Shown here in pieces: positions 1-64,000 of a stretch of DNA of 64,000 nucleotides. The DNA comes from Sulfurimonas sp. (lineage in GTDB: Bacteria > Campylobacterota > Campylobacteria > Campylobacterales > Sulfurimonadaceae). The first letter of the stretch is position 1. Each line of letters begins with the position of its first letter. Location: the NCBI GenBank assembly GCA_028687935.1, contig JAQTZE010000011.1, positions 1-64,000 of the forward strand. Reading direction: 5' to 3'. A model generated the notes under the pieces. The model was not told where the DNA came from and ran no database searches. It saw only the letters and a program-made list of their open reading frames with translations. The position numbers were made by a program, and so were the translations under genes.

Positions 1-35
1 CCTCCAATTATATAATTACATTACAACTACATCGT

Positions 36-124
36 GGATCTTTGGCAGAGTTGGTCGAATGCACCGGTCTTGAAAACCGGCGAGGGTTATACCTCCCAGA
101 GTTCGAATCTCTGAGGGTCCACCA
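36..124 (+). tRNA. tRNA-Ser (anticodon TGA)
   Basis: An 89-nt cloverleaf with a seven-pair acceptor stem (GGATCTT with AGGGTCC), discriminator A and encoded CCA. The anticodon loop CTTGAAA gives anticodon TGA, and the variable arm is long as expected for serine tRNAs. The gene is intact and its 3' end is the attachment site of the island that follows. Confidence 0.97.
98..124 (+). repeat. Island attachment site, tRNA-side copy (27 bp)
   Basis: The last 27 bases of the tRNA-Ser gene (T arm, acceptor strand and CCA) are repeated without mismatch at 26639-26665 in the same orientation. Together with the integrase next to the distal copy this marks the core att site. Confidence 0.9.
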
Positions 125-193
125 CTTTAAAATCCTTTAAAACTCCCTAAAATAGGCTTCTAAACAACACTTTAAGTTTACACTAAAAACTTC

Positions 194-215
194 ATTGTTA
201 CCCTATTGCTACCCA
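194..215 (+). repeat. Putative integrase arm-type site, left end
   Basis: A 22-bp sequence with two tandem half-units (GTTACCC and GCTACCC) separated by TATT. The identical 22 bp recur at 26492-26513 next to the integrase start. Copies just inside both ends of an integrated element fit arm-binding sites of a tyrosine recombinase. Confidence 0.6.
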
Positions 216-413
216 TCTTTTACAAATTTACTTTTTTCGGTTAAAATTTTTATGTTCAAACATAGTAGTTTGACAAAATTGAAGTTCCTACTTTAAAAGT
301 ATAAAATGCATGACACAAAGAGAGAGTGAAGTCATAGTTAACACTTTCGGATTATGCATAATGAATTAAATTAATTAAGATGTAAACTTAGAAGTTTAGC
401 GCAAAACAAGAGG

Positions 414-488
414 CAGATTGGTTCTGCATTATATAATAAAAATAAGAAGAGTATGTCCGACTCACGCAGGAAGTAGCCGACATGCTCT
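414..488. other. Gene-free island end with two hairpins
   Basis: The 125-606 interval has no coding sequence that I can support. It contains a short hairpin near 414-427 (GCAGA/TCTGC) and a longer one at 448-488 whose ten-base arms pair with one G-T (AGAGTATGTC with GACATGCTCT). These could belong to a small RNA or to the recombination or excision control region. No family was recognised. Confidence 0.3.
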
Positions 489-606
489 AAATGGAAAAAG
501 ACGAGTTCGTATCTTGCTTTATCTGCGAATTTAAGAGGAAAACGAGAGCTGAAATGTATGTTAAGTCAGTTTGAAAGCACTATGAGCTTTAAAGTTTTTC
601 TAATGA

Positions 607-636
607 TTGACATCTAGTTTAGACCCGAACTATCTT
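607..636 (+). promoter_or_regulatory. Sigma70-type promoter for the HTH gene
   Basis: A perfect TTGACA at 607-612 is followed after 18 bases by TATCTT at 631-636. Transcription would start close to the ATG at 651, leaving little or no leader. This fits the absence of a Shine-Dalgarno sequence there. Confidence 0.5.
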
Positions 637-650
637 TAGTATTGATTATT

Positions 651-950
651 ATGGAAAATATTCCTAATGTCAATCAGATCATTATCAACGAGATAAGAGA
701 TCTAAGAAAAGCCGTGGATATTATTCTACGCAAACTTAACAAAGTTGATTTAACTGATGAGTTCAATATTAAGGGGCAAAAAAAAGCTGCCAAACTGTTA
801 GACATCTCAGTAGAAACTTTGCAAGATAGATTAAAGGAGGGAAAAAGATTGAAAGAAAATATGCACTATCGTGTTAAAATCAGCGAGTCTGGTCGCAAGC
901 GTTATTTCTTCAACCAAAGTGCCCTTCTATCTGTAAAAGGGCTAACATAG
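651..950 (+). CDS. Small helix-turn-helix protein, possible excisionase or island regulator
   Basis: A 99-residue protein with an N-terminal coiled-coil-like helix (residues 1-35) and a C-terminal helix-turn-helix of the AlpA/Xis/MerR-like kind, around the segment QKKAAKLLDISVETLQDRL. The window after the helices ends with RRYFF-like basic and aromatic residues typical of the wing. I chose ATG at 651; an upstream in-frame TTG at 642 has no better signal. It stands alone at the tRNA end of the island and opposite in direction to the cargo, as recombination directionality factors often do. The excisionase role is inferred. Confidence 0.6.
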   Translation: MENIPNVNQIIINEIRDLRKAVDIILRKLNKVDLTDEFNIKGQKKAAKLLDISVETLQDRLKEGKRLKENMHYRVKISESGRKRYFFNQSALLSVKGLT

Positions 951-1126
951 AGTATAGTTTACATTTGAACTAGATAAAAAACAAATGAATGAAAATCGAG
1001 AGGTTTTGCTCATATACAAGCAAAATTTATATATAAGTAAGTATCAAAAGTGATCATTATTTGATAACTTAAAAAAATTTAACTCTAAAAGTAAAAATGT
1101 AAGAATAGAGACACTTCAATTTAATT

Positions 1127-1159
1127 AAAAAGGCTAGGACTAGCTACCTTAGCCTTTTT
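1127..1159. terminator. Bidirectional intrinsic terminator
   Basis: A ten-base stem (AAAAAGGCTA/TAGCCTTTTT) with a 13-base loop. The A-run on one side and T-run on the other let it work for both strands. It lies between the HTH gene and the 3' end of the res gene. Confidence 0.75.
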
Positions 1160-1180
1160 ATCAAAAAAACTAACAAAATC

Positions 1181-4123
1181 TTACTTCAAAATATCCTTAA
1201 TCATTTGAGATAAATCATCTTTATTTATCTTGGTCTTATACTCTACATTTACACCTTTGTCTTTTAACTCTTTAAAAAATGCTTCGGCACTTTTTATCTG
1301 CAATTTCTCTTTAGTGCTTATATCATTTTTATTTTCATACCCCTTAGTCTCAACAACAAAGTATAGTTCTTTGTCGTCTTTTGACTCTATAACATACCCA
1401 AAATCTGGATTATAGTTTCTTCCATGAGCTGTAGGTATATTTACTTTAGGCAGTTTACCAAATACTATAATTCTTTTATCATAAGATTCATCAATAGTGA
1501 GTTTTTCTATATTACTGTCAACTTCCATAAAATCTTCATCATAGATTGATAGTTCTCTTATGTTTTTAGACTTGATTTTATAGGTTTCAACACCTAGACT
1601 ACCCTCTGGTATAAACTCTTTGATCTTCCCTTTTTTATCGGTAAGTGATGTATTAGAAGTTTTTATCTCTTTTAGGTCATAAGATATTTTATTTATGATC
1701 GTATCATATATGGCACTCACAAGTTGTTCTTCTATTTTTTTGAGTGCTAAGTTCTCATTTTGAGGTATTAAGTCAAACTTCTCTTTTTTGATTCCATGGA
1801 TCACTTTAGCTATTGTTTGCATACTAAGTTTAGTATTGTTTGATAATGCTTTTATAAACTCATAAAGTGTAAAAATCGAGTGAGTTTCAACTGCTACAGT
1901 ATCTTTTTGGCTATCATGCTTCTCTTTACTTTCAACATTTTTATCTCTTTTTATGATGATATCTTGACCGCTTATTTCAAAGTTTGCATCTATCTTTTCT
2001 ATCGCTGACTTAATCAAAGTCTCACTATCAATATCATATTTTACAACTGCATCATAGTTTAGATTGTCCCACAGAGCTTTAAACTTTTTAAAGTTGGCTT
2101 GATGAATTTTGATTTTTCCTTTTTCTTTTTTACCACTTCTATCTTTAGCTTTAACTCGGTTAGATGTTTTAAAGAAGCTATCAAAATACTCTTTTAGTTT
2201 TTTGCTATCGCACCCTTTCATCTCCAAAGATTCAAGCTCTTTTGATCTTGAGCTATACTCCTCTTTTGATAGTGTTATTTCACTCATATCATCTTCATTG
2301 ATAGTGATAAACCCCATCTCTTGGAGTTCATCAAGTAGTTTCGTTGCCGCTCTTGGTGTAGCTGCTATATGATTTTCTACCATAACATCTTCGTTAAACA
2401 GTTTTGAAACTTGCTTAATGCTATTTTCACTAATCTCATTTTGTATGGAAGTTACAAAGTTTTCTTCCGTTGATGGCACCACTACAAAAAGCTCATTAAT
2501 AAACTCAAAATTACTATCATCCCCAGTTATTCTCTTACCATCTTGATTAACAGCCAGTCTAAGTCCACGACCAATTTGTTGGAGTTTAGATATTTTAGAA
2601 TTACTTGGGGCTAATTTACAAAGCGTCATAACATTTGGATTATCCCAACCCTCTTGCAGTGCCCACTGAGAGAAGATAAATCTAAGATCACTATCAAAAG
2701 ATAATAACTCCTCTTTTTTGTTAAGTATTAACTCAATTGCCTCTGCTTCATCTCCCTCTTTTTTAGACTTAGCAAAGTATCCGCTATGTATCTCATTTAA
2801 ACTCTCTTTTGTTTTTAAAAGGTACTTTTTATAATCTTCATCGAGGTTTTCTCTTTCTAAAACTTCACCCAGATTTTTAAGATAAAGCTTTTCAAAAAGC
2901 TTTGCAAGCTCTCCAGTTGTTCCCTTATCAGTAAGATATTTATCTACTCTATCGATGAAAAATAAGCAAAGTGCTTTTATATCAAGTTTAAATAGCTCTT
3001 CTTCCCTCTCAAAATGATTTTTAATAGCAGTATCTACAATAACACGCTGCATCTCATCAAGAAGCACACCATAACTCTCACTAACTCCAAGAGGCAGTGA
3101 AATATCATTGGTAAAGATTATTTCACTTTTTGTAATTTTCTCTACAACATAACTATTAAGATACTCTATACCTACTTTTTCACCAAGGTTCTCACCTTTT
3201 TCTAAAACAACTTTTTGATTTTTAGAGTTTACATCTTTGTACTCAATAGTAGCTTTATAATCTTTTTGACTACTTCCAGCTACTTTTGTAAATGCAATAG
3301 TATGATTATCTACATTTTCATTTCCAACAGTATCAACCGTTATAGCCTTGACAAGTCCTCTACTAAATGCATCTACACTATCAAGTGTATAGATAAGATT
3401 TTTGTATTCTTCCCCTTTGTAAGTGGCTCCAAACCGCAAGGTAAAAAGTGCATTAAACTCTTTGAGGTATTTTGCAGTCTGCTTACCCTCAAATCTATGC
3501 GGTTCATCTATGATTATTACAGGACGAAGCTGTGCGATAGCTTGCATATAGCTCTTTGCACGACCGATGAGGCTTTGTTCTATCTTACTTTTGTTTATGT
3601 TGTTAGAAGCTTTGTTAAATGACTGATAAGTCGATACAAGTACAGATATATTTTGATCGCTTGCATTAATATAATTGAGTACAGTTTTTTCACTATAGTT
3701 AAATACTGATATTTGTTTGCCATACTCTTTTACAAAAAACTCTTTAGTGATTTTGATGTTTTTGATAGTCCCTTGTCGTATAGGATTGGACGGTACCAAA
3801 ATGATAAATTTACTTAGTCCATAGTCACGATTAAGCCTATAGATAGACTCCAAAAAAGTAAAAGTCTTACCAGTACCTGTTTCCATCAAAGTATCCACTA
3901 CTAGCTCATCTTTGATAGACACTTCACCTATATCGACTTTGTTCGACTCTCTTACCTTTGTAATATTTTCTACCAAGATACTTTTTGAACTCTCAAGCTC
4001 AAAGGTCGGATTGCTCTTTCTATTGTCATTTGGTACAAAAGCTATATTTTTAAATACATCACTGATACTATCTACTGCTTGTTCTTGATAATCAAGTCTA
4101 TCAAACTTTATTTTAAGACTCAT
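1181..4123 (-). CDS. res: Type III restriction enzyme, Res subunit
   Basis: A 980-residue superfamily 2 helicase-nuclease that cleaves DNA together with the Mod subunit after ATP-driven translocation. Visible motifs are Walker A METGTGKT (80-87), the DEPH box at 206-209, a motif VI QIGRGLRL in the second RecA domain, and a C-terminal PD-(D/E)xK nuclease with PDF (D907) and VETK (E925, K927). The length is normal for Type III Res. It is the last gene of a run transcribed from about 13.5 kb, overlaps the RhuM-like gene by 11 bases and is followed by a terminator. All motifs are intact, so it is probably active. Confidence 0.95.
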   Translation of the reverse strand: MSLKIKFDRLDYQEQAVDSISDVFKNIAFVPNDNRKSNPTFELESSKSILVENITKVRESNKVDIGEVSIKDELVVDTLMETGTGKTFTFLESIYRLNRDYGLSKFIILVPSNPIRQGTIKNIKITKEFFVKEYGKQISVFNYSEKTVLNYINASDQNISVLVSTYQSFNKASNNINKSKIEQSLIGRAKSYMQAIAQLRPVIIIDEPHRFEGKQTAKYLKEFNALFTLRFGATYKGEEYKNLIYTLDSVDAFSRGLVKAITVDTVGNENVDNHTIAFTKVAGSSQKDYKATIEYKDVNSKNQKVVLEKGENLGEKVGIEYLNSYVVEKITKSEIIFTNDISLPLGVSESYGVLLDEMQRVIVDTAIKNHFEREEELFKLDIKALCLFFIDRVDKYLTDKGTTGELAKLFEKLYLKNLGEVLERENLDEDYKKYLLKTKESLNEIHSGYFAKSKKEGDEAEAIELILNKKEELLSFDSDLRFIFSQWALQEGWDNPNVMTLCKLAPSNSKISKLQQIGRGLRLAVNQDGKRITGDDSNFEFINELFVVVPSTEENFVTSIQNEISENSIKQVSKLFNEDVMVENHIAATPRAATKLLDELQEMGFITINEDDMSEITLSKEEYSSRSKELESLEMKGCDSKKLKEYFDSFFKTSNRVKAKDRSGKKEKGKIKIHQANFKKFKALWDNLNYDAVVKYDIDSETLIKSAIEKIDANFEISGQDIIIKRDKNVESKEKHDSQKDTVAVETHSIFTLYEFIKALSNNTKLSMQTIAKVIHGIKKEKFDLIPQNENLALKKIEEQLVSAIYDTIINKISYDLKEIKTSNTSLTDKKGKIKEFIPEGSLGVETYKIKSKNIRELSIYDEDFMEVDSNIEKLTIDESYDKRIIVFGKLPKVNIPTAHGRNYNPDFGYVIESKDDKELYFVVETKGYENKNDISTKEKLQIKSAEAFFKELKDKGVNVEYKTKINKDDLSQMIKDILK

Positions 4124-5123
4124 GTTTACTCTTTGTCAAAAGTTTTTTAGTGTATTTGTCAAAATCTGACTCATAAGTTTTATTTTCAATAATTTTAAAC
4201 TTACTATATTCATCAAAAGCTTTAGCTTTTGCTCTATCCCTTGAAATAGAGCCAAAACCTTCCAAAATTTCATACTCGTTAAAATCTAAAAATTTATCAA
4301 TACTTTTTTGAAGCCCTATCATATCCATAGCTTGTTGTCGCTCTACTATCCCCTCTATATAATCAAAATATGCAGAAGATAAGCGTTCTAGTGCTTTAAT
4401 CTCTTTTTCATCCAGATAGTTTTTAGCTACTGATACATCGGATTTTATTATGTTCCCATCAGGCGAATTTTTCCAAGTTTGTAACCCCATATTTGGTTTT
4501 TGACTATTAGCTTCATCATGAATTATTTCAGCAGCTGTTTTGCCTGTGATCGCATAGTGAAATTTATTTTGTACATGTGCATAAAAGTTTTTAGCGATCT
4601 CCGAGTCTTTATTGTAGTCAATACTGCATGCTTTAAAAATATCTGTAATCTGTTGATACACTCTTCTTTCACTACTTCGTATTTCACGAATTCTTTGAAG
4701 TAACTCTTTAAAGTAGTCTTCTCCAAAATATTGACCGTTTTTAAGTCTCTCATCATCAAGAACAAAGCCTTTTTTAACAAACTCTACAAGTGTCTGTGTA
4801 GCCCATATACGAAACTGTGTTGCTTCTTTTGAGCTCACCCTATACCCTACGGCAATAATCATATCTAAGTTATAATGCTCAACTACTCTGGATACTTCTC
4901 TATTCCCCTCAGTTTGAACTATTTCCATTTTGGAAATAGTTGAGTCATCCAACTCTCCATCATCTAAAATATTTTTGATCTGTTTATTTATAGCTGGAAC
5001 GCCCGTGCCAAAAAGTTCAGCTAGCTTTTTTTGAGAGAGCCAAAAAGTATCTTTATCATAGACTATGTCAATATTTGATTTTCCAGCAGGAGTAGTATAA
5101 AAAACTATTTTATGTCTTTTCAT
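4113..5123 (-). CDS. RhuM-family protein inside the type III R-M operon
   Basis: A 336-residue protein of the RhuM family (named for a Salmonella SPI-3 gene). The N-terminus has a winged-helix-like DNA-binding region with LSQKKLAELFG (about 29-39), followed by the family core with RVVEHYNLDMIIAVGYRVSS and RIWAT. Biochemical function of the family is not established. It sits between mod and res: 3 bases after mod and overlapping res by 11. Such insertions are common in type III R-M loci and suggest a regulatory or auxiliary role, which is inference only. Confidence 0.85.
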   Translation of the reverse strand: MKRHKIVFYTTPAGKSNIDIVYDKDTFWLSQKKLAELFGTGVPAINKQIKNILDDGELDDSTISKMEIVQTEGNREVSRVVEHYNLDMIIAVGYRVSSKEATQFRIWATQTLVEFVKKGFVLDDERLKNGQYFGEDYFKELLQRIREIRSSERRVYQQITDIFKACSIDYNKDSEIAKNFYAHVQNKFHYAITGKTAAEIIHDEANSQKPNMGLQTWKNSPDGNIIKSDVSVAKNYLDEKEIKALERLSSAYFDYIEGIVERQQAMDMIGLQKSIDKFLDFNEYEILEGFGSISRDRAKAKAFDEYSKFKIIENKTYESDFDKYTKKLLTKSKHES

Positions 5124-5126
5124 AAC

Positions 5127-7007
5127 TTACCCCCTAAATCTTAATTTATCAGGTTTGATACCAAGTTTGGTTATATTGCTCTCTATCTCAAGTGTAAACT
5201 TGTCATTGCTAATATTTGGGCTGTAGACCGTGATGTATTCACACCCTTTTTTCTCTTTTAATGCTTCAACTAACTCATCAGATGTTATATCACCTAGTAT
5301 AAATGCTACATTTGAAGCCAAATAAAGCTTATCTTTTATAAGCTCTTTGTGTTTTGTGCTAAGTGGCAATGTTTCTGCTACAAAAAGGTTGTAAAGTATC
5401 TCTTCATTTGATTCTATGGTTTTGTTTTGTGTAAATGTCAATAAATCATCTTGGCTCATCTCTTCAAGTGATTTTTGATAGATTTTTTGTTTTGCATCTT
5501 CTACAATCTCAAAGGTTCTAAAACCTATATCTAGATCTTGTTTGGTGATATCACCTTCAACGATCTTATTTCCAGCTTTATCTATTCTTGTTTTTGTGAT
5601 ATCAAAAATGGTCCCATAACCAGCTTTTTTAGCTTCACTTGTTTGAGAAGTCTCTTCTGCCCATTGAACACAGATATATTTTCTGTTTCCACCATCTTCA
5701 GCATTTAAGTCCATTACTGCATGTGCTGTTGTACCACTTCCAGCAAAAAAATCTAAAATTAAATCATCATCTTGAGCATTTGGGACAATCTGTATACACC
5801 TTTTTAACATTTCTATAGGTTTGGGAAAATCAAAAACTTTATTTCCATTAAAAAGAATTCTTAAATCTCTTGCAGCTTTCTTATTACCTTCTAGATCATT
5901 CCATAATGGGGAAGGTCTTTTAGTTCGTCCTTCTAAATAATACTTAACATAAGGCCACCAAATTTCAGTATTTCCACGTTTAGACTTTTTCCATATAATA
6001 AAATTTTCTTTCATGAGCTTTTCATATGTTTTCTTTTCAAATCGCCAACAACTTTCATATCCTGCAGGAGCAATTGGATAGAGTTCATTATTATCAGGGT
6101 CTTGAATCGCATAATACATATTTGGTCTATCTTCACGTTTGTCATTGCTTCCTGTTTTTCGCATTTGATCATAAGCAAAGTGACCTTTCTCATCTTGATT
6201 CTCAAATCGTTTTAAATCCTTTTCTGTTAAAGGCAAACCACTCAAATCGTAATTGTCGTTTTTTGTATATAACAATATAAAATCAAATGAACTTCCTAGA
6301 CCTCCACTATCTTGTCCTGTAGTTTGACCTGTAGCACGTACAATATTACCCATAAAATTTGTTTCGCCAAAAATTTCATCACATAATATTTTTAGTTGAG
6401 AAAATTCATTATCATCAATTGATATAAAAATTGCCCCATCTTCTTTTAATAAATCTTTTGCTAAAAGAAGTCTTGAATACATAAAGCTAAGCCAACCACT
6501 ATGTGTTTTAGCTCCTTGGATGTTCTCTATGTAATCGATATACTCTTTGTCATACCCCAACTCTTCAAGTGTCTGCTCCGTAGAGCTTGTGAAGTTGTCG
6601 TTGTAAACAAACTCATCACTCTTTGTATTATATGGTGGATCGATATAAATCATCTTGATAGATTCAAAATAGTTGTGGCGAAGTATCTTCAAGGCATCAA
6701 GATTATCCCCTTTTATAAGGATATTCTCTGTTTCATCCCAGTTTTTACTATCATCTTTTAAAGGCTTTAAAACTTTGTAGTTTTTCGTAAAAGCAGTATG
6801 ATAAGCTTCTTTTTTACCAACCCAATTGAGCCCATAACCATCTTCTTTTATCTCTGCTTTTGATGGATCTAAACTCATCTGTAATTTCTCTTTATCGATG
6901 ATATATTTACCCTCTTCATCAATGCTTACAGCATGAGGAAACAGCTCTTTTAGTTTTTGATAATTATTGTCGTTTATACTTTGTTCTTCTATTATATTTT
7001 TTTTCAT
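5127..7007 (-). CDS. mod: Type III restriction-modification methyltransferase, Mod subunit
   Basis: A 626-residue adenine-N6 DNA methyltransferase. The catalytic motif DPPYNT lies at 123-128 and the SAM-binding motif FFAGSGTTA follows near residue 440. This order marks the beta class used by Type III Mod proteins. The stretch between them should hold the target-recognition domain, so specificity cannot be read from the sequence. Mod recognises the site for both modification and restriction. The gene starts 14 bases after the YobI-like NTPase and is followed after 3 bases by the RhuM-like gene. I see no simple-repeat tract of the kind that makes some mod genes phase variable. Confidence 0.95.
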   Translation of the reverse strand: MKKNIIEEQSINDNNYQKLKELFPHAVSIDEEGKYIIDKEKLQMSLDPSKAEIKEDGYGLNWVGKKEAYHTAFTKNYKVLKPLKDDSKNWDETENILIKGDNLDALKILRHNYFESIKMIYIDPPYNTKSDEFVYNDNFTSSTEQTLEELGYDKEYIDYIENIQGAKTHSGWLSFMYSRLLLAKDLLKEDGAIFISIDDNEFSQLKILCDEIFGETNFMGNIVRATGQTTGQDSGGLGSSFDFILLYTKNDNYDLSGLPLTEKDLKRFENQDEKGHFAYDQMRKTGSNDKREDRPNMYYAIQDPDNNELYPIAPAGYESCWRFEKKTYEKLMKENFIIWKKSKRGNTEIWWPYVKYYLEGRTKRPSPLWNDLEGNKKAARDLRILFNGNKVFDFPKPIEMLKRCIQIVPNAQDDDLILDFFAGSGTTAHAVMDLNAEDGGNRKYICVQWAEETSQTSEAKKAGYGTIFDITKTRIDKAGNKIVEGDITKQDLDIGFRTFEIVEDAKQKIYQKSLEEMSQDDLLTFTQNKTIESNEEILYNLFVAETLPLSTKHKELIKDKLYLASNVAFILGDITSDELVEALKEKKGCEYITVYSPNISNDKFTLEIESNITKLGIKPDKLRFRG

Positions 7008-7021
7008 TTTTGGTTTGCCTT

Positions 7022-10000
7022 CTAATTTCTATTTTTAATAATAAGTCTAATCTGATTTTTTTTCTCTGGCTTCTCAGAAGTTATAAATTCTCGTGAATAT
7101 AATAATTTGATAAACTTTTTATTATAATCTGAAGCTGAAATCATTGTATGCTTTCCATCAAGTTTAGCAATTTTACTATACTCATCAGGCATTAATTCTA
7201 ACATCTCAACGAGCTCCTCATCATTTAATTCACTTTTTTGTTCGACCAACAAATTAACTTTTGCCTCTGTAGATTCAAGTTGTGAAATCATATTTTTTAT
7301 ATAATAATAAGGTTTGATAATAGTTTTATCTATGTTTGAATATATTAGTTTTGCAATTTTTGGAGTACTTATTAAATCATAGTCTATAAGTTCAATAATC
7401 TCTCTCTTGTTTTTATCTGAAATATTATTTGATTCTAAGAGCTTTGTAATATCATCACTATCAACACTAAAACTACTGTACTCTTCAATGAATTTATTTA
7501 TATTTTTCTCTAAAAATGCAATATGTTGATTATTACTATTTTCTTTGAGAAGTTCAAAATTTATATTTCCAAATTTCAAAATTACATCATGCACAAGAAC
7601 ATTTATTTTTTCTTCATCTAACTTTGACAAATCTAAATCTTCATAATGATATCCATTCTTTAGGACTAAATTTTTATAAGAAAGTAAATCAAAATCATTG
7701 CATTCTATTAACCCTCTTAATAATTTTGTATTAAAATTTGGATGCTGTTCTTTATATTTATTATCTATACGAACACTTAATAACTCTTTTGAATTATCTT
7801 CTTCGTTCAAATATCCGATTAAACTATCATCTAAAATCTCTGCATAATTGTAATAATCTGATATATTGTCCCAAGAAGAAATTAGTTTGTTTTCTTCTAC
7901 TAACACATGCCAAAGGTCTTTTTCTTCTACTGAATTAATTTTTGAGATTTTTACTGCTTGATGCTTAATGATTTTAATTTTAAATTCTTCTTCTAATTCT
8001 TCACTATTAGTATTAAGAAGTTTTAAAACAGTATCTTCAATTTCCTCAACATTTGTATCAATAGTAAGATTTACATTTTCAATATATTCGCTTAAATTAT
8101 CTTCTATATACTGTTTAAGTTTTTCTGCGTTTGAGTTTAATATTGTCGTATAGTGAGACTTTCCAAGAGTGTCATATATACTAGAATCATAACTGCTTTC
8201 AACATACATTATATAATTTATCATTTGTTGATTTAGCTCGTAAAAATTATTTTCATAAATAAATTTAAACGGTGTAATTTTGCCTTCAATATCTTGAAAA
8301 AATTTGAATTTGATATTTAAACCTTTAATCAAACTTTCAAATATATCATTAAAAGCCTCATTTGAACTATCAAACTCCTCTAAAGAGCTAATATAGTCTT
8401 TTAGTGAGTCATTGACGTTAAATTCTACAATATCTTTGTATTCTAAATTATGTAGAAACATATAAAAATATTTACTTTTCTCTTCATCTGTTTTATTATT
8501 TATAATATATTGCCAAATTGATGGATAGTATTTAGCTATGCCTTGAATAAATGCATTTATATTTTTTTGTGTATCTAGGTAAGAGAAAATAAACTCTACC
8601 GAAGCTTCATTTTCATTTAATAACTGTTTAAATATTTGAACATATTGTTTTGGATATGAGTTTTTATGTTCAATTATATAAGCAACTAATTTAAAATTTA
8701 AAATAGATTCTTTTTTAAATTCTCCTACTTCAAGTCTTTCTTTTTTAAGAACTTCTTCTAAATTATTTAATTCATAATTAAAATCAAAATGTTTGCCGTT
8801 GTTTTTGATATTTAATAGAAAATCATTATCTGCTTTTGTAATACTTTTCCCAAAGAAATTTGATATATAGAGATCATAATCTTTATTTATATATCCGTAG
8901 CTAATCAAATATTTTAAAAGAGGCTTCTTGTCAAAATTTTCATCAAATATTTTAATATCTTTATATGTGTTTATAATTTTTTGAACAGAGAAATTCTCTA
9001 TTTCATTTATTTCATCTTTTAGCTTATTAATTTGTTTTAGTAAATCATTCTTTTTCTTGTTAGTTTTATCTATAATAAATTGTTTTCTTTGTTGATATGA
9101 ATATTTAGGATTAACTTCATTTTCAATTGTTTTAAAATTTAATTTTGCATTGTATTGATAGTTATCAAAGCCTATTTGCTCACAATTACTAATTAATTCA
9201 AAGTTTGCATCTTCTAATGCTGTTGTTAAATTAAAGGTTTTACTCGGAACATAGATATTTCCCCTAAAGTTACTAGAAAACTTTTCAACTATTCTAAAAA
9301 GATAAATCTTTCGTAGTTCTTGTATAGCTTCTTGTGGTTCTTTATCTATTTCTTTGATTTTTTGTTGAATAGATTCAATCTCGTTATTTAAATTGTCAAT
9401 AGTAGTTTTTATATATTCTGATTTTCTATTAAAAATATTATAGACCAAACCATCATGTTTATGTAATTTTTCAAAATCTTGAGGTTCGAAATTTTTATAT
9501 ATTATCATTGCTAGTAGTTCAGTTTTATCTAACTGCTCATCAAGAGTTGTAGTATAAATTTTATATTCGTTATAAATATTTTTTAAAAGTCTCATATCTG
9601 CTATATAAAGTGAAATATCATATAAAAAATTAGGGCTAACTTCATCCTGAAAAAATTCTAGTAGTTTATCTTTTGAGTTGGTTGCATTAATATACGGAAT
9701 GATAGGGATGACAAAATCAAAAAACTTTGTTCTTTCATTTGCGTTACAAAATATTTCATCTTTTACTGCATAAATAAATTTTATATCTCTGCCATCCATT
9801 TGTTCGGAGTTGTTTATAAAATTGTTAAGTTCTCTTAATTTTGTAAAAATATCTAGGTTTCCAAACCTGTCTAAATCTTGAAAAACAATTACATTGAAAG
9901 TTGTCTGTTCAAAAAAGTATAAGATTTCATCTAAATGTCTGTTAAGCAAAGATTCATTTTTTTTATCATTTGAGACTAATTCTAAATCTTTTAAATTGAG

Positions 10001-10675
10001 TTTATCAATGCTTGTATTACTTAACAAATAAATAAACTGTTGTATAAAGAAAAAAGTACCTATTAATAAGAATGCAACAGGTATATACTCTATATATTCA
10101 AGTTGAAATAATTTCAGAAGATCTTTCAGTAAAACTATATTTGATAAAAGTTCTGGTTTAAAAACTACAAAATAAGAAAAAAAGAAAAATATGATAAAGC
10201 CAATTTTCCAATGTAAATGTTTCAATCTATCAATTTTATTTAATCTTGATTGAGGAATTTTTTTACTTTTTACCTTATAAAACATCTGCTCCAAAATACT
10301 TTTTTCTATAAGGGACAAATCAATATCTTTTTGATTTTCTTGATTAAATCTTGCTAGTGATATATCCAAAAATTCATACACACTATTTTCATGATTTTTT
10401 TCAAATGTTTTTATAAAACTACTTTTACCTGAACCATAAGAACCAGATACAGCAATATTTCTTACTTTTTTGTCTCTTAAAGCTTGTTCTAAAGCTATTG
10501 AATATTCTTCTATATGTTCTGCTTCATCATTAGGAGTTAAGAATTGATATTTGCTTTCAATGTTGTTGTGCTTATTGTTTAAATTATGATAGAAAACATT
10601 TAATTTTTTTAGGAGAAAAGCAATTATCTTTTTTTTAGCGTTTTCTATCAAGGTGTCATTATTTATCTCACTCAT
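7022..10675 (-). CDS. YobI/KAP-like membrane-associated P-loop NTPase
   Basis: A 1217-residue protein with an N-terminal P-loop NTPase. Walker A GSYGSGKSS is at 78-86 and Walker B IVFQDLDR near 263-270. Two hydrophobic segments (about 158-172 and 198-217) are inserted between the Walker motifs, the hallmark of KAP-type NTPases. The remaining ~750 residues are helical, rich in Glu, Lys and Asn, with coiled-coil stretches near 430-450 and 550-590. YobI-like NTPases are known from conflict loci, but their action is uncharacterised. Its start overlaps the upstream ABC-3C ATPase gene by 8 bases, so the two are translationally coupled and probably act together. Confidence 0.75.
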   Translation of the reverse strand: MSEINNDTLIENAKKKIIAFLLKKLNVFYHNLNNKHNNIESKYQFLTPNDEAEHIEEYSIALEQALRDKKVRNIAVSGSYGSGKSSFIKTFEKNHENSVYEFLDISLARFNQENQKDIDLSLIEKSILEQMFYKVKSKKIPQSRLNKIDRLKHLHWKIGFIIFFFFSYFVVFKPELLSNIVLLKDLLKLFQLEYIEYIPVAFLLIGTFFFIQQFIYLLSNTSIDKLNLKDLELVSNDKKNESLLNRHLDEILYFFEQTTFNVIVFQDLDRFGNLDIFTKLRELNNFINNSEQMDGRDIKFIYAVKDEIFCNANERTKFFDFVIPIIPYINATNSKDKLLEFFQDEVSPNFLYDISLYIADMRLLKNIYNEYKIYTTTLDEQLDKTELLAMIIYKNFEPQDFEKLHKHDGLVYNIFNRKSEYIKTTIDNLNNEIESIQQKIKEIDKEPQEAIQELRKIYLFRIVEKFSSNFRGNIYVPSKTFNLTTALEDANFELISNCEQIGFDNYQYNAKLNFKTIENEVNPKYSYQQRKQFIIDKTNKKKNDLLKQINKLKDEINEIENFSVQKIINTYKDIKIFDENFDKKPLLKYLISYGYINKDYDLYISNFFGKSITKADNDFLLNIKNNGKHFDFNYELNNLEEVLKKERLEVGEFKKESILNFKLVAYIIEHKNSYPKQYVQIFKQLLNENEASVEFIFSYLDTQKNINAFIQGIAKYYPSIWQYIINNKTDEEKSKYFYMFLHNLEYKDIVEFNVNDSLKDYISSLEEFDSSNEAFNDIFESLIKGLNIKFKFFQDIEGKITPFKFIYENNFYELNQQMINYIMYVESSYDSSIYDTLGKSHYTTILNSNAEKLKQYIEDNLSEYIENVNLTIDTNVEEIEDTVLKLLNTNSEELEEEFKIKIIKHQAVKISKINSVEEKDLWHVLVEENKLISSWDNISDYYNYAEILDDSLIGYLNEEDNSKELLSVRIDNKYKEQHPNFNTKLLRGLIECNDFDLLSYKNLVLKNGYHYEDLDLSKLDEEKINVLVHDVILKFGNINFELLKENSNNQHIAFLEKNINKFIEEYSSFSVDSDDITKLLESNNISDKNKREIIELIDYDLISTPKIAKLIYSNIDKTIIKPYYYIKNMISQLESTEAKVNLLVEQKSELNDEELVEMLELMPDEYSKIAKLDGKHTMISASDYNKKFIKLLYSREFITSEKPEKKNQIRLIIKNRN

Positions 10676-12407
10676 ACCCTACATCCACCTTTACACCCAA
10701 AAGTTTTTCATTATCATCTTCGTCTGTAAGCGTCAAAATCGTATTTTGCTCTATAATCTCTTTGTACTCTTGCTCTGTTAGTATCGATTTAACTTCGTTG
10801 AGTTGGTTTTGATTTACTGTAGCGATGTATTGGAACTCTGTACCATTAAAGAGTTCATTTACTACTTTAAATATCTCCGCTTTGTGTTTTTCGTCTATAC
10901 CGTCAAAAAGTCTGCTATCATGAAAGCTAAACTTTACATTGTGCCCGTGCCCTTTAAATAGCATCGTCATGTCATAGCAAAATATTTTTACATTGTTGAT
11001 ACCATCTGAATTATCGGACTCTATTTTTGCTTCTATGGCGTAGCGTTGTTGGTTTTCTCCCTCATTGTTATACACGGTAATACCCGATGCATTGTTAGGG
11101 TAAAATCGTTTTGCCAACTTTCTAAAAAATTCTTGCTTCTCTTTTATGACAGGTTTTATCTCTTCAAGATATTCTTCCGTTTTTTGTGCGTATTTTATGA
11201 AGCTCTCTTTAATCTCTAAAGATTTTTTATGGTAGTTTCCTATAAGCTCTTCATAGTTTTGAAGTTTCTCTTTTTGAGCTTCTAAGTCTTTAAGGCGGTC
11301 ACTTACTTTTATGACTACATCAAGTGCTTGATGTGCTCCTAAGTATTTCATCTTATTATCTAGCTCTTTTTTAAGCTCTACCTCTTTTTCAAGGTTCTCT
11401 TCTAGTCTTTTTGAGATGAGTTGTTTTTGTTCTGAGAGCTTTTGGATTCTATTGCTTGTGAGTTTTGCATAAAACGATTCAAGGTCATGAAGTGTTTTAG
11501 AAACATTTTCAGGAAAAACTACCTTTACCTCTTCATAGACTTTCTCTATAGAGTCTCTTCCAAGGTCAGGTGAAGTTTTTAAGCTTTTGGTGATGTTTTC
11601 TATCTGATTGCCTAAAAGCACTATTTCGTTGTGTTTTTTTGCAAGCTCTTTTTCAATGGTATCGGCTTCTATCTTGACATCGTAGTAGTCTTCTGCCACT
11701 TCATATTTTTCTCTGCTCTCTCGAAGCTTTTCTATTTCATCTTCCAAGTCTATGATTTTTAAATTGACATCTTTGTCTTGAGTGAAAAACTCTCTTAGTA
11801 AGTCATCATTTTTGATGTTTTTTTCAAGTTCATCAACTCTTTCTTGTTCTTTTCTGAGTTTATATTTTTCTTGCACAAGATTTGTGTCTAAGCCCATCAA
11901 AAAGGCATTTACCATAAGCTTTTGATATGGGGTATGAAAGTTTGACGGGTTATCTGCATCTACATACGATTTTTTAAGAGGTCTGATAAAAAACGGTAGA
12001 GTATTTCTAAATGTCAGGTATTGTGTATCTGCTGGAAAGCTAAATACCAACTGTCTTATTTTTTCATAGAAATTATCTACTGTCATAGGGTCTTCATCAT
12101 CAAAGTATATCTTTGTAGATTCACTCATTTTTCGTGAGATTACATGCTGTGTGCCATCTATCTCAACGGTCAAATAAAATACCCAGTCAGGCAGTTTCTC
12201 TATAAACGAAGTGTAATGATCTTTTTTTGCTCCCAAACAAAAATGGATAAGTAGAACAATCAGTGATTTACCTACACCGTTATATGTTTTACTATTATCA
12301 TTTGACTCTGGATTTTTTTGTTTAGCTACTATGAAACTAAGTCCAGACTTGTTAAATGTTACGGTTTTAAAGCTCTCTTTATTTGCCGATAGCTTAATGA
12401 GTTTCAT
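10668..12407 (-). CDS. SMC-like ATPase of an ABC-three-component system (DUF2326 type)
   Basis: A 579-residue ABC/SMC-type ATPase. The N-terminal half-site holds a short P-loop YNGVGKSL (about 42-49), a long coiled coil spans roughly 180-420, and the C-terminal half contains KFSFHDSRLFDG, the Walker-B-like HDS element of DUF2326 proteins. ABC-3C systems pair such an ATPase with a middle component and an effector protein and are predicted to sense nucleic acid or chromosome state in defence. It overlaps the upstream small gene by 14 bases and the downstream NTPase by 8. Confidence 0.8.
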   Translation of the reverse strand: MKLIKLSANKESFKTVTFNKSGLSFIVAKQKNPESNDNSKTYNGVGKSLIVLLIHFCLGAKKDHYTSFIEKLPDWVFYLTVEIDGTQHVISRKMSESTKIYFDDEDPMTVDNFYEKIRQLVFSFPADTQYLTFRNTLPFFIRPLKKSYVDADNPSNFHTPYQKLMVNAFLMGLDTNLVQEKYKLRKEQERVDELEKNIKNDDLLREFFTQDKDVNLKIIDLEDEIEKLRESREKYEVAEDYYDVKIEADTIEKELAKKHNEIVLLGNQIENITKSLKTSPDLGRDSIEKVYEEVKVVFPENVSKTLHDLESFYAKLTSNRIQKLSEQKQLISKRLEENLEKEVELKKELDNKMKYLGAHQALDVVIKVSDRLKDLEAQKEKLQNYEELIGNYHKKSLEIKESFIKYAQKTEEYLEEIKPVIKEKQEFFRKLAKRFYPNNASGITVYNNEGENQQRYAIEAKIESDNSDGINNVKIFCYDMTMLFKGHGHNVKFSFHDSRLFDGIDEKHKAEIFKVVNELFNGTEFQYIATVNQNQLNEVKSILTEQEYKEIIEQNTILTLTDEDDNEKLLGVKVDVGYE

Positions 12408-12642
12408 TTTTTACCACCTTTGCATTTTCTTCTTTGACAGCGTCTATAGAGTATAAAAATAAAATGGTCATAATCAAGTTATCAAAACTGTGTTTTGCAA
12501 AATAAAACTCGTTTTGTAAGTCTTGTTGATACTTTTGCCATAATTCATCTACACTTTTCGGTTCGCTTAGGTTTTGAAGTATGTAACTGCCAAATCCTAA
12601 AAATGACTCAGAAAAGTTTATATGTTTTGCAGGCATTATCAT
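12394..12642 (-). CDS. ABC-three-component system middle component (MC6-like)
   Basis: An 82-residue protein that opens with PAKHINFSESFLGFGSYIL and continues as a small winged-helix-like domain. This start is the pattern I associate with middle component 6 of ABC-3C systems. It begins with an ATGA overlap on the stop of the upstream effector gene and overlaps the ATPase gene by 14 bases. Two in-frame ATGs (codons 1 and 3) are possible starts. It is presumed to be the kleisin-like adaptor between the effector and the SMC-like ATPase. Confidence 0.7.
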   Translation of the reverse strand: MIMPAKHINFSESFLGFGSYILQNLSEPKSVDELWQKYQQDLQNEFYFAKHSFDNLIMTILFLYSIDAVKEENAKVVKNETH

Positions 12643-13538
12643 TGCACAGGCTCCTCAAAAATATCGCATGTTTCAAAATACATCGACATAATCACTATAG
12701 ATGAAGCTTGATACTCTGCACTGCTTCGTGGTGAGATTTCATTTACAAGTTCCCAAAAAAGTTCACTTCCACCGTAGGACTTCGCAAGTTCTTTATACAT
12801 GGCATTGATTTTATTTTGAAGTTCTTGAGCGGTAAAGTCACTATTGTTTTTGAGATACTCACTTAAAGTTCCAAGCTGAAAGTAGCCGTTTGTAAGTCTT
12901 ACACTTTCATTGATAGTCAAATTATTAAACTTTATTTTTTCGTCCCAATCAGGAGCTACAATTTTTTCGGCTCCATTGTTTAACGACTTCCCTTTTAGGT
13001 GTTTTAATATCTCATTTAAAATGTCATAATCCAATGATGTTAAATTTGCAGGATCTGGAATATGTCCTGCAATAGCCATAATCTGATCATCATCAAGACT
13101 ATAAAGCATATTTTCTAAGTCCTTCGCTACGATAAACTTGCACCTTTTGAGACTATTTGATTGCTTTATTGTTTCGAGTAACTGGAGAGCATCAGGATTT
13201 ACACCTTGATATTTGTCATTCAATACATAGTAAAATTCTTGTATATTTCCCCAATGGCTTTGTAATCCACTAAAATCAGTTTGTATTTTTTTTATAATTT
13301 CATGATACGATTTTTTTACATCCTCAGGTGCGTGGACTTGAAAATATACTCCTTTGCTTAAAACACAACCGTCATTTTTTCTATCGCCAATATTCCCCCA
13401 AGGCTTTACCTGTATGAATTCAGGCTCTTTGTAATTCATAATGGCACTAAACATATCTTCAAACTTTTGCCCATCTGCTTCATGGATTTTATTTTTAAAA
13501 AGTATTCTTGAAATATGCTTTTCGTCTCGTGTCATCAT
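12639..13538 (-). CDS. ABC-three-component system effector/CTD protein with nuclease-like N-terminus
   Basis: A 299-residue protein. The N-terminal ~90 residues resemble the restriction-endonuclease fold: an acidic helix with E27, then GDRKNDG (51-57) and YFQVHAPE (65-72). The usual QxK or ExK is replaced by QVH, so catalysis is uncertain. The C-terminal ~150 residues should form the ABC-3C-specific domain that contacts the ATPase. It is first in a chain of overlapping genes and its start follows a GAGGG ribosome site. Function in defence is inferred from the neighbours. Confidence 0.65.
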   Translation of the reverse strand: MMTRDEKHISRILFKNKIHEADGQKFEDMFSAIMNYKEPEFIQVKPWGNIGDRKNDGCVLSKGVYFQVHAPEDVKKSYHEIIKKIQTDFSGLQSHWGNIQEFYYVLNDKYQGVNPDALQLLETIKQSNSLKRCKFIVAKDLENMLYSLDDDQIMAIAGHIPDPANLTSLDYDILNEILKHLKGKSLNNGAEKIVAPDWDEKIKFNNLTINESVRLTNGYFQLGTLSEYLKNNSDFTAQELQNKINAMYKELAKSYGGSELFWELVNEISPRSSAEYQASSIVIMSMYFETCDIFEEPVQ

Positions 13539-13632
13539 TCCCTCTTTATGTGTTCTATTTTATCAAAAATTATATTCTAAAAAGCTTTTGTCTATTATAT
13601 TCATTAATATTTAATAACGCTAATAAATAATT

Positions 13633-13857
13633 TCAAAACCCTTGTCTCTTTAGCTCTTTCGCAAACTCACTAAGCCCTTGCTCGATCTTCTTCATAGCCG
13701 TATGATTACTCACTGGAACTAACTGAACTATACCGTTGATGAAGTTAGTTTTGAAGATTTGTTCTGTCTCTTTGTGGATTACCATATCATCATAATCTTT
13801 GTAAAAATCATAGTTTTTTGTAAACTCTTCTTGCATTACGGTTTTAACTTGTTCCAT
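13633..13857 (-). CDS. Small protein of unknown function downstream of abiEii
   Basis: A 74-residue mostly helical, charged protein with no recognised motif. It starts 17 bases after the AbiEii gene and so is probably the third gene of that transcript. The C-terminal segment AMKKIEQGLSEFAKELKRQ predicts an amphipathic helix. It could be an accessory to the toxin-antitoxin pair or an unrelated passenger. I do not recognise a family. Confidence 0.5.
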   Translation of the reverse strand: MEQVKTVMQEEFTKNYDFYKDYDDMVIHKETEQIFKTNFINGIVQLVPVSNHTAMKKIEQGLSEFAKELKRQGF

Positions 13858-13874
13858 TGTTACTTCTCCTTATT

Positions 13875-14795
13875 TTAGACCTTTAGTGTATCTTTTAGCT
13901 TCTGTATAGCTTCAACTTTTTTGGCTTTTGGCATTTTCTCAAGGTTGAGCATTTTCCACTTTACAGATGGAAGCTCTTCTATGTTCTCAAAAGGAAGCAA
14001 ACTCCAGTCAGGATTTCCCTCTTTAAAACCTATCAAAAAATCACGATGTTTTTTGGTAAGTTTAGAACGAATTGTGCTAATAAGCTCAACTCTGGTTGCT
14101 TCTAAAACTTCCAATGGCATTGGCTCTATCGGCATCCCAACAAACTGTTCAGCATAGATTCTCTCAATATCTATCAAGTTTGGTTGTAGTAGTTTTGATA
14201 TAGGTTGATTACTGCTTATCAAGTACACTATAAAAACATCCATAAGAGTATCGCTTATGCCTTCATTGTCAAGGAGTCCTCTGACATCAAAAAAGTCTCT
14301 AGGGTGTTGTCTATCAAGTGCTGCACAAAGTTTTCCAGCATACAGATCGTCCAAATGAACTACGCTAGTCTCTGCAAACCCAAACTCCTCTTCCACACTT
14401 GTTGATACACTGAGCACGCTCGGCTCTCTTACTGTTCCTCTAATAACGGGCGATGCTTCTATTTTGATACGAACACCGTTCTTTTCAACTTGTAGTTTAG
14501 AGAGTATTCCATCTCCTTGTTGATCTAGTCTATATACTTTTGCACCTCGCATTGAAGACTCTATAGAGCGAGCAATTCTTTCAAACGACTCGGCAATATT
14601 TTGAAGGCTTGTTTGTCGATCTTCTACTGGAAGATACATAAGGTCTATATCTACGGAGAGTCGTGGCATATCTCTTATAAACATATTGATAGCCGTACCG
14701 CCTTTGAGAGCAAAGCACTCCTCTTGTGAGACATAAGGCAATACTTCTAAAAGTAGCTGCACTTGTTTATAATAAATAGAATTTTTATCTAGCAT
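13875..14795 (-). CDS. abiEii: AbiEii-type nucleotidyltransferase toxin
   Basis: A 306-residue member of the AbiEii/AbiGii (MenT-like) nucleotidyltransferase family. The catalytic signature is visible as KGGTAINMF (31-39) and, about 15 residues later, DIDL (49-52). In type IV toxin-antitoxin systems the toxin transfers nucleotides, for MenT to tRNA acceptor ends, and the AbiEi partner represses or neutralises it. The start overlaps the end of the AbiEi gene by 11 bases. Length and both motifs are normal, so the gene looks intact. Confidence 0.9.
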   Translation of the reverse strand: MLDKNSIYYKQVQLLLEVLPYVSQEECFALKGGTAINMFIRDMPRLSVDIDLMYLPVEDRQTSLQNIAESFERIARSIESSMRGAKVYRLDQQGDGILSKLQVEKNGVRIKIEASPVIRGTVREPSVLSVSTSVEEEFGFAETSVVHLDDLYAGKLCAALDRQHPRDFFDVRGLLDNEGISDTLMDVFIVYLISSNQPISKLLQPNLIDIERIYAEQFVGMPIEPMPLEVLEATRVELISTIRSKLTKKHRDFLIGFKEGNPDWSLLPFENIEELPSVKWKMLNLEKMPKAKKVEAIQKLKDTLKV

Positions 14796-15555
14796 GGTAC
14801 TCCTTTGGTACTGTTATTAAAAACTCGTTGTCAAAGACACCGTTTTTTACGATCTGCATCCTGCCAGTTCCGAGTTCTAAGCCGTCTGTTTTTATATGTT
14901 TTGCCCAAGGATGATTAAAATAGCTTGTCAAAAACAAAAAGAGGCGTTTGACTCTTATATTTTCACACATACTTAAAAGTTCATTGACTAAAGATGGGCG
15001 AAGTGTTGTTAATCCCTCAAATATCTCTGCTGCAAACTCAAAGCTAAGTCCATCAGGTTTTACTTGATAAAGAAGCTCCATTATAGCTCTCTCGGGAGAT
15101 GAGACTACCATTTCCCAATCTTTTATATTTGATGGGATACTTTTGAGACCTATTCTTTCAAAATAGGGCTTTTTCATAATGTAAAACTCTTGTTCAAGTT
15201 TTATATTTTTAAACCATGCTGGAAATTTATGAGTGCCGTACAGATATATGATTTGCGAGTTGTTCAATGGCAGATAATGAGCATAGCCTTGAAGATTTAG
15301 TGCTGTTACACCACCTATATGAAATGGTTCATGGCTAAGTTTTTGCAGTCCTAAAACAGCTCCCTGCCAAGATGGGCTTGTATCGCCTCTTATGTATGAG
15401 CCTCTTGAAGTTTTTTTAAGCCAACCGCTTTTAGTGTACTGATAAAGTAGTTGCATAGAATAGCCCTGCTCTGCAAGCCAAGAAGCTGGAGCGACTACCC
15501 CATCTGGTAACATTTGATATAGTTGTTTTATTTTTATATCACTTTGTAAATTCAT
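14785..15555 (-). CDS. abiEi: AbiEi-type antitoxin/transcriptional regulator
   Basis: A 256-residue protein with an N-terminal winged helix (about 15-60, SWLAEQGYSMQLLYQYTKSG) followed by the AbiEi C-terminal domain with GGVTALNLQGY. AbiEi antitoxins bind inverted repeats in their own promoter and are required for immunity to AbiEii. It is the first gene of the pair, and upstream of it lies an AT-rich stretch shared with two very small ORFs. The order antitoxin then toxin and the 11-base overlap match the known system. Confidence 0.88.
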   Translation of the reverse strand: MNLQSDIKIKQLYQMLPDGVVAPASWLAEQGYSMQLLYQYTKSGWLKKTSRGSYIRGDTSPSWQGAVLGLQKLSHEPFHIGGVTALNLQGYAHYLPLNNSQIIYLYGTHKFPAWFKNIKLEQEFYIMKKPYFERIGLKSIPSNIKDWEMVVSSPERAIMELLYQVKPDGLSFEFAAEIFEGLTTLRPSLVNELLSMCENIRVKRLFLFLTSYFNHPWAKHIKTDGLELGTGRMQIVKNGVFDNEFLITVPKEYHAR

Positions 15556-15632
15556 AATTTATATTTTAGCTATTTTTGAAAACAAAGGCAAGAGATTTGT
15601 TTTAAATTTATATCTTTTTATAAAATATTAGT

Positions 15633-15692
15633 TTATAAAAGTAGTAATTTTAGAAACAAAAAGGGAAAAAGTGCAATTTCTAAAGCTGACAT
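15633..15692 (-). CDS. Possible 19-residue hydrophobic peptide
   Basis: A 19-codon ORF (MSALEIALFPFLFLKLLLL). It is preceded by a perfect AGGAGGT ribosome site with 4 bases of spacing before ATG. The ribosome site overlaps the stop codon of the 50-residue ORF upstream, which argues for coupled translation. The peptide would be a single membrane segment. It could be a type I toxin-like or accessory membrane peptide. It is too short for certainty. Confidence 0.4.
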   Translation of the reverse strand: MSALEIALFPFLFLKLLLL

Positions 15693-15701
15693 AAATACCT
15701 C

Positions 15702-15854
15702 CTAAAAAAACTCTCTCAAAGAGTCTCTAAATGGTTTGTAGTATGTTGCAAGTAGTGCAACAACAATCATCATCAAAATAACAAACGACGCATTATGCTC
15801 ACCACGAAGTAATACAAAAATAAAGAGTGCAATTAAAAGTAGTAAAAATGGCAT
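15702..15854 (-). CDS. 50-residue two-segment membrane protein (DUF5993-like?)
   Basis: Reads MPFLLLLIALFIFVLLRGEH... and contains two hydrophobic segments (about 2-16 and 23-38) split by RGEHNAS, ending in a charged tail. Size and layout recall DUF5993 small membrane proteins, but I cannot confirm that. A GGAAA ribosome site precedes the ATG at 15854. Downstream it is coupled to the 19-residue ORF. It lies in the 358-base gap between AbiEi and the next called gene. Confidence 0.5.
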   Translation of the reverse strand: MPFLLLLIALFIFVLLRGEHNASFVILMMIVVALLATYYKPFRDSLREFF

Positions 15855-15913
15855 ATAAGTTTCCTGAACGAAGCAATTTAATACTTCTATTTTACTATAT
15901 TTAAACAGTTTCG

Positions 15914-16201
15914 CTACTTATTTTCTTTTTCCATTACAAGATAGGTATATTCTTTGATTACCTTAGTGCCTCTATATTGTCCACCTACTTCATACATATT
16001 GGTTCTGTAGCTACCTTTAAACTTCCATCCATCAGCATACATGTCTTTGATTGTGGTATCTTTTTCAAAAGATCCTGAACAAGTCATCTTATCTTCTGCA
16101 AAACCAGAATATTCTGTCTTAAATTGGCATATAGCTACCTCTGTAGCACTTGCAATCCCAACTAATAGAACAAAGGCTAAAAATATTTTTTTCACTACCA
16201 T
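15914..16201 (-). CDS. Small secreted periplasmic protein, unknown function
   Basis: A 95-residue protein with a clear signal peptide (KKIFLAFVLLVGIASATE, cleavage near residue 20). The mature part is small with two cysteines (CQF and TCSG) that could form a disulfide. A GGAGG ribosome site precedes ATG, and the start overlaps the end of the membrane-protein gene upstream by 7 bases, so the two are co-translated. No family recognised. A periplasmic partner for the neighbouring membrane protein is plausible. Confidence 0.65.
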   Translation of the reverse strand: MVVKKIFLAFVLLVGIASATEVAICQFKTEYSGFAEDKMTCSGSFEKDTTIKDMYADGWKFKGSYRTNMYEVGGQYRGTKVIKEYTYLVMEKENK

Positions 16202-16479
16202 CTTCCTCCAGTAGTGTCATACATCGCCCAAAAATTTGCTTGTCGGTTGTAATACGCATTTGTTCTACCATTTTTGGCTTGTTTGAACCACGAAAATACA
16301 AACGGCATCCATACAACAATATGGGCAAAAGTATTGTCATGTACGCTGTTTATAAACTCAACCATTGCATTATAATCTTCGATGATCCAGTAACCTGCCA
16401 AAATAGATAATAAGATGGCTATAAATGTCAAATATCCAACAATCAATCTTGCTATTACATTTGCGAAATACTCTGCCAT
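16195..16479 (-). CDS. Small membrane protein, unknown function
   Basis: A 94-residue protein with two hydrophobic segments (about 10-32 and 48-63) and a polar C-terminal tail. It is the first gene of the small operon read leftward from 16479 and is separated from the divergent XRE-family regulator by a region with two palindromic operator-like sites. That arrangement suggests control by the regulator. Function unknown. Confidence 0.6.
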   Translation of the reverse strand: MAEYFANVIARLIVGYLTFIAILLSILAGYWIIEDYNAMVEFINSVHDNTFAHIVVWMPFVFSWFKQAKNGRTNAYYNRQANFWAMYDTTGGRW

Positions 16480-16534
16480 TTTTTGCTCCTGAAATATTAT
16501 TTTTACATTAAATAATAACTCAAATTAACTTACT

Positions 16535-16552
16535 AAACACTTATAAGTGTTT
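16535..16552. promoter_or_regulatory. Palindromic operator 1 (AAACACTTATAAGTGTTT)
   Basis: An 18-bp perfect inverted repeat in the divergent intergenic region between the membrane-protein gene and the XRE regulator. A 15/18 matching copy lies at 16584-16601. Symmetry and position fit an XRE-family operator. Confidence 0.6.
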
Positions 16553-16583
16553 GTTAGATTTTAGCCATATAGCTATCATCTTT

Positions 16584-16601
16584 GAAAACTTATAGGTGTT
16601 T
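16584..16601. promoter_or_regulatory. Palindromic operator 2, just upstream of the XRE start
   Basis: Fifteen of 18 bases match operator 1 at 16535-16552. It ends 4 bases before the chosen TTG start, so bound regulator would block its own expression. Confidence 0.5.
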
Positions 16602-16605
16602 AGTA

Positions 16606-16854
16606 TTGGAAAAAAATATAGATAAATTTTTAGATGAAATTGTTCTAAAAGTAAAAGAGGAAAGAGTAAAAAGAAATATTAGCCAATTGGCTCTTGCTCA
16701 AATTCTAGGACATAAATCTCCCAACTATATTGCAAAAATTGAAACTAGAAAACATGATGTAAGCTACAACCTCTCTCACCTATATAAAATAGCTTATGAA
16801 TTTGGCATTGAAGTAACTGATTTTATACCTCCTATACAAACTCCATTAAAATGA
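16606..16854 (+). CDS. XRE-family helix-turn-helix regulator
   Basis: An 82-residue single-domain XRE/Cro-type DNA-binding protein. The helix-turn-helix is ISQLALAQILGHKSPNYIAK (about 25-44), followed by KIETRKHDVSYNLSHLYKIA. I chose the TTG at 16606 because an upstream TTG at 16582 would place operator 2 inside the gene. It faces away from the operon at 15914-16479 and probably represses both itself and that operon through the two palindromes. Confidence 0.8.
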   Translation: MEKNIDKFLDEIVLKVKEERVKRNISQLALAQILGHKSPNYIAKIETRKHDVSYNLSHLYKIAYEFGIEVTDFIPPIQTPLK

Positions 16855-17200
16855 TTTTGTCCGAGACTATTCACTGTCGTTCATATATAGGCTAATTTCA
16901 TCCCCTGAAAGGGACAAGTTCTTTGTATTATATATTACTCGTTTTTGTCCTCTACGAGAAAATCGTTACAAAAGAACATCTCAAAAGCACCTATTTGAAG
17001 GACTTTACTCAAAGTGTTCAAAAAAAATCCTTACTCAATTTAATAAAATTTGATAAAAAATTGTCCCTTGAGAAAAAATCGTTACTCAAATAGGTTCTAC
17101 AAATCTCTTATTTATGGGCTTTTTTTAAGTTTGCGAAAAATTTCCCTTACAAAACAGATCATATTTTTAAAAAATCTTTTGCAGTCTTTTTTATGTAAGT
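16855..17200. other. AT-rich gap with degenerate direct and inverted repeats
   Basis: No gene. An imperfect 25-base direct repeat (TTGTCC..GAGAAAA..TCGTTAC) occurs near 16947-16971 and 17060-17085. The motif AAGGGACAAG near 16908 is inverted at 17060-17069, and ACCTATTTGA near 16989 is inverted near 17085-17094. TTAC recurs at the end of several A-rich units. This could be a protein-binding array or origin-like region for the island, or only decayed repeats. Confidence 0.25.
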
Positions 17201-17821
17201 CTAAATATATTCTTCTTGTTCTTTAGTTAATATTTTGACTAGCTTTTCAAACCATTCCAAGTCCTCATTTGTTGTACTAAACTTATCAATTATGAGACCA
17301 TATGCATAAGCATCAGCAATATTGAACTTTGGATACTGTTTTTGAAGCTCCAATACTCTTTCATTTGTTCGACAACGCTTGAGTCGTTTTTTGAACTTAT
17401 CATTATATTGTTCAAAATAACGAGTTGTTGAATATTTTAACTTTTTCTTTCCCTCTTCACCACTTGGTTTTATAATGCTTATCATAAAAGACAATAGAGA
17501 GTTTCTAGCGATAGAATAGCCCCTGTAAAGATGTTCATAATAGGCTTTTTTGAGCCAAGTTTCAACTCGTTTTTCATTTGAACTCTTACTATTTTGAGCT
17601 TTTATACCATCAATTTGATCCATTTTTTTAACAATTTTTTTAACTTCCTCATCACCTTGTGTAATATCCCATATAATTCCAGTAACAGAAGCAATCGGAT
17701 CATCTTTCGTTTTGTAAGAACGGTTAAAATCACTATCGCTTAGCTTATGATAAAGATGCCTAAACGCATCTTTTGAATATTTATGTATATCAAGCAAAGA
17801 GTTACTACTTTTCATTTTCAT
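17201..17821 (-). CDS. Hypothetical helical protein (206 aa)
   Basis: A basic, mostly helical protein of 206 residues with no signal peptide or membrane segment and no motif I recognise. Lysine/arginine-rich patches (KKLKY, KKRLKRCR) suggest nucleic-acid contact. It overlaps the upstream 112-residue gene by 4 bases and the two are coupled. It sits between small HTH genes and a repeat-rich gap, so a replication or maintenance role for the island is possible but unsupported. Confidence 0.55.
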   Translation of the reverse strand: MKMKSSNSLLDIHKYSKDAFRHLYHKLSDSDFNRSYKTKDDPIASVTGIIWDITQGDEEVKKIVKKMDQIDGIKAQNSKSSNEKRVETWLKKAYYEHLYRGYSIARNSLLSFMISIIKPSGEEGKKKLKYSTTRYFEQYNDKFKKRLKRCRTNERVLELQKQYPKFNIADAYAYGLIIDKFSTTNEDLEWFEKLVKILTKEQEEYI

Positions 17822-18156
17822 CTTCCTCCTATATGGTTTTTTATAAATTCATCGATATCTTTATTTTTTACTTTTAAAATAGACCTGTCCTCTAGCTTTA
17901 ATGTATAAAAATTATGTGAGGACTCTACACTGCAAACAAGCTTATTGAAATCCTTATATGTAGTTTTTTGACCCACAAGGCTATTCAATTTCTTATCTTG
18001 TAAAAAATCATTATAATTTTCAATAGATTTTGCATGATTGTTTAAAAGATTAGCAAAAATCTTTTTTCTCCATATCCTTTCACTCTTAAATGGCTTAAGA
18101 CCATCTTTTTTAAGCCATGCTATAAACTCATCAAAATCTTCATACTTTTGTTTCAT
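17818..18156 (-). CDS. Hypothetical protein (112 aa)
   Basis: A 112-residue charged protein, probably cytoplasmic. Two halves are visible: a helical N-terminus and a C-terminal segment with YTLKLEDRSILKVKNKD that looks like beta strands. No family recognised. The gene lies 110 bases after the winged-helix gene and is coupled to the 206-residue gene by a 4-base overlap. Confidence 0.55.
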   Translation of the reverse strand: MKQKYEDFDEFIAWLKKDGLKPFKSERIWRKKIFANLLNNHAKSIENYNDFLQDKKLNSLVGQKTTYKDFNKLVCSVESSHNFYTLKLEDRSILKVKNKDIDEFIKNHIGGR

Positions 18157-18266
18157 CTTCTTCCTCTTCTTTATGAGTTATTGTTATTATTATTTATATA
18201 TATGTCTAATTTTTAGACTAAAAAATCTAAAATCTAGATTTTGGAATATACTTTTTAGACACTTAT

Positions 18267-18602
18267 CTAATTTTTAGACTCGCCCACAATCGTATTATTT
18301 ACAAAATCGCTCCACCACAATTTCGTTGTTCGCAAAAAACCGCTTGTGAGATCCTTTTCTACCAAGCCTCTATCTATCAGTTTTTGTACACTGTTATATG
18401 CTGTCGCTCGTGAAAAATCAAACATCTTGCCAAGCGTTTCAATTTTCCCGTAATACCAACCTCTAAACTCACTCTCTGGATTATTACTGAGATTGTAGAT
18501 GGCATTGGCAATACAATAATCATTGTTACTAAGTCCATGTTTTATACGATATTTATGGATTATAGTCGTGTACAATACATCAAACTTTTCCCTTTGCTTC
18601 AT
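18267..18602 (-). CDS. Winged-helix DNA-binding protein
   Basis: A 111-residue protein with a MarR/replication-initiator-like winged helix. The recognition part is KIETLGKMFDFSRATAYNSV followed by QKLIDRGLVEK (about 53-83). It starts 9 bases after the AlpA-like gene, and the two likely form one transcript. Paired small HTH proteins of this kind are typical of the control module of integrated elements in Campylobacterota. Target unknown. Confidence 0.65.
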   Translation of the reverse strand: MKQREKFDVLYTTIIHKYRIKHGLSNNDYCIANAIYNLSNNPESEFRGWYYGKIETLGKMFDFSRATAYNSVQKLIDRGLVEKDLTSGFLRTTKLWWSDFVNNTIVGESKN

Positions 18603-18611
18603 CGGAATTTC

Positions 18612-18863
18612 TCAGTATGTTTTGATTGTTTTTGTTAAAAAATCGGCGACATCTAAAAGATTAAATACAACTTTTGCATTTTTAGCCTTACCTAGCTTTT
18701 TGTAGTTAGGTAATCCTGTACCTTTAGCGATGTAGAGATCTAATGTTGAGCTGCTTATACCTAGCTCATTTGCCATCTCAACTTTCGATATTACTGCTCT
18801 TTGATATTTTTTTAGCAGATACTCATAGAGTCTCTCTTTTTGTAAAGCTTCATCATTTTGCAT
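18612..18863 (-). CDS. AlpA/Xis-like helix-turn-helix protein
   Basis: An 83-residue protein with a helix-turn-helix (ISKVEMANELGISSSTLDLY, about 25-44) followed by GTGLPNYKKLGKAKNAKVVFN, the wing pattern of AlpA/excisionase-like DNA binders that bend DNA. It is the promoter-proximal gene of the short HTH operon. Upstream lies a repeat-bearing region that it may bind. It is a second candidate for the recombination directionality factor. Confidence 0.65.
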   Translation of the reverse strand: MQNDEALQKERLYEYLLKKYQRAVISKVEMANELGISSSTLDLYIAKGTGLPNYKKLGKAKNAKVVFNLLDVADFLTKTIKTY

Positions 18864-19202
18864 AACTTTTCTCCTTTTTGTTTAACATGAGAAAAGTATA
18901 GATAAAGAGCCAAAAAATGGCAAAAATCTAAAGAAAGAAATAGCTGTATTTAGGTGTATTTAGCAACATTAACAATTTAAAACTTAGTGGATTTAGACGT
19001 ACTTTAGAAACAAATAAACGCGATTAGGCGTAATTTTTCATTGAATTTAGCAAATCTGAGTATATTTGTACAAATGTTACTATTAGTAATATATTTAGGG
19101 AATGTTCCAAAAATAAGAGGATTTAAAACTAACGTTCAATTTCAGTGACGCTATGCATTCACTGCTAGTTTTTTTTATTATAAATTTCTTATTTCATTAA
19201 TC
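18864..19202. other. Intergenic region with repeated ATTTAG-rGyGTA units
   Basis: No gene. Related units occur at 18948-18963 (ATTTAGGTGTATTTAG), 18991-19007 (ATTTAGACGTACTTTAG) and around 19022-19038 (GATTAGGCGTAATTTTT), with more ATTTAG elements near 19043 and 19095. They lie directly upstream of the AlpA-like gene and may be its binding sites. A weak hairpin (CAGTGA/TCACTG near 19143-19161) could terminate the large STAND gene. Confidence 0.3.
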
Positions 19203-22200
19203 TTATTCAATTGCTGACTTTGTACTAAATCTTAGTGTGTCACTTATTAAAAATTTGTCTATCAAGTTTAAAATATCTACTTTTTGTTCATCAGATTTAG
19301 TTCTTGTATTAAGTTCCAAAATAAACTCAATTAATGGTCTTGAATCATAATATCCAGTCTCTTTTAAAGAATCTATTTTTTGTATAAGCTCTTCCAAAAG
19401 TTTAAATATTTTTTCAGCAATATTTGTATCTGAATGATACTCATTTTGAAGATACTCAATAAAACTTTTTACATCTTTCTTTATATGAATAGATGATGCT
19501 AAACTTTTTACAAATTTAAAATCATCTTGAATAAAATTTAACCCATTCATTTTGACTAAATCTAATGTATAAAAATAATCATTCTCTTCATTGTTTTTAA
19601 ATCTTAGAATAAACTGTTTTGATTTTTCAACTTTTTCTTTGTCTTTTGAATGTATTTCTTGTTCAAAAATTTGATGTAATAATCCATGAATCACTTGAGC
19701 ATTTGAATCTATAGCTTCATTAAGTAAATCTTCAAAAACTTTCTCATTTTCATTTAAATAGTAAAAATATAAATACATTCCCAAATTATTTATGTAGCTT
19801 GAATCTTCTCTATCTTTTACAGCTTTTGCAAAAGATATACATTTTCTGATATAAACTACCACTTCTTCTTTAGAAACAAACTCATTCATATATAGATAAT
19901 GAAAATTTTGTAAAGAATAAATTGCAACCTGTCCTATTTCATCTTTTTCAATTAAATCAACCAAGAGCTTTGTAAATAAGGATTTATCAACAGGTTCGAT
20001 ATTGCCTATTGTTCTTAGCAAGCCAAATATTACAAAGCTAATATTTTTTGCGATAACATCATTAATAAGGTCTAAAACTCTCTTTTTAGCATTTTCATCT
20101 TCAAATACATATTCATAAACTAGAGGCAATAATTCTGCAAAATCGCCTTCAAAAGAATTTATTGAACTAGACATGTGGTCATGTATAGTTTGAAACTTAG
20201 TTGCATCCCTCACTAAACCTTCATATTTGATATCTTTATTAGATTCTAAAATATCTAATAAACTTGCATCAAATTTATTTTTACTAATCAAGTATTTTAT
20301 AGCTTTTAGTATAGTTCTTTTTAACCATTTATCATCAATATCTGAATACAAATGAATTATTTGTAATACTTTTTCTTCGTTATAATTTGATGCTATAAGT
20401 CCGCTTAATCCAGCAGATAAATAATCTGGATGAATTTTTTCAGATTTCAACTGTAATAAAAAATCAAAAAACTTATTTGGATTTTCCGTAACTTCTTTTT
20501 CAAATTGCCTATGATGTTCAGTTTTACTACCTCTTAAAAAACTATTTGTACTATTCCTTGATTTGGTACCATCAAATACCTTCATTGATTGAAGCCAATT
20601 ACTTAAACTCATTTTTGAGTAAACATCACTATTTAAAGGTGTACCGACCCAACCAGCATTTGATTTATGAGGTTTTTCAAATTTATACCAAGGGAATTTT
20701 CTTTGCAATTCTTGAAACTCTTTAAAATAAGCGAATTTTTTTATATCTTCTTTATCAAGTTGAAATAAAAGTTCATATTTTTGTTGCCCATAATATGTTC
20801 CATGACAATTTTTAGGATAGTAAGTGATTTGCCACCTTGGATTTACTTGGATGATAGAATTAAAAATTTGTTCTTGTTCTGTTTCATCAAAAAGTACAAA
20901 TGATTTATTTAATAGTAATGCAAGTTCATATCCATCATCTTGACTAAATGACAGTTCTTCTAAAAGTTTTATGTTACTAAACAGTTTCAATATTTCATTT
21001 TTATATTCTTTAGGGTCTTTAGAATATCCAAAGATTAAAAATGTAATAAGTGAAAGGTAGTTTGTATCTTGATAAGGTTTCATTAGCTTTAAAAAGGATT
21101 CTTTTTCTTCCTGAGCTAGAGTAGCTACTATTTTAAGAGTTTTTAAATATAAACTCCATATTGTATATAAGTTTTCAAGTTGCCACATACTGGAATCAAA
21201 AATTTTATCTGTAATCAGAAACTCTTTTTTAGAGTATTCATTTTTAAACTTCTCGCTGATTTTTTGGATTGATTCTAAAAGCCTTTGTAATATATCTATC
21301 TCTTTTTTATCCAATAAAAATTTAAATATATCATACCAATCATGGTCTAGTAACTCTTTTTTATCATGCTCTTCTACTATATCAATTCGTGTATTTAAAA
21401 AATCAAAAAACATGTTTTTTGCAAACTCTTCATCATGTTGATATATTTTTTGATAAAGTTTTTTCAAATCATAAAACCTAGTGTCACCTTCGTATAATAA
21501 AAAGTGATGCTTTTTAAATAATTCAAAACTTCTATCACTCCAGTTGCCTAATCTATTTAAGCAGTCAATTATTGAAATATTTTTTATTTTCTCTTCACAT
21601 TGACAATTATCTAATATATCAAATACTAAATCTGTTTCTTTATTTATAAAGGTTTCTAATCTATTTTGCAGGTTGTATTTTTCAAAATTTCCACTATTAA
21701 AAAAACCTGCTTTATTAAAATATATTAACCAGTCAGAGGATATCCAGCTTTCAATAAAATATTTTTCATAATCTGGTTTATCTTTAAAAAGTTTTTGAAT
21801 AAAAGAGAACTCATCATCAGTAGGACTTTCAAGACTTCCAAGATAAGAAATCAGTAACAATTTGATATGGAATCTTATTTCATCTGAATATAGTATATAT
21901 CTAAGCTCAGATAAGTATTTATCCTCATCTGTTCCTCTTAAAAATTGTATAATCTGTTTAAACTGTTCCCTTATAGTTAAATCTTGAGTAGTTGTTAATA
22001 TGTATTCATACAGTGATATGTCTTTTTGTGCAAAATCCCTTGCAAATACATAATCATAAAAAGTTTGATGAAAAAAAGATATTTTTTTATTTTCTTCTTT
22101 CAAAATACCTTTACTCAGTAAAAGAGCAATTTCATCCTCAAATTTATCTTCAAAATATAATTTAGGAACCTCTATTTTATTTAATTCGTTCATCTTATTA

Positions 22201-23477
22201 ACTATCGACTTCAACAGTTCAACAGTAGCTCGTCTAAAAGCTTTATCTAGATTTTTATCTTGAATTTTTTGTTCCCAAAATTTACTATATAAATCTTGTA
22301 AAGTTTTAATAGAGATACAACTGTTGTCGCTAGGGTACAGTTCAATAAAAATTGAAAGATGCAAAGGTGTTCTTAGTAATTCGACCAAAGTGTTATTTAA
22401 TTTCATAGATTCTTTGATAAAAGATTTTAATTTATTACTGACATAGTCAAAATCTAATAGCTGTGTATTTATAATGTTTGTATCATCTAAGCTTTTAAAC
22501 AAAGGATCGTTTTTTAAATCATATTCTCTAATAGAAACAATCACTTTTACATTTGAAATATATCTTAACTGTTCTATGAACTCTAAGATTATGTTGATTA
22601 CTTTTTTATTTGACGACATGGTTAAAGATAGGGCATCAAGTTGATCAATTAGTACAATGATTTTCTCTTTTCTTGCTAGTTTTTTTATGGAAAGTAAAAT
22701 ATCATTCACTCCAAAAAAACTAGATAATGAGTCTTTACTCTCTATATCAAACTGATCACTTTTAATACTTAAGTGAACTGTGTTATTTTCTAAAAGAATA
22801 TTTTGTATCTTACTTAATATTGCTGTTTTACCGATACCTGCTTTACCTGTTAAAACTAATAATTTATCATCAAAGTTTTCACTATGTATAAAATCAGTTA
22901 TTTGATTAATTTCGGGCATATCAATAAAACTTCCTTCAATGTAAAAGTTCCTTGAAGAAAGTAGTGTTACAGAATTTTCTTGAAACTTATGCTTAATATC
23001 ATTTTCTGATAATATATTTTTATCAAATATCTCTGGGTAATATTGTTTTGCTATATTCAAATGTTTTTCAAGCAAACCTTCAATCTCTTCCCAACTCCAT
23101 ACAATAACTGTAAATCCATAGCTGTTAGTTAAGTCTATTGCTTTGTCTTGTAAAACAGTGTCCTGCTTAAATGAATTTGTGAAAATAAACCTATCAATAC
23201 TTGGGAATTCAGCACTAGCTGACTTTACTTCAGTATCAATATCAGCTAAAAGTTCTGCTTGGATTTTTTTATCATCTCTATTAACAAATTTATTTTTACA
23301 TTGATAAACTATTTGTTTTTTGTCTTTAGAAAAAGAAAGTCCATCTATACCACTTTGTTTTTGACCTTTTCTTCCATAAATTTGAAATTCAATACCATAC
23401 TTTTCCACACATAAGTCATTAACTAAAGATTCGAACTCTTTTTCATCTTTTAAAGGTGGAAACTGATATTTGCTCAT
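19203..23477 (-). CDS. Avs-like STAND NTPase with N-terminal PD-(D/E)xK nuclease
   Basis: About 1424 residues from the Met at 23477; the frame is open to a Met at 23543, but that start has no ribosome site. The N-terminal nuclease shows E16, GIDG (D45) and YQCK (Q59, K61), a QxK variant of the restriction fold. The STAND NTPase follows with Walker A GKAGIGKT (211-218) and Walker B IIVLIDQLDAL (about 273-283). The last ~900 residues are helical repeats. In Avs systems such repeats recognise phage portal or terminase proteins and unleash an N-terminal nuclease. The architecture and size match, but the particular Avs family cannot be assigned by eye. It stands alone, flanked by an island control region and a decayed gene. 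Confidence 0.8.
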   Translation of the reverse strand: MSKYQFPPLKDEKEFESLVNDLCVEKYGIEFQIYGRKGQKQSGIDGLSFSKDKKQIVYQCKNKFVNRDDKKIQAELLADIDTEVKSASAEFPSIDRFIFTNSFKQDTVLQDKAIDLTNSYGFTVIVWSWEEIEGLLEKHLNIAKQYYPEIFDKNILSENDIKHKFQENSVTLLSSRNFYIEGSFIDMPEINQITDFIHSENFDDKLLVLTGKAGIGKTAILSKIQNILLENNTVHLSIKSDQFDIESKDSLSSFFGVNDILLSIKKLARKEKIIVLIDQLDALSLTMSSNKKVINIILEFIEQLRYISNVKVIVSIREYDLKNDPLFKSLDDTNIINTQLLDFDYVSNKLKSFIKESMKLNNTLVELLRTPLHLSIFIELYPSDNSCISIKTLQDLYSKFWEQKIQDKNLDKAFRRATVELLKSIVNKMNELNKIEVPKLYFEDKFEDEIALLLSKGILKEENKKISFFHQTFYDYVFARDFAQKDISLYEYILTTTQDLTIREQFKQIIQFLRGTDEDKYLSELRYILYSDEIRFHIKLLLISYLGSLESPTDDEFSFIQKLFKDKPDYEKYFIESWISSDWLIYFNKAGFFNSGNFEKYNLQNRLETFINKETDLVFDILDNCQCEEKIKNISIIDCLNRLGNWSDRSFELFKKHHFLLYEGDTRFYDLKKLYQKIYQHDEEFAKNMFFDFLNTRIDIVEEHDKKELLDHDWYDIFKFLLDKKEIDILQRLLESIQKISEKFKNEYSKKEFLITDKIFDSSMWQLENLYTIWSLYLKTLKIVATLAQEEKESFLKLMKPYQDTNYLSLITFLIFGYSKDPKEYKNEILKLFSNIKLLEELSFSQDDGYELALLLNKSFVLFDETEQEQIFNSIIQVNPRWQITYYPKNCHGTYYGQQKYELLFQLDKEDIKKFAYFKEFQELQRKFPWYKFEKPHKSNAGWVGTPLNSDVYSKMSLSNWLQSMKVFDGTKSRNSTNSFLRGSKTEHHRQFEKEVTENPNKFFDFLLQLKSEKIHPDYLSAGLSGLIASNYNEEKVLQIIHLYSDIDDKWLKRTILKAIKYLISKNKFDASLLDILESNKDIKYEGLVRDATKFQTIHDHMSSSINSFEGDFAELLPLVYEYVFEDENAKKRVLDLINDVIAKNISFVIFGLLRTIGNIEPVDKSLFTKLLVDLIEKDEIGQVAIYSLQNFHYLYMNEFVSKEEVVVYIRKCISFAKAVKDREDSSYINNLGMYLYFYYLNENEKVFEDLLNEAIDSNAQVIHGLLHQIFEQEIHSKDKEKVEKSKQFILRFKNNEENDYFYTLDLVKMNGLNFIQDDFKFVKSLASSIHIKKDVKSFIEYLQNEYHSDTNIAEKIFKLLEELIQKIDSLKETGYYDSRPLIEFILELNTRTKSDEQKVDILNLIDKFLISDTLRFSTKSAIE

Positions 23478-23607
23478 TTTATTTATTGAATTCCTGATTG
23501 AATATTTATTGCTTTCTTTAAATGTATTTATGTAACCTAACATTTAAAATGACGTGTATTGCCAGCAGGGTGATTTATTGGCTCCTATGATTTGTTATCC
23601 ATTACGT

Positions 23608-24091
23608 TCATGTTTTGTAATCAAAGTTTTTTGAATACTCTTTTACATACTTAGCTTTATAAAATTTTCATTTTTGATTATCATCAAATAATTGAACAAA
23701 TAAATCTCCGCTCATGGAATACCCAAAGCCATGCAAGATCATCATTAAAATTATATCATATGCTCTAAAGGTAAGCTTATTGATATTTATTAAATACTTC
23801 TTTTTCCCATGTGTCTTGTTTAGATGTCATTGCTGACTTTATTTGATTAACTAATTTATCTGTATGTGACGTCTTTTCCCATTATGTATAGATTAGCTTG
23901 ATATTGGTTAAATAAATAAACACTAAAATAGTTATTTCGAGGAATTAATGTAGTTTTTCATAAGGGGGCCAATCTGGATTTCCGTCTGCATCAATTGGTA
24001 TTTTAATATATTCTTTTTCTAATCTATTTAAATGAATTTATCAACCGTATGAATATTTAAATTTATTACCTCTTTTAATAAATAGTGTTGA
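23608..24091 (-). pseudogene. Decayed gene remnant (frameshifts and stops)
   Basis: The 557-base gap keeps coherent protein-like reading in pieces on the minus strand. One piece near 23945-24020 ends EKEYIKIPIDADGNPDWPP and a stop, with a related piece just upstream in another frame. Another at 23777-23881 includes KLVNQIKSAMTSKQDTWEK. A third near 23608-23780 reads ILMMILHGFGYSMSGDLF and continues after an in-frame TGA. At least two frameshifts separate the pieces. The family is not recognised. The IPIDADGNPDW ending resembles C-termini of some restriction-associated proteins. Confidence 0.5.
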
Positions 24092-24100
24092 AAAAGTAGA

Positions 24101-24634
24101 TTAGGGAGTAGTTAGTTCTTCTAATATATCTGTGTATTCTTTGATTATATTATCTCTATGTTCAATTTTTTCATCGCAATCAGACATACCTCTTAAACAA
24201 GGGGTAATACCAAAGCTCATTGGATATAAATTATGCTCTGGATCAAACCATTTAATATAAAATGTATTATTAAGGATAAAACCTATTATACGACCTCTTC
24301 TTTTTGAAATTTGAAACTGATATGAACATGAGTCAGCCATAATTGATGGATCTTTAATGTCTAATGTATCTTCACTTACTTTAGGGCTTTTAAAATCAAT
24401 TGAGTGAAATCTTAGAGCATCTCCAGCTTTCCTAATTTCTGATAGTGTCATTCTTGATATAGTTTGTAATTGCTTTACCATATCAACTACATAAGGAACT
24501 GTTTTATGCTCTATATGAAATTTATCATTAGATTCATCAAAATATTTGAAAGAAAAGACCAAAGGTTTTTCATCCGCTTTTGAGGCTTTAATAGCACCTT
24601 TGCTTTGGTTAGTATTTGAAGGTTTTATTCCCAC
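24101..24634 (-). CDS. Candidate toxin partner of the Panacea antitoxin
   Basis: A 177-residue protein with a basic core, SKRRGRIIGFILNNTFYIKW followed by DPEHNLYP. I do not recognise a toxin family. It starts with GTG immediately after the stop of the DUF4065 gene with no gap, so the two are translationally coupled. DUF4065 (Panacea, PanA/SocA) antitoxins neutralise many unrelated toxins encoded next to them, which makes this gene the presumed toxin. No membrane segment or nuclease motif is visible. Confidence 0.55.
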   Translation of the reverse strand: MGIKPSNTNQSKGAIKASKADEKPLVFSFKYFDESNDKFHIEHKTVPYVVDMVKQLQTISRMTLSEIRKAGDALRFHSIDFKSPKVSEDTLDIKDPSIMADSCSYQFQISKRRGRIIGFILNNTFYIKWFDPEHNLYPMSFGITPCLRGMSDCDEKIEHRDNIIKEYTDILEELTTP

Positions 24635-25108
24635 CTATTCGTCACTCTCCGAAAGTTTTTTATAAAAACTATACATAGTGTCTTCATTTATAATAGCTTG
24701 CGAAGGAGCATCTTCTGGTAATCCATCTCTTGCTTCTATCCATGGATCTTCTTGATGTGTCATTACTTCTAATTTATATGCTTCAAATTGAAAATATACA
24801 TCTGCTACATCATTTAAAAATTCTTTATCATTTTCTGATAAATGTTCATTAATTAGTTTTGTATTTGGTTCACGGTTAATTGGAGTCCATTTATAATCAG
24901 CATATACAGTATATAGATCATAATTAACTGGACCATGTTGCCATGCTTGGAACGCTCTATTTTCTTCAAATAGAGGTTGATGATCATTTAAAGCTATATG
25001 CCATGCTTGAGCATAATAAACGAGTTTTTGCAATTTTAAATGAGTGATAGAATCCCCACACTTATTAGCAAATTGAACAAAATATTCTGCAACAGCTCTA
25101 TTTTTCAT
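24635..25108 (-). CDS. Panacea (DUF4065, SocA-like) antitoxin
   Basis: A 157-residue protein with the family signature LKLQKLVYYAQAWHIAL (about 24-40) and, downstream, FQAWQHGPVNYDLYTVY. Panacea domains act as antitoxins for varied toxins; in Caulobacter SocA links its toxin to ClpXP. The gene precedes the presumed toxin without a gap, the usual antitoxin-first order. Upstream the DNA is AT-rich with short inverted repeats that could serve for autoregulation. Confidence 0.85.
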   Translation of the reverse strand: MKNRAVAEYFVQFANKCGDSITHLKLQKLVYYAQAWHIALNDHQPLFEENRAFQAWQHGPVNYDLYTVYADYKWTPINREPNTKLINEHLSENDKEFLNDVADVYFQFEAYKLEVMTHQEDPWIEARDGLPEDAPSQAIINEDTMYSFYKKLSESDE

Positions 25109-25399
25109 TTCTTCTACCTCTATCCTTTAATGTAAAATTGTAACATATATTTAACATTAAATATAAAAAATATTTAATTTAGCACATTTATTATGGCATA
25201 GTAATACTAGATAATATATGTTTTGGAACTTTCTTAAAAGTATAGATGCCACTGCCAAGCTATAATATAATTTTAATGACTATCGGTTACTGACACAAAA
25301 CTCTGAATGCTCTCTTATTGTCAAGTACAGAGGTAAAATACACTAACAAAAAAACACAAAAATAGTACAGGTGTTTAGCCTTACTTTTATCTAGTATGA

Positions 25400-26491
25400 C
25401 TAAAATCCTAGTTTTAAAATACTATCTCTTCCTGTATCGGTATTTAATTTTGCATACCTCAAAGTCATCCTTATATCTTTATGGTTAAGCAGCTTTTGAA
25501 TTGTAAATATCGGCGTACCGTTAATTGCCAAATGAGAGGCGAATGTATGTCGCAAAGTATGTATGACGACTTTGTGCTTTGCATCAATATCATCATCATT
25601 AAAAAGCCTATCAAGAATAGTTCTAGCTTTTAATTTTATTTGATCATATAGGTTTGCTTCATTTTCTTTCAAAACAGGAGTATCAAGTTTTATATTTTTC
25701 ACTCTTATTTTTAAAAGTTCTTCAAGCTCTTGGCTACCTAAAAATGCTATATATTTTTCATTGTTTTTCTCATCCAACACACTTATGGTCTTTGTTACAA
25801 AATTTATATCTCTTGGTGTAATCTTACATATTGCTCCAACTCTAGCTCCTGTAGTCAAAGCAAGCAGTGCAAATATATGTAGCTGCTCATCTAGCTTAGT
25901 ATGATCTAGCAAAGTAAAAATCTCTTCTTTACTTAGATATCTTTCTCTTATATTATCAACTTTTAATGATCTGATTTTTTTCAATGGATTTTGAGTAGCG
26001 ATATTTTTTTCGATTGCATAGTTAAAAATGGCACTCATTTCTCCCAAAATAGTGTTGACAGTTTTTGGAGCAAACTCTTTTAATTTAAGAGTCTGTAATT
26101 TTTGTATCTCTTCTGATGTAATGCTTTTTATATCTTTTTTACCCAATAATGGGGATATATGCATTTCATACTTTCTTTTAGATAGTTTATTGTTGCGGTT
26201 ATGGTTCTCTTTTGATTTATAATGCTCTAATGCAATGCTATCAAGCGAAACTATATCTTTTTTCTTTCTCTTAAGAACAGCTGGCGGTTCTTCTCCAAGT
26301 TTTATTTTATTTATAAACTCATTTCTTTTGTTGTAAGCATATGTCTCGGTAATACCGTTTGATTTTTTGCCTATCGTAAACCAAGTTTTTTTATTTTCTG
26401 CATCTTTGTAATTGATGGAGTATGTTATATCTCCATCTGTTAGTTTATTAAGATAGACGCCTGAATATTTTTTACTTCTTACTCTTGCCAA
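25400..26491 (-). CDS. int: Tyrosine recombinase/integrase of the island
   Basis: A 363-residue tyrosine integrase that joins the island to the tRNA-Ser 3' end. The N-terminal arm-binding domain spans about 1-60, the SAM-like core-binding domain 85-180, and the catalytic domain has R217 (TTGARVG), HTLRH (H311, R314), H337 (LNHKD) and the nucleophile Y346. All catalytic residues are present. The start is TTG with AGGG 7 bases upstream, and that ribosome site lies inside the 22-bp repeat shared by both island ends. The gene sits at the distal end, not beside the intact tRNA. Confidence 0.95.
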   Translation of the reverse strand: MARVRSKKYSGVYLNKLTDGDITYSINYKDAENKKTWFTIGKKSNGITETYAYNKRNEFINKIKLGEEPPAVLKRKKKDIVSLDSIALEHYKSKENHNRNNKLSKRKYEMHISPLLGKKDIKSITSEEIQKLQTLKLKEFAPKTVNTILGEMSAIFNYAIEKNIATQNPLKKIRSLKVDNIRERYLSKEEIFTLLDHTKLDEQLHIFALLALTTGARVGAICKITPRDINFVTKTISVLDEKNNEKYIAFLGSQELEELLKIRVKNIKLDTPVLKENEANLYDQIKLKARTILDRLFNDDDIDAKHKVVIHTLRHTFASHLAINGTPIFTIQKLLNHKDIRMTLRYAKLNTDTGRDSILKLGF

Positions 26492-26513
26492 ATTGTTACC
26501 CTATTGCTACCCA
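26492..26513 (+). repeat. Putative integrase arm-type site, overlapping the integrase translation signal
   Basis: Identical to 194-215, in the same orientation. Read on the minus strand it contains the AGGG that serves as ribosome binding site for the TTG start of the integrase at 26491. Integrase bound here could therefore repress its own synthesis, which is an inference. Confidence 0.6.
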
Positions 26514-26638
26514 AAATTTAAAAATCTATATAAAAGTATAGCAAACTTGATATAATAAAAACAAGGTTTAAATCCCTAGAATGTGGGACTTTAAGAGACA
26601 ATAGACAACTTTAAGAAACTTAAGTAATTCTTTTAAAT

Positions 26639-26665
26639 AGAGTTCGAATCTCTGAGGGTCCACCA
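26639..26665 (+). repeat. Island attachment site, distal copy (27 bp)
   Basis: Perfect direct repeat of 98-124. It is only a tRNA 3' fragment: the sequence before it (26600-26638) does not continue as a tRNA. Just downstream, 26681-26693 has a small GCCTA/TAGGC hairpin that may be the original tRNA terminator. Confidence 0.9.
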
Positions 26666-26854
26666 TTTACTCCTGAAACCGCCTATTTTAGGCACTTCTG
26701 TAAAAATCAAAAATCAAACTGCGTAACAACTGAACAACAATTTTATTACACAAATACACAAAAATATTTATCAAAACGCAAAAATATTTTTTATTTTACA
26801 AAAAGATTTGATACTAAAATTTTTAAATTAAGTTTAAAAAGTTCTAATTTAGAT

Positions 26855-27983
26855 TACCCGAATTTAAGTCATAAGTGTAACAACTCATTAGGCTACTAAA
26901 CTTTCTATAATTTTACCGAAAAAAACTTCATAGGGTATTTTGAAGCCTAGCGTTTTTCTCGGACGATGGTTGAGTTCATCTTGAACATTTTGTATTTGTT
27001 CATCTGTAATTTCTTTAAAGCTACTTCCCTTTGGAAAATATTGGCGAATAAATCCATTAACCCTATAGGATCAGCTTCGCAAGTTATTCTCATTAGTGCC
27101 ACGTTCCCAAGAAGCATAGGGATGTGCAAAGTATATATCTGCATTGATTGCTTTTGCAATGCTTTCATGTGCCGCGAACTCTTTTCCGTTATCAGCTGTA
27201 ATAGTATGCACCCAATGCGCCAAAGGAAAGAGTAATTCAATTACTGCACTACTGACTAAATCTGCACGCTTATGGCTTACTTTTTTAATGAGTGTCAACT
27301 TAGAATAGCGATCAACTATCATCACAACTGCTTGCTTGTGATTTTTACCAATAACTGTATCAATTTCAAAGTCTCCAATGCGTGAGCGTTTAGCTACAAT
27401 CTCGGGTCGCTCATCAATACTTACACGATTACGTATCTCTCCGCGCTTATCTTTACTACCGTAACGTCGTCTATATTTGCGGGCTTTGTGTCTGAGATTT
27501 TTGAAAAGGATTCCGCCATCACTACGCTCTTGTTGTAAATATCCATAGATAGTTTCATGACTGACAGATGTTATTCCTGATGCACTCATCATTGCGCTTA
27601 TTTGTTGGGGACTCCACTTTATGACCATCTTCTCATGTATATATTCAATCTGTTTGATCCCAAGTCGTATCGCTTTGGGTTTGCTGACATGGCGCTCTGA
27701 AGCTTTATCGTGTGCTTATTTTGGGCGATAGCCACGAAGACCTCGATTACGTTTTAGCTCTCGGCTTATAGTCGATGGATGCACACTGATATTTATAGCT
27801 ATCATTTTTTGATTCAACCCCTCTTTTCTTAAAGCTGAAATTTGATACCTTTGTATCTCGGTTAACTGTGTATAGATTTTCATAAGTACTTCTCTCATCT
27901 TGCAGGATAGTAAAGTTTACTCTATACCAGTTAACCTTCATATCCTCTCAAATAAAATTGCACTTATTGGTTGAATTCGGGTA
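26855..27983 (-). mobile_element. IS30-family insertion sequence, degenerate
   Basis: About 1129 bp bounded by 26-bp imperfect inverted repeats (26855-26880 and 27958-27983, 21 of 26 matching, both starting TACCCGAATT). It lies 190 bases outside the distal att site, so it is chromosomal and not part of the island. No clear target duplication is visible. The transposase carries two in-frame stops, so the element cannot move by itself. Confidence 0.8.
26888..27883 (-). pseudogene. IS30-family transposase with two in-frame stops
   Basis: A continuous 332-codon frame starting at MKIYTQLTEIQRYQ. It encodes an N-terminal HTH (IAINISVHPSTISRELKRN) and an rve/DDE core with GDFEIDTVIG, TADNGKEFAAHE and WERGTNEN. 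A TAA at 27716-27718 replaces a sense codon after RGYRPK. A TGA at 27071-27073 lies within a short insertion of about eight codons after the conserved NEN. The remaining C-terminus (FIRQYFPKG, LNHRPRKTLGF) is normal. Confidence 0.85.
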
Positions 27984-28028
27984 TTTTTAATCAATCTTTT
28001 TTACGGTCTCTAGCTTCTTAAGTTGATG

Positions 28029-28175
28029 CTACCCCTCAATCAACCTAGCAACATCACCAGAGCACTTTTCACACTTACCCTTCAAAAGCAAATCACCCCT
28101 ATTCATCGTTACTGTAAAATCAAGAATTTTAACGGTCTCTTTACAACGAGCGCAATATAAATTAGTTGCTTCATT
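28029..28175 (-). pseudogene. Zinc-ribbon protein remnant
   Basis: An open frame of 48 codons ending in TAG contains YCARCKETVK and, 25 residues later, GKCEKCSGD, two CxxC knuckles of a small zinc ribbon of the DUF5679-like kind. No ATG, GTG or TTG precedes it in frame before an upstream TAG, so the N-terminus seems lost, perhaps through the nearby IS insertion. The rest of 27984-28268 shows no gene. Confidence 0.4.
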
Positions 28176-28268
28176 GTACTATTGAAATACTCTAGTTCCT
28201 AGGTCTCCCAATATTTTACGTTACTCTTTGTAATAACACCACGAGTAAATGCCCTGTTTTTTTGTTTT

Positions 28269-29381
28269 TTACCTAGACAAACCAACGCCTATCCCGATTT
28301 TTTCTACATAAATATCTTTTTGATGCGTTTCTCCTGCATACTCTGGATTTCCGGCATATAAACCTATACTTTCGCCATAACCAATAAAACCTTTGATGTA
28401 CAAAAAGAGGCTCTCTCCAAAAAGCGGATAGCTATAACTTAGGTCTGCAGCGCCTTTGCCATTAAAGTTATTTCTAAAAAGAGCGGACAACATATGTTTT
28501 TCATATGGAAGCATAAATTTGACATGACCGTGCCCCATAGTCTCTATTAAGTCTGGATTATAGTCATGGTCATCAGCTATTCTATACCACAGTTGCAACT
28601 CGGTAAAGAGCGATTTATACTGAAAATAGGAACTCAGTGACATATAATTCCATGATCTTTCCTCTGGAATACCTAGACCATTCGATGTATGGGCTACGGA
28701 CACTCTGATAGCTTTTGCATACTCTGTATTCAATGGGACGGTGATAAAAAACTCTGGATTATAATCACTGGCTCTAAAATATGCATCACCTGTATAGCGT
28801 TGCCAAAAAGAGTGTTGTGTATAGGCAACCGTATATATTTCTCCAAATCCAAAAAGATTTGGAGCGAAGTCATACTTGAGACTTACTTGAAACTCAACTT
28901 CCGCCTTCTCCGTATTCCTACTATCTATTGAATCATCATAATCTCCATTCAATTTCATGCTCATGGGTAACAAGTAATTCGTATGATGTGCTTTGATATT
29001 AAAGAGAGAGTGAGCACTTTGATACATTGTTTTTTCGGTCTCTTTGTTATCAACATCTGCCAAACTCTCAAGCAGTGCATTGTTCTGCTTTTCAATATCT
29101 GAGTCTATTTTATGTTTGGATCTTTTATGAAAACCGCTGGAAGAAAACATATACCATTTTTTTGCCTCAGCCTCGTCTTTTTCGCAGCCTTCTCCATTAT
29201 CATACATATACCCAAGCATATATGCGGCGTCATAGTTATTTTCTTGGGTCGCTAAACGCTTAAACTCTTGGAGTGCCTGTTTATACTCTCCTGACTCATA
29301 TTTTTCATAAACCTCTTGATACGCTTGCGTTGATGCCATGAGGGATAAAGATAATGCTGCTGCAAGAACTATTTTTTTCAT
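28269..29381 (-). CDS. pldA: Outer-membrane phospholipase A with N-terminal Sel1-like repeat
   Basis: A 370-residue protein with a signal peptide (1-20), a Sel1/TPR-like segment (about 24-82, AAYMLGYMYDNGEG) and a C-terminal OmpLA barrel. The catalytic residues fit exactly: H231 and S233 in VAHTSNG, and N245 twelve residues later, as in E. coli H142/S144/N156. The conserved SFWQRY (191-196) and YNPE are present. OmpLA hydrolyses phospholipids misplaced in the outer leaflet. The Sel1 extension is unusual for OmpLA. It is the last gene of the efflux/Lol-like operon, 20 bases after the outer-membrane protein gene. Confidence 0.85.
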   Translation of the reverse strand: MKKIVLAAALSLSLMASTQAYQEVYEKYESGEYKQALQEFKRLATQENNYDAAYMLGYMYDNGEGCEKDEAEAKKWYMFSSSGFHKRSKHKIDSDIEKQNNALLESLADVDNKETEKTMYQSAHSLFNIKAHHTNYLLPMSMKLNGDYDDSIDSRNTEKAEVEFQVSLKYDFAPNLFGFGEIYTVAYTQHSFWQRYTGDAYFRASDYNPEFFITVPLNTEYAKAIRVSVAHTSNGLGIPEERSWNYMSLSSYFQYKSLFTELQLWYRIADDHDYNPDLIETMGHGHVKFMLPYEKHMLSALFRNNFNGKGAADLSYSYPLFGESLFLYIKGFIGYGESIGLYAGNPEYAGETHQKDIYVEKIGIGVGLSR

Positions 29382-29401
29382 TGAGTTTTCCTTTATTATT
29401 T

Positions 29402-30523
29402 CTAAAATGTGACTTTAAAATTGATGTAGTAAGTTGGGTCCAAGTTGCCAAACTCACTCTGATCTTTGCCGCCATAAAGCATCGCACCTACAAGAAGCGA
29501 CATATCATCCGCAAGTGAATATTTCAGAGATGGTGCAACATAAAAACTCCCATCATCGGCACTTGTGATTGAGGTAATTGCTCCATAAAGAAGCGCATCA
29601 AATTCATATCCAATACTTAGACCTCCATAACCTTTGGATTGCATGAGGTTATATGGAAGTGCAACGGATACAAAAAGCGGTGATTGTGCCTCAAAGCTTT
29701 TAGAGCTATAAAGCCACTCCCCTGTGAGTGAGAGAGAATTTTCAAAAGTATAATCTGCACCGATGATACCTTGAAAGAATACTTCTTGTAAAAGCTTGTC
29801 CTCGAACCAACCGCCCTCAGACCTAAACGCAACCCCACTCTCAAACAACTCACCTTCAAGCTCATAACCAACCATAGAAGCATCCTCTGATTGGACTAGA
29901 TTGAGTGCGATATCAACAACTTCGACATATCCTTTGATACGAGCGGCATATTTCAGACTATGATCCTTTCTCTGAGCAGCTACCGCCGTAATTTGGCTTA
30001 AGTCACTCAAAGCATAGGTATAAGCAAGAGAAAAAGCACCATAAACTTCATCAGGCTCAAGTGCTAGAGGATTTTTAGGATTAAACAAATCCGTTGGATT
30101 CCAGATACGGCCAACGCCCATACTAATCTTTTGAAGTCCAAAACTCACACGGTTCTTGGCATCAGCGTAGCCGCCATAGAGGCGATAGAGCTTTGCAGAG
30201 TACTCTCCATCTCCATAGTTATTAGGATTTGTTTGTGTAGAAAAAGATGTATCTGACTTTATTTTACGATTTGCAATGTAAGAGTTACTCTCTATCATCT
30301 CTCTTCCTAGATAGTTTTCTATATCACCGATAGAAGTGAAAAACCAATTATCTTGATTGAAAGAGGCCGTAGCTCTGAAGCGATCATAGTTGTAGAGTGT
30401 GCTATCTTCTGTTGCATCGAGTGGTGCATGTATAGTAAAGTTACTATTTTCAAGTGTTATCTGCGGAGTTCCTGCCAGAGCCATTGCTGCGTTTACTATG
30501 AAAAATGCAACCACTCGTATCAT
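29402..30523 (-). CDS. Outer-membrane beta-barrel protein of the Lol-like operon
   Basis: A 373-residue protein with a signal peptide (about 1-17) and alternating beta-strand pattern to a C-terminal phenylalanine (INFKVTF), the usual barrel insertion signal. The segment FGLQKISMGVGRIWNPTDLF resembles outer-membrane proteins found beside LolCDE-like transporters and LolA-like proteins. Its start overlaps the ABC ATPase stop by one base (TAATG). It may be the outer-membrane receiver of the substrate moved by the ABC transporter, which is inference. Confidence 0.65.
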   Translation of the reverse strand: MIRVVAFFIVNAAMALAGTPQITLENSNFTIHAPLDATEDSTLYNYDRFRATASFNQDNWFFTSIGDIENYLGREMIESNSYIANRKIKSDTSFSTQTNPNNYGDGEYSAKLYRLYGGYADAKNRVSFGLQKISMGVGRIWNPTDLFNPKNPLALEPDEVYGAFSLAYTYALSDLSQITAVAAQRKDHSLKYAARIKGYVEVVDIALNLVQSEDASMVGYELEGELFESGVAFRSEGGWFEDKLLQEVFFQGIIGADYTFENSLSLTGEWLYSSKSFEAQSPLFVSVALPYNLMQSKGYGGLSIGYEFDALLYGAITSITSADDGSFYVAPSLKYSLADDMSLLVGAMLYGGKDQSEFGNLDPTYYINFKVTF

Positions 30524-31209
30524 TATCTTACTTTGTCCTCAAAAATCAAGCCGTCTTTTAGCACAATTGAGCGACGAGCTTTAGCAATAACCATTGGGTC
30601 ATGAGAGGAGAAGATGATAGTTACCTTTTCATCCTTGTTGAGCTTTTGCATCAATGCCATTAGTTTTTCGCCATTTTTACTATCAAGGTTTGCTGTTGGC
30701 TCATCTGCTAGTATCAGCTTTGGTTTACTAGCAACTGCGCGAGCAACTGCGACGCGTTGTTGCTGTCCGCCGCTTAGATGGTCTGGGAGTTTATCAAGAT
30801 ACGCATCGATATCAAGCTCTTTGGCTACTTCCATAACTCTAGCATCACACTCTTGCTGAGAATATCCCATAAGCCTCATAACATATTCAATATTTTCTTT
30901 TACAGTAAGTACTGGTATTAAGTTATAGGCTTGAAAAACAAATCCAATATTCTCTCTTCTAAAGAGTGCAAGAGCGTTTTCATTGAGCGCTGTAATCTCC
31001 ACGCCATCAAGTGTAACACTTCCCTCGTTTGCACTATCAAGCCCTCCGATGATGTTAAGCAAGGTACTTTTTCCGCTCCCACTTGGTCCTGAGATAACTA
31101 TGAACTCCTCTTTTTCAATTGTAAGGTCAACTCCCTTGAGAGCTATACTTTCGCTCTCTTTTCCTTCGTTAAATATTTTCTTTACTCCGTTTATATTCAA
31201 AAAATTCAT
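30523..31209 (-). CDS. LolD/MacB-type ABC transporter ATPase
   Basis: A 228-residue ATPase with Walker [10 protein letters not shown] (41-49), a Q-loop in VFQAYNLIP, the signature LSGGQQQR and Walker B LILADEPT. The family drives FtsX-type permeases (LolCDE, MacB, FtsEX) as mechanotransmitters. Its start overlaps the stop of the upstream permease by one base and its stop overlaps the next start by one base. Confidence 0.93.
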
Positions 31210-32450
31210 TACACTCTCTCCTGTATGGACTCAATTGGATTTCGTTTTTTAAGCGTTCGTATCGGTATTATAGTCGCAGCTATTGTTGCGAATAAAACAC
31301 TCAAAAATGAGCTTGTAAAGTACTCTTGTTTGATAGTCGCTTTTATGTTTGAGTCCATCCCAAAGATAGAAAAAGCATCACTAAACCCAGAGAGATCTAG
31401 TCCATAAATACTAAAATACCATAGCAATGAGCCGCCGATAACTGCCCCCAAAAGATACCCGCTCATAGTGATAAGGAGCGATTCGTAGATGATAAGGCGA
31501 ACGATGTCCCGAAACTGTGTTCCTATGGCCATCATGATACCAAACTCTCTAACTCTCTCGAGCACTGAGACGAGTACAACACCAAAGATACCAAGAGTCG
31601 CCACAATAAAGATAAACGCAGAGCTTATTTGAGAAAAAGTCTGCATAAATGCTTCACTCTCATGAAGAGAGGGGTAGAGTTCCTTATAGCTATATACCGC
31701 TATATTGCTATCGGTAATCTTTTGCTCAAGAGATTGCTTTACGAGCAAGTCATCATCTCTATTTTTGAGCAGTACCGAAATCTCTGTTGCACCATGAAGC
31801 ATTGTGAGTGAGCGAAGCAAATTTATATCCATTAAAAGACCATTTGCATCTATAGCAATGTTATTTGTTTTGATAATTGCACTCACTTTTAGGGCAACGG
31901 ATACAACTTCATTATTAACATCTTGCATTGTGACAATCACTTTTTTGCCGATGTCCACTTTGAGTTTCTTCGCAAGTCTGTATCCTATGATTGCCCCACG
32001 CTCTCTTGCGCCAAAACTGTACTCTCCGCTAGTTATGTAGTTTTGAAACTCTGAGTGTTTTGCTTCCTCTTTTAAATCAACTCCACTTACGCTTACCCCT
32101 TGTGAAAATCCTGCAGTTGATATTAAACCTTTTTGGCTAATCCTTAAAACATAACTGCTAACGAGAGGCTCTTTATCCAGAATAGAAGCAAGAGTTTGTG
32201 TCTCTTTTATATTGTATTTTATATTTGGATCGGCTCTTAGTTTTTTATCTTCTATAACAAGAGTTCCAGAGCCTGTTTTTATAGAGTTTTGTGTAAGCTG
32301 TAGCATCATCCCCTCATACATCCCCTCCATCAAGAGTAATCCAATTAACGATATTGCAATCATGAGCGAGATAAGAATAGAACGACCTCTGCGACGAAAT
32401 AGATGCAGCAGTGCCATTTTAAAATAGAGTAATTCAAGATTTTTAAACAT
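31209..32450 (-). CDS. FtsX/LolE-like ABC permease
   Basis: A 413-residue permease of the LolC/E-MacB type: one N-terminal membrane helix (about 21-42), a large periplasmic domain and three C-terminal helices (about 280-300, 325-350, 375-398), ending in the typical RNPIESIQERV. It overlaps the upstream permease gene by 8 bases and the ATPase by 1. Together they would form a heterodimeric LolCDE-like complex moving lipoproteins or other lipid-linked substrates toward the LolA-like protein. Confidence 0.88.
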   Translation of the reverse strand: MFKNLELLYFKMALLHLFRRRGRSILISLMIAISLIGLLLMEGMYEGMMLQLTQNSIKTGSGTLVIEDKKLRADPNIKYNIKETQTLASILDKEPLVSSYVLRISQKGLISTAGFSQGVSVSGVDLKEEAKHSEFQNYITSGEYSFGARERGAIIGYRLAKKLKVDIGKKVIVTMQDVNNEVVSVALKVSAIIKTNNIAIDANGLLMDINLLRSLTMLHGATEISVLLKNRDDDLLVKQSLEQKITDSNIAVYSYKELYPSLHESEAFMQTFSQISSAFIFIVATLGIFGVVLVSVLERVREFGIMMAIGTQFRDIVRLIIYESLLITMSGYLLGAVIGGSLLWYFSIYGLDLSGFSDAFSIFGMDSNIKATIKQEYFTSSFLSVLFATIAATIIPIRTLKKRNPIESIQERV

Positions 32451-33618
32451 ATCGTATTGCCTCCGTCGGAGTAAAGCGGTTCATCATAATAATTGGATAG
32501 ATGACTGTAACAATATTTAAAAGGAGCATGATGAACATCTGAATAAGAATATTGCTTGGATTAAAATCGGTTGGAAAGGTGATTTCAGCGACCATGTTGT
32601 ACTGCGTCATATACTCTTCCATGTCCAAATCACCCATCGAACTAAGCTCAATTGGATTTTTTTCAAAGTAATATGCCCCATAAGCACTCACTGCTCCACC
32701 GATTCCCACACTAATTGTTCCTAAAATCATGGCTTCAACAAGAATCATCGACATAACTCCTCTGGGCGTTGTCCCGATAGCTCTCAGTATGCCAATTTGG
32801 CGAATTCTGGCATAGACCGAGAGAAAGGCAAAAATGGCAATAACAAAAAAGATAACAATAAAAAAGATGCCTAAGGTAATGTATCCAAAGACACTATCAA
32901 CCTCCATCGCCAAGATCAAATCTTCCATTGTCTCTTTGTAGTTTTTCACTTCTAACTCTTTTGAAAGTACTTGTTGTACCAAGAGTGTCGTTGCGTCAAT
33001 CTGCTCAATATCTTTTGGGCTTAGTATGATATGTGTTGCGATATTTTGGCTCTTCATAACTGTGTCAAAATAGGCTTTATTTACAAAGGCGCTGCTATTG
33101 TCAAACTCATAAAGTTTTGTTTTAAATAGCCCTTTTATGATGAGATTGTCCGCTGCAAAAGAGTAATCAGCCGCCGTAGAGATAAAAGAGAGCGTATCAC
33201 CCACTTTTACATGGAGTCTTTTTGCAAGTTCCTCGCCCAAATAAAGTGCGTTTGTGTCATCACTATTTAAGTATTCACCTGCGACCAAAGAGGCTTTGAG
33301 CCGTGATATTTTTGCTTCATTTTCTGGCTCGATACCACAAAACATACCGCCTACTGATTTTTCACTTGTTGCATACAGAGCATAGGTTTCAAAACGAACA
33401 CTAGAAGCTTGTACGCCATCTATGCCTTGCAAAGACTCTTTTGCTTTTTGTACATCAAAGATTAGATTCTCGAAACTAGGATCATCTTCAAACGCAGCAT
33501 TTGTTATCTCCATATAACCAGGATAAATCTCAACACTTGAACGGATTATCTGCTTATGGCTGCCATCACTTATGGCACTTACAAAAACAAAAAGTGCAGT
33601 AGAGAACATACTCAGCAA
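32443..33618 (-). CDS. FtsX/LolC-like ABC permease, N-terminus frameshifted
   Basis: The frame from the TTG at 33618 encodes 391 residues of a LolC/FtsX-type permease but lacks its beginning. An ATG at 33682, in an ATGA overlap with the upstream stop, starts MILKMALRELLSHKK in another frame. Reading joins at the T6 (A6) tract 33638-33643, after which ASIITLLLSMFSTALF continues as the first membrane helix. One base is therefore too many or too few. Three C-terminal membrane helices and the periplasmic domain (SVEIYPGYMEI) are intact. It could be a sequencing error or a recent inactivation. Confidence 0.8.
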   Translation of the reverse strand: MLSMFSTALFVFVSAISDGSHKQIIRSSVEIYPGYMEITNAAFEDDPSFENLIFDVQKAKESLQGIDGVQASSVRFETYALYATSEKSVGGMFCGIEPENEAKISRLKASLVAGEYLNSDDTNALYLGEELAKRLHVKVGDTLSFISTAADYSFAADNLIIKGLFKTKLYEFDNSSAFVNKAYFDTVMKSQNIATHIILSPKDIEQIDATTLLVQQVLSKELEVKNYKETMEDLILAMEVDSVFGYITLGIFFIVIFFVIAIFAFLSVYARIRQIGILRAIGTTPRGVMSMILVEAMILGTISVGIGGAVSAYGAYYFEKNPIELSSMGDLDMEEYMTQYNMVAEITFPTDFNPSNILIQMFIMLLLNIVTVIYPIIMMNRFTPTEAIRYV

Positions 33619-33678
33619 CAGTGTGATGATAGAGGCGTTTTTTATGGCTAAGAAGCTCTCTTAAAGCCATTTTTAGTA

Positions 33679-34404
33679 TCATCTGCTATACCTTTTTAAT
33701 GCGCTCATGGTAAATCTTGAGTCATCAATTACAGCATCAAAATCCATCTCATCCATGGTAACTACTGTTTTATTGCTCTTTTTATCTGATGGCAAAAGTG
33801 TCATCACAGATGGAAAGTGTCGTGAGCCTATAACTTTTACATCACTATATTTCAGAGTTCTCTTCTCAACGCCATCTTCATCATAATATACTGCGTTTAG
33901 TGGGATAAAATGCTCTTTTTGGATCGTCATAATAATCTTCCCCCAAACCACAGGAGCATCCTCTTTTGGTATAAGCGTCAAAATATAGTTTTTTTCATCC
34001 TCGCTACTTATAGCACTATTATAGTCATCAACGATGGAGCTCTCTTTTGCCATATCATCATTGGTAAAGTCACTTCCCATCCAGCTTTGCATCATCATAG
34101 AGCTTGGAATTTTGATGGTTTTTTCTATTTTAGGTACATACTGCCACATAGTCGTGTCGATTTTTAAAAAAGTTATACCGCTGTCTTGTTTTGGATAGAG
34201 GATTTTGATAAAACTTTTTTCATTGCCACGGTTAAAACTCTCCATCTTCATACTTCGCTCACCCCTAGAGGTTGCAACGACCATGGTGACTTTAGAATAC
34301 CCACTATCACTTTGAATATTGTGTTCAACTTCTTTGATAATGTCATTGGCTGAAAAAGCCAGTAACTCTATTGAAAAAAGAACTATTAAGCCGATTGTTT
34401 TCAT
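33679..34404 (-). CDS. LolA-like outer-membrane lipoprotein-sorting protein
   Basis: A 241-residue periplasmic protein with a signal peptide (about 1-18). The domain resembles COG2834-type LolA-like proteins with KMESFNRGNEKSFIKILYPK, the LKIDTTMWQYVP segment and IPSSMMMQSWMGSDFTNDD. The last motif is typical of LolA-like proteins paired with RND or LolCDE-like exporters. It overlaps the permease start by 4 bases. It probably carries a lipidic substrate through the periplasm. Confidence 0.88.
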   Translation of the reverse strand: MKTIGLIVLFSIELLAFSANDIIKEVEHNIQSDSGYSKVTMVVATSRGERSMKMESFNRGNEKSFIKILYPKQDSGITFLKIDTTMWQYVPKIEKTIKIPSSMMMQSWMGSDFTNDDMAKESSIVDDYNSAISSEDEKNYILTLIPKEDAPVVWGKIIMTIQKEHFIPLNAVYYDEDGVEKRTLKYSDVKVIGSRHFPSVMTLLPSDKKSNKTVVTMDEMDFDAVIDDSRFTMSALKRYSR

Positions 34405-34440
34405 AATTTTCCTCCATAGTTTTTGTGTAGCTTATGTCTT

Positions 34441-35337
34441 TTAAAACCGTACTATCACTTTTAGCATTGCTCCAGCTGTTGGTTCAATTTCATAATTATC
34501 AAGCTCATTTCCATCTTTATTATAGAGAGTGATTTCACGCTTGAATGCATAAAGTATATCCCCCGAAATTTGTATCTTTTTATTTACATCATAGGTAACT
34601 CCAAGATTACCCATATAATCCTGAAACTGATTGAACCCTTCAGGTTCAAGCGTACTTTTATCACTCAAACGAATAAGAGAATTAGAAAATAAAACTCCAA
34701 AACGCAGTAAAGTGTCACGGTTTACATGGTATCCAATATGTGTTTGGGGAAATCCCAACACCACCTGAATCCCATCTTTATAATTGGCTCTATAACTGTA
34801 ACTCAAAATTGGAAAAATCAAAGATGAAGCTGGATGATAGTTTCCAAACAGACCCATTTGAACTGCATGGTCACTATCAATCTTGTAAGAAGCAAAACTG
34901 AATACTCCAAGACTAAGGGAGTTACTCAGATCATCTTCAAAAGTTGAGTTCAGTGAAACTGAGCTCACTGTAAACCATCTCTCGTTTATGCGATATGATT
35001 TGCTCAAACTCAAATTTAGACCGTGCATCTCTTCTACTGGGTTATGCACTCCGTCTCCAAAGGGAAGATCAGAGACTTTGTCCCAATTAAATCTCCAATT
35101 TGTGTAGCTAAAACTTATATTGGCATTGTTTATCTGCAAACGGTTTTTCGTGACTGCAACACTTCCCTCACTCTCTTTGATATTGGCTCTTTGCATATAA
35201 GCGCTCTCAAGAGTAAATTTTGGTTCCGTTAGACGCTCCAATAAGCTTTTTTCTGTCTGCTCTTCTGCATGCAGCAAAAAAGGTATACAGATTAACAATA
35301 AAAAGCTGTAGAGATATTTTGATATATTTTTACTCAT
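34441..35337 (-). CDS. Outer-membrane beta-barrel protein of the efflux operon
   Basis: A 298-residue protein with a signal peptide (cleavage near HAEE) and repeated beta strands ending in MLKVIVRF. I start at the ATG at 35337, which has GGGGAG 9 bases upstream; the frame is open to a GTG at 35352 that would overlap TolC. It begins one base after the TolC stop. Members of this type appear beside RND pumps, but the function is unknown. It may be a channel or a lipid acceptor. Confidence 0.65.
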   Translation of the reverse strand: MSKNISKYLYSFLLLICIPFLLHAEEQTEKSLLERLTEPKFTLESAYMQRANIKESEGSVAVTKNRLQINNANISFSYTNWRFNWDKVSDLPFGDGVHNPVEEMHGLNLSLSKSYRINERWFTVSSVSLNSTFEDDLSNSLSLGVFSFASYKIDSDHAVQMGLFGNYHPASSLIFPILSYSYRANYKDGIQVVLGFPQTHIGYHVNRDTLLRFGVLFSNSLIRLSDKSTLEPEGFNQFQDYMGNLGVTYDVNKKIQISGDILYAFKREITLYNKDGNELDNYEIEPTAGAMLKVIVRF

Positions 35338-35338
35338 T

Positions 35339-36583
35339 TTAGTACTCCCCACTAATTCTTTTGATAGTTGCTAAAGAGACAAAAAGATCATAACTTGCAT
35401 TGTTGAAATCATTGCGTGCCGCTGTTAAATCTGATTGTGCACTCAGAAGATTTAGCGCATCAATCTGACCATATTCGTATCTATCATTTGTTATACGGTA
35501 GTTTTCAAGAGCACTCTCAAGCATCTTTTTTGAAACATCTATCTGGCTTTTTGCTACATAATAGCTCTCGTAAGCCTCATGTAGCTGATACTCTAAATCT
35601 AGTTTCATAGCAGCTATATCCGTATTTTGAGCAATAATTTTCTCAGCAGCACCAAGTCGTTTTGCTTCGTCTGCGCGGCCATTATACAAATTCCATCTTG
35701 CATTTATTTTCGTCTGCACCTGATCTTTTACTTGTACTAAAGTTGTTCCGGCGTATCTCTCTTTATCGTTTAAGATATAATCAGCAGATAAATCTATCTG
35801 TGGATAAAAAGCACCTGCGACAACTTCTTGTTCAGAGTGAAGTGCGTCACGCTGTTTGTAGAGTGCATGAAGCTCAGCGCGTTTTTCAAATGTAGTATGC
35901 AGCAAGAGTTGAAACTCTTCTACAGGAAGAATATCAACCTTTATATCTTCTATTTGCTCTTCATTTTCAAGAGCTCCTCCTAAAACACGCCAAAGCATAG
36001 AGCGAGACTTTTTTATATTACTTTTTGCAATATTTAACGATTGCTCTGAGCGAAGTTTTTGTACATCTATCAATAACAACTCATTTTTTGCAATCATTCC
36101 CTGTTCATAGCGGATTTTTGCATCACTGTAAGAGCGCTCAAGAGAATGTAGTTCATCCTCTTGAGTCTGTATAGATTTTATTGCTTTGAGAGAGGCTATA
36201 TATGCCTGAATTACTTCAAGTTTCACATCAGACTGCCTAGCCATGAGCAGTAGTTTTTGTGCCTGCGTTTGAAGCTCTTTTGAATCAATATTAGCTTTAT
36301 CGGAAAAACCATTAAAGAGATTATATTTGGTACTGAGATTATAATAATGCGACGGGCTGAAGCTAAAAGCAGTAGTTTCATCAGAGTCTTGCCAGTTAAA
36401 ACCTACATCAAGAGTCGGATGCAATCGCGACTCCGCTTCAAGTTCGCCTGTTTTTGCATACTCTACATTGCTTTTTGCCTTGTGGATAAGCGGCGAGTTA
36501 TCCATCGCTCTCTCAAGTGCTTCATCCAGGGTCAGTGCATATAAAGAAGCAGCACTGAACAAAAATATAGAAAACAGTTTCAT
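35339..36583 (-). CDS. TolC-family outer-membrane efflux channel
   Basis: A 414-residue outer-membrane factor with signal peptide (1-16) and two repeated TolC halves of long coiled-coil helices and short strands (TLDEALERAMDNSP at the start, and later NYRITNDRYEYGQIDALNLL). It forms the trimeric exit duct for the RND pump. It overlaps the RND gene by 4 bases. Length is normal. Confidence 0.9.
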   Translation of the reverse strand: MKLFSIFLFSAASLYALTLDEALERAMDNSPLIHKAKSNVEYAKTGELEAESRLHPTLDVGFNWQDSDETTAFSFSPSHYYNLSTKYNLFNGFSDKANIDSKELQTQAQKLLLMARQSDVKLEVIQAYIASLKAIKSIQTQEDELHSLERSYSDAKIRYEQGMIAKNELLLIDVQKLRSEQSLNIAKSNIKKSRSMLWRVLGGALENEEQIEDIKVDILPVEEFQLLLHTTFEKRAELHALYKQRDALHSEQEVVAGAFYPQIDLSADYILNDKERYAGTTLVQVKDQVQTKINARWNLYNGRADEAKRLGAAEKIIAQNTDIAAMKLDLEYQLHEAYESYYVAKSQIDVSKKMLESALENYRITNDRYEYGQIDALNLLSAQSDLTAARNDFNNASYDLFVSLATIKRISGEY

Positions 36584-39500
36584 GATAATGACTCCTTTTT
36601 ATTGGTGAGTTTTTCAAATCCTATAGCAAAATACATCAGTGCCGGAGTTACAAAAATGGTAAAGAACATAGAAAACGCCAAGCCTCCTGTTATCACTGAA
36701 CCAAGCCCGCGGTAAAATTCAGACCCAGGTCCAGGAGCCAACACAAGAGGTAACATTCCAAAAACAGAAGTCATTGAACTCATAAATATTGGTCGTAAAC
36801 GACTGCTTGTTGCCTCGATGACTGCCTCTTTATAGTCCATATTGTTATAGCGTACATTATTAAGAGACTGATATACGATTAATATTGCATTGTTTACAAC
36901 AATACCGATGAGGATAATAAATCCAAGCATGGTTAAGATATCTAAAGGCTGAGCCGAGATATATTTGTTTGTTAGGCTAAGCCCGATAAAACCACCTGCT
37001 GCTGCCATAGGAACTGTAAACATTACAACAAGCGGGTAGATAAAATTACCAAACAAAGCACTCATGAGCAGATAGATTATCGCCAGAGCAAAGAGCAGGT
37101 TGAGCGTCATGGAGGCAATCGTCTCAGTGAGTTTATCTGCTTTTCCTGCGAGTTTTACCTGTACATTATTAAATACTCCCTGCTTACGCAAGTCACTGAG
37201 TATATCTTTATCGATACTCTCTACCGCCTCTTCAAGCGTCATATTACTGGGAGGCGTTACCTGAAGAGTAATGGTTCTTTTACCCTCCACATGTCTAATC
37301 TTCGTGATTCCTGTTGTGTATTGAAGTTGTGCCAGCTTTGAGATAGGAATCAATCCCGCTTTTGGCGTAGCCAATTGAGTCATGAAGAGTGCTTCAGGAG
37401 AGTTTATCTGAGAATCATTGGATTTTAAGATCATATCAATGGATTTATCTCCTTGTTTAGCATACTCGCTAATCTTGCGTCCATCCATCAAAACATCGGA
37501 CGCAAAACCAAAACTACTGCTGTTTAAACCAACAGAAGATAAAGCTTCTCTATCGGGAATAAGCCTTACTTCTGGAAAAAGAATTTCAAGAGATGGAACA
37601 GGACGGATCTGGGCACCTTGAATCTTTTGTGAGATAGTTCCCAAAACAATACCGCTGATTTTCACAAGCTCTTCAATACTGTTTCCACTAATATCTATAT
37701 TGACATTTCTACCTTCTCCGATACCCTCTTCAAACACACCTCTTTGTAAAGAGATACCAAAAATACCTGCAAAACTATTTACCAAGGGGGTCATGTAAGG
37801 AACATATTCAGATGCTCGCTCCTCCTCTTTGGAAATAATTCCTTGAATAATCATATCCCCAGCAGAGATAAAAAAAGTGCGTTCAATAGGAGGAATTCCG
37901 TTTATCTCCTCATCTGCGTAGTGAGGCTTCATCTGCTCATAGAGCTCATTTCCTATTCTTTTAGATTCACTCTCTGAGAGTCCTGGAGGCGGGATTAAAA
38001 TATTCATAACTAGATTTTGATTTCCCTGTGGCAGATACTCCATCTTTGGAAATAAAAACCAGATTGTGATAAGAGATGCAGCACCCATTCCTATGATTGT
38101 TATCAACTGATTTGTTTTTCGCTTGAGACTCCATATAACTACATACATGAACAAACTATTGATTTTTGCGCCGATTGTCACAAGAATACTCTTATGCTCT
38201 ATCTTTTGTGCTTGGGTTGTATCTATTTTTTTTGGACTAAATTTCGTCAATAGTGTCCATAACATAGGAATAACAGAGATAGAGACAAACAAAGAGAAAG
38301 TTATAGCAGCCGTAACGGCAATAGCGATATCTTTAAAAAGCTGTCCTGCTTCGGATTCTAAAAAGATTACAGGTAAAAAGACGGCGATTGTTGTAAGAGT
38401 AGATGCTACTAGTGCGCCCCAAACTTCCATAGAGCCATCAAGTGCCGCTTGAAAATAGTCTTTACCCATATTTCTATGTCGGTCAATATTTTCTATGACT
38501 ACAATCGCGCTGTCTATAAGCATACCCACGGCAAAGGAAATTCCGGCAAGTGAGATTGTGTTGAGGCTTCTATCCATGGCACTTAAAACCATAAATGTTG
38601 CAACTATACTTATAGGGATAGCTAATGTTACAACAGCAGTTGCAGAAAATGAGCGTAAAAAAAGAAGCAATATAATAATAGCCAGTATCGCACCGAGCAC
38701 AATGTTTTGTTTGACAAGGTCAATTGCTCCCTGAACATAGGCTCTTTGGTCATAAAACCATTCAATTTGAATATTGTATTGCGGGAGGATATCTTTATTA
38801 AGATGAGCAACAACTTCTTCTACACGGTTTGTTGTGTCGATAACATTTGCCAATGGATCAACGGAGATACCGTACATAAGAGATTTCGAAGCTCCATTTT
38901 TACTTGCAACTACGATATTTGCTTGAACTTTTTCATACCCTTTTTCCACGCTGGCTATATCGCTTAGATAGATACTGCGATGCCCATCATGAAAAAGTAC
39001 CATTTTTTCAAGCTCTTCAATTGAAGTAAATCTCGCAGTAGTTCTTATACGATATGTTCGACGATCTATATCTATCGTTCCTGCTGATGTATCTTGATTT
39101 TCGGCTGTAATTGCTGCAGCAACTTGATCAATTGTTAAGCCGTATGCCGCAAGCTTTTGTGGAAATAGCTTGATATGCATCTGCTCTTTGGTACCGCCTG
39201 GCATCATTATGCCCGAGACCCCTTTTACCCTCTCTAGCTGTTCGTTTATTTCATTATCTATAAAAGTTTTATAAGTATCTATATCTCTCTCATTCCCCGC
39301 TGTGGTTACAAAACCCATCCAAATAACAGGAGAAGCATCTGCGCCCGCTGATGCTATTATCGGTTTTTGAACATTTTGTGGATAGTTCTCTACCTGATTG
39401 AGCTTATTGGAAACTTCCAATAAGACCTTGTTCATGTCGGTACCTATCTTAAATGTCAATTTGATCTCTGCCAAATTATCAGAGGATGTTGACTCATACG

Positions 39501-39735
39501 ATACAAGATCTGGTGTTGCTTTTAACTGCTCTTCTTGTTTTTGTACAATCTCTCGTTCTATTTCACTCGGTGTCGCTCCAGGCCAAATGGTTGTTACTCC
39601 AATGGTTGGTTGTATAACATTTGGCGTAAGCATATAGGGAAGGTTTGAGAGTGCTACAAAGCCAAACATCATAATCAAAATAACGCCAACAATGACTACA
39701 ACGGGTTTTTTAATAGAAAGTTCAACAAAATTCAT
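36580..39735 (-). CDS. RND-family efflux transporter (HAE1-like)
   Basis: A 1051-residue inner-membrane proton-driven pump with 12 predicted helices and two large periplasmic loops. The TM4 region shows FAVGMLIDSAIVVIENIDRH with the proton-relay acidic residue, and the second half has ILIGIVVNNAILIVYQ. The first helix reads KPVVVIVGVILIMMFGF. It assembles with the adjacent adaptor and TolC. Because a LolA-like protein and LolCDE-like genes follow in the same operon, the substrate may be lipidic rather than a drug. That is inference. Confidence 0.92.
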   Translation of the reverse strand: MNFVELSIKKPVVVIVGVILIMMFGFVALSNLPYMLTPNVIQPTIGVTTIWPGATPSEIEREIVQKQEEQLKATPDLVSYESTSSDNLAEIKLTFKIGTDMNKVLLEVSNKLNQVENYPQNVQKPIIASAGADASPVIWMGFVTTAGNERDIDTYKTFIDNEINEQLERVKGVSGIMMPGGTKEQMHIKLFPQKLAAYGLTIDQVAAAITAENQDTSAGTIDIDRRTYRIRTTARFTSIEELEKMVLFHDGHRSIYLSDIASVEKGYEKVQANIVVASKNGASKSLMYGISVDPLANVIDTTNRVEEVVAHLNKDILPQYNIQIEWFYDQRAYVQGAIDLVKQNIVLGAILAIIILLLFLRSFSATAVVTLAIPISIVATFMVLSAMDRSLNTISLAGISFAVGMLIDSAIVVIENIDRHRNMGKDYFQAALDGSMEVWGALVASTLTTIAVFLPVIFLESEAGQLFKDIAIAVTAAITFSLFVSISVIPMLWTLLTKFSPKKIDTTQAQKIEHKSILVTIGAKINSLFMYVVIWSLKRKTNQLITIIGMGAASLITIWFLFPKMEYLPQGNQNLVMNILIPPPGLSESESKRIGNELYEQMKPHYADEEINGIPPIERTFFISAGDMIIQGIISKEEERASEYVPYMTPLVNSFAGIFGISLQRGVFEEGIGEGRNVNIDISGNSIEELVKISGIVLGTISQKIQGAQIRPVPSLEILFPEVRLIPDREALSSVGLNSSSFGFASDVLMDGRKISEYAKQGDKSIDMILKSNDSQINSPEALFMTQLATPKAGLIPISKLAQLQYTTGITKIRHVEGKRTITLQVTPPSNMTLEEAVESIDKDILSDLRKQGVFNNVQVKLAGKADKLTETIASMTLNLLFALAIIYLLMSALFGNFIYPLVVMFTVPMAAAGGFIGLSLTNKYISAQPLDILTMLGFIILIGIVVNNAILIVYQSLNNVRYNNMDYKEAVIEATSSRLRPIFMSSMTSVFGMLPLVLAPGPGSEFYRGLGSVITGGLAFSMFFTIFVTPALMYFAIGFEKLTNKKESLS

Positions 39736-40787
39736 TTGCGAACCTTTTCCATAACCTGCATATTTGGAGCAATTCTCTCATTCCCTTTTACGATAACTCT
39801 CATCTGCTCCTTCAAGCCCTCAGCAACGACTGCTACCATATCCGTTTCATATCCTAGTACCTTAACAGGAATCATGACCGCTTTCGCATCCACAACGACA
39901 AAGACAACATCTTGTTCAGAGCGTTTAATAAGTGCATCACGCGGGACAAGCAAGGTATTTTCTTTTTTTAAGATTGGTATATCAATATCGATTCTCATTC
40001 CTTCAATAAATCTTTTATTATCTGGAACAGTAAATATTAAAGGAAAAGTTCTCGTCGCATTATCAGCAAGCGGAATAATATTTTTTAGAGAGAGTTCAAT
40101 CTCTTCTGTGCCGATTTTTGCTCTAAATTTTTTATATTGAGATATATTTTTTATGAAATCAGCAGGAATATTTACTTTTGCTTCTATACTTTGTGGTTCT
40201 ATCAATGTAGCAACGGTATCTCCTTTTGCTACCCATTGTCCTATTGCAACATTTCTCTCAACTACAACACAATCAAATGGAGCTTTGATGTGAGTTTTTT
40301 GCATCTGTATATTCATGGCACTCAACTCATTCTCCATGGCCTCAACTTGAGCCTTTTGTTGTTTATTTGCATACAAGACCAAATCATAACTGCTCTGCGA
40401 GATACTGTTGCGTTTAAAGAGAGCTTCTGAGCGCTCTAGTTCTCTCTCTTGGCGTGTCAAATCTGCCTTCATTGCTTTGATCATCGATTTTTTTGCCATT
40501 ATATTTGCTTCTAATATTTTTGAATCGAGAGAGGCTAACACAGCATCTTTTTTTATACTTTGTCCCTCTTGAAATGAAAAGTTTGCAACTACACCTTCCA
40601 TCTCTGAAGCTATCTTTGTTTTTGTATTGTAAAACAGAATTCCGCTAAAGGTTTGCACAGGATGTATCATCCCTTTTTCAACTTTCGCTGTAACAACTAA
40701 TGCACCTGATGGAACCTGATTGTTCTCAGAAGCAAAAACAGACGCTATAAGTGAAAATATTAAAATTAAGATTGATTTTTTCATCAA
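39732..40787 (-). CDS. RND periplasmic adaptor (membrane fusion protein)
   Basis: A 351-residue adaptor with signal peptide (about 1-20), a biotinyl-lipoyl half-motif GVVANFSFQEGQSIKKDAVL, an alpha-helical hairpin (about 95-150), the second lipoyl half THIKAPFDCVVVERNVAIGQ, and beta-barrel and membrane-proximal domains. It bridges the pump and TolC. It overlaps the regulator gene and the pump gene by 4 bases each. Confidence 0.92.
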   Translation of the reverse strand: MMKKSILILIFSLIASVFASENNQVPSGALVVTAKVEKGMIHPVQTFSGILFYNTKTKIASEMEGVVANFSFQEGQSIKKDAVLASLDSKILEANIMAKKSMIKAMKADLTRQERELERSEALFKRNSISQSSYDLVLYANKQQKAQVEAMENELSAMNIQMQKTHIKAPFDCVVVERNVAIGQWVAKGDTVATLIEPQSIEAKVNIPADFIKNISQYKKFRAKIGTEEIELSLKNIIPLADNATRTFPLIFTVPDNKRFIEGMRIDIDIPILKKENTLLVPRDALIKRSEQDVVFVVVDAKAVMIPVKVLGYETDMVAVVAEGLKEQMRVIVKGNERIAPNMQVMEKVRK

Positions 40788-41344
40788 TATTCCTTTATAT
40801 TTTTCATATTATCTGGAGTATTATTTGATATCCCGCTCCAATAGATTTGAAATGTTTTTTCAAGCATTTCAGGGGAATATAGTTCAGGATGAGCAATGAA
40901 ATAGTTCCCATTCATTCTCATGTTCCAACTAAAATGATTCATCACATATTCAAAATTATCACATTGAGTAAGATTGCTGGAGATAAGCTCCACTATAGTA
41001 TTTATGTAATAATCAAATCGTTTTCCTACATCTTCCATAGCCACAGCACTCGCATAATAATCAAAAACATATCGCTCAAGAAAGTTCGCGTACGCCGTAT
41101 GTTTTAACCCCCACTCTATATTTAAATACCACAATTGTCTTACTCTTTCATAGGCATTTGCATCATCTCTAAAGTGTTTTTTATGAAAATTTATAAGAGA
41201 ATCAAAAATAAGATTATAGAGCGCATGTACAAGCTCTTCTTTGGTTTTAAAGTGGTGAAACAGCGTTCCTGTCGCGACTCCTGCCTCTTTAGCTATCAAA
41301 GCAGTGCTTGTACTCTGTATCCCTTTATCTATAAAAAGGTTCAT
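40784..41344 (-). CDS. TetR-family regulator of the efflux operon, N-terminal frame disrupted
   Basis: A TetR regulator with HTH ALIAKEAGVATGTLFHHFKT. From the ATG at 41344 the protein has 186 residues and lacks most of helix 1. In the same frame the DNA upstream reads KTRKILQTA, the expected helix 1, but no start codon precedes it. An ATG at 41376 with AGGAT upstream is out of frame by one base; one extra A in the ACAAAACG run would give MTKTRKILQTAMNLF. A palindrome at 41387-41410 is its likely operator. It is the first gene of the operon and overlaps the adaptor by 4 bases. Confidence 0.85.
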   Translation of the reverse strand: MNLFIDKGIQSTSTALIAKEAGVATGTLFHHFKTKEELVHALYNLIFDSLINFHKKHFRDDANAYERVRQLWYLNIEWGLKHTAYANFLERYVFDYYASAVAMEDVGKRFDYYINTIVELISSNLTQCDNFEYVMNHFSWNMRMNGNYFIAHPELYSPEMLEKTFQIYWSGISNNTPDNMKNIKEY

Positions 41345-41386
41345 TGCTGTTTGAAGTATTTTTCTCGTTTTGTCATTATAAAATCC

Positions 41387-41410
41387 TAAATAGACTGATT
41401 AGTCGGTTTA
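41387..41410. promoter_or_regulatory. Palindromic operator for the TetR regulator
   Basis: A 24-bp imperfect palindrome centred on GACTGATTAGTC (perfect inverted arms GACT/AGTC with outer TAAA/TTTA). It lies just upstream of the regulator start, where a TetR autorepressor would act on the whole operon. Confidence 0.65.
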
Positions 41411-41855
41411 TTATAGGCTTATTTTTTTTCTTGTCAAGGAGTTACTATACAAATAAAATCTCTGTTGTATTAGAAGTTGATATATCTGAGTTCTATATTT
41501 GTTTTCATCTTACATATAATCTCTCTTTACTTAAAGACAACTTACTCGCTATAGCAGTAACATCAAAAACTTACAATAATAAAAAATTCTCACTAGCTAA
41601 TCAAAATCATGTTAAAAAGCTCTATCATTCCAACTCTATAGATTAATATAACTATTAACTCTTTTGAAACAACTAGCCCTGAATTTGAATCTAAAACATA
41701 CTCATTAACCATTCTTGATGAAACAAAGAAGAATGTAGCTAACACATTAAATATTTTACTTTATATCAAAAAAATGAGTATTCTCATCTTCTACAACCAA
41801 CCTGCATTCTTGTTCATACTTCCAGCATGGTTGTTTAGTAAAATTTTTCATGACC
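41411..41855. other. Gap with protein-like plus-strand fragments, unidentified
   Basis: About 445 bases between the TetR regulator and the DUF4136 gene. On the plus strand two open stretches read like protein: one near 41445-41646 (includes VVLEVDISEFYICFHL) and, after a frame change, one from about 41644 to 41862 (includes TILDETKKNVANTLNILL). No start or ribosome site was found and the family is unknown. It may be a decayed gene. Confidence 0.25.
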
Positions 41856-42446
41856 TCACTTAGTTGGAAAATCTTTAAATAATAACTCTACCACTTTGCT
41901 GAAATAAGTACTCTTCTCTTCTTGTGACATATCGCCAGAGAATTCATCCTCAGCTACCCCTTGCCAAACAACCTCTTTTTGTTTAACATCAAAAACTTCT
42001 ATGATAAGTTTTCCTTCTTCATACTCGTAAGTATTAGTACTGACTCTAACATCCGGTGCATAATAGCTCTCTCTCATATGCAGATGAGGATTTAGCGGAT
42101 TATAGAGACGCCCCTCATTTAGTATTACTGGCTGAATACCTATGGTCTCATAATTTGTCTCTACTTGACTGTTTTTTTGAACATCAAGATGCACTATCAA
42201 ATAAAAATCTGCCATACTTTTATCTACTTTTTTGTACCCTTTTTCTTCAATGTATTCCTCTACTATTTTACTTACCCTACTTCTTGCAAAGTCTTTATCA
42301 TCATTCTCTTTTACATACTCTACAGAGAAGGTGGAAAGTGCTTTAAAATCATATTTTGGATCATAATCAACACTAACCTGCAGTGAAGAACACCCGCCTA
42401 AAATGATACTTGCTATTAGTAACATAAACCAATTTTTCATATTCAA
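41856..42446 (-). CDS. DUF4136-type lipoprotein
   Basis: A 196-residue lipoprotein with lipobox LGGC (Cys19). The mature part matches the DUF4136 pattern: an early VDYDPKYDFKALSTFSV, then IVEEYIEEKGYKKVDKSMADFYLIVHL and a later EGKLIIEVFDVKQKEVVWQG. These envelope lipoproteins are of unknown role. It lies 71 bases after the spermidine-synthase fusion and may be co-transcribed with it. Confidence 0.82.
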   Translation of the reverse strand: MNMKNWFMLLIASIILGGCSSLQVSVDYDPKYDFKALSTFSVEYVKENDDKDFARSRVSKIVEEYIEEKGYKKVDKSMADFYLIVHLDVQKNSQVETNYETIGIQPVILNEGRLYNPLNPHLHMRESYYAPDVRVSTNTYEYEEGKLIIEVFDVKQKEVVWQGVAEDEFSGDMSQEEKSTYFSKVVELLFKDFPTK

Positions 42447-42517
42447 ACTCCTTCACTCTTCCCTGTAATTATACCACTAGTTACTGACCTAACTCTATCT
42501 ATCAAATTGTTAAAGCT

Positions 42518-44902
42518 TTAATTTTTAAGATACGATGACATATCATGTGAAAAATTACTTTTCAAAAACCCTACCGTATCAAAGCTATTTCCTTGAATAT
42601 CGTAAAACCTTGAATTGAATGTCTCTGCAAGTACATTTTTATCTGTTGCAGATATCGCTGAGGCAGAGATAGCCACCAACTCTTCTCTAGAAAGTGCGAA
42701 ATGACGTATTAAATCATAAGAGTTTTCTATATTATGGGGCTGAAGAACTCTTTTTATTTGTGGAACTTGCATCTGTTTTTGAATTCTTTCATAATCAAAA
42801 ACTATAGGTTGGTTGGAGCCAAACATTATAAAATCTCTTGTTGAGATATCAACAAAACTAATCACGTATTCAAATGTATCTGTATAAGCTTTTATAATGC
42901 TTTTAAATGTAGCTACATCAATTTTGAACAGAGGGACCCATTGTGCATTAATTCCATTTGGAGAGAGTCTTGATTTAACTATCTCAAAAAAATCTCTGTT
43001 CATAACATTTGATGCTCCAGAGAGCCATGGATGTGATGGTTGCGATACAATAACATCATAAGTATTGTCGGACATTAGTAAAGTATTACGTGCATCATTA
43101 ATCGTAACATGTACGCGTTTATCCTCATCTGTAGGCAGTTTATTGTCATAAAGTGTACGCATAGCATCAAGTACAGCAGAATCCAATTCCACTACATCAA
43201 TCCTTTCCAACTCATTCATAGCCAAAGCTTTAACTGTCGTTCCTCCACCATATCCGACAACAAATGCTTTTTTTGCAAGAGGATTTAACAATAGTGGTAT
43301 TTCTCCCAATAAAAATTCATTTAACAGTAGATTATCCGCATCACATATATCAACCCATGATTCATTCATTCCATTATTAAATAATCTCTTAATACATGGG
43401 TAGTTATCATAGCTTAGTATGCCGATGATTCCTGTCTGCCCCTCTTTAAGGTAGTGAATTGTTGATTTTACATGAGCAGATGCATGCTTAGTATCGCGCT
43501 GTACAACAATATTAATCATAGAACGATAATCTATATGTGGGAGATAAGTACTTATAAATACAAATATAATTGTAAAACTACTCCAAATATAAAAAATATT
43601 TTTACTTTTAATATCATTCACAAAAAGCAGAGAGGAAAATAAAATTACTAGTGCTCCAGCACTTAGCAATACATCCGTTGAAAAGTATGGAATAATCCAA
43701 AAACCGGCAATTACTGAACCAAAAACTCCTGCAATAATATTTATCGCGTAGGCTTTACCGACATGAGAATAAAATACTTGAGAATCCGCTGAGTAAAGCT
43801 TGAGTGCCACAGGAAACAGGGCACCAAAGAGAGCAGTCGCAGGTAATAACAGTAAAAACATAACAAGGTATTTACTCCACCTATAAACAAATGCATCAAC
43901 TTCCAAAGTATTGAGTTGTTCATAAATATCCGAGAAAACTCCTAAACCCACTCTAGCCGCTAGAAGCATTACACTAAGTAGTATTAAGCCAAAGAAAAGC
44001 ATCTTCTTTGCTTCGATGCTTGAAAAAACACGGAGTTTTAGAGCATATGAACCCAGAGCTATACCTACGAGAAACATAGAAAGGATTAAAGAAAATCCAT
44101 AAATAGTATTTCCAGTATAAACAATAAGAAACTTCATCCATCCCACTTCTGTAGCCATCGCAACGAAGCCAGTTACAAAAAGTACAATAAGAGCTTTTAT
44201 ATTGAATTTATCATCTTTTTCTGTAATCGCTGAAGATGTAAAGAGCGGGCTAGAGGAAGAAATAATTCGTCTATAAATAAGAAGACCTGCAAATACAATG
44301 AAGGCGTTTATAGAAGCAGCTATATAGAGCGTACCGTCTAAACCAAAATATGGAATCAACACAAAGCCTGAAAGAAGCGCCCCCGTAACTGCTCCGAGTG
44401 TGTTAAATGCGTAAAAGTGCGCGAGTCTGTTCCCAATCCCATCTTTGTTAAGAATTGCAACGGCAACGAGAATAGGGAAAGTAGTGCCAATTAGAAATGT
44501 TGGTATGAGTAGCAGTAGCATTACTACAAAAAATTTTAATCCTAAACCAGCTTCAGTTATAGGAAGTATTGACAGATAATAGTCGAGATCCAAAAGAATC
44601 GGCAACAGCGAGAGTGCGCTAAGTGCAATTCCTATTTCGACAAAAAGATAAATTTTAAATGCATTTTTAAATCTTTGAAGAATATGCCCTGCAAAATAGC
44701 TACCAAGTCCCAATCCAAGAAAAAATGCTGCTAAAACTGTACTGATTGAGATACTTGTAGATCCTATGCTTAAACTTAGCAAGCGAACCCACAATACTTG
44801 ATATATAAGTGCAGAACTACCTGAAAGCAATAAAAAAATTGAAACTATCCACCCCACTGTCATTCTGCTAAGTGCCTCAGAGGAGTGGTTGAAAATTGTC
44901 AA
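42518..44902 (-). CDS. Fused MFS-like transporter/spermidine synthase
   Basis: A 794-residue fusion. The first ~450 residues hold about a dozen membrane helices of the type found in membrane-bound spermidine-synthase-like proteins. The C-terminal part is a Rossmann methyltransferase-like aminopropyltransferase with the SAM site VVGYGGGTTVKAL, acidic VVELDSAV and DARNTL, and VIVSQPSHPWLSG. Such fusions are often found near multiheme cytochromes and cytochrome biogenesis genes in anaerobes, but their substrate is unknown. It follows CcsBA by 8 bases. Confidence 0.85.
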   Translation of the reverse strand: MTIFNHSSEALSRMTVGWIVSIFLLLSGSSALIYQVLWVRLLSLSIGSTSISISTVLAAFFLGLGLGSYFAGHILQRFKNAFKIYLFVEIGIALSALSLLPILLDLDYYLSILPITEAGLGLKFFVVMLLLLIPTFLIGTTFPILVAVAILNKDGIGNRLAHFYAFNTLGAVTGALLSGFVLIPYFGLDGTLYIAASINAFIVFAGLLIYRRIISSSSPLFTSSAITEKDDKFNIKALIVLFVTGFVAMATEVGWMKFLIVYTGNTIYGFSLILSMFLVGIALGSYALKLRVFSSIEAKKMLFFGLILLSVMLLAARVGLGVFSDIYEQLNTLEVDAFVYRWSKYLVMFLLLLPATALFGALFPVALKLYSADSQVFYSHVGKAYAINIIAGVFGSVIAGFWIIPYFSTDVLLSAGALVILFSSLLFVNDIKSKNIFYIWSSFTIIFVFISTYLPHIDYRSMINIVVQRDTKHASAHVKSTIHYLKEGQTGIIGILSYDNYPCIKRLFNNGMNESWVDICDADNLLLNEFLLGEIPLLLNPLAKKAFVVGYGGGTTVKALAMNELERIDVVELDSAVLDAMRTLYDNKLPTDEDKRVHVTINDARNTLLMSDNTYDVIVSQPSHPWLSGASNVMNRDFFEIVKSRLSPNGINAQWVPLFKIDVATFKSIIKAYTDTFEYVISFVDISTRDFIMFGSNQPIVFDYERIQKQMQVPQIKRVLQPHNIENSYDLIRHFALSREELVAISASAISATDKNVLAETFNSRFYDIQGNSFDTVGFLKSNFSHDMSSYLKN

Positions 44903-44910
44903 ATATTTCC

Positions 44911-47900
44911 TTACTTCTTTATTGGCTTCACATTTAATAATTTGTCACGATTAAATGATGCCCAGATAATAATGACAGCTATAACACTAATAGCATAGTA
45001 TATCCATACTGGAACAGGGACCGGGTCACCTGCTGCATACGAATGTAAACCTGATAAGTAATAATTAACACCGAAGTATGTCATTATTATTGAAGAGTAT
45101 GCTACAACCGATACTGCATTAAAAATAAAGTTAGATTTTAAAACAGGGACAAAACGCATATGAGTCACAAATACATAGACTAATATACTAACAAGCGCCC
45201 ACGTCTCTTTAGGATCCCAACCCCAGTAGCGTCCCCAAGACTCATTCGCCCAAACGCCACCAAGGAAGTTTCCAATACTCAGCAGTGACAATCCAACAAT
45301 CATCGACATCTCACTAATACGTGTTGATTCTAAAATATTTACACTTAGCTGCTCTCTTTTACTCTCATTGCTCAGCATTATGTAGAAAATCAGCGAGACA
45401 AAACCAAGTAATGTACTCAATCCTAAAAATCCATAACTTGCTGTAATAATAGATACATGTATAGTAAGCCAATAAGACTTTAGAACTGGAACCATACTTG
45501 TAATCTGAGGGTCTAGCCAACTTAAGTGTGCAACAAAAAGAGTTACCCCCGCAAAGATAGCTGTAGTAGCAATTGCAAGTTCAGAACTCTTTGCAAAGAG
45601 AATACCTGCAAAGACAATTGTCCATGAGATATAAAGCATAGCTTCATAACCATTGCTCCATGGTGCATGACCGGCAATATACCATCTTAAGCCTAAACTA
45701 ATTGTATGTGCTATAAACGCAAGTACTAAAACAGCAAATATTATTTTCATGATCGTTACTATATTTAAAGTTGGTTTTGCCAATCGAATAAATATAAGGG
45801 AGAGAAGTATAAAACCTGCTATAAGATAAATTGGAAATAATCTATCAAATATTTTTAAATTATTATAAATCATTTCAGCCTTAATAATTGTTGAATCTGG
45901 AATGATTGCTTTTCCATACTTATACTGAAACTCTTTAATAGCATCTATGGCTTTGTTTGCACCATCCCAATCATCACTTTGTAAACCTTTACTCAAACCA
46001 ATCGAGTTACCCTTTAACAAAGCGAGAACTTCATGTGATAATTCTGGAGGAAAACTTTTAAGAGCTTCTTCTGGATAGTACCATTTATTATTTTCGTCTC
46101 CTTGAAGAGGAAAAACGCTCATAAAACGACCTGAGTAGACCATGTATGCAACATTAACTCTCTCATCTACCTTAATAATCTCTTTGTCATATTGATCTCT
46201 TAGTGCTGCTCTTTTACGCAGCGCTTCTTCTGCCAATGGAGCAAAGATATATGCTCCATGCTTATCAAAAGCTTTCGAAAATGAAAACATTTTTTGAGAT
46301 TCATCCATACCAAGTAATTTTTTAACTTTTGGATGAGTCGTTTTAATCATATCAATATTTTTCCACAAATCAGGGTTAGTTGCCATTCCTAATATTATTT
46401 GGTTATGGTTGAGACCAAACATACTGTCGCTACCTGTTATTTTGTTTAACAAATCAATCGCATGCGTATCTAATGGTTTTATTCTTCCATCAGGACCTTG
46501 AACTAACATAGTTGCATAATGGTTCGCATGGTTTAAATCAATTTTTTGATTTTCTGCTATAGGCGAAGCTAACAAAGGTTCACTTGTAAAAAGTGTTGCT
46601 ACTATCGCCATAGCTGCAAAAACACCAGCTTTATATTCATACTTAGAACGAGCAAGTTTTCCAAAACGACCATTAGGATTAAAAAGATTTAAAAACAGTC
46701 CTAACCCAAGAAGTATATATCCTAAATAAGTTGGCCATTTTCCAGGGTCATGATTTACAGACAAAATTGTTCCTTGTTCATCTTTATCGTATGATGATTG
46801 GAAGAATAAATATCCCCCATAATCAAGTGTATGATTCATATAAACTTTATGTTCTCTTTGAATAAGATTTGCTTTATCAATCAATGTCACATGACTTTCA
46901 TATGATGATGGGCTCATAGAACCGGGATATTTTAGTAATATAAAGTCGCGTAATCTTAATGAAAATGGCAACTCAATAATCTTAGCACCCCATTCAAGTG
47001 ATATCTCAGTATCTCCTATCTTAAGAGTTTCCGCATAGCCTTTATAGCGTTTTCCATTGCCCATCAAGGCAACTTCTCTATGCTCTCCATCATATGCAAC
47101 ATCGACTACCAATGCAGATATAGATTGCATTTTCATCTCCATTTTCATACTTTTTTTATACTCTTCTTCGCTAATAACTTCAGCTTTACCCTTGTTTATA
47201 ACTTCTTTTGTTACCAATTGAATTCCATTGATGTCGTACATACGTCTTTCATCAAACTTATACATTTCTCCTCTTTCGTATACACCCTTGGTATTATCAA
47301 TCATCTGTAGCCAGTTAATTGAGACATTTGATACAAAGAATATACCATTCTCATCACTTACTAATCTAAGAATAGGTTTGTTATTAGTTGTAGGTTCCTT
47401 GTCAAAGTAAACTGCCAATGGTCCTACATCAAGCACTTCTCCACTTTTTAGAACATATTTTTCAGGTCCCTGAGGTGTAGGAATAACAAAGACTACTATT
47501 GGTACTCCATTAGGGTCTTCAACAGCTGTTTTAGCAGCTTTATCTATAAACTTTTTATATGTAACAACTAAGTTCTTTCCATCAACTTCAAGAGTATTGC
47601 TAAAATCTCTTCCGCCAAGTTCTGAGACATACACTATATCTTCTCTATAAAATTCTTGAGAAGCTTTCTTTGCATTTATCTGCAAAAAAGCATCTGATGA
47701 GAGCATACGGTTCTCTGTTTCACCTTCACGAATATGCATAACCCCTTCATAACCATAATAACGAGTCACTCCAGAACCAATTAAAATAACTAGAAATCCA
47801 GTATGAAAAATAAAAGTTGGTATTTTTTTTAGAGTATAAAGCTTATATCTAATTATATTACCCACCAAACTAATTCCAAGAAGGACTTGAATAGCTTCAA

Positions 47901-48057
47901 ACCATCTGCTACTGTAGATAAGTGCCCATGAAGTATTGACCCCATAATCATTTTCTACAAATGTTCCTACTGCACTTGCAACTGCAAACGCAAGAATCAA
48001 AATCACCATTAATTTCATTGAAATTAAAAATGACCACACTCTACTTATAAGTGACAT
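44911..48057 (-). CDS. ccsBA: Fused ResB-CcsA cytochrome c synthetase (CcsBA)
   Basis: A 1048-residue system II heme lyase that exports heme and ligates it to CXXCH motifs in the periplasm. The N-terminal ResB-like half has membrane helices near 10-35 and 50-100 and a large periplasmic domain. The C-terminal CcsA half has the WWD signature WGRYWGWDPKETW about 95 residues from the end. Fused forms are typical of Campylobacterota. It is encoded downstream of the cytochrome cluster and probably matures those proteins, which may also need lyase activity toward non-canonical heme sites. Confidence 0.93.
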   Translation of the reverse strand: MSLISRVWSFLISMKLMVILILAFAVASAVGTFVENDYGVNTSWALIYSSRWFEAIQVLLGISLVGNIIRYKLYTLKKIPTFIFHTGFLVILIGSGVTRYYGYEGVMHIREGETENRMLSSDAFLQINAKKASQEFYREDIVYVSELGGRDFSNTLEVDGKNLVVTYKKFIDKAAKTAVEDPNGVPIVVFVIPTPQGPEKYVLKSGEVLDVGPLAVYFDKEPTTNNKPILRLVSDENGIFFVSNVSINWLQMIDNTKGVYERGEMYKFDERRMYDINGIQLVTKEVINKGKAEVISEEEYKKSMKMEMKMQSISALVVDVAYDGEHREVALMGNGKRYKGYAETLKIGDTEISLEWGAKIIELPFSLRLRDFILLKYPGSMSPSSYESHVTLIDKANLIQREHKVYMNHTLDYGGYLFFQSSYDKDEQGTILSVNHDPGKWPTYLGYILLGLGLFLNLFNPNGRFGKLARSKYEYKAGVFAAMAIVATLFTSEPLLASPIAENQKIDLNHANHYATMLVQGPDGRIKPLDTHAIDLLNKITGSDSMFGLNHNQIILGMATNPDLWKNIDMIKTTHPKVKKLLGMDESQKMFSFSKAFDKHGAYIFAPLAEEALRKRAALRDQYDKEIIKVDERVNVAYMVYSGRFMSVFPLQGDENNKWYYPEEALKSFPPELSHEVLALLKGNSIGLSKGLQSDDWDGANKAIDAIKEFQYKYGKAIIPDSTIIKAEMIYNNLKIFDRLFPIYLIAGFILLSLIFIRLAKPTLNIVTIMKIIFAVLVLAFIAHTISLGLRWYIAGHAPWSNGYEAMLYISWTIVFAGILFAKSSELAIATTAIFAGVTLFVAHLSWLDPQITSMVPVLKSYWLTIHVSIITASYGFLGLSTLLGFVSLIFYIMLSNESKREQLSVNILESTRISEMSMIVGLSLLSIGNFLGGVWANESWGRYWGWDPKETWALVSILVYVFVTHMRFVPVLKSNFIFNAVSVVAYSSIIMTYFGVNYYLSGLHSYAAGDPVPVPVWIYYAISVIAVIIIWASFNRDKLLNVKPIKK

Positions 48058-48085
48058 ATTTTTCCTTTATATTCATTAAATCCAG

Positions 48086-48107
48086 CAGAATGTATTATAA
48101 CATTCTG
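48086..48107. terminator. Hairpin between the 183-residue gene and ccsBA
   Basis: An 8-bp perfect stem CAGAATGT/ACATTCTG with a six-base loop, preceded at 48131-48157 by a second, weaker hairpin (ACACATT/AATGTGT). No T-run follows on the minus strand, so it may attenuate or stabilise rather than terminate. Confidence 0.4.
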
Positions 48108-48154
48108 TAATATATTATTAAGTTTTACTTTAACACATTGTTGTTAAGCAATGG

Positions 48155-48706
48155 TTAATGTGTCGCTATTTTACCCTGTACATTTTCATCTGCCATATCA
48201 CTTTTCGGTTTATCTTTTTTAGGTTCTAGCGATGGTTGATGTATATTTTGATTTGGAAAGCTCTCTTCTTTTAGATTCTTAATATCAACTATAATCCATG
48301 TACCATTATGCTTTTCAAGTGTGTAGTGCATTTGATAAAATATATTCATCGGTTCTAATGCATAGTTTCTTTTCACTAAATCTGCATATCCAAATGTCCA
48401 GTTTTCCATAGTTCTAATTGTCGCATTGTCTTCATTATAAGCTATAGGAGAAAACCGCAAGTCATTGATCTGCGCAACCATGGCAAGATTACTAAACTTC
48501 CAAGAATCTGCCCAAACCATGAGCTTAAAAAATACATCTTCTGAAAGCATATCTCTTAGCAGCTGCGTATCACCGCTTTTTGTCATCTTAATGATGCCGT
48601 AGTTGTATTTAAGTAAAGTGTCTTTTATGCGTTTATCGTCATCGATATTTGAGTTCGCTATGCTTAATGTTGCAAAAAACAGTAGTATAAATAAAATTTT
48701 ATTCAT
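48155..48706 (-). CDS. Periplasmic NTF2-like protein
   Basis: A 183-residue protein with a signal peptide (about 1-17) and a fold pattern like NTF2/SnoaL domains: two N-terminal helices with LLRDMLSEDVFFKLMVW, then beta strands including WTFGYADLV, IFYQMHYTLEK and GTWIIVDIKN. The last ~35 residues are a Pro/Lys-rich polar tail. It follows the 693-residue cytochrome by 8 bases. A second, unrelated-looking NTF2-like domain is encoded at 53660-54409, so this fold recurs in the locus. Its role is unknown; binding or scaffolding is possible. Confidence 0.6.
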   Translation of the reverse strand: MNKILFILLFFATLSIANSNIDDDKRIKDTLLKYNYGIIKMTKSGDTQLLRDMLSEDVFFKLMVWADSWKFSNLAMVAQINDLRFSPIAYNEDNATIRTMENWTFGYADLVKRNYALEPMNIFYQMHYTLEKHNGTWIIVDIKNLKEESFPNQNIHQPSLEPKKDKPKSDMADENVQGKIATH

Positions 48707-48714
48707 ATCTCATC

Positions 48715-50796
48715 CTATGGCATCAAGTTGGCATCATAGCCACCATTATTTGAATTATGACACATACCACCGCCACCACAAGCTGGTGAATATGCATTGC
48801 CTGCAGTACCAACATCATTAGGATTATAAGGTCCTTTTTTCCAGCCTGTCATCTTCAGTGAATTTCCGCCATAGTTATATGGCGCCGGGAATGTTGAATA
48901 TCCTATTAGCCTTGATGTCGGCGAACCGTGGGGAATCACTAAATGGCACGTAACACAACTAAAACCTTTATTGGCCATTTGATTTCTCCACTTATCATGG
49001 GGATGCCTTATATCATGGCAATTTTTACACATGTTACCAGTATCTGTACCATTTTGAATATCATCCAATGTATATAGAGTAACACCGTCTGGCTTTTTCG
49101 GCCAATATTGATTCGCCCCTTTGAGAATATACTTCAAGTTTGAGCCATGTGGTCCTTTAGGATCTCCTCCAAGTTCATTATCCGCTCCATGACAATCAGA
49201 ACAGTACATGGTATTGAGTCCTGGGTTCTCTTTCCATGGTGTCAACAACTGAACCGCATTTAGTTCTCTTGGAGCATATGAACCTGTACGAGCTGACTGA
49301 TTGATTACTACAGGATGTCCGGATTTATTGTTAATATTCATCTCCCATGCTACATCGGTTAAGGGTGTAGTAAGATCACTATCTGAGACATGTCCTCCCG
49401 TATTGACACCCTTTACCGCATTCCCCATTCCCCAGTAAGAGTGGCATTTCAAACAAATCTGATACTCTTTTGTTGAAGATTCCAAAGTCTGAAAAGTTTT
49501 AGGCTGCGTCCATGCAGTAGGCCAAGACGGCTCTACTCCAGGGACACCCAGAAGCACATTTGATACTAAGTTTGTAGATGCTCCAGGAGCACCATACCAA
49601 GATCCATCGACAATATGTGTTCCTGCTTTGGCCTTATGTGGATTATGACAATCCATACACACCGCATGTTTATTTGTATCCCATTGCATACCTAAACCAC
49701 CATTTGGATCAGTTCTATCTCCACCAAAAAGTGCATCAAGGTTTGTATGTGCAGGAACTCCTCCACCCGGATTTACAGCTTCTGAAACTGGGTGCGTATA
49801 GAGTCTGCTTAACACAGACTGTATATCTTTAGCACCGCCTACACCGTGACATGCGGCATTGGCAATATCTGATGAGGCACCCTGAAAACAAGTTTGAGCC
49901 ATAATTTTTCTATTAAGATACGGTACTCCTTCTGCATTATGAGGTGTATGACAATTCACACAACCCAAATCAGACATCTTATCCGTTCCATATATCCCTG
50001 CAACACCGGATCCACTTTTATATACAGTAGCAGCAGGTGGTGAGTGATGAATACTCCCAACCCAATTAAGTTTATCATGACATGCCGTACATGTATTTAC
50101 AACATTTTGTGCGTGGTTTGCTCCAGTATCTACACGCAAAAACTTCTTGTTATCTTTGTGTGGATCATGACAGGATGAACATTCAACATACTGTTTTCCT
50201 CCGTATGTAAAAAGTTTTACCTGCGCATCTGCAGCCAATGTATTTTTAAGCTCAATTGTTCTACTGCCTAGATCAAAATTTTTGGTAACACCTGCTTTAT
50301 ACTCAATACCGACAGGATGATGCATTCTCAAATCAGTACCCAAAAATCCTACTGCCGTTGTCGGCATGGTGCCATCAGCTGCAACACCATTCATGGTAAT
50401 TAATGATGCACCGATAACCCCGTGAAGTACACTTACTGCTCCGATTGCTATCGTGCCATCATGACAACTCATACATTGACGAGACAAGGCACCAGGGGTA
50501 TCATTCGCTACTCCAAGATCTGATGCAACAGCTGGATAGCCCATTCTTTTCATATAATCACTATCATACATGGTATAGTTTGATGTAGGCATACTTCTAT
50601 TCCAGAGCGGTTTACCCGTTGTTTGAGACTGATGCGGTATGTGGCAAAAAACGCATACTTCTGTTTCTGTTTGCGCTTTTATGGGTCCCGATGTATTGCT
50701 TACGGAGAGGTTATGTTTTGTATTGACGATAGTAGCCGTAACAGGAACGCCACTGAATAAAAACAAGCTCAAAAGAGCCGTGATTATATACTTCAT
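48715..50796 (-). CDS. Large multiheme cytochrome c (10 canonical plus 2 atypical heme sites)
   Basis: A 693-residue exported cytochrome (signal peptide about 1-21). Ten CXXCH motifs are present, the first at C48-H52. Two further candidates are CX12CH (CFQGASSDIANAACH) and, near the C-terminus, CX5CH (CGGGGMCH). Residues about 23-245 are paralogous to the 242-residue tetraheme protein: KHNLS, CVFCHIPH, CMSCHDG, HHPVGIEYKAGV, YVECSSCHDPH, FLRV, then CTACHD. The rest is Gly/Pro-rich with widely spaced hemes, as in outer-surface cytochromes. It overlaps the NHL gene by 4 bases. It may be the terminal extracellular reductase or a filament cap; this is inference. Confidence 0.88.
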   Translation of the reverse strand: MKYIITALLSLFLFSGVPVTATIVNTKHNLSVSNTSGPIKAQTETEVCVFCHIPHQSQTTGKPLWNRSMPTSNYTMYDSDYMKRMGYPAVASDLGVANDTPGALSRQCMSCHDGTIAIGAVSVLHGVIGASLITMNGVAADGTMPTTAVGFLGTDLRMHHPVGIEYKAGVTKNFDLGSRTIELKNTLAADAQVKLFTYGGKQYVECSSCHDPHKDNKKFLRVDTGANHAQNVVNTCTACHDKLNWVGSIHHSPPAATVYKSGSGVAGIYGTDKMSDLGCVNCHTPHNAEGVPYLNRKIMAQTCFQGASSDIANAACHGVGGAKDIQSVLSRLYTHPVSEAVNPGGGVPAHTNLDALFGGDRTDPNGGLGMQWDTNKHAVCMDCHNPHKAKAGTHIVDGSWYGAPGASTNLVSNVLLGVPGVEPSWPTAWTQPKTFQTLESSTKEYQICLKCHSYWGMGNAVKGVNTGGHVSDSDLTTPLTDVAWEMNINNKSGHPVVINQSARTGSYAPRELNAVQLLTPWKENPGLNTMYCSDCHGADNELGGDPKGPHGSNLKYILKGANQYWPKKPDGVTLYTLDDIQNGTDTGNMCKNCHDIRHPHDKWRNQMANKGFSCVTCHLVIPHGSPTSRLIGYSTFPAPYNYGGNSLKMTGWKKGPYNPNDVGTAGNAYSPACGGGGMCHNSNNGGYDANLMP

Positions 50797-51815
50797 TTTG
50801 AACCCCTTTTTTTATCAGCGTCAAGCAGCTGAAAAACTTGCAATCGTTGGTTGTTTGTATCTGAAATATAAATAGTATCATCTTTGCTTATAGATATATC
50901 TTCTGGAAGTGCGAACTCACCATAGCCTACTCCATAATTGCCAAGTACCATCAGCAGCTCTCCGTTTTTATTAAAAATTTGTATATTATTAAACATTGCA
51001 TCACTTACATATATATTATTTTGACTATCAAGAGCTATTCCCCGTGGGCTTCCAAAATTTCCAATATTTTGACCTAGTTCACCAAACTTAAATAGAAAAT
51101 TTCCATCCTTATCAAGAATTTGAACGCGATGATTCATAGAATCTGAAATATATATTTTTCCATCATTCCCTATGTCAATAAAAGTAGGTCTGTTGAACGC
51201 TCCGTCTTGTGAACCATTTTGACCGATAGATTTAACAAATTCTCCCTTTAAAGTCGTAACATGTATCTGGCTTGCCAGGGCATCTACAATATAAAGATAT
51301 TTATCATCAGGACTCAATGCAATTCCAACCGGTCTCTGCATTACAGGCAGTGATATTGTATAGCTGTAATCTCCATCTTTCTCAAATACATATATTTTAG
51401 CCCGAACTGAATCTGAAACAAAAATATTTCCCTTAGCATCTGCAAGAACATCAATAGGATAAAGAAAAGTTTCCTTATCTGTCCCTCTAATGACAATATG
51501 CTCGTTATCTTTTTTATCAAAAATATGTAAAGCTTTGGAACTAGTATCTGTTACATAAACCCTTTCTTCATCAGTATGTATTCCAAAAGGTGAACTTATG
51601 ACAGGTTCTTCATCACCGATTACAAAATCATATACTTTGGAGAAAAAGCTCTTTTGCATCCCTAAATCTTTAAAATTATGAGCAGATGTAACATACTCTA
51701 TTCTAGGTTCATCCGGAGGGCAAGGCCAGACCAATTTTTGCATATCTTGCGCATAGAGACAATTGATACTGAGTAAAAATACACTTACTAAAACCAATCT
51801 ATTCATTTTTAACAT
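50793..51815 (-). CDS. NHL-repeat beta-propeller protein, periplasmic or secreted
   Basis: A 340-residue protein with signal peptide (about 1-22) and six NHL blades with motifs such as PFGIHTDEERVYVTDTSS, PIDVLADAKGNIFVSDS and PRGIALDSQNNIYVSDAMFN. Before the propeller comes WPCPPDEPRIEYV, a PPxxPxI element also present in the second NHL protein of this locus. NHL propellers are frequent companions of multiheme cytochrome clusters, possibly as assembly or docking factors. It starts 3 bases after the barrel gene and overlaps the 693-residue cytochrome gene by 4. Confidence 0.85.
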   Translation of the reverse strand: MLKMNRLVLVSVFLLSINCLYAQDMQKLVWPCPPDEPRIEYVTSAHNFKDLGMQKSFFSKVYDFVIGDEEPVISSPFGIHTDEERVYVTDTSSKALHIFDKKDNEHIVIRGTDKETFLYPIDVLADAKGNIFVSDSVRAKIYVFEKDGDYSYTISLPVMQRPVGIALSPDDKYLYIVDALASQIHVTTLKGEFVKSIGQNGSQDGAFNRPTFIDIGNDGKIYISDSMNHRVQILDKDGNFLFKFGELGQNIGNFGSPRGIALDSQNNIYVSDAMFNNIQIFNKNGELLMVLGNYGVGYGEFALPEDISISKDDTIYISDTNNQRLQVFQLLDADKKRGSK

Positions 51816-51818
51816 CCT

Positions 51819-53561
51819 TTAAAATTTACGCTCAAATCTTGCTTGTAAGGCATAACTGTTTCTACTTATGAGCGCACTATCCTCACCTGCAATTACTTTA
51901 CTATAAATATATCCAAGTGATATTTTTGTTTTTTGAGTACTATACGCTAAGTTATTATTTGCTCTATAGGTCATAATGTCATAAATCAAATCTGAATCAA
52001 CATTCATATCGCTTGTAAAAATTACTTTTGATCCAAATCTATATTTAAAACTCAAATCACCTTTTGGATTAAGGCGCTCTAATTTTGTCATACCATTCTC
52101 AACAGATGAATAACTAGCCCCAACTTTTGTTGTTAGCGTACCATTGATACCTATTTGTGAACTATTGCTAAGATAATCTTCAATAAGTATTGTATTGATA
52201 CTTCTATTCATAAAAACATCAAGATACCTAAGTTTAGATTCCTCTTTATAGTATGAGGTATTAAAATGATTTCTAACCAAAGAGTAGAGCATTGTCGTAA
52301 AAGTGAAGTCCGCATTATATCTTGCATCCTCTTCATCTAAAGTACTACTTGATTCGTTATATCCTACATTTATATTTGCTTGAGAATTGAGCGAGCTAAG
52401 GTCATGCGATAAACCAGCTCTTGCATAATATGTATATCTATTACTATTTGCAGAAACATTATTATCGCTCTTAAAAGTTCTCACATTGGCAGACAATGAT
52501 GAATTAATCCTTGTCTCTTTACTTATACTTTCTGAATAGTTAATGGCAGAACCTACACTCGAACTTTGAGTGGAAAGTATATCACTCGTTACAATACTAT
52601 GGTCTGCCTGTTGAGAAAGAGTTAAATTTTTTGTTATTTTATAAGCATACGCTTCTCTTAGAGTCATGCTTTCTGTAGTATTAAAACTATCTTCAATGTT
52701 AAAGCCATCTAAGCTTACTGACGCACTATGCTTAGTCTTTGGATCCCATCTTAAGTTAGCGTTTGCATATGTTGTTGATGAAGAGTAAGCCTCACTACCT
52801 CCAAATTCCTTCTCTCTATGGTAAGAGTATGTATCAAACGCAAATTCATCATTTATTTTCCATCTATACATAAGATTTATATTATCTTCTGTACTGTTTA
52901 TAGTCGTTTGAGTGGAATTTGTATAATTTCTTTGAACAATATCCTCAATATTGCTATAGTCTAGTTGAAAATTATAATTTTCTTCTTGTTTTCTAATAGA
53001 ATTACTATATGTTTTTGTATTTCTGTCTTCAAAATTTAAGAAACTTTCATATTGGGTACTCATATCTGTTGCGCTATAGGTGTAATCAAAAAAATTAAAA
53101 TCGATCGATCCGGAGATACCTTTTGACTCAGAACTATTTAAAGATCTAATAAGGCCAGCTTCATATACAACAGAAGTTGGTCTGTCACTTTTTTCTGCAT
53201 ATATTCTAAATGGCATGCTACTATCTCTTAAAAAATTGAAATCCACCTTATAGTCTTGACTTTCAACTTTTATTTTTGATGCTTCATCATTAAACTTTGT
53301 ATCTACATCTTCGTATCGTAAAATACCCATGAGTGAGTAATCCAATAGTTTTGGATTATATATATTTCCTCTATATCCAAGTCCATACTCTTGCACAAAC
53401 TTATTCTCTGAGCTCTTTGACTCATCACTCTCATATCCATTTGATAAATAACTTAGTCCTAATCTCCCCTCAAACCCTCTATCCTTATATACAGATGAAG
53501 ATGCAAATAATCCGGGTGCTTCGGGAATTCTTGCATATGAATCTTGTGATTTTTTTAACAC
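51819..53561 (-). CDS. Large outer-membrane beta-barrel, conduit candidate (5' end frameshifted)
   Basis: From the GTG at 53561 this is 580 residues of repeated amphipathic strands ending in a C-terminal phenylalanine (ALQARFERKF), a classical barrel signal. It has no signal peptide. Its frame stays open upstream through a Ser/Glu/Lys-rich linker to the A10 tract at 53701-53710, where a one-base change joins it to the exported protein of 53660-54409. The natural product is therefore probably one protein of about 880 residues: signal peptide, NTF2-like domain, linker, barrel. Between NHL and cytochrome genes it is the best candidate for the porin of a porin-cytochrome conduit. Confidence 0.75.
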   Translation of the reverse strand: MLKKSQDSYARIPEAPGLFASSSVYKDRGFEGRLGLSYLSNGYESDESKSSENKFVQEYGLGYRGNIYNPKLLDYSLMGILRYEDVDTKFNDEASKIKVESQDYKVDFNFLRDSSMPFRIYAEKSDRPTSVVYEAGLIRSLNSSESKGISGSIDFNFFDYTYSATDMSTQYESFLNFEDRNTKTYSNSIRKQEENYNFQLDYSNIEDIVQRNYTNSTQTTINSTEDNINLMYRWKINDEFAFDTYSYHREKEFGGSEAYSSSTTYANANLRWDPKTKHSASVSLDGFNIEDSFNTTESMTLREAYAYKITKNLTLSQQADHSIVTSDILSTQSSSVGSAINYSESISKETRINSSLSANVRTFKSDNNVSANSNRYTYYARAGLSHDLSSLNSQANINVGYNESSSTLDEEDARYNADFTFTTMLYSLVRNHFNTSYYKEESKLRYLDVFMNRSINTILIEDYLSNSSQIGINGTLTTKVGASYSSVENGMTKLERLNPKGDLSFKYRFGSKVIFTSDMNVDSDLIYDIMTYRANNNLAYSTQKTKISLGYIYSKVIAGEDSALISRNSYALQARFERKF

Positions 53562-53659
53562 AACTGTGGCTTTAGAAGAGGTATCAATTTGTTCAGAGCT
53601 TTCTTTTTTACTCTCAGAAGTTTCTTGTTTGCTTTGAGAACTCTTATCAAGTTCATCAG

Positions 53660-54409
53660 TTAAGAGAGTATCATTATGCTCTGGAGGTTGGGGTGCAAGC
53701 TTTTTTTTTTACTACTATCTAATACTAAAGAGTCTGTTTTTAGAAATTCAAGCTCTTTTAGACTTTTATCAATATATGGCATAAGAAGTAAAGACTTTTT
53801 ATAAGCGCCCTCTTCCCAGGCTTCTTGTGTTATTTTACACTCTGTTTTTGCTTTATCACAGCTGACATGTAAAGTTTTATATCCCTTATCACATCTTGTG
53901 CCTGTAGTATATTCCTGATAAAATTTGATAATATAATTATTCTCATCTATTTTTTTAGAAACCGGATCTGTAATAATAGTTGAAATAGAATCGGTGTTAC
54001 TAAATATTTTCTGTTTTCTATCTGGCCACAAACTATTATTGATAAAAGAGTTATCATAATGCGAGGCGTATGTTTCAAATTCTCGAGACTCCCAGCTCTT
54101 TTTCCAAGAGTCTAAAAAATCGTTTAACTTTACATCTATTGTATCAAATACGCTGCTCTTCAACTCTAAGAGCAGCTCTCTCGCCTCTTTTTGTTTATTA
54201 TTTTTAATCATCTCACATGCATTATAGTAACTCTCAAGTATTTCTTGCAAGTCTTGCGTTTTTATAGGTTTTTTTAAACCAGAGTTTTTAAATAAACTCT
54301 CATTGCACTCTTCTTTTTCTATTGTCGACGCTACTGTTTTATGCTCATTCTCCATGGCTGAGAGAGTTAAGAGTGTAAATAATAGAATAAGAAAAAGCCT
54401 AAGCATCAC
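53660..54409 (-). CDS. Exported NTF2-like domain protein, probable N-terminal part of the barrel protein
   Basis: A 249-residue frame with signal peptide (about 1-18), a helical segment (about 45-85, with NKQKEAREL) and an NTF2-like domain (about 95-200: FLDSWKKSWESREFETYASHY, then IKFYQEYTTG and CKITQEAWE). After DSSKKK it runs through the A10 tract into 16 residues that look out of frame (SLHPNLQSIM). With one more A the frame continues as KLAPQPPEHN into the barrel. It is therefore likely not an independent gene. It lies 90 bases after the peptidyl-prolyl isomerase. Confidence 0.7.
   Translation of the reverse strand: MMLRLFLILLFTLLTLSAMENEHKTVASTIEKEECNESLFKNSGLKKPIKTQDLQEILESYYNACEMIKNNKQKEARELLLELKSSVFDTIDVKLNDFLDSWKKSWESREFETYASHYDNSFINNSLWPDRKQKIFSNTDSISTIITDPVSKKIDENNYIIKFYQEYTTGTRCDKGYKTLHVSCDKAKTECKITQEAWEEGAYKKSLLLMPYIDKSLKELEFLKTDSLVLDSSKKKSLHPNLQSIMILS
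53701..53710. repeat. A10 homopolymer at the joint of two gene halves
   Basis: Ten T on the plus strand (A on the coding strand). Ten A end the upstream frame early; eleven or eight A would fuse it to the outer-membrane barrel. Tracts of this length are prone to slippage in replication and transcription, and also to sequencing error. Confidence 0.8.
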
Positions 54410-54499
54410 ATATTTACCTTATTATTCTAAGAGAACAGTTATTGCGCAAATAAGCCAAACGCGATATACAAGCAACATGAAATACAACATAATTAAAAC

Positions 54500-55435
54500 T
54501 CATGATACAAATACTGCCTTTGATTTCAAGTTCTCAAGTAACTTTGATTTTTTATCTTCTTCCATGCTTTTTTTGAGGTCTACAGCTAATTTCTTTTTCA
54601 CAGCATCAAATGAAAGCTGATTTTCTGCTGTTTTATCTTCAACTCTTACGATAAAAAAACCTATATCTTCCTCGATAATTTCACTCGTTGTATTGACATC
54701 CATGGAAAAGGCTTTTTCTTCAACTGAAGGCTCAAGCATACCTTTATGAGTATAGCCCAAGTCACCGCCTTTTATACGACTCATTGCTGTAGAGTATTTC
54801 GCTGCTACATCTGCAAAATTTTCACCGGACTTTAGTTTTTCATAGGCCTCTTCAATTCTATTTTTAGCCTTGCTTTTCCCCTGCGGGTCAGTAGGATCAT
54901 TTCGTACATAGATAATCTTTGCTACAATCTTTTGCGGCTCTTTAAACTTATGTTTATTTTTATCATAATACGCTTTAAGGTCCTTCTCTGAGAGAGTTGT
55001 TTCAATCTTTTCTTTATGAAGTTGTTTTAACATCTCTTCTTTATAAATAACTTCTTTTAAACTCTTGAGTGTAAGTCCAGATTTACTGAGAGACTCATTG
55101 AGTTTTTCCGGAGTTTCAAGTAGTTTTTTTAATTTATCGATACTTGCATCGATATCACTGTTTGAAACTTTAATTCCAATCGATTTGGCATATTGAAAAA
55201 GTAATTCATTCTCTACCAATTCTGCGAGAACTTTATCTTCAAACACTTTCATCTGCTCATTTGAGAGAGTTCCATGATAGTATCGCGTCGGAAACAACGC
55301 TCTTACCCCACGGTCGAGTTCACTTTTTGTGATTTTTGTGCCATTAACAGTTGTAAGTACATCTGTAGCAGCCAAATCCGCAGGCTTTGCATATAAACAA
55401 CTTAAGCATATTAAAATCGATACTATACCTTTCAA
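54500..55435 (-). CDS. SurA/PpiC-type periplasmic peptidyl-prolyl isomerase
   Basis: A 311-residue exported chaperone: signal peptide (about 1-16), a SurA-like N-terminal helical part (TKSELDRGVRALFPTRYYHG..., about 35-125) and a parvulin domain (about 130-240) with YEKLKSGENFADVAAKYS, GGDLGYTHKGML and FSMDVNTTSEII. It would assist folding of the barrel or the many proline-rich cytochromes. Such isomerases recur in multiheme cytochrome loci. It starts 19 bases after the NHL lipoprotein gene. Confidence 0.9.
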   Translation of the reverse strand: MKGIVSILICLSCLYAKPADLAATDVLTTVNGTKITKSELDRGVRALFPTRYYHGTLSNEQMKVFEDKVLAELVENELLFQYAKSIGIKVSNSDIDASIDKLKKLLETPEKLNESLSKSGLTLKSLKEVIYKEEMLKQLHKEKIETTLSEKDLKAYYDKNKHKFKEPQKIVAKIIYVRNDPTDPQGKSKAKNRIEEAYEKLKSGENFADVAAKYSTAMSRIKGGDLGYTHKGMLEPSVEEKAFSMDVNTTSEIIEEDIGFFIVRVEDKTAENQLSFDAVKKKLAVDLKKSMEEDKKSKLLENLKSKAVFVS

Positions 55436-55454
55436 TAATCACTCCATTTCTATC

Positions 55455-56522
55455 TTATATTTTTTTCAGTTCCAGATACTTTTCTGGATTGTTTTTTTTC
55501 CATCTCTCACTTACATATTGATAAATTTGCACTCTTGCATTAAATCCATCTACGATGTATATCCTATCATTTCCATCAATATACATACCTGTTATAAGTG
55601 AAAAATTACCTATACTTCTGCCCGTCCCTCCAAAATAGATGAGAAGCTCTCCACTCTCATTGAAAACTTGTATATTGTTAAACGCAGAATCCGTTACATA
55701 TATGTTTCCATCACTATCAATTCCAACACCTTTAGGTCTTGCAAACATTCCGGGTCTGTCACCGATTTTTCCAAACTTTTTGATAAATTTTCCATCTTTA
55801 TCAAAAATCTGCACACGAAAGTTCTGAGTATCAACTACTACAATATTTTCATTTCTCTTATCAATGGCAATATTTGTCGGAAAGTTAAATTCCCCATCTT
55901 CTTTGCCTCTCTTTCCAAACGAAAAAAGCTCTTCACCCTCCAGCGAATAAACTTTAATATTATGATCTTTTGTATCCACTACATAAAGTCTCTTTTGTTT
56001 ATCACTGATGGCGATGTCTGCTGGTCTGTTAAACTCTTTCTCTTTGCCAATGGCTAAAACAAGATGACCATCTGATCTATCGTAGGCCAATACTTTAGCT
56101 GCCTTTGCATCTGCCACATATATTTTGCCATCATCACTCAGTGCTATTCCAACAGGAAGAGAGAGTTTACCGGGGGAACTGGCTCCAATATAAGAAACTT
56201 TTCCTTGAACTTCATCTATCACAAAAACAGCGCCGATAGCCGTATCTGATACATACACTACATTTTTGCTAGCAGCAACTCCATAAGGCTTTGCAAGGTT
56301 CTTATTTTCCGATGAAGCTACTTCTCCAATAAAATTATCTAAAGTATTCTGTTTGACAAAACTGATATCGCCGCGATAGGCTGTATCAAAAAAGATTTTT
56401 GGCTCCTCTGGTGGGCCGGGTATCACAATTTTTATAGCTTCTTGTTTTTGACTACAAGCAGTGAACAAGACAAGAGTGAAAATATACATATATACTTTTA
56501 AAAAACTTTTAAACACAAACAA
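55455..56522 (-). CDS. NHL-repeat beta-propeller lipoprotein
   Basis: A 355-residue lipoprotein (lipobox LFTAC, Cys23; an alternative start is Met12). The mature part begins with the PGPPEEPKIFF element shared with the NHL protein at 50793, followed by six blades such as PYGVAASKNVVYVSDTA, PADIAISDKQKRLYVVDTKD and PKGVGIDSDGNIYVTDSAFN. Anchored to the outer membrane, it could hold or guide cytochromes. It follows the tetraheme gene after a strong hairpin. Confidence 0.87.
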   Translation of the reverse strand: MFVFKSFLKVYMYIFTLVLFTACSQKQEAIKIVIPGPPEEPKIFFDTAYRGDISFVKQNTLDNFIGEVASSENKNLAKPYGVAASKNVVYVSDTAIGAVFVIDEVQGKVSYIGASSPGKLSLPVGIALSDDGKIYVADAKAAKVLAYDRSDGHLVLAIGKEKEFNRPADIAISDKQKRLYVVDTKDHNIKVYSLEGEELFSFGKRGKEDGEFNFPTNIAIDKRNENIVVVDTQNFRVQIFDKDGKFIKKFGKIGDRPGMFARPKGVGIDSDGNIYVTDSAFNNIQVFNESGELLIYFGGTGRSIGNFSLITGMYIDGNDRIYIVDGFNARVQIYQYVSERWKKNNPEKYLELKKI

Positions 56523-56595
56523 ACCTTTTTGAAAATTTAAAGTACATTACAGAACCATGATTATCGTCATGCAAGAGATTAGTTAAAGAAGACAC

Positions 56596-56629
56596 TATAA
56601 GAGGGGGAGTCTTCTCCATCCCTCTTATA
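56596..56629. terminator. Strong hairpin 3' of the tetraheme gene
   Basis: A 10-bp perfect stem (TATAAGAGGG/CCCTCTTATA) extended inward by GGAG/CTCC with a two-base bulge and a TCTT loop. It begins 10 bases after the tetraheme stop codon. The minus-strand transcript has no clear U-run, so it may reduce read-through and protect the 3' end. Confidence 0.65.
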
Positions 56630-56638
56630 AATGTAAGA

Positions 56639-57367
56639 CTATTTTGCGTGACATCCTAAACAAAGAGCGCTGCCAGCATTTTGAACTCTTAAGAATGCAA
56701 CCGAACTTGCATTCTTACTATCCGCACCATTATGTGGATCATGGCAAGAGCCACACTCAACATAATCAAGACCACCAGTTGTTCTTAGAAGACCTTGAAT
56801 AGTTGTAGCTCCGGTCCATCCAGTTATAGCTGTAGCTTTAGCTTTTAATCCTGCTACACCTGGCTTATACTCAATTGAAACTGGATGGTCATTGCTTAAA
56901 TCAGTTCCTATATTTGAAGCATTGCCAGTTAACCCGAGAGTCGCAAAGCTTTGTGCATTTGTACCAATAAATGCATCACCATCAGCAGTTGCAAGGCCAC
57001 TACCCGGAGCGTTTACTACAGAGTTGACCGCACTTACACCATCGTGACAACTTAAACATGCCATAGAAGAAGCATTAACAGTCGCGTTATCACCTGCATG
57101 ACCGGCTGTCGTTCCTCCAACAGTAGTGCCATACAGTGTAAATGGACCTGCGGGTGTTCCTTTATTCCAAATTGGTGCACCAGTGAAAGACGTATTCGCG
57201 GCGTGCGGCGTGTGACAATAGACACAAAGCTCACCGTTATCCTCAGTTCCACCACCCGTCCATGCAGTGTTACTTAAATCATGCGCCGTACCAGTAATAC
57301 CCGCCGCACCCCACAATGAAACAAACCCCGTTAACAAAATCCCCATGACTATTTTTACATTAATCAA
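56639..57367 (-). CDS. Exported tetraheme cytochrome c, OmcE-like filament subunit candidate
   Basis: A 242-residue protein with signal peptide (about 1-21). Four CXXCH sites (C48-H52, C104-H108, C205-H209, C236-H240) come with extra histidines suited to bis-His ligation: H29 in AHDLS, H55 in CHTPH, H161 in DHPVSIEY and H212 in CHDPH, plus H90. Size, four hemes and low-complexity Gly/Ala/Thr loops recall the tetraheme extracellular filament cytochrome OmcE of Geobacter. The start is TTG with GGAG 7 bases upstream. It has its own promoter and is flanked by hairpins, as for an abundant single-gene product. Filament formation is inferred, not shown. Confidence 0.85.
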   Translation of the reverse strand: MINVKIVMGILLTGFVSLWGAAGITGTAHDLSNTAWTGGGTEDNGELCVYCHTPHAANTSFTGAPIWNKGTPAGPFTLYGTTVGGTTAGHAGDNATVNASSMACLSCHDGVSAVNSVVNAPGSGLATADGDAFIGTNAQSFATLGLTGNASNIGTDLSNDHPVSIEYKPGVAGLKAKATAITGWTGATTIQGLLRTTGGLDYVECGSCHDPHNGADSKNASSVAFLRVQNAGSALCLGCHAK

Positions 57368-57430
57368 GTTTAAACTCCTTTTTTGTGTTGAAGTATGTTA
57401 TAAGTAATAACTATACTTTCTACTGCTAGT

Positions 57431-57459
57431 ATTATAACTATTTTCTTAATTGATTTCAA
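57431..57459 (-). promoter_or_regulatory. Consensus sigma70 promoter of the tetraheme gene
   Basis: On the minus strand TTGAAA (57459-57454) is followed after exactly 17 bases by TATAAT (57436-57431). The transcript would start about 55 bases before the TTG start codon. Confidence 0.75.
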
Positions 57460-57491
57460 GTAAAACAGTGATGACTTTAATTTCAATGTGT

Positions 57492-57528
57492 ACAAAAGTA
57501 ACACTTTGTAACAAAGTGTTACTTTTGT
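57492..57528. terminator. Perfect 17-bp hairpin after the octaheme gene
   Basis: ACAAAAGTAACACTTTG pairs without mismatch with its complement around a TAA loop. It begins 7 bases after the stop of the gene at 57535 and lies before the tetraheme promoter, separating the two transcripts. Confidence 0.8.
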
Positions 57529-57534
57529 GATATT

Positions 57535-58563
57535 CTATTTTTTATGACATCTACTACATACACTAAAAGGCAGTGAGCCCTTCATTCTAAGCAACATAGT
57601 TCCCCTTGAACCATGAGGGTTATGACAACTAGTGCAAGTCAAGTCTCTACCTGGTCTTGCTGGGTCTTTTCTATTTTTAGTTGGATGTCCACCTGTAGTT
57701 GTTTGTCCAAAGCCGATAGAAGATATCACATGTTTACCATCAGCTTTTTCAGCGTGGCATGTAACACAAAGTTCCCAAATAGGCTTACGAAGAAAAAATT
57801 CATTATCAGATCCATGAGGATTGTGGCAGCGTTCACATCTTCCATCATTTACTGCTCCATGACCGTACTTGCTTGCCTGCCAAGTATCTACATCATCATG
57901 ACAATTTCCACAAGTTTCTGCTATGGGATCTGGTGCAAGATATTTTGATGCACCCCCATCGTCCATATTATACTCTCCAGGCTTGCCGTTATGACACTCT
58001 GTGCATAGCCAGTTACTAACGGGTGCATGCGTATTTTTGGTCTTAAGCATGCCTTGATGACATGAATAGCATGTTGTTTCAGTTACATCTTCAAACGGCT
58101 TATTGTTTTTTGGAATATTTGATGTCATATCGTGGCAAGACTTACATTTGTCCTCATTTTCTTTTGTATGAAAATACTCAGACTTATATTCTTCAACACT
58201 ATCTTCATCGATCCCCTCAAAAAGCTCAGATAAAAAATAAAAGTCCTTTTTAGTGGTCTCAATTAACTTAGAATCTTTATAACAAGTGATACTCACTTTA
58301 TCTTGAGCAGTATGAAGTTTTATAGTCTTACAATACGTTTTCTTATTTGACATTACCTCTACCGCATAAGTGTCATTATTATCTAGAGTAATTACTATTT
58401 TATCCACGCGTTTAGGATCTGTTTCTATAACCAAAGTACAGTTTTCACCGGAAAATCGTACTTTATCAAGCGGATGTAAAACTTTAATAGATGAAGTGGC
58501 GGGCTCTTTTGCATTGCCGTTTAAAACGACAAAAAGCAAAAGAAATATTTTTATAAATTTCAA
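57535..58563 (-). CDS. Octaheme cytochrome c with N-terminal beta domain
   Basis: A 342-residue exported protein (signal about 1-18). Residues about 25-110 form a beta-rich Ig-like segment (VIETDPKRVDKIVITLDNNDTY). Eight CXXCH sites follow: CKSCH, CYSCH, CTECH, CGNCH, CERCH, CVTCH, CTSCH, CSRCH. It includes the doubled-CXXCH style elements CHNPHGS and LCVTCHAEK. It is paralogous to the genes at 60332 and 61339, sharing the APVSNWLC and GRCERCHNPH landmarks. It starts 7 bases after the 12-heme gene. Likely periplasmic or outer-surface electron carrier. Confidence 0.9.
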   Translation of the reverse strand: MKFIKIFLLLFVVLNGNAKEPATSSIKVLHPLDKVRFSGENCTLVIETDPKRVDKIVITLDNNDTYAVEVMSNKKTYCKTIKLHTAQDKVSITCYKDSKLIETTKKDFYFLSELFEGIDEDSVEEYKSEYFHTKENEDKCKSCHDMTSNIPKNNKPFEDVTETTCYSCHQGMLKTKNTHAPVSNWLCTECHNGKPGEYNMDDGGASKYLAPDPIAETCGNCHDDVDTWQASKYGHGAVNDGRCERCHNPHGSDNEFFLRKPIWELCVTCHAEKADGKHVISSIGFGQTTTGGHPTKNRKDPARPGRDLTCTSCHNPHGSRGTMLLRMKGSLPFSVCSRCHKK

Positions 58564-58570
58564 AGTAAAT

Positions 58571-59794
58571 CTACTTTAAATTTACTATTGGTTTTTCTTT
58601 ATCATAGTGACGACGAGCATGACACGCTGGTGCACATGATCCACCATTATCAGTTTCAATAAAACGAATCGGAAAGTCAATCTTACCAAACGCAGTTTTC
58701 TTTCTCAAGTGATGTGGGTACTCTTTAGTACCATGAAAATCATGACATGCTCTACAAGAACGCCCTTTTTCTTTATTTACATGTACAAAGTGCATATTTT
58801 TGTCACCATTTCTAAAGTTTGTCGCTGTTGTAGTAAATTCATCTTGAATTTTTTCTTTTTCATGACATTCGAAACAGATATAGTTATGTTCATCAAACTT
58901 CTCATAAAAATCTCTAGGAAATGGTTTTTTCAACATTCTTAAATTGTTAGAACCATGAGGATTGTGACATGATGCACAATCACCCCAAAGAATTGGACCA
59001 TGCCAATCCGGGTTTTCATCAAGATGTTTTCCCATATTTGATAACTTCTCACCTGTTTCATCTGTTACCAATGTTTCACTATGGCATGTTAAACAAAGCT
59101 CTTTAGAAGTATCCTTAACTAGAAATTTTGGATGCTCTGAACCGTGTGGGTCATGACACTCAAGACATTTTCTCGGTCTATCTAACGCACCATGCTTATC
59201 TGTTACTGTTTTGGTCCAAACATCTTTATCCACATGACACATAACGCATAAATCTTTTTTACCATCGGCTTTTAGCTGGTAAAGATGATCTTCCGTATGT
59301 GGATCATGACAATTTGTACACTGATCTTTTACCGGCGGGTGAATATTGGTTGTTTTGCGCAAAAAGTCATCTTTTGCTTGATGACATGACACACAAAGTT
59401 CATTTATACTAGATGCAACTAATAATTTTGCATTATCAGATTCATGAGGATTATGACACGCAGTACAAGCACCTGCAGCAACCGGACCATGAATAAATTT
59501 TTTAGTATCTTTTGCTTCATGACACATTGCACATAACTCTGGAGGGTCCATAATCAGACCTTGCTCACCTTTTCCATCTTTATGACAAACCGTACAATCA
59601 CCCCATTCATAAGGAGGATGAACAACTTTTTTAGATGATTTTAATTCTGTTCCATAAAACTTTTCACTCTCTGTTAAAACTGTATCTTTAGTTTTACTTG
59701 CATCTGTAGCACTCGCTGGTGCTGCAGAAAGATTAGAGTAAACAAGTAGCATTGCAAGTATAACTTTTGCAATGTGAAGACTTTTAATTTTCAT
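58571..59794 (-). CDS. Dodecaheme-type doubled-CXXCH cytochrome (11 CXXCH plus one CX3CH)
   Basis: A 407-residue exported cytochrome (signal about 1-24). Eleven CXXCH sites alternate in the doubled pattern (ELCxxCH then CxxCHxPHxS..LL), and the C-terminus has GGSCAPACH, a CX3CH site. The paralogue at 62268 has the same GGSCAPACH near its end plus the shared GRSCRACHD. Doubled-CXXCH proteins are typical of DmsE/MtrA-like or OmcB-like conduits that wire the outer membrane. It follows the monoheme gene by 28 bases and precedes the octaheme by 7. Confidence 0.9.
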   Translation of the reverse strand: MKIKSLHIAKVILAMLLVYSNLSAAPASATDASKTKDTVLTESEKFYGTELKSSKKVVHPPYEWGDCTVCHKDGKGEQGLIMDPPELCAMCHEAKDTKKFIHGPVAAGACTACHNPHESDNAKLLVASSINELCVSCHQAKDDFLRKTTNIHPPVKDQCTNCHDPHTEDHLYQLKADGKKDLCVMCHVDKDVWTKTVTDKHGALDRPRKCLECHDPHGSEHPKFLVKDTSKELCLTCHSETLVTDETGEKLSNMGKHLDENPDWHGPILWGDCASCHNPHGSNNLRMLKKPFPRDFYEKFDEHNYICFECHEKEKIQDEFTTTATNFRNGDKNMHFVHVNKEKGRSCRACHDFHGTKEYPHHLRKKTAFGKIDFPIRFIETDNGGSCAPACHARRHYDKEKPIVNLK

Positions 59795-59822
59795 TTTTTA
59801 CCTTTATTGAGAATAACTTTAA

Positions 59823-60152
59823 TTAACGATTAGAATGAATTATATATTTAGAAATTGCATGCAGATCTTCTTCAAAAAGCATCCTAATTTTTACTAACTG
59901 TGGTTCCATAACAGACGCACGTGCAGGATCTACTATAGGAGTACCCTGACCCTTAAGATATGTTAACAATGCCATTTCTTTGCCTGCATATACATTCGCT
60001 ATATTTCTAAGTGAAGGTCCGATAGCTTCCTCATCTTTTTTGTGACATAAAACACAACCTTTTGATTCGAAAAGAACCTCACCCGTCTCTTGGGCAGGTA
60101 CATCTGTCAACAGCAACATAGTAACAGACAATCCCAGTACAATTTTTTTCAT
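59823..60152 (-). CDS. Small monoheme class I cytochrome c
   Basis: A 109-residue periplasmic cytochrome with signal peptide (about 1-20), heme site C33-H37 (CVLCHKK) and a likely distal Met82 in SVMEPQ. Class I folds with His/Met ligation have a high potential and act as soluble shuttles. It begins the second cytochrome sub-operon, 28 bases before the 12-heme gene, and could deliver electrons between inner membrane enzymes and the multiheme proteins. Confidence 0.9.
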   Translation of the reverse strand: MKKIVLGLSVTMLLLTDVPAQETGEVLFESKGCVLCHKKDEEAIGPSLRNIANVYAGKEMALLTYLKGQGTPIVDPARASVMEPQLVKIRMLFEEDLHAISKYIIHSNR

Positions 60153-60257
60153 ATAAAAATCCTCTCGTGATATAATAATTTGTAACTATTGTAGCATAAG
60201 TTTTCATAATACAATGACACTACTTTATCTTTGATTACTTAATCATGCGAAAAAGCG

Positions 60258-60302
60258 TCAATCGGTAACTAAACTACTTATTAATGGCATTTTTGGAAAC
60301 AA
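60258..60302 (-). CDS. Possible 14-residue leader peptide
   Basis: A near-perfect ribosome site AGGAGGAG lies 6 bases before a TTG that opens a 14-codon ORF (MFPKMPLISSLVTD) in the 179-base gap after the octaheme gene at 60332. It could be a leader or the leftover start of a lost gene. Low certainty. Confidence 0.25.
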   Translation of the reverse strand: MFPKMPLISSLVTD

Positions 60303-60331
60303 TATTTACTCCTCCTAGTAATAAAATTTAT

Positions 60332-61342
60332 CTATTTCTCATGACAACGTGTACATAGTCCATGAACAGTATCATCCACTAAAAGTGAAGAAGCATTTGA
60401 AGCGTGCGGATTATGACAACTGATGCAACTCAGATCTTTTCCGGGTCTTGATGGATCTTTTTTGTTATGAGTTGGATGCCTGATACTTGTAAATGTTCTT
60501 ACTATATGCACACCTTCAATTTTATCTTTATGACAGCCTGTGCAGAGTTCCCATGCTGGCGTTCTTAAATAAAACTCACTTTGTTCCGAATGTGAGTTGT
60601 GACATTTATTACATCGTCCGGACTCTGCAGGTTCGTGATTAAAACGCTTTTTACTCCATTTATTTTTGTTTTTTTCATGACAAGAGAAACAAACGTCTCT
60701 TATTGGATCCGGATAAGTATATTTTGATTTGTTTTTATCGGCTTGGTTATATATACCGACTTTACCGTTATGGCAAGAAGTGCAGAGCCAATTAACTGCC
60801 GGAGCATGTGCATGTTTTTTACTTGCAAGAGTACTATGGCATTTATAACAGTTTGATTTTGAAATATCTTCAAAGGCTACGCCGGGAACTTCATTCACGC
60901 TCATATCATGACATTTGGAACAAACTTTTTCATTAGTATTATTATGAAAAAAGTTTGTACTGTACTTATTTGGCGGATATCTATACTCTTTGTGCACCTT
61001 TGATGTAAGAAAAACCGTCTGTTTTTCCTGCTTTACAAGAGTAGCCCCCTTGTAAGCATTTACGCTTATGTTGTTTTCGCCTAAATGTAAATTTATTTTT
61101 TTGCAATAGTGCGTACGCGAGGAATTGACACTTAGATGGAAAGTTTCATTCATGTCATTGCTGATTACTATAGAATCAATAGCAGCACTCTGTACTTCAA
61201 CTACAACGGAAATGACATTTTCTTCACTTATGCGTGCTACTGGTGGATTTACTATTTTTAATATCTCTATAGGCTCCGCAAAAAGTGGGAGTGAAAACAG
61301 TAGTGTAAAAATTATATATTTTATATATGTACAATTTTTCAC
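60332..61342 (-). CDS. Octaheme cytochrome c, paralogue of 57535
   Basis: A 336-residue exported protein (signal about 1-22) with a beta-rich N-terminal domain (about 30-110) and eight CXXCH sites: CSKCH, CYKCH, CTSCH, CFSCH, CNKCH, CTGCH, CISCH, CTRCH. Landmarks APAVNWLCTSCHNGK, SGRCNKCHNSH and PSRPGKDLSCISCHNPH match the paralogue at 57535. It overlaps the 7-heme gene by 4 bases, so the two are translated together. Confidence 0.9.
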   Translation of the reverse strand: MKNCTYIKYIIFTLLFSLPLFAEPIEILKIVNPPVARISEENVISVVVEVQSAAIDSIVISNDMNETFHLSVNSSRTHYCKKINLHLGENNISVNAYKGATLVKQEKQTVFLTSKVHKEYRYPPNKYSTNFFHNNTNEKVCSKCHDMSVNEVPGVAFEDISKSNCYKCHSTLASKKHAHAPAVNWLCTSCHNGKVGIYNQADKNKSKYTYPDPIRDVCFSCHEKNKNKWSKKRFNHEPAESGRCNKCHNSHSEQSEFYLRTPAWELCTGCHKDKIEGVHIVRTFTSIRHPTHNKKDPSRPGKDLSCISCHNPHASNASSLLVDDTVHGLCTRCHEK

Positions 61343-62271
61343 TTTATTGCCTTATTTGGTGTCTTTTTTAAAAAAAATGGCTGGTTTGAAGCATGAGGAG
61401 TATGACAATCGATACATAATCTTCCATAACTGGCACCGCATGCACTGATTTTGCTTTGCATTGCACGAGTATTTTGACCTTTATGGCATCCAAGACAAAT
61501 CTCGTTAACCGGTTTTCGCACAAACATTGAGTAAGGACTCGAATGTGGATTGTGACACTTATTACAGCGTCCGGAGTCAAGAGGTTCATGATGGTATTTT
61601 GAACTGTTCCATAGCTCCTGATTTTCTTCATGACACTTAAAGCATGTCTGATTTACAGGACTTAGAGTGCCGTATTTAGATTCTTTTACACTCTTTAAAT
61701 CATGGCAGCTTATACATAACCAGTTAGCTGCCGGAGCGTGAGCATATTTCTCTTTGACAATATTTTTATGACATAAGTAGCAATTTGATTTTTTCACATC
61801 CATAAAGGCTACACCTTTTGTTTCATTTGCCTTCATATTATGACATTTGACACATTTAGCTTCATTGGAGTCGTTATGAAAAAAATTTTGTTTATATATC
61901 TCAGGCGGAAATTTATACTCATGATAGAGTTGTGATGAGACATATATATGCCTAGTATTTTCATTAAGCATCACTTGATTTTTGTAAGCGCGTATACTGA
62001 TTGTATTTTCTCCGAGTCTGAGTAAAATATTTTGGCACTTCATTGTTTCAGAGCTATTTAAATCTAAAGTAATCTGTTCAAGTGGTGTATCTATTGTCAT
62101 AGTATCAATACCATTCTCTTTTATCTTCACAACAACATTCATACTCAATTCGGTTTGTAAGCTATTATCTAGCGGAGAGAGAACTGTCATCACGGTATCA
62201 GCTTGAAGCATATGGAAACTGCCGCCCCATAAAAATATGACAACAGTTAAAAAAAAGTGAGTCGGCTTCAT
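61339..62271 (-). CDS. Heptaheme cytochrome c, paralogue of the octahemes
   Basis: A 310-residue exported protein (signal about 1-24) with the same beta-rich N-terminus and seven CXXCH sites: CVKCH, CYLCH, CISCH, CFKCH, CNKCH, CLGCH, CIDCH. It ends soon after CHTPHASN and lacks the last heme found in the paralogues at 57535 and 60332. It overlaps both neighbours by 4 bases. It appears to come from tandem duplication with loss of the C-terminal heme. Confidence 0.9.
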   Translation of the reverse strand: MKPTHFFLTVVIFLWGGSFHMLQADTVMTVLSPLDNSLQTELSMNVVVKIKENGIDTMTIDTPLEQITLDLNSSETMKCQNILLRLGENTISIRAYKNQVMLNENTRHIYVSSQLYHEYKFPPEIYKQNFFHNDSNEAKCVKCHNMKANETKGVAFMDVKKSNCYLCHKNIVKEKYAHAPAANWLCISCHDLKSVKESKYGTLSPVNQTCFKCHEENQELWNSSKYHHEPLDSGRCNKCHNPHSSPYSMFVRKPVNEICLGCHKGQNTRAMQSKISACGASYGRLCIDCHTPHASNQPFFLKKTPNKAIK

Positions 62272-63788
62272 TTACCGATTCCTTTTGGATTGACACGGTC
62301 GTACTCAAATTTTTTATGACATGCCGGAGCACATGAGCCGCCATCAGCAGTTTCTATGTATCGAAGTGGAAATTTTATACCGTTAAAATCTGTATAATCA
62401 CGGATTAAATGCGTATATTTAGAAGCATGTTCGTCATGGCATGCCCTACAAGACCTTCCTTTTCTGTCATTGACATGCAAATAATGCAGATTAACTTCCC
62501 CGTCTCTAAACGCGGTAATATTGTGCTCTTTTGAAGTCGTTATGAACTGTGTTGTAATTTTTTTCTCTGTATGACATTTAAAACAGAAAAAGTCTTTATT
62601 TTCTAAATCAGCATAAAAGTTTTTAGTGAATGATTTTCTCAAAATACTAAAGTTATCTGAACCGTGTGGATCATGACACGCTGAGCAGCCTCCCTCTTTT
62701 TTGGCATCTTTAATCGGTTTATGCCAGTTTGGATTTTCTTCTAAATGTTTTTTCATATTTATTAGCATTCCGCCGTCCTCGTCAGACTTGATTTCCTTGT
62801 CATGACAACTAAGGCATGTAGCTACTATATCTTTTTTAAGTAAGTTCTTATGTTTTGTCGCATGCGGGTCATGACACTCCAGACATCGTTTTTCACTTGT
62901 ATTTACCCCACCATGTTTAAACTTCGAATGTGTTGTTTTTTCTTTTACTTCATCGTGGCAATCTAAACATAAATCCATCTTTGCATCAAGAGAAAGAAGT
63001 GATTTATACTCTGCTGTATGTGCATCGTGACATTCTAAACAACTTTTTTCTACAATAGGTTTATGTTTAACTTCTAGATTCATATCGACAAACTGTTTTT
63101 TTGCTTTGCCGCTAAATGTACTTTTACGATCATGACACTTCATGCATAAAGCATTTATAGAATTCTCTTTGAGCAGGCCCTTGGTATTTGACTGATGTGG
63201 ATCATGGCAATCCATACATTTTCCATCTTTCGCAGGAGTATGGTCAAACTTTTTCGTATATCGAGTTTTGTGGCACTCATAGCATATATCTGCAATGTTT
63301 TTTTTGATAAGTTCTCCGGGATTGTTATTTTTTGATGTATGGCATATCTGACATGCCCCCATTTTAAATGGCTCATGAAGATACTGTTTGAGTGGTTTAA
63401 ATTTGGCAGGTAAATCTTCAAGCTTTACAATTTTTGCTTTTACTGCCTGCGTTTTCATATGTGTAGGAGTTTCTTCTTCTCTGATCTCATCAATGCGAAT
63501 CTCTGGTGGTGCTACCGCTGCAAGAACCAGCGCTTCTTTTTTCCTATCAATAGAAGTTTTAAATTCTTGAGCAAGTTTAGTGATATTGATATCGTTTAAT
63601 TCATCCTCCGTTATTGAAAAATTCTCTTCTTCATACGCATGTTTAGCGTTTTGAAGATTATAGGTAATATTGCCCATAATCGCCACAAAACGACCAAATT
63701 TTTCTGAAACACCATATACTTGAAATAATAATGTACCAATTAATAGCAACAACACCATTGCTACTATTTTCTTTATATGCTGTTTCAT
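62268..63788 (-). CDS. Dodecaheme-type cytochrome, paralogue of 58571 (11 CXXCH plus one CX3CH)
   Basis: A 506-residue protein with an N-terminal hydrophobic segment (about 8-27) that may act as an uncleaved anchor, a polar linker (about 40-130) and eleven CXXCH sites, from CQICH to CRACH, then GGSCAPACHKK (CX3CH). About 100 residues longer than its paralogue, mostly in the N-terminal linker. A membrane anchor would place it as the inner-membrane or periplasm-spanning part of the relay. It overlaps the 7-heme gene by 4 bases and starts 20 bases after another cytochrome gene. Confidence 0.9.
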   Translation of the reverse strand: MKQHIKKIVAMVLLLLIGTLLFQVYGVSEKFGRFVAIMGNITYNLQNAKHAYEEENFSITEDELNDINITKLAQEFKTSIDRKKEALVLAAVAPPEIRIDEIREEETPTHMKTQAVKAKIVKLEDLPAKFKPLKQYLHEPFKMGACQICHTSKNNNPGELIKKNIADICYECHKTRYTKKFDHTPAKDGKCMDCHDPHQSNTKGLLKENSINALCMKCHDRKSTFSGKAKKQFVDMNLEVKHKPIVEKSCLECHDAHTAEYKSLLSLDAKMDLCLDCHDEVKEKTTHSKFKHGGVNTSEKRCLECHDPHATKHKNLLKKDIVATCLSCHDKEIKSDEDGGMLINMKKHLEENPNWHKPIKDAKKEGGCSACHDPHGSDNFSILRKSFTKNFYADLENKDFFCFKCHTEKKITTQFITTSKEHNITAFRDGEVNLHYLHVNDRKGRSCRACHDEHASKYTHLIRDYTDFNGIKFPLRYIETADGGSCAPACHKKFEYDRVNPKGIGK

Positions 63789-63808
63789 TTTCTACCTTTA
63801 TCTCATAA

Positions 63809-64000
63809 TTAATTTGATTGAAATTTACCAACAGGACAATCTGTTTCAACAACTGTATCTCGCAAAAGTTTTTCTCTGTCTGCATGATGGGGATTGTGGC
63901 ACTTATTGCAATCCAAATCAGCAATGCGATTATCAATCTCATTTTTTGGAATATGACATATATAACAAAGCTGTCCTACAGTACGGGTGACGATTGCGGC
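63809..64000 (-). CDS. Multiheme cytochrome c, C-terminal part (cut by window edge)
   Basis: The last 63 residues of a protein whose start lies beyond the window. It contains CYICH and, 21 residues later, CNKCHNPHHAD, in the doubled-CXXCH style of the neighbours, and ends with VGKFQSN. At least two hemes; the full number cannot be seen. It is the upstream member of the same operon. Confidence 0.8.
   Translation of the reverse strand, partial: AAIVTRTVGQLCYICHIPKNEIDNRIADLDCNKCHNPHHADREKLLRDTVVETDCPVGKFQSN

Follow-up and report, generated by a model that had tools for sequence, protein, structure and literature searches.

A probable Uet-related extracellular electron transfer machine in Sulfurimonas

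What is the function of a Sulfurimonas locus in which nearly all haem-binding sites of a long stretch of DNA are gathered, and could it carry electrons out of the cell? Sulfurimonas is abundant in marine redoxclines. A member of the genus oxidises sulfide with MnO2 (PMC9122950), and one Sulfurimonas genome holds only incomplete sets of known conduits, an undetected porin being suspected (PMC11748539). No gene-level account of solid-MnO2 reduction by Sulfurimonas was found in the literature examined, and the link of cytochrome nanowires to the cell interior is stated to be not well understood (PMC10553843). Encoding a putative wire of OmcE type, a barrel and a cytochrome of two parts that might connect the one to the other, the locus described here is a candidate for both the base of a nanowire and MnO2 reduction in Sulfurimonas. 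The cluster probably pushes electrons through the outer membrane and along a wire of haem proteins, and we hold it fairly probable that it constitutes a Uet-related extracellular electron transfer machine. Homologies, conservation of haem sites and their ligands, a predicted barrel fold and a conserved gene order were computed; localisation, filament formation, the joint, the direction of electron flow and the sink are what we infer.

The window comprises positions 1-64000 of the contig (64,000 nucleotides), with the interval of interest at 48715-64000, and all coordinates are contig positions (Table 1). The interval contains 62 canonical CXXCH motifs, all on the same strand, whereas the remaining 48.7 kb has 2; counted in six frames, the values are 65 and 2, with a shuffled-sequence mean of 0.7. 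Eight complete cytochromes carry 60 of these motifs and a ninth (63809-64342), through which the end of the window cuts, adds 2 in its C-terminal part, giving exactly the 62 sites and nine cytochromes that the first-pass annotation had counted. Non-canonical haem sites besides these likely number at least four, with one CX3CH in each of the two 12-haem proteins, c12a and c12b, and a CX12CH and a CX5CH in the large undecahaem cytochrome, the CX12CH being invariant across phyla. Within the whole 2.58-Mb genome, all 27 matches to a doubled CXXCH fall inside this locus. The two NHL propellers (PF01436), the SurA/PpiC-type isomerase and the predicted barrel noted earlier beside the cytochromes are likewise present. 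The claimed dedicated haem lyase is indeed a locus-specific CcsBA paralogue, a second CcsBA being encoded on another contig, but it lies just outside the interval to which it had been assigned. At the other end the cluster begins upstream of the window, with a NapC-type tetrahaem.

Table 1. Features of the locus from high to low contig coordinates, those in the window all on the minus strand.
Feature	Position	Evidence or remark
NapC/NrfH-type tetrahaem	64349-64999, upstream of c5h	PF03264, E 1.4e-32
c5h, membrane-anchored trihaem cytochrome, 177 aa	63809-64000, runs on to 64342	
c12b, membrane-anchored dodecahaem cytochrome	62268-63788	11 CXXCH + CX3CH
Ig7, 7-haem cytochrome with presumed Ig-like N-terminal domain	61339-62271	
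Ig8b, octahaem cytochrome with presumed Ig-like N-terminal domain	60332-61342	
c1, monohaem class I cytochrome c	59823-60152	PF00034; position conserved
c12a, secreted dodecahaem cytochrome	58571-59794	11 CXXCH + CX3CH; distantly MtrA/DmsE-like
Ig8a, octahaem cytochrome with presumed Ig-like N-terminal domain	57535-58563	
OmcE/UetA-type tetrahaem, nanowire subunit homologue	56639-57367	PDB 7tfs_A, 9yuq_N
NHL2, lipoprotein, NHL propeller, UetH/I-like	55455-56522	PF01436, E 3e-30; lipobox LFTAC
SurA/PpiC-type peptidyl-prolyl isomerase (PPIase), UetB-like	54500-55435	24% identity to L095 PPIase
Cds6_C (NTF2-like) periplasmic domain, apparent 5' part of barrel gene	53660-54409	PF24125, E 1e-10
A10 run, frame shift between Cds6_C and barrel ORFs	53701-53710	
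Outer-membrane beta-barrel, 28 predicted strands, candidate conduit	51819-53561	AlphaFold2, Foldseek
NHL1, secreted NHL propeller, UetH/I-like	50793-51815	PF01436, E 1e-29
Undecahaem (UetJ-like) cytochrome	48715-50796	N-terminal OmcE domain + 7-8-haem C-terminal module
NTF2s, small secreted protein adjoining undecahaem gene in Campylobacterota	48155-48706	
CcsBA haem lyase, locus-specific paralogue	44911-48057	position conserved

The locus had been read as a conduit and filament cluster whose gene set matched no nameable system. The first part is supported by the OmcE homology, by MtrB as the top Foldseek match of the barrel and by conserved synteny, while the second did not survive: sequence comparison indicates kinship between the core of the locus, formed by the tetrahaem, the PPIase, the barrel, both NHL proteins and the undecahaem, and a published system, the undecaheme electron transfer (Uet) pathway, which has been described from Ca. 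Tenderia electrophaga/Tenderiales and some Gallionella (PMC10734462). Sequences were compared with L095, a locus with the full published uetA-J order, rather than with the Tenderia genes. Identity was 34% for the tetrahaem (UetA-like, E 2e-34), 24% for the PPIase (UetB-like, E 2e-22) and 29% for the undecahaem over residues 4-624 (UetJ-like, E 7e-64), and two NHL-repeat proteins (UetHI) are present. The barrel adjoins the PPIase in the position of UetC and its fold is predicted, with a weak profile match to the L095 barrel (hhalign probability 17) that gives no firm sequence homology. None of the UetDEG trihaem c7-type cytochromes is found between the barrel and NHL1, and the trihaem c5h, located elsewhere in the cluster, displays no convincing match to a trihaem of L095 (E 0.011). 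The two systems share five of the six core components and a barrel in like position, the placing of the PPIase before the barrel and an NHL gene immediately preceding the undecahaem. In contrast to Uet as described, the Sulfurimonas locus has no UetDEG separating its barrel from the NHL genes, places an NHL gene after the tetrahaem and ahead of the PPIase, and additionally carries c1, two dodecahaems, the Ig-octahaems, NTF2s, CcsBA and the NapC chain. The Campylobacterota form is thus a Uet variant and not canonical Uet, since it is without UetDEG and has an added periplasmic chain of NapC, 12-haem and Ig-octahaem cytochromes.

Gene order in relatives, which the first-pass annotation had named as one point on which its reading might fail, was compared and proved to be kept across several Campylobacterota genera, in the sequence c1, 12-haem, Ig-octahaem, OmcE, NHL, PPIase, barrel, NHL, undecahaem, NTF2s and CcsBA; in Aquificota and Nitrospirota it is present in rearranged form. 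In 55 of 76 loci the gene immediately upstream of the undecahaem encodes an NHL protein. Within Sulfurimonas the locus occurs in only 15 of 135 species, a patchy spread that offers a direct genotype-phenotype test. Among titles and abstracts that concern Sulfurimonas along with OmcE or undecaheme, none describes the locus; a mention of Campylobacterota in Baquero 2023 or Eddie 2022 is possible.

The candidate conduit was modelled by AlphaFold2 as a barrel of 28 strands (pLDDT 90.4), whose best Foldseek match in the PDB is 6r2q_B, the MtrB of the Mtr complex (E 2e-11). In VIA-align 6r2q_B scores Z 15.0 and siderophore receptors reach Z 19.3, so that nothing beyond a large outer-membrane barrel is claimed and the link to MtrB would at best be one of shared fold. 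By itself the barrel ORF lacks a signal peptide. Together with the Cds6_C ORF, whose frame continues past the A10 run, it reads as one gene split at that run; in the barrel genes of relatives, a search for a Cds6_C domain found none. Pfam gives no match for NTF2s, whose NTF2-like nature is a guess, nor for the N-terminal region of Ig7, where, as in Ig8a and Ig8b, an Ig-like domain is presumed.

On the periplasmic side, the sole PDB match of c12a is 6r2q_A (E 8e-16, partial coverage), and the protein is 66-84% identical across Campylobacterota. Of the 10 further Campylobacterota genomes searched, 7 contain an orthologue of its paralogue c12b (55-78% identity). The NCBIfam model for OmcA/MtrC stays far under its cut-off in the two proteins with any match. 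A search of the genome for SoxB gave none, and a Sox-linked account was dropped for that reason. Electrons would leave the quinol pool through the NapC-type tetrahaem and then be handed across the periplasm by multihaem carriers, some membrane-anchored and some soluble (c5h, c12b, Ig7/Ig8, c1, c12a). The outer membrane would be passed inside the barrel, probably with the MtrA-like c12a, the C-terminal module of the undecahaem, or both as carrier, and an OmcE-type tetrahaem filament would carry the electrons away from the cell, a solid oxide, an electrode or a partner cell being the probable sink. CcsBA would attach haem, and the PPIase and NHL propellers may help in assembly or secretion.

The same machine might instead work inwards, its filament and conduit drawing electrons from Fe(II) minerals, cathodes or partner cells to the periplasm, as has been proposed for Uet in the cathode-oxidising Tenderiales, although we regard this direction as unlikely. 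The recipients would be the Nap nitrate reductase and the cbb3 oxidase; NapA and CcoN are both encoded in the genome and could serve terminal acceptors, and Uet is reported from cathode- and iron-oxidising organisms (PMC10734462; PMC13386937). The NapC-family quinol dehydrogenase that heads the cluster fits quinol oxidation and speaks against inward flow, a weak argument because such chains can be reversible.

For the outward machine, the tetrahaem is the presumed wire subunit. It matches the OmcE nanowire 7tfs_A (E 1.3e-30) and a second solved homologue, 9yuq_N (E 3e-25), the latter aligning over nearly its whole length. The OmcS type was rejected, since the PDB matches of both tetrahaem and undecahaem include OmcE but not OmcS. 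All eight axial histidines are conserved, completing the bis-histidine ligand set, and each of the four CXXCH and of the four distal histidines is present in 91-100% of 66 homologues. Homology and ligand conservation are no proof of polymerisation, and what OmcE filaments do physiologically is a matter of dispute: deletion of omcE in Geobacter leaves Fe(III) oxide reduction unimpaired (PMC11077965), so that kinship with OmcE is no proof that a wire is essential. Export might thus proceed with the homologue as a monomeric terminal reductase or surface shuttle. This is improbable in our judgement, given the retention of the distal histidines, one haem ligand being supplied by the neighbouring subunit in OmcE wires (PMC12954529), and the 16 identical chains within the single entry 9yuq.

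The undecahaem looks like a protein built to join such a wire to a membrane channel, the link missing so far in these systems. An OmcE subunit domain makes up the N-terminal third of the protein (Z 10.9 against 7TFS), and the C-terminus aligns weakly to 6r2q_A (Z 5.9). Across 48 sequences drawn from many phyla, the 11 haem sites and the N-terminal histidine of the OmcE domain do not vary. We propose that the undecahaem docks the nanowire on the conduit, its OmcE domain forming the joint with the filament. A more specific reading, offered tentatively, is that the UetJ family is a dedicated adaptor between nanowire and conduit, in which the N-terminal domain caps or seeds the filament through the shared-ligand arrangement used between filament subunits and the C-terminal haem module contacts the barrel. 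If so, OmcE/Uet-type wires would gain a known base, and the spread of the cassette over many phyla as one unit would be explained.

It is very improbable that the cluster serves a respiratory reductase confined to the periplasm and acting on a soluble acceptor, the barrel being a substrate porin: NapC-type donors often feed periplasmic reductases and neither PPIase nor NHL proteins are specific to electron export, but no catalytic reductase was recognised in the cluster, the homology is of Uet type, two proteins contain an OmcE domain and the barrel is predicted with more strands than solute porins.

Beyond Uet, several known systems resemble parts of the Sulfurimonas machine. MtrCAB (6R2Q) is approached by the large barrel, through its best Foldseek match, and distantly by c12a, through 6r2q_A. 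Membership was rejected because the locus is without an MtrC-type cytochrome, no extracellular decahaem of MtrC/OmcA type being encoded. OmcE, NHL and PPIase genes come in addition, and the barrel has 28 predicted strands against the 26 of MtrB. OmcE of Geobacter sulfurreducens (7TFS) has sequence, size, four haems and eight axial histidines in common with the Sulfurimonas tetrahaem; the former is a filament and the latter a putative filament subunit. The OetABI/OmcX/OmcS clusters of ANME-partner bacteria share the idea of a barrel conduit and filament cytochromes in one cluster (PMC10553843). Kinship with OetABI, the first reading, was dropped on the strength of the published descriptions, since that paper mentions neither NHL nor PPIase nor OmcE for its cluster and the locus agrees better with the account of Uet. 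In Geoalkalibacter ferrihydriticus, the genes Ga0056053_02426-02431, known by annotation only and with no undecahaem or PPIase named, share with the Sulfurimonas locus MtoA-like and quinol-linked cytochromes, an OmcE homologue and two NHL proteins (PMC12016550).

The interval 48715-64000 contains a haem gene cluster that is real and far above chance, with 65 CXXCH motifs in a six-frame count versus 2 in the other 48.7 kb and 0.7 in shuffled sequence. The 62 canonical sites and nine cytochromes reported there by the first-pass annotation were recovered on the minus strand, 60 sites in eight complete cytochromes and 2 in a ninth that is cut by the window end; the contig extends further and the first gene of the cluster encodes a NapC-family tetrahaem. 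Genes for two NHL propellers and a SurA/PpiC-type isomerase were likewise located among the cytochrome genes, as was a barrel-like ORF, and all cluster genes are co-oriented as described, with intergenic gaps of -4 to 179 bases. The CcsBA gene assigned to the same interval is present, although slightly beyond its boundary, and shares 43% identity with a CcsBA encoded on another contig, so that the genome has two copies. A gene for a fused MFS/spermidine-synthase protein lies 8 bases past it and also occurs near the cassette in other Sulfurimonas (loci L055 and L057, genomes G341 and G446). Doubled CXXCH occurs nowhere else in the 2.58-Mb genome: its 27 matches all fall in the cytochrome locus. 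The host, a Sulfurimonas (Campylobacterota), encodes NapA, CcoN and a NiFe hydrogenase; SoxB was not found in its genome.

Positions of the features discussed (contig and window numbering)
Feature	Position	Strand
MFS/spermidine-synthase fusion	window 42518-44902	
CcsBA	window 44911-48057	minus
Undecahaem (UetJ-like)	window 48715-50796	minus
A10 tract	window 53701-53710	minus
Tetrahaem (OmcE/UetA-type)	window 56639-57367	minus
Membrane-anchored trihaem (c5h)	contig 63809-64342	
NapC-family tetrahaem	contig 64349-64999	

The OmcE-type tetrahaem (242 aa) matches the Geobacter OmcE nanowire subunit (7tfs_A, E 1.3e-30) and a second solved structure (9yuq_N, E 3e-25), both over nearly its full length. 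Its four CXXCH are invariant in an alignment of 66 homologues, which keep H29, H55, H161 and H212 (window numbering) in 91-100% of cases; motifs and distal histidines together would provide eight axial ligands, the number required for bis-His coordination of four haems. Within OmcE wires one haem receives a ligand from the adjoining subunit (PMC12954529), and the N-terminal position of H29 suggests it as the putative ligand given to the neighbouring subunit. The undecahaem protein (693 aa) has 10 CXXCH, and an alignment of 48 relatives from many phyla displays 11 invariant haem sites; a CX12CH (C303-H317), invisible to a CXXCH-only count, is the eleventh, and the near-invariant C679-H680 is a candidate twelfth. 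Sequence similarity to OmcE spans its residues 6-225 (E 4e-24), and in its structure model (pLDDT 79.6, pTM 0.84) the stretch 27-241 matches the 7TFS fold (Z 10.9, rmsd 3.0, 180 residues; Foldseek E 3e-8). The C-terminal part aligns weakly with 6r2q_A, at a Z of 5.9 that is under the trusted level. A 114-sequence tree sets the OmcE domains of the undecahaem proteins apart from free tetrahaems (support 0.85, one sequence misplaced), and the fusion is therefore old. Upstream sequence reaches 6 kb or more in 49 undecahaem loci; 38 of these carry a free OmcE-like gene and all carry an NHL gene.

The barrel model comprises 28 strands (pLDDT 90.4) and predicts a large barrel of the outer membrane whose width could plausibly admit a cytochrome. 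The first-ranked Foldseek match is 6r2q_B, the barrel of the Mtr complex (E 2e-11). Orthology to MtrB is not claimed, as VIA-align places siderophore receptors (Z 19.3) over 6r2q_B (Z 15.0). The dodecahaem c12a, the best-conserved cytochrome, has as its only PDB match 6r2q_A (E 8e-16), the MtrA of the Mtr complex, and is the likeliest candidate plug of the barrel. The barrel ORF begins within a linker, without a signal peptide, whereas the preceding ORF encodes both a signal peptide and the Cds6_C domain; a shift of frame at the A10 tract would join the two in one reading. The window thus probably holds one fused Cds6_C-barrel gene with a sequencing error, a (transcriptional) slippage site or a recent break. 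In relatives the barrel gene is single and intact, with a plain signal peptide or a long N-terminal extension, and the Cds6_C domain was not found in those examined. The extension is an acidic linker in Sulfurimonas (loci L057 and L063, genomes G441 and G472) and a SPOR domain, which usually binds peptidoglycan, in Persephonella (L061:6650-8980); both kinds look like tethers that would hold the barrel to peptidoglycan or to the inner membrane.

The gene order recurs across several related genomes, so the cluster cannot be set aside as a non-conserved assembly. The order c1, c12a, Ig8a, tetrahaem, NHL2, PPIase, barrel, NHL1, undecahaem, NTF2s, CcsBA (c1, monohaem cytochrome; Ig8a, octahaem with a presumed Ig-like domain; NTF2s, small secreted protein) is kept in G311, G145, G057, G053, G379, G358, L055, G441 and G436, with 1-3 tetrahaem copies, one sometimes placed past NHL2. 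It is also kept in G404 and G399, but there CcsBA is matched, more weakly, by two separate ORFs; other loci are interrupted at contig ends or permuted (G249). Relatives in the phylum share 66-84% identity with the window c12a but only 22-33% with its barrel. A phylum-wide search found the tetrahaem in 12 of 397 genomes (6 of 68 genera), and the cassette is patchy within the genus, since 15 of 135 species hold the undecahaem gene. That gene is duplicated, with copies close together, in two Sulfurimonas genomes (L146 in G446, L147 in G437); besides its full cassette, G358 has a second one on another contig (L051:8594-10657), near genes for an 8-haem protein and a divergent PPIase. In non-Sulfurimonas genomes a three-gene haem-free set recurs between Ig8a and tetrahaem (L037-L042 in G145, G057 and G053; L047 in G249), whose protein sizes (about 372-396, 218 and 390-396 aa) suggest a putative ABC-type exporter. 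The NapC, c5h, c12b and two Ig genes form a module separate from the cassette: it lies directly upstream in G000 and nearby on the opposite strand in G387 (whole) and G057 (part), and c12b orthologues (55-78% identity) occur in 7 of 10 other genomes tested. In the undecahaem tree, Campylobacterota, Aquificota and two Nitrospirota sequences form one clade (support 100/100), within which Aquificota are nested in Campylobacterota with weak support (87/80); transfer among these lineages is likely and may have run either way.

From the observed homologies, haem sites, ligands, gene order and the predicted barrel, we infer a pathway in which the NapC-family tetrahaem would oxidise quinol, c5h, c12b, the Ig proteins and c1 would carry electrons across the periplasm, and c12a and/or the undecahaem C-module would pass them through the barrel to an OmcE filament docked by the undecahaem's OmcE domain; PPIase and NHL proteins would help assembly and CcsBA would attach the haems. 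The presence of NapC in the cluster indicates that flow is probably outward. Inward flow is the main rival, as Uet, the undecaheme electron transfer pathway, is known from organisms that oxidise cathodes or iron. Deletion of omcE in Geobacter leaves Fe(III) oxide reduction unimpaired (PMC11077965), and thus electrons may have other outlets there besides the OmcE wire. The host genome, having no other doubled-CXXCH locus, would allow a clean genetic test.

The first-pass annotation could not match the locus to a nameable system, yet its core proteins match a gammaproteobacterial locus, L095, in published Uet order. The published Uet description lists UetA tetrahaem, UetB PPIase, porin UetC, UetDEG trihaems, UetHI NHL proteins and UetJ undecahaem with 11-12 haems (PMC10734462), a count with which the haem sites of the window undecahaem agree. 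The link to Uet is drawn through the fit of L095 to this gene list rather than through Tenderia proteins; the one L095 trihaem tested belongs to the c7 family. Window and L095 share the tetrahaem (34% identity, E 2e-34), undecahaem (29%, residues 4-624, E 7e-64) and PPIase (24%, E 2e-22). In contrast, the barrels do not align and the UetDEG trihaems are missing from the window, which is therefore filed as a Uet-related variant and not as a Uet member. Uet and OmcE are already known. As far as the literature searched shows, two things are new: the Campylobacterota/Aquificota Uet-related form with its chain of periplasmic carriers, and the proposal that the undecahaem acts as an adaptor through its OmcE domain.

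Follow-up and report, generated by a model that had tools for sequence, protein, structure and literature searches.

Does a tetraheme cytochrome gene of a Sulfurimonas genome encode a subunit of an extracellular filament like that formed by OmcE of Geobacter sulfurreducens, and do the genes around it encode the parts that would connect such a filament to the cell? The gene lies in a stretch of 64,000 nucleotides from Sulfurimonas sp. (contig JAQTZE010000011.1, positions 1 to 64,000), hereafter the window. The initial annotation had described its product as an OmcE-like candidate filament subunit, expressed from its own promoter between two insulating hairpins and surrounded by genes for assembly and conduit parts. 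The open reading frame, which uses TTG as its start codon, contains the four CXXCH motifs (C48-H52, C104-H108, C205-H209 and C236-H240) and all four additional histidines (H29, H55, H161 and H212; 4/4) that had been listed for a 242-residue secretory protein, and a ninth histidine falls in a variable loop. We built a family profile from 79 relatives of the window protein. Among the eight histidines that would be the axial ligands of four bis-His hemes, seven, including the N-terminal H29, are kept in 79/79 family members and H55 in 77/79.

The 242-amino-acid protein was compared with all PDB sequences by phmmer. Residues 9-242 matched PDB 7TFS, the OmcE filament (E=1.3e-30), and nearly the full length matched PDB 9YUQ (E=3e-25), after which the next matches were cytochromes c3 with E values above 1. 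The 79-member profile, a search that the annotation had proposed as a check, matched 7TFS at E=7.8e-54 and OmcS at 2e-6, the latter in a local match only. In a masking control, every Cys and His was masked and 2000 shuffles served as the null. The masked profile still found 7TFS (7.2e-35) and 9YUQ (1.2e-26), with a best shuffle E of 0.88, and the masked pairwise comparison of 7TFS with the window protein gave 5.6e-10, with a best shuffle E of 25. Since the homology persists with all Cys and His masked, the OmcE match exceeds the shared heme motifs. Judged by its sequence, the Sulfurimonas protein is a genuine OmcE-family member, homologous over its full length and with the axial histidines kept, and the proposed presence of an OmcE-like protein in Campylobacterota is borne out, as the gene belongs to a Sulfurimonas genome. 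The family itself is already known, and the protein does not represent a new kind of system. Pfam and NCBIfam returned only generic doubled-CXXCH matches. An AF2 model of the family protein was weak (pLDDT 57.5); with this model, Foldseek gave no match at E ≤ 0.001, and a VIA comparison had 7tfs as its sole row (Z 4.9, rmsd 5.8, 130 residues aligned).

Geobacter OmcE and the window protein are about 39% identical over the full length, share the four CXXCH motifs, the four conserved distal histidines and a signal peptide, and both end right after the fourth CXXCH, with Lys. They differ in that OmcE (7TFS) is a solved filament whereas the Sulfurimonas protein is known here from its gene, in that the two are very far apart in the family tree, and in that the window gene sits in a cluster of NHL, peptidyl-prolyl isomerase (PPIase), barrel, NHL and undecaheme genes. 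The putative multiheme cytochrome c of 9YUQ also belongs to the OmcE family (4/4 distal histidines), but it groups with an uncultured Desulfuromonadales protein in the tree. Geobacter OmcS (PDB 6EF8) is a hexaheme protein of 407 amino acids that resembles the tetraheme window protein only locally, at one heme-binding stretch, without full-length homology. Membership of the window protein in OmcS was rejected on its four hemes and this local match.

The genes around the OmcE-family gene are listed in Table 1. They are transcribed in the order monoheme, 11-heme, 8-heme, OmcE, NHL lipoprotein, PPIase, beta-barrel, NHL, 693-amino-acid cytochrome, small protein and CcsBA, so the initial view that conduit parts lie around the tetraheme gene fits a conserved cytochrome, barrel, NHL and PPIase cluster that flanks it on both sides. 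The 11-heme protein shows local similarity to MtrA (8e-16) and is 66-84% identical to its counterparts in other Sulfurimonas. The genome, 2.58 Mb in size, has all its doubled-CXXCH family matches confined to a single island, that of the OmcE cluster. The same genome carries NapA and two heme-copper oxidase genes.

Table 1. Features of the OmcE-family locus, from the highest to the lowest position in the window (aa, amino acids).
Feature	Position	Strand	Remark
Further 8-, 7- and 11-heme cytochromes (336, 310, 506 aa)	60332..63788	-	
Monoheme cytochrome c, 109 aa	59823..60152	-	part of conserved cluster
11-heme cytochrome, 407 aa	58571..59794	-	local MtrA similarity
8-heme cytochrome, 342 aa, doubled-CXXCH type	57535..58563	-	
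Upstream hairpin, 17 bp perfect, 3-nt loop	57492..57528	-	z -5.0
Promoter-like site TTGAAA-N17-TATAAT	57431..57459	-	11/12 match
Ribosome-binding site AAGGAG of the OmcE-family gene	57375..57380	-	7 nt 5' of TTG; read directly
OmcE-family tetraheme c-type cytochrome	56639..57367	-	242 aa, Sec signal peptide, 4 CXXCH + 4 distal His
Downstream hairpin, directly 3' of the OmcE-family stop	56592..56634	-	-20.8 kcal/mol, z -3.5
NHL beta-propeller lipoprotein, 355 aa, UetH/I-like	55455..56522	-	
PpiC/SurA-type peptidyl-prolyl isomerase, UetB-like	54500..55435	-	
ORF with signal peptide and NTF2-like (Cds6_C) domain, probably the frame-shifted N-terminal part of the barrel gene	53660..54409	-	
Putative outer-membrane beta-barrel ORF, 580 aa, C-terminal Phe, UetC-like by position	51819..53561	-	
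NHL beta-propeller, 340 aa, UetH/I-like	50793..51815	-	
Undecaheme cytochrome, 693 aa, UetJ-like, N-terminal OmcE-like tetraheme domain	48715..50796	-	
Small secreted protein, conserved beside the undecaheme gene	48155..48706	-	
CcsBA-type cytochrome c heme lyase, second genome copy	44911..48057	-	43% identity to the other copy

The arrangement resembles the undecaheme electron transfer (Uet) cluster, uetABCDEFGHIJ, of Ca. Tenderia electrophaga, which is also found in some Gallionella and has been given a role in electron uptake in Tenderia (PMC10734462, PMC12575090). As in Uet, going by these descriptions, one cluster of the window combines tetraheme and undecaheme cytochromes with a PPIase, a barrel and two NHL proteins. 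Between the barrel and the NHL gene, however, the window has neither the triheme UetDEG nor UetF; a ccsBA takes part instead, as do an 11-heme and an 8-heme cytochrome, which lie on the other side of OmcE. We therefore call the cluster Uet-like and not Uet, as the triheme UetDEG are absent from their place. The window barrel showed no recognizable similarity to a gammaproteobacterial barrel. A comparable arrangement, likened here by description, is the OetABI/OmcX cluster of syntrophic sulfate reducers, in which proposed filament cytochromes lie beside a barrel:cytochrome conduit (PMC10553843). Sulfurimonas that reduce MnO2 are mentioned in PMC11748539 and would need an outward flow of electrons, as opposed to the uptake assigned to the Tenderia Uet.

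We then turned to the undecaheme neighbor. The 693-amino-acid protein has 10 CXXCH motifs, as against 11 in Uet, and one CX12CH (C303, C316, H317; 49846-49890). This site aligned to Cys-Cys-His in 21/21 homologs, including those with 11 CXXCH, and the proteobacterial homologs have an ordinary CXXCH in its place. The 10 CXXCH together with the conserved CX12CH point to 11 hemes. The first ~245 residues correspond to an OmcE domain, at 38% identity and with 7TFS at 3.7e-24, and HHalign aligned this N-terminus with the OmcE family over the whole domain (probability 100, E=6.7e-57); the N-terminal His of the domain is invariant. An AF2 model of the protein was unusable (pLDDT 36). The undecaheme protein thus starts with an OmcE-like domain, which is a new feature. 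Since this domain could stack onto OmcE subunits, with the C-terminal hemes leading elsewhere, the protein most likely forms a filament end or acts as an adaptor. In Wolinella, special CcsBA isoenzymes handle unusual heme motifs; by analogy, the second CcsBA copy may serve the unusual CX12CH site.

Taken together, we consider it probable that the Sulfurimonas OmcE-family subunits polymerize into an extracellular cytochrome filament that is wired by the Uet-like conduit, with the undecaheme protein as its end or adaptor. Mature subunits, each carrying four bis-His hemes, would be exported and would most likely polymerize head to tail outside the cell. In OmcE filaments, a heme is ligated by a His of the adjacent subunit (PMC9473688, PMC12954529), and H29 is a plausible candidate for the ligand of the neighboring subunit's heme. 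The Uet-like conduit would consist of the barrel, the PPIase, the NHL propellers and three cytochromes (11-heme, 8-heme and undecaheme); it would assemble the filament and join it to the periplasm, and then to the quinone pool via the NapC-type cytochrome of a second cytochrome set that adjoins the cluster. The undecaheme protein, as filament end or adaptor, would wire the OmcE filament to the barrel and to the 11- and 8-heme cytochromes. Even for Geobacter, it is disputed what cytochrome filaments do physiologically (PMC11077965).

The same genes could serve a cytochrome that does not form long filaments. The protein might be an OmcE-fold cytochrome that stays monomeric or forms short oligomers; at the cell surface, it would then be the terminal cytochrome of the Uet-like conduit. 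Its domain is also fused into the undecaheme protein, so the fold is not reserved for filament subunits, and for UetA the description of Uet goes no further than an extracellular tetraheme cytochrome. However, the N-terminal His is present in every one of the 79 family members, one protein of the family, 7TFS, has been solved as a filament, and the tandem copies found in several genomes, together with a separate transcription unit, suit a major subunit. We regard this alternative as unlikely, although it is the strongest competitor of the filament.

Another alternative, less likely still, concerns the strain itself. The ORF with the signal peptide is found on one side of a minus-strand A10 run (53701-53710), the sole A/T run of at least 10 in the 64 kb, and the barrel ORF on the other, in a different frame and without a signal peptide there. 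In several relatives, the two nearest among them, the barrel is a single ORF of 755-786 amino acids. The split may be an error of the assembly, it may come from phase variation or slippage, or the gene may truly be broken. If this strain carried a broken or silenced cluster, the cytochrome might be left without a route of exit. Against this, an assembly error is equally likely, all of the remaining cluster genes are open, and BLAST found no match between the N-terminal barrel extension of the relatives and that of the window. Finally, a generic soluble periplasmic tetraheme carrier, resembling OmcE in its CXXCH and His motifs only, would agree with the generic Pfam and NCBIfam matches but is highly improbable, since it is refuted at the level of sequence homology by the masking control and small periplasmic carriers such as cytochrome c3 do not match better than E=1.

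We also examined the signals around the gene. The promoter that had been proposed for it was found: the TTGAAA-N17-TATAAT site (an 11/12 match) is, jointly with one other site, the best in 16 kb, and it is the sole exact copy in the window, with 0.11 expected in shuffles. Both of the proposed hairpins exist, one upstream that is perfect over its 17 bp and a strong one downstream, and both lack a canonical U tract when read on the strand of the gene. The upstream one is best read as the 3' end of the preceding 8-heme gene, because it sits just past the stop of that gene (57535). To survey the downstream position, we folded the 75 nucleotides that follow the OmcE stop in 26 genes, from the window and from relatives in Campylobacterota, Nitrospirota, Nitrospinota and Aquificota. 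A strong hairpin follows the stop in all but one or two of them, mostly with z from -2.5 to -6 against single-base shuffles and often with a T run. This hairpin after the OmcE gene, present in nearly every relative examined, is a new observation. Its position is kept while the sequences differ among relatives, which suggests a terminator or 3' stabilizer that separates the OmcE transcript from the following genes. The hairpin may also raise the amount of OmcE, and we infer that the gene is highly expressed. Rfam gave no matches in the 48-64 kb region of the window; a known RNA element is accordingly unsupported for the flanking hairpins, and terminators or 3' stabilizers fit best.

The cluster is found well beyond this genome. 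Other Sulfurimonas have the same gene order. Slightly changed, and containing between one and three copies of OmcE, the cluster recurs in further families of Campylobacterota, and it is conserved in at least four families of this phylum. Among 135 Sulfurimonas genomes, 18 carry OmcE and 19 the 11-heme gene, with both in 18; this co-occurrence gave a Fisher p of ~2e-21, uncorrected for relatedness, and the lone genome with the 11-heme gene only is 87% complete. In two of the OmcE carriers the genome is a single contig, 2.49 and 2.74 Mb long. The part from OmcE to the undecaheme gene is also found in Nitrospirota, Nitrospinota and Aquificota. In beta- and gammaproteobacteria we saw an order of NHL, tetraheme, PPIase, barrel-like, triheme genes, NHL and undecaheme, the gene content described for Uet of Ca. 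Tenderia electrophaga. In a quick family tree, the window protein groups with Sulfurimonas proteins (98). Proteins from Campylobacterota, Nitrospirota, Nitrospinota and Aquificota are intermingled in this tree, and Geobacter OmcE is placed at a great distance. The intermingling would fit an exchange between phyla, without proving it. At three Nitrospirota and Nitrospinota loci, the cytochromes of the OmcE-to-undecaheme module are ~50% identical, which likewise suggests transfer between phyla.

These distributions extend OmcE-type nanowire genes to sulfur-oxidizing Campylobacterota (Sulfurimonas, Hydrogenimonas and others), the single-contig Sulfurimonas genomes included, and tie the OmcE family to the Uet-like conduit of cathode- and iron-oxidizing bacteria. 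The OmcE-headed undecaheme protein becomes a concrete candidate for how a cytochrome filament attaches to the cell, and conductive cytochrome filaments become a testable prediction for the Sulfurimonas group. More tentatively, with the balance somewhat against it, Uet-type conduits in several phyla might be OmcE-filament machines, in which UetA polymerizes and UetJ, with its OmcE domain and further hemes, acts as a dedicated terminal piece splicing the filament to the barrel-cytochrome conduit, helped by a dedicated CcsBA in Campylobacterota and Aquificota. A full-text literature search for OmcE with Campylobacterota or Sulfurimonas, and for the phrase 'OmcE-like', returned nothing relevant; an earlier mention is possible in the OmcE structure paper, in the cytochrome-nanowire survey and in the Tenderiales paper that defined Uet.

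Several further features of the loci were observed. In other Campylobacterota families, a pair of response regulator and sensor-kinase-like genes lies directly before the OmcE gene or genes (at three loci and others similar to them); the pair is absent from that place in the window. The second multiheme set adjoins the OmcE cluster here (8, 7, 11 and 3 hemes plus the NapC-type 4-heme protein; 60332-63788 and positions 3809-4999 of locus L032), its 3-heme and NapC-type genes coming next past 63.8 kb and the end of the window; in relatives the set is on the opposite strand or elsewhere. The same contig has a mobile-looking region ~15 kb beyond the cytochrome cluster, with a transposase-like fragment (27071-27628), an integrase-like ORF (25400-26491) and restriction/defense-like genes at 1-24 kb.
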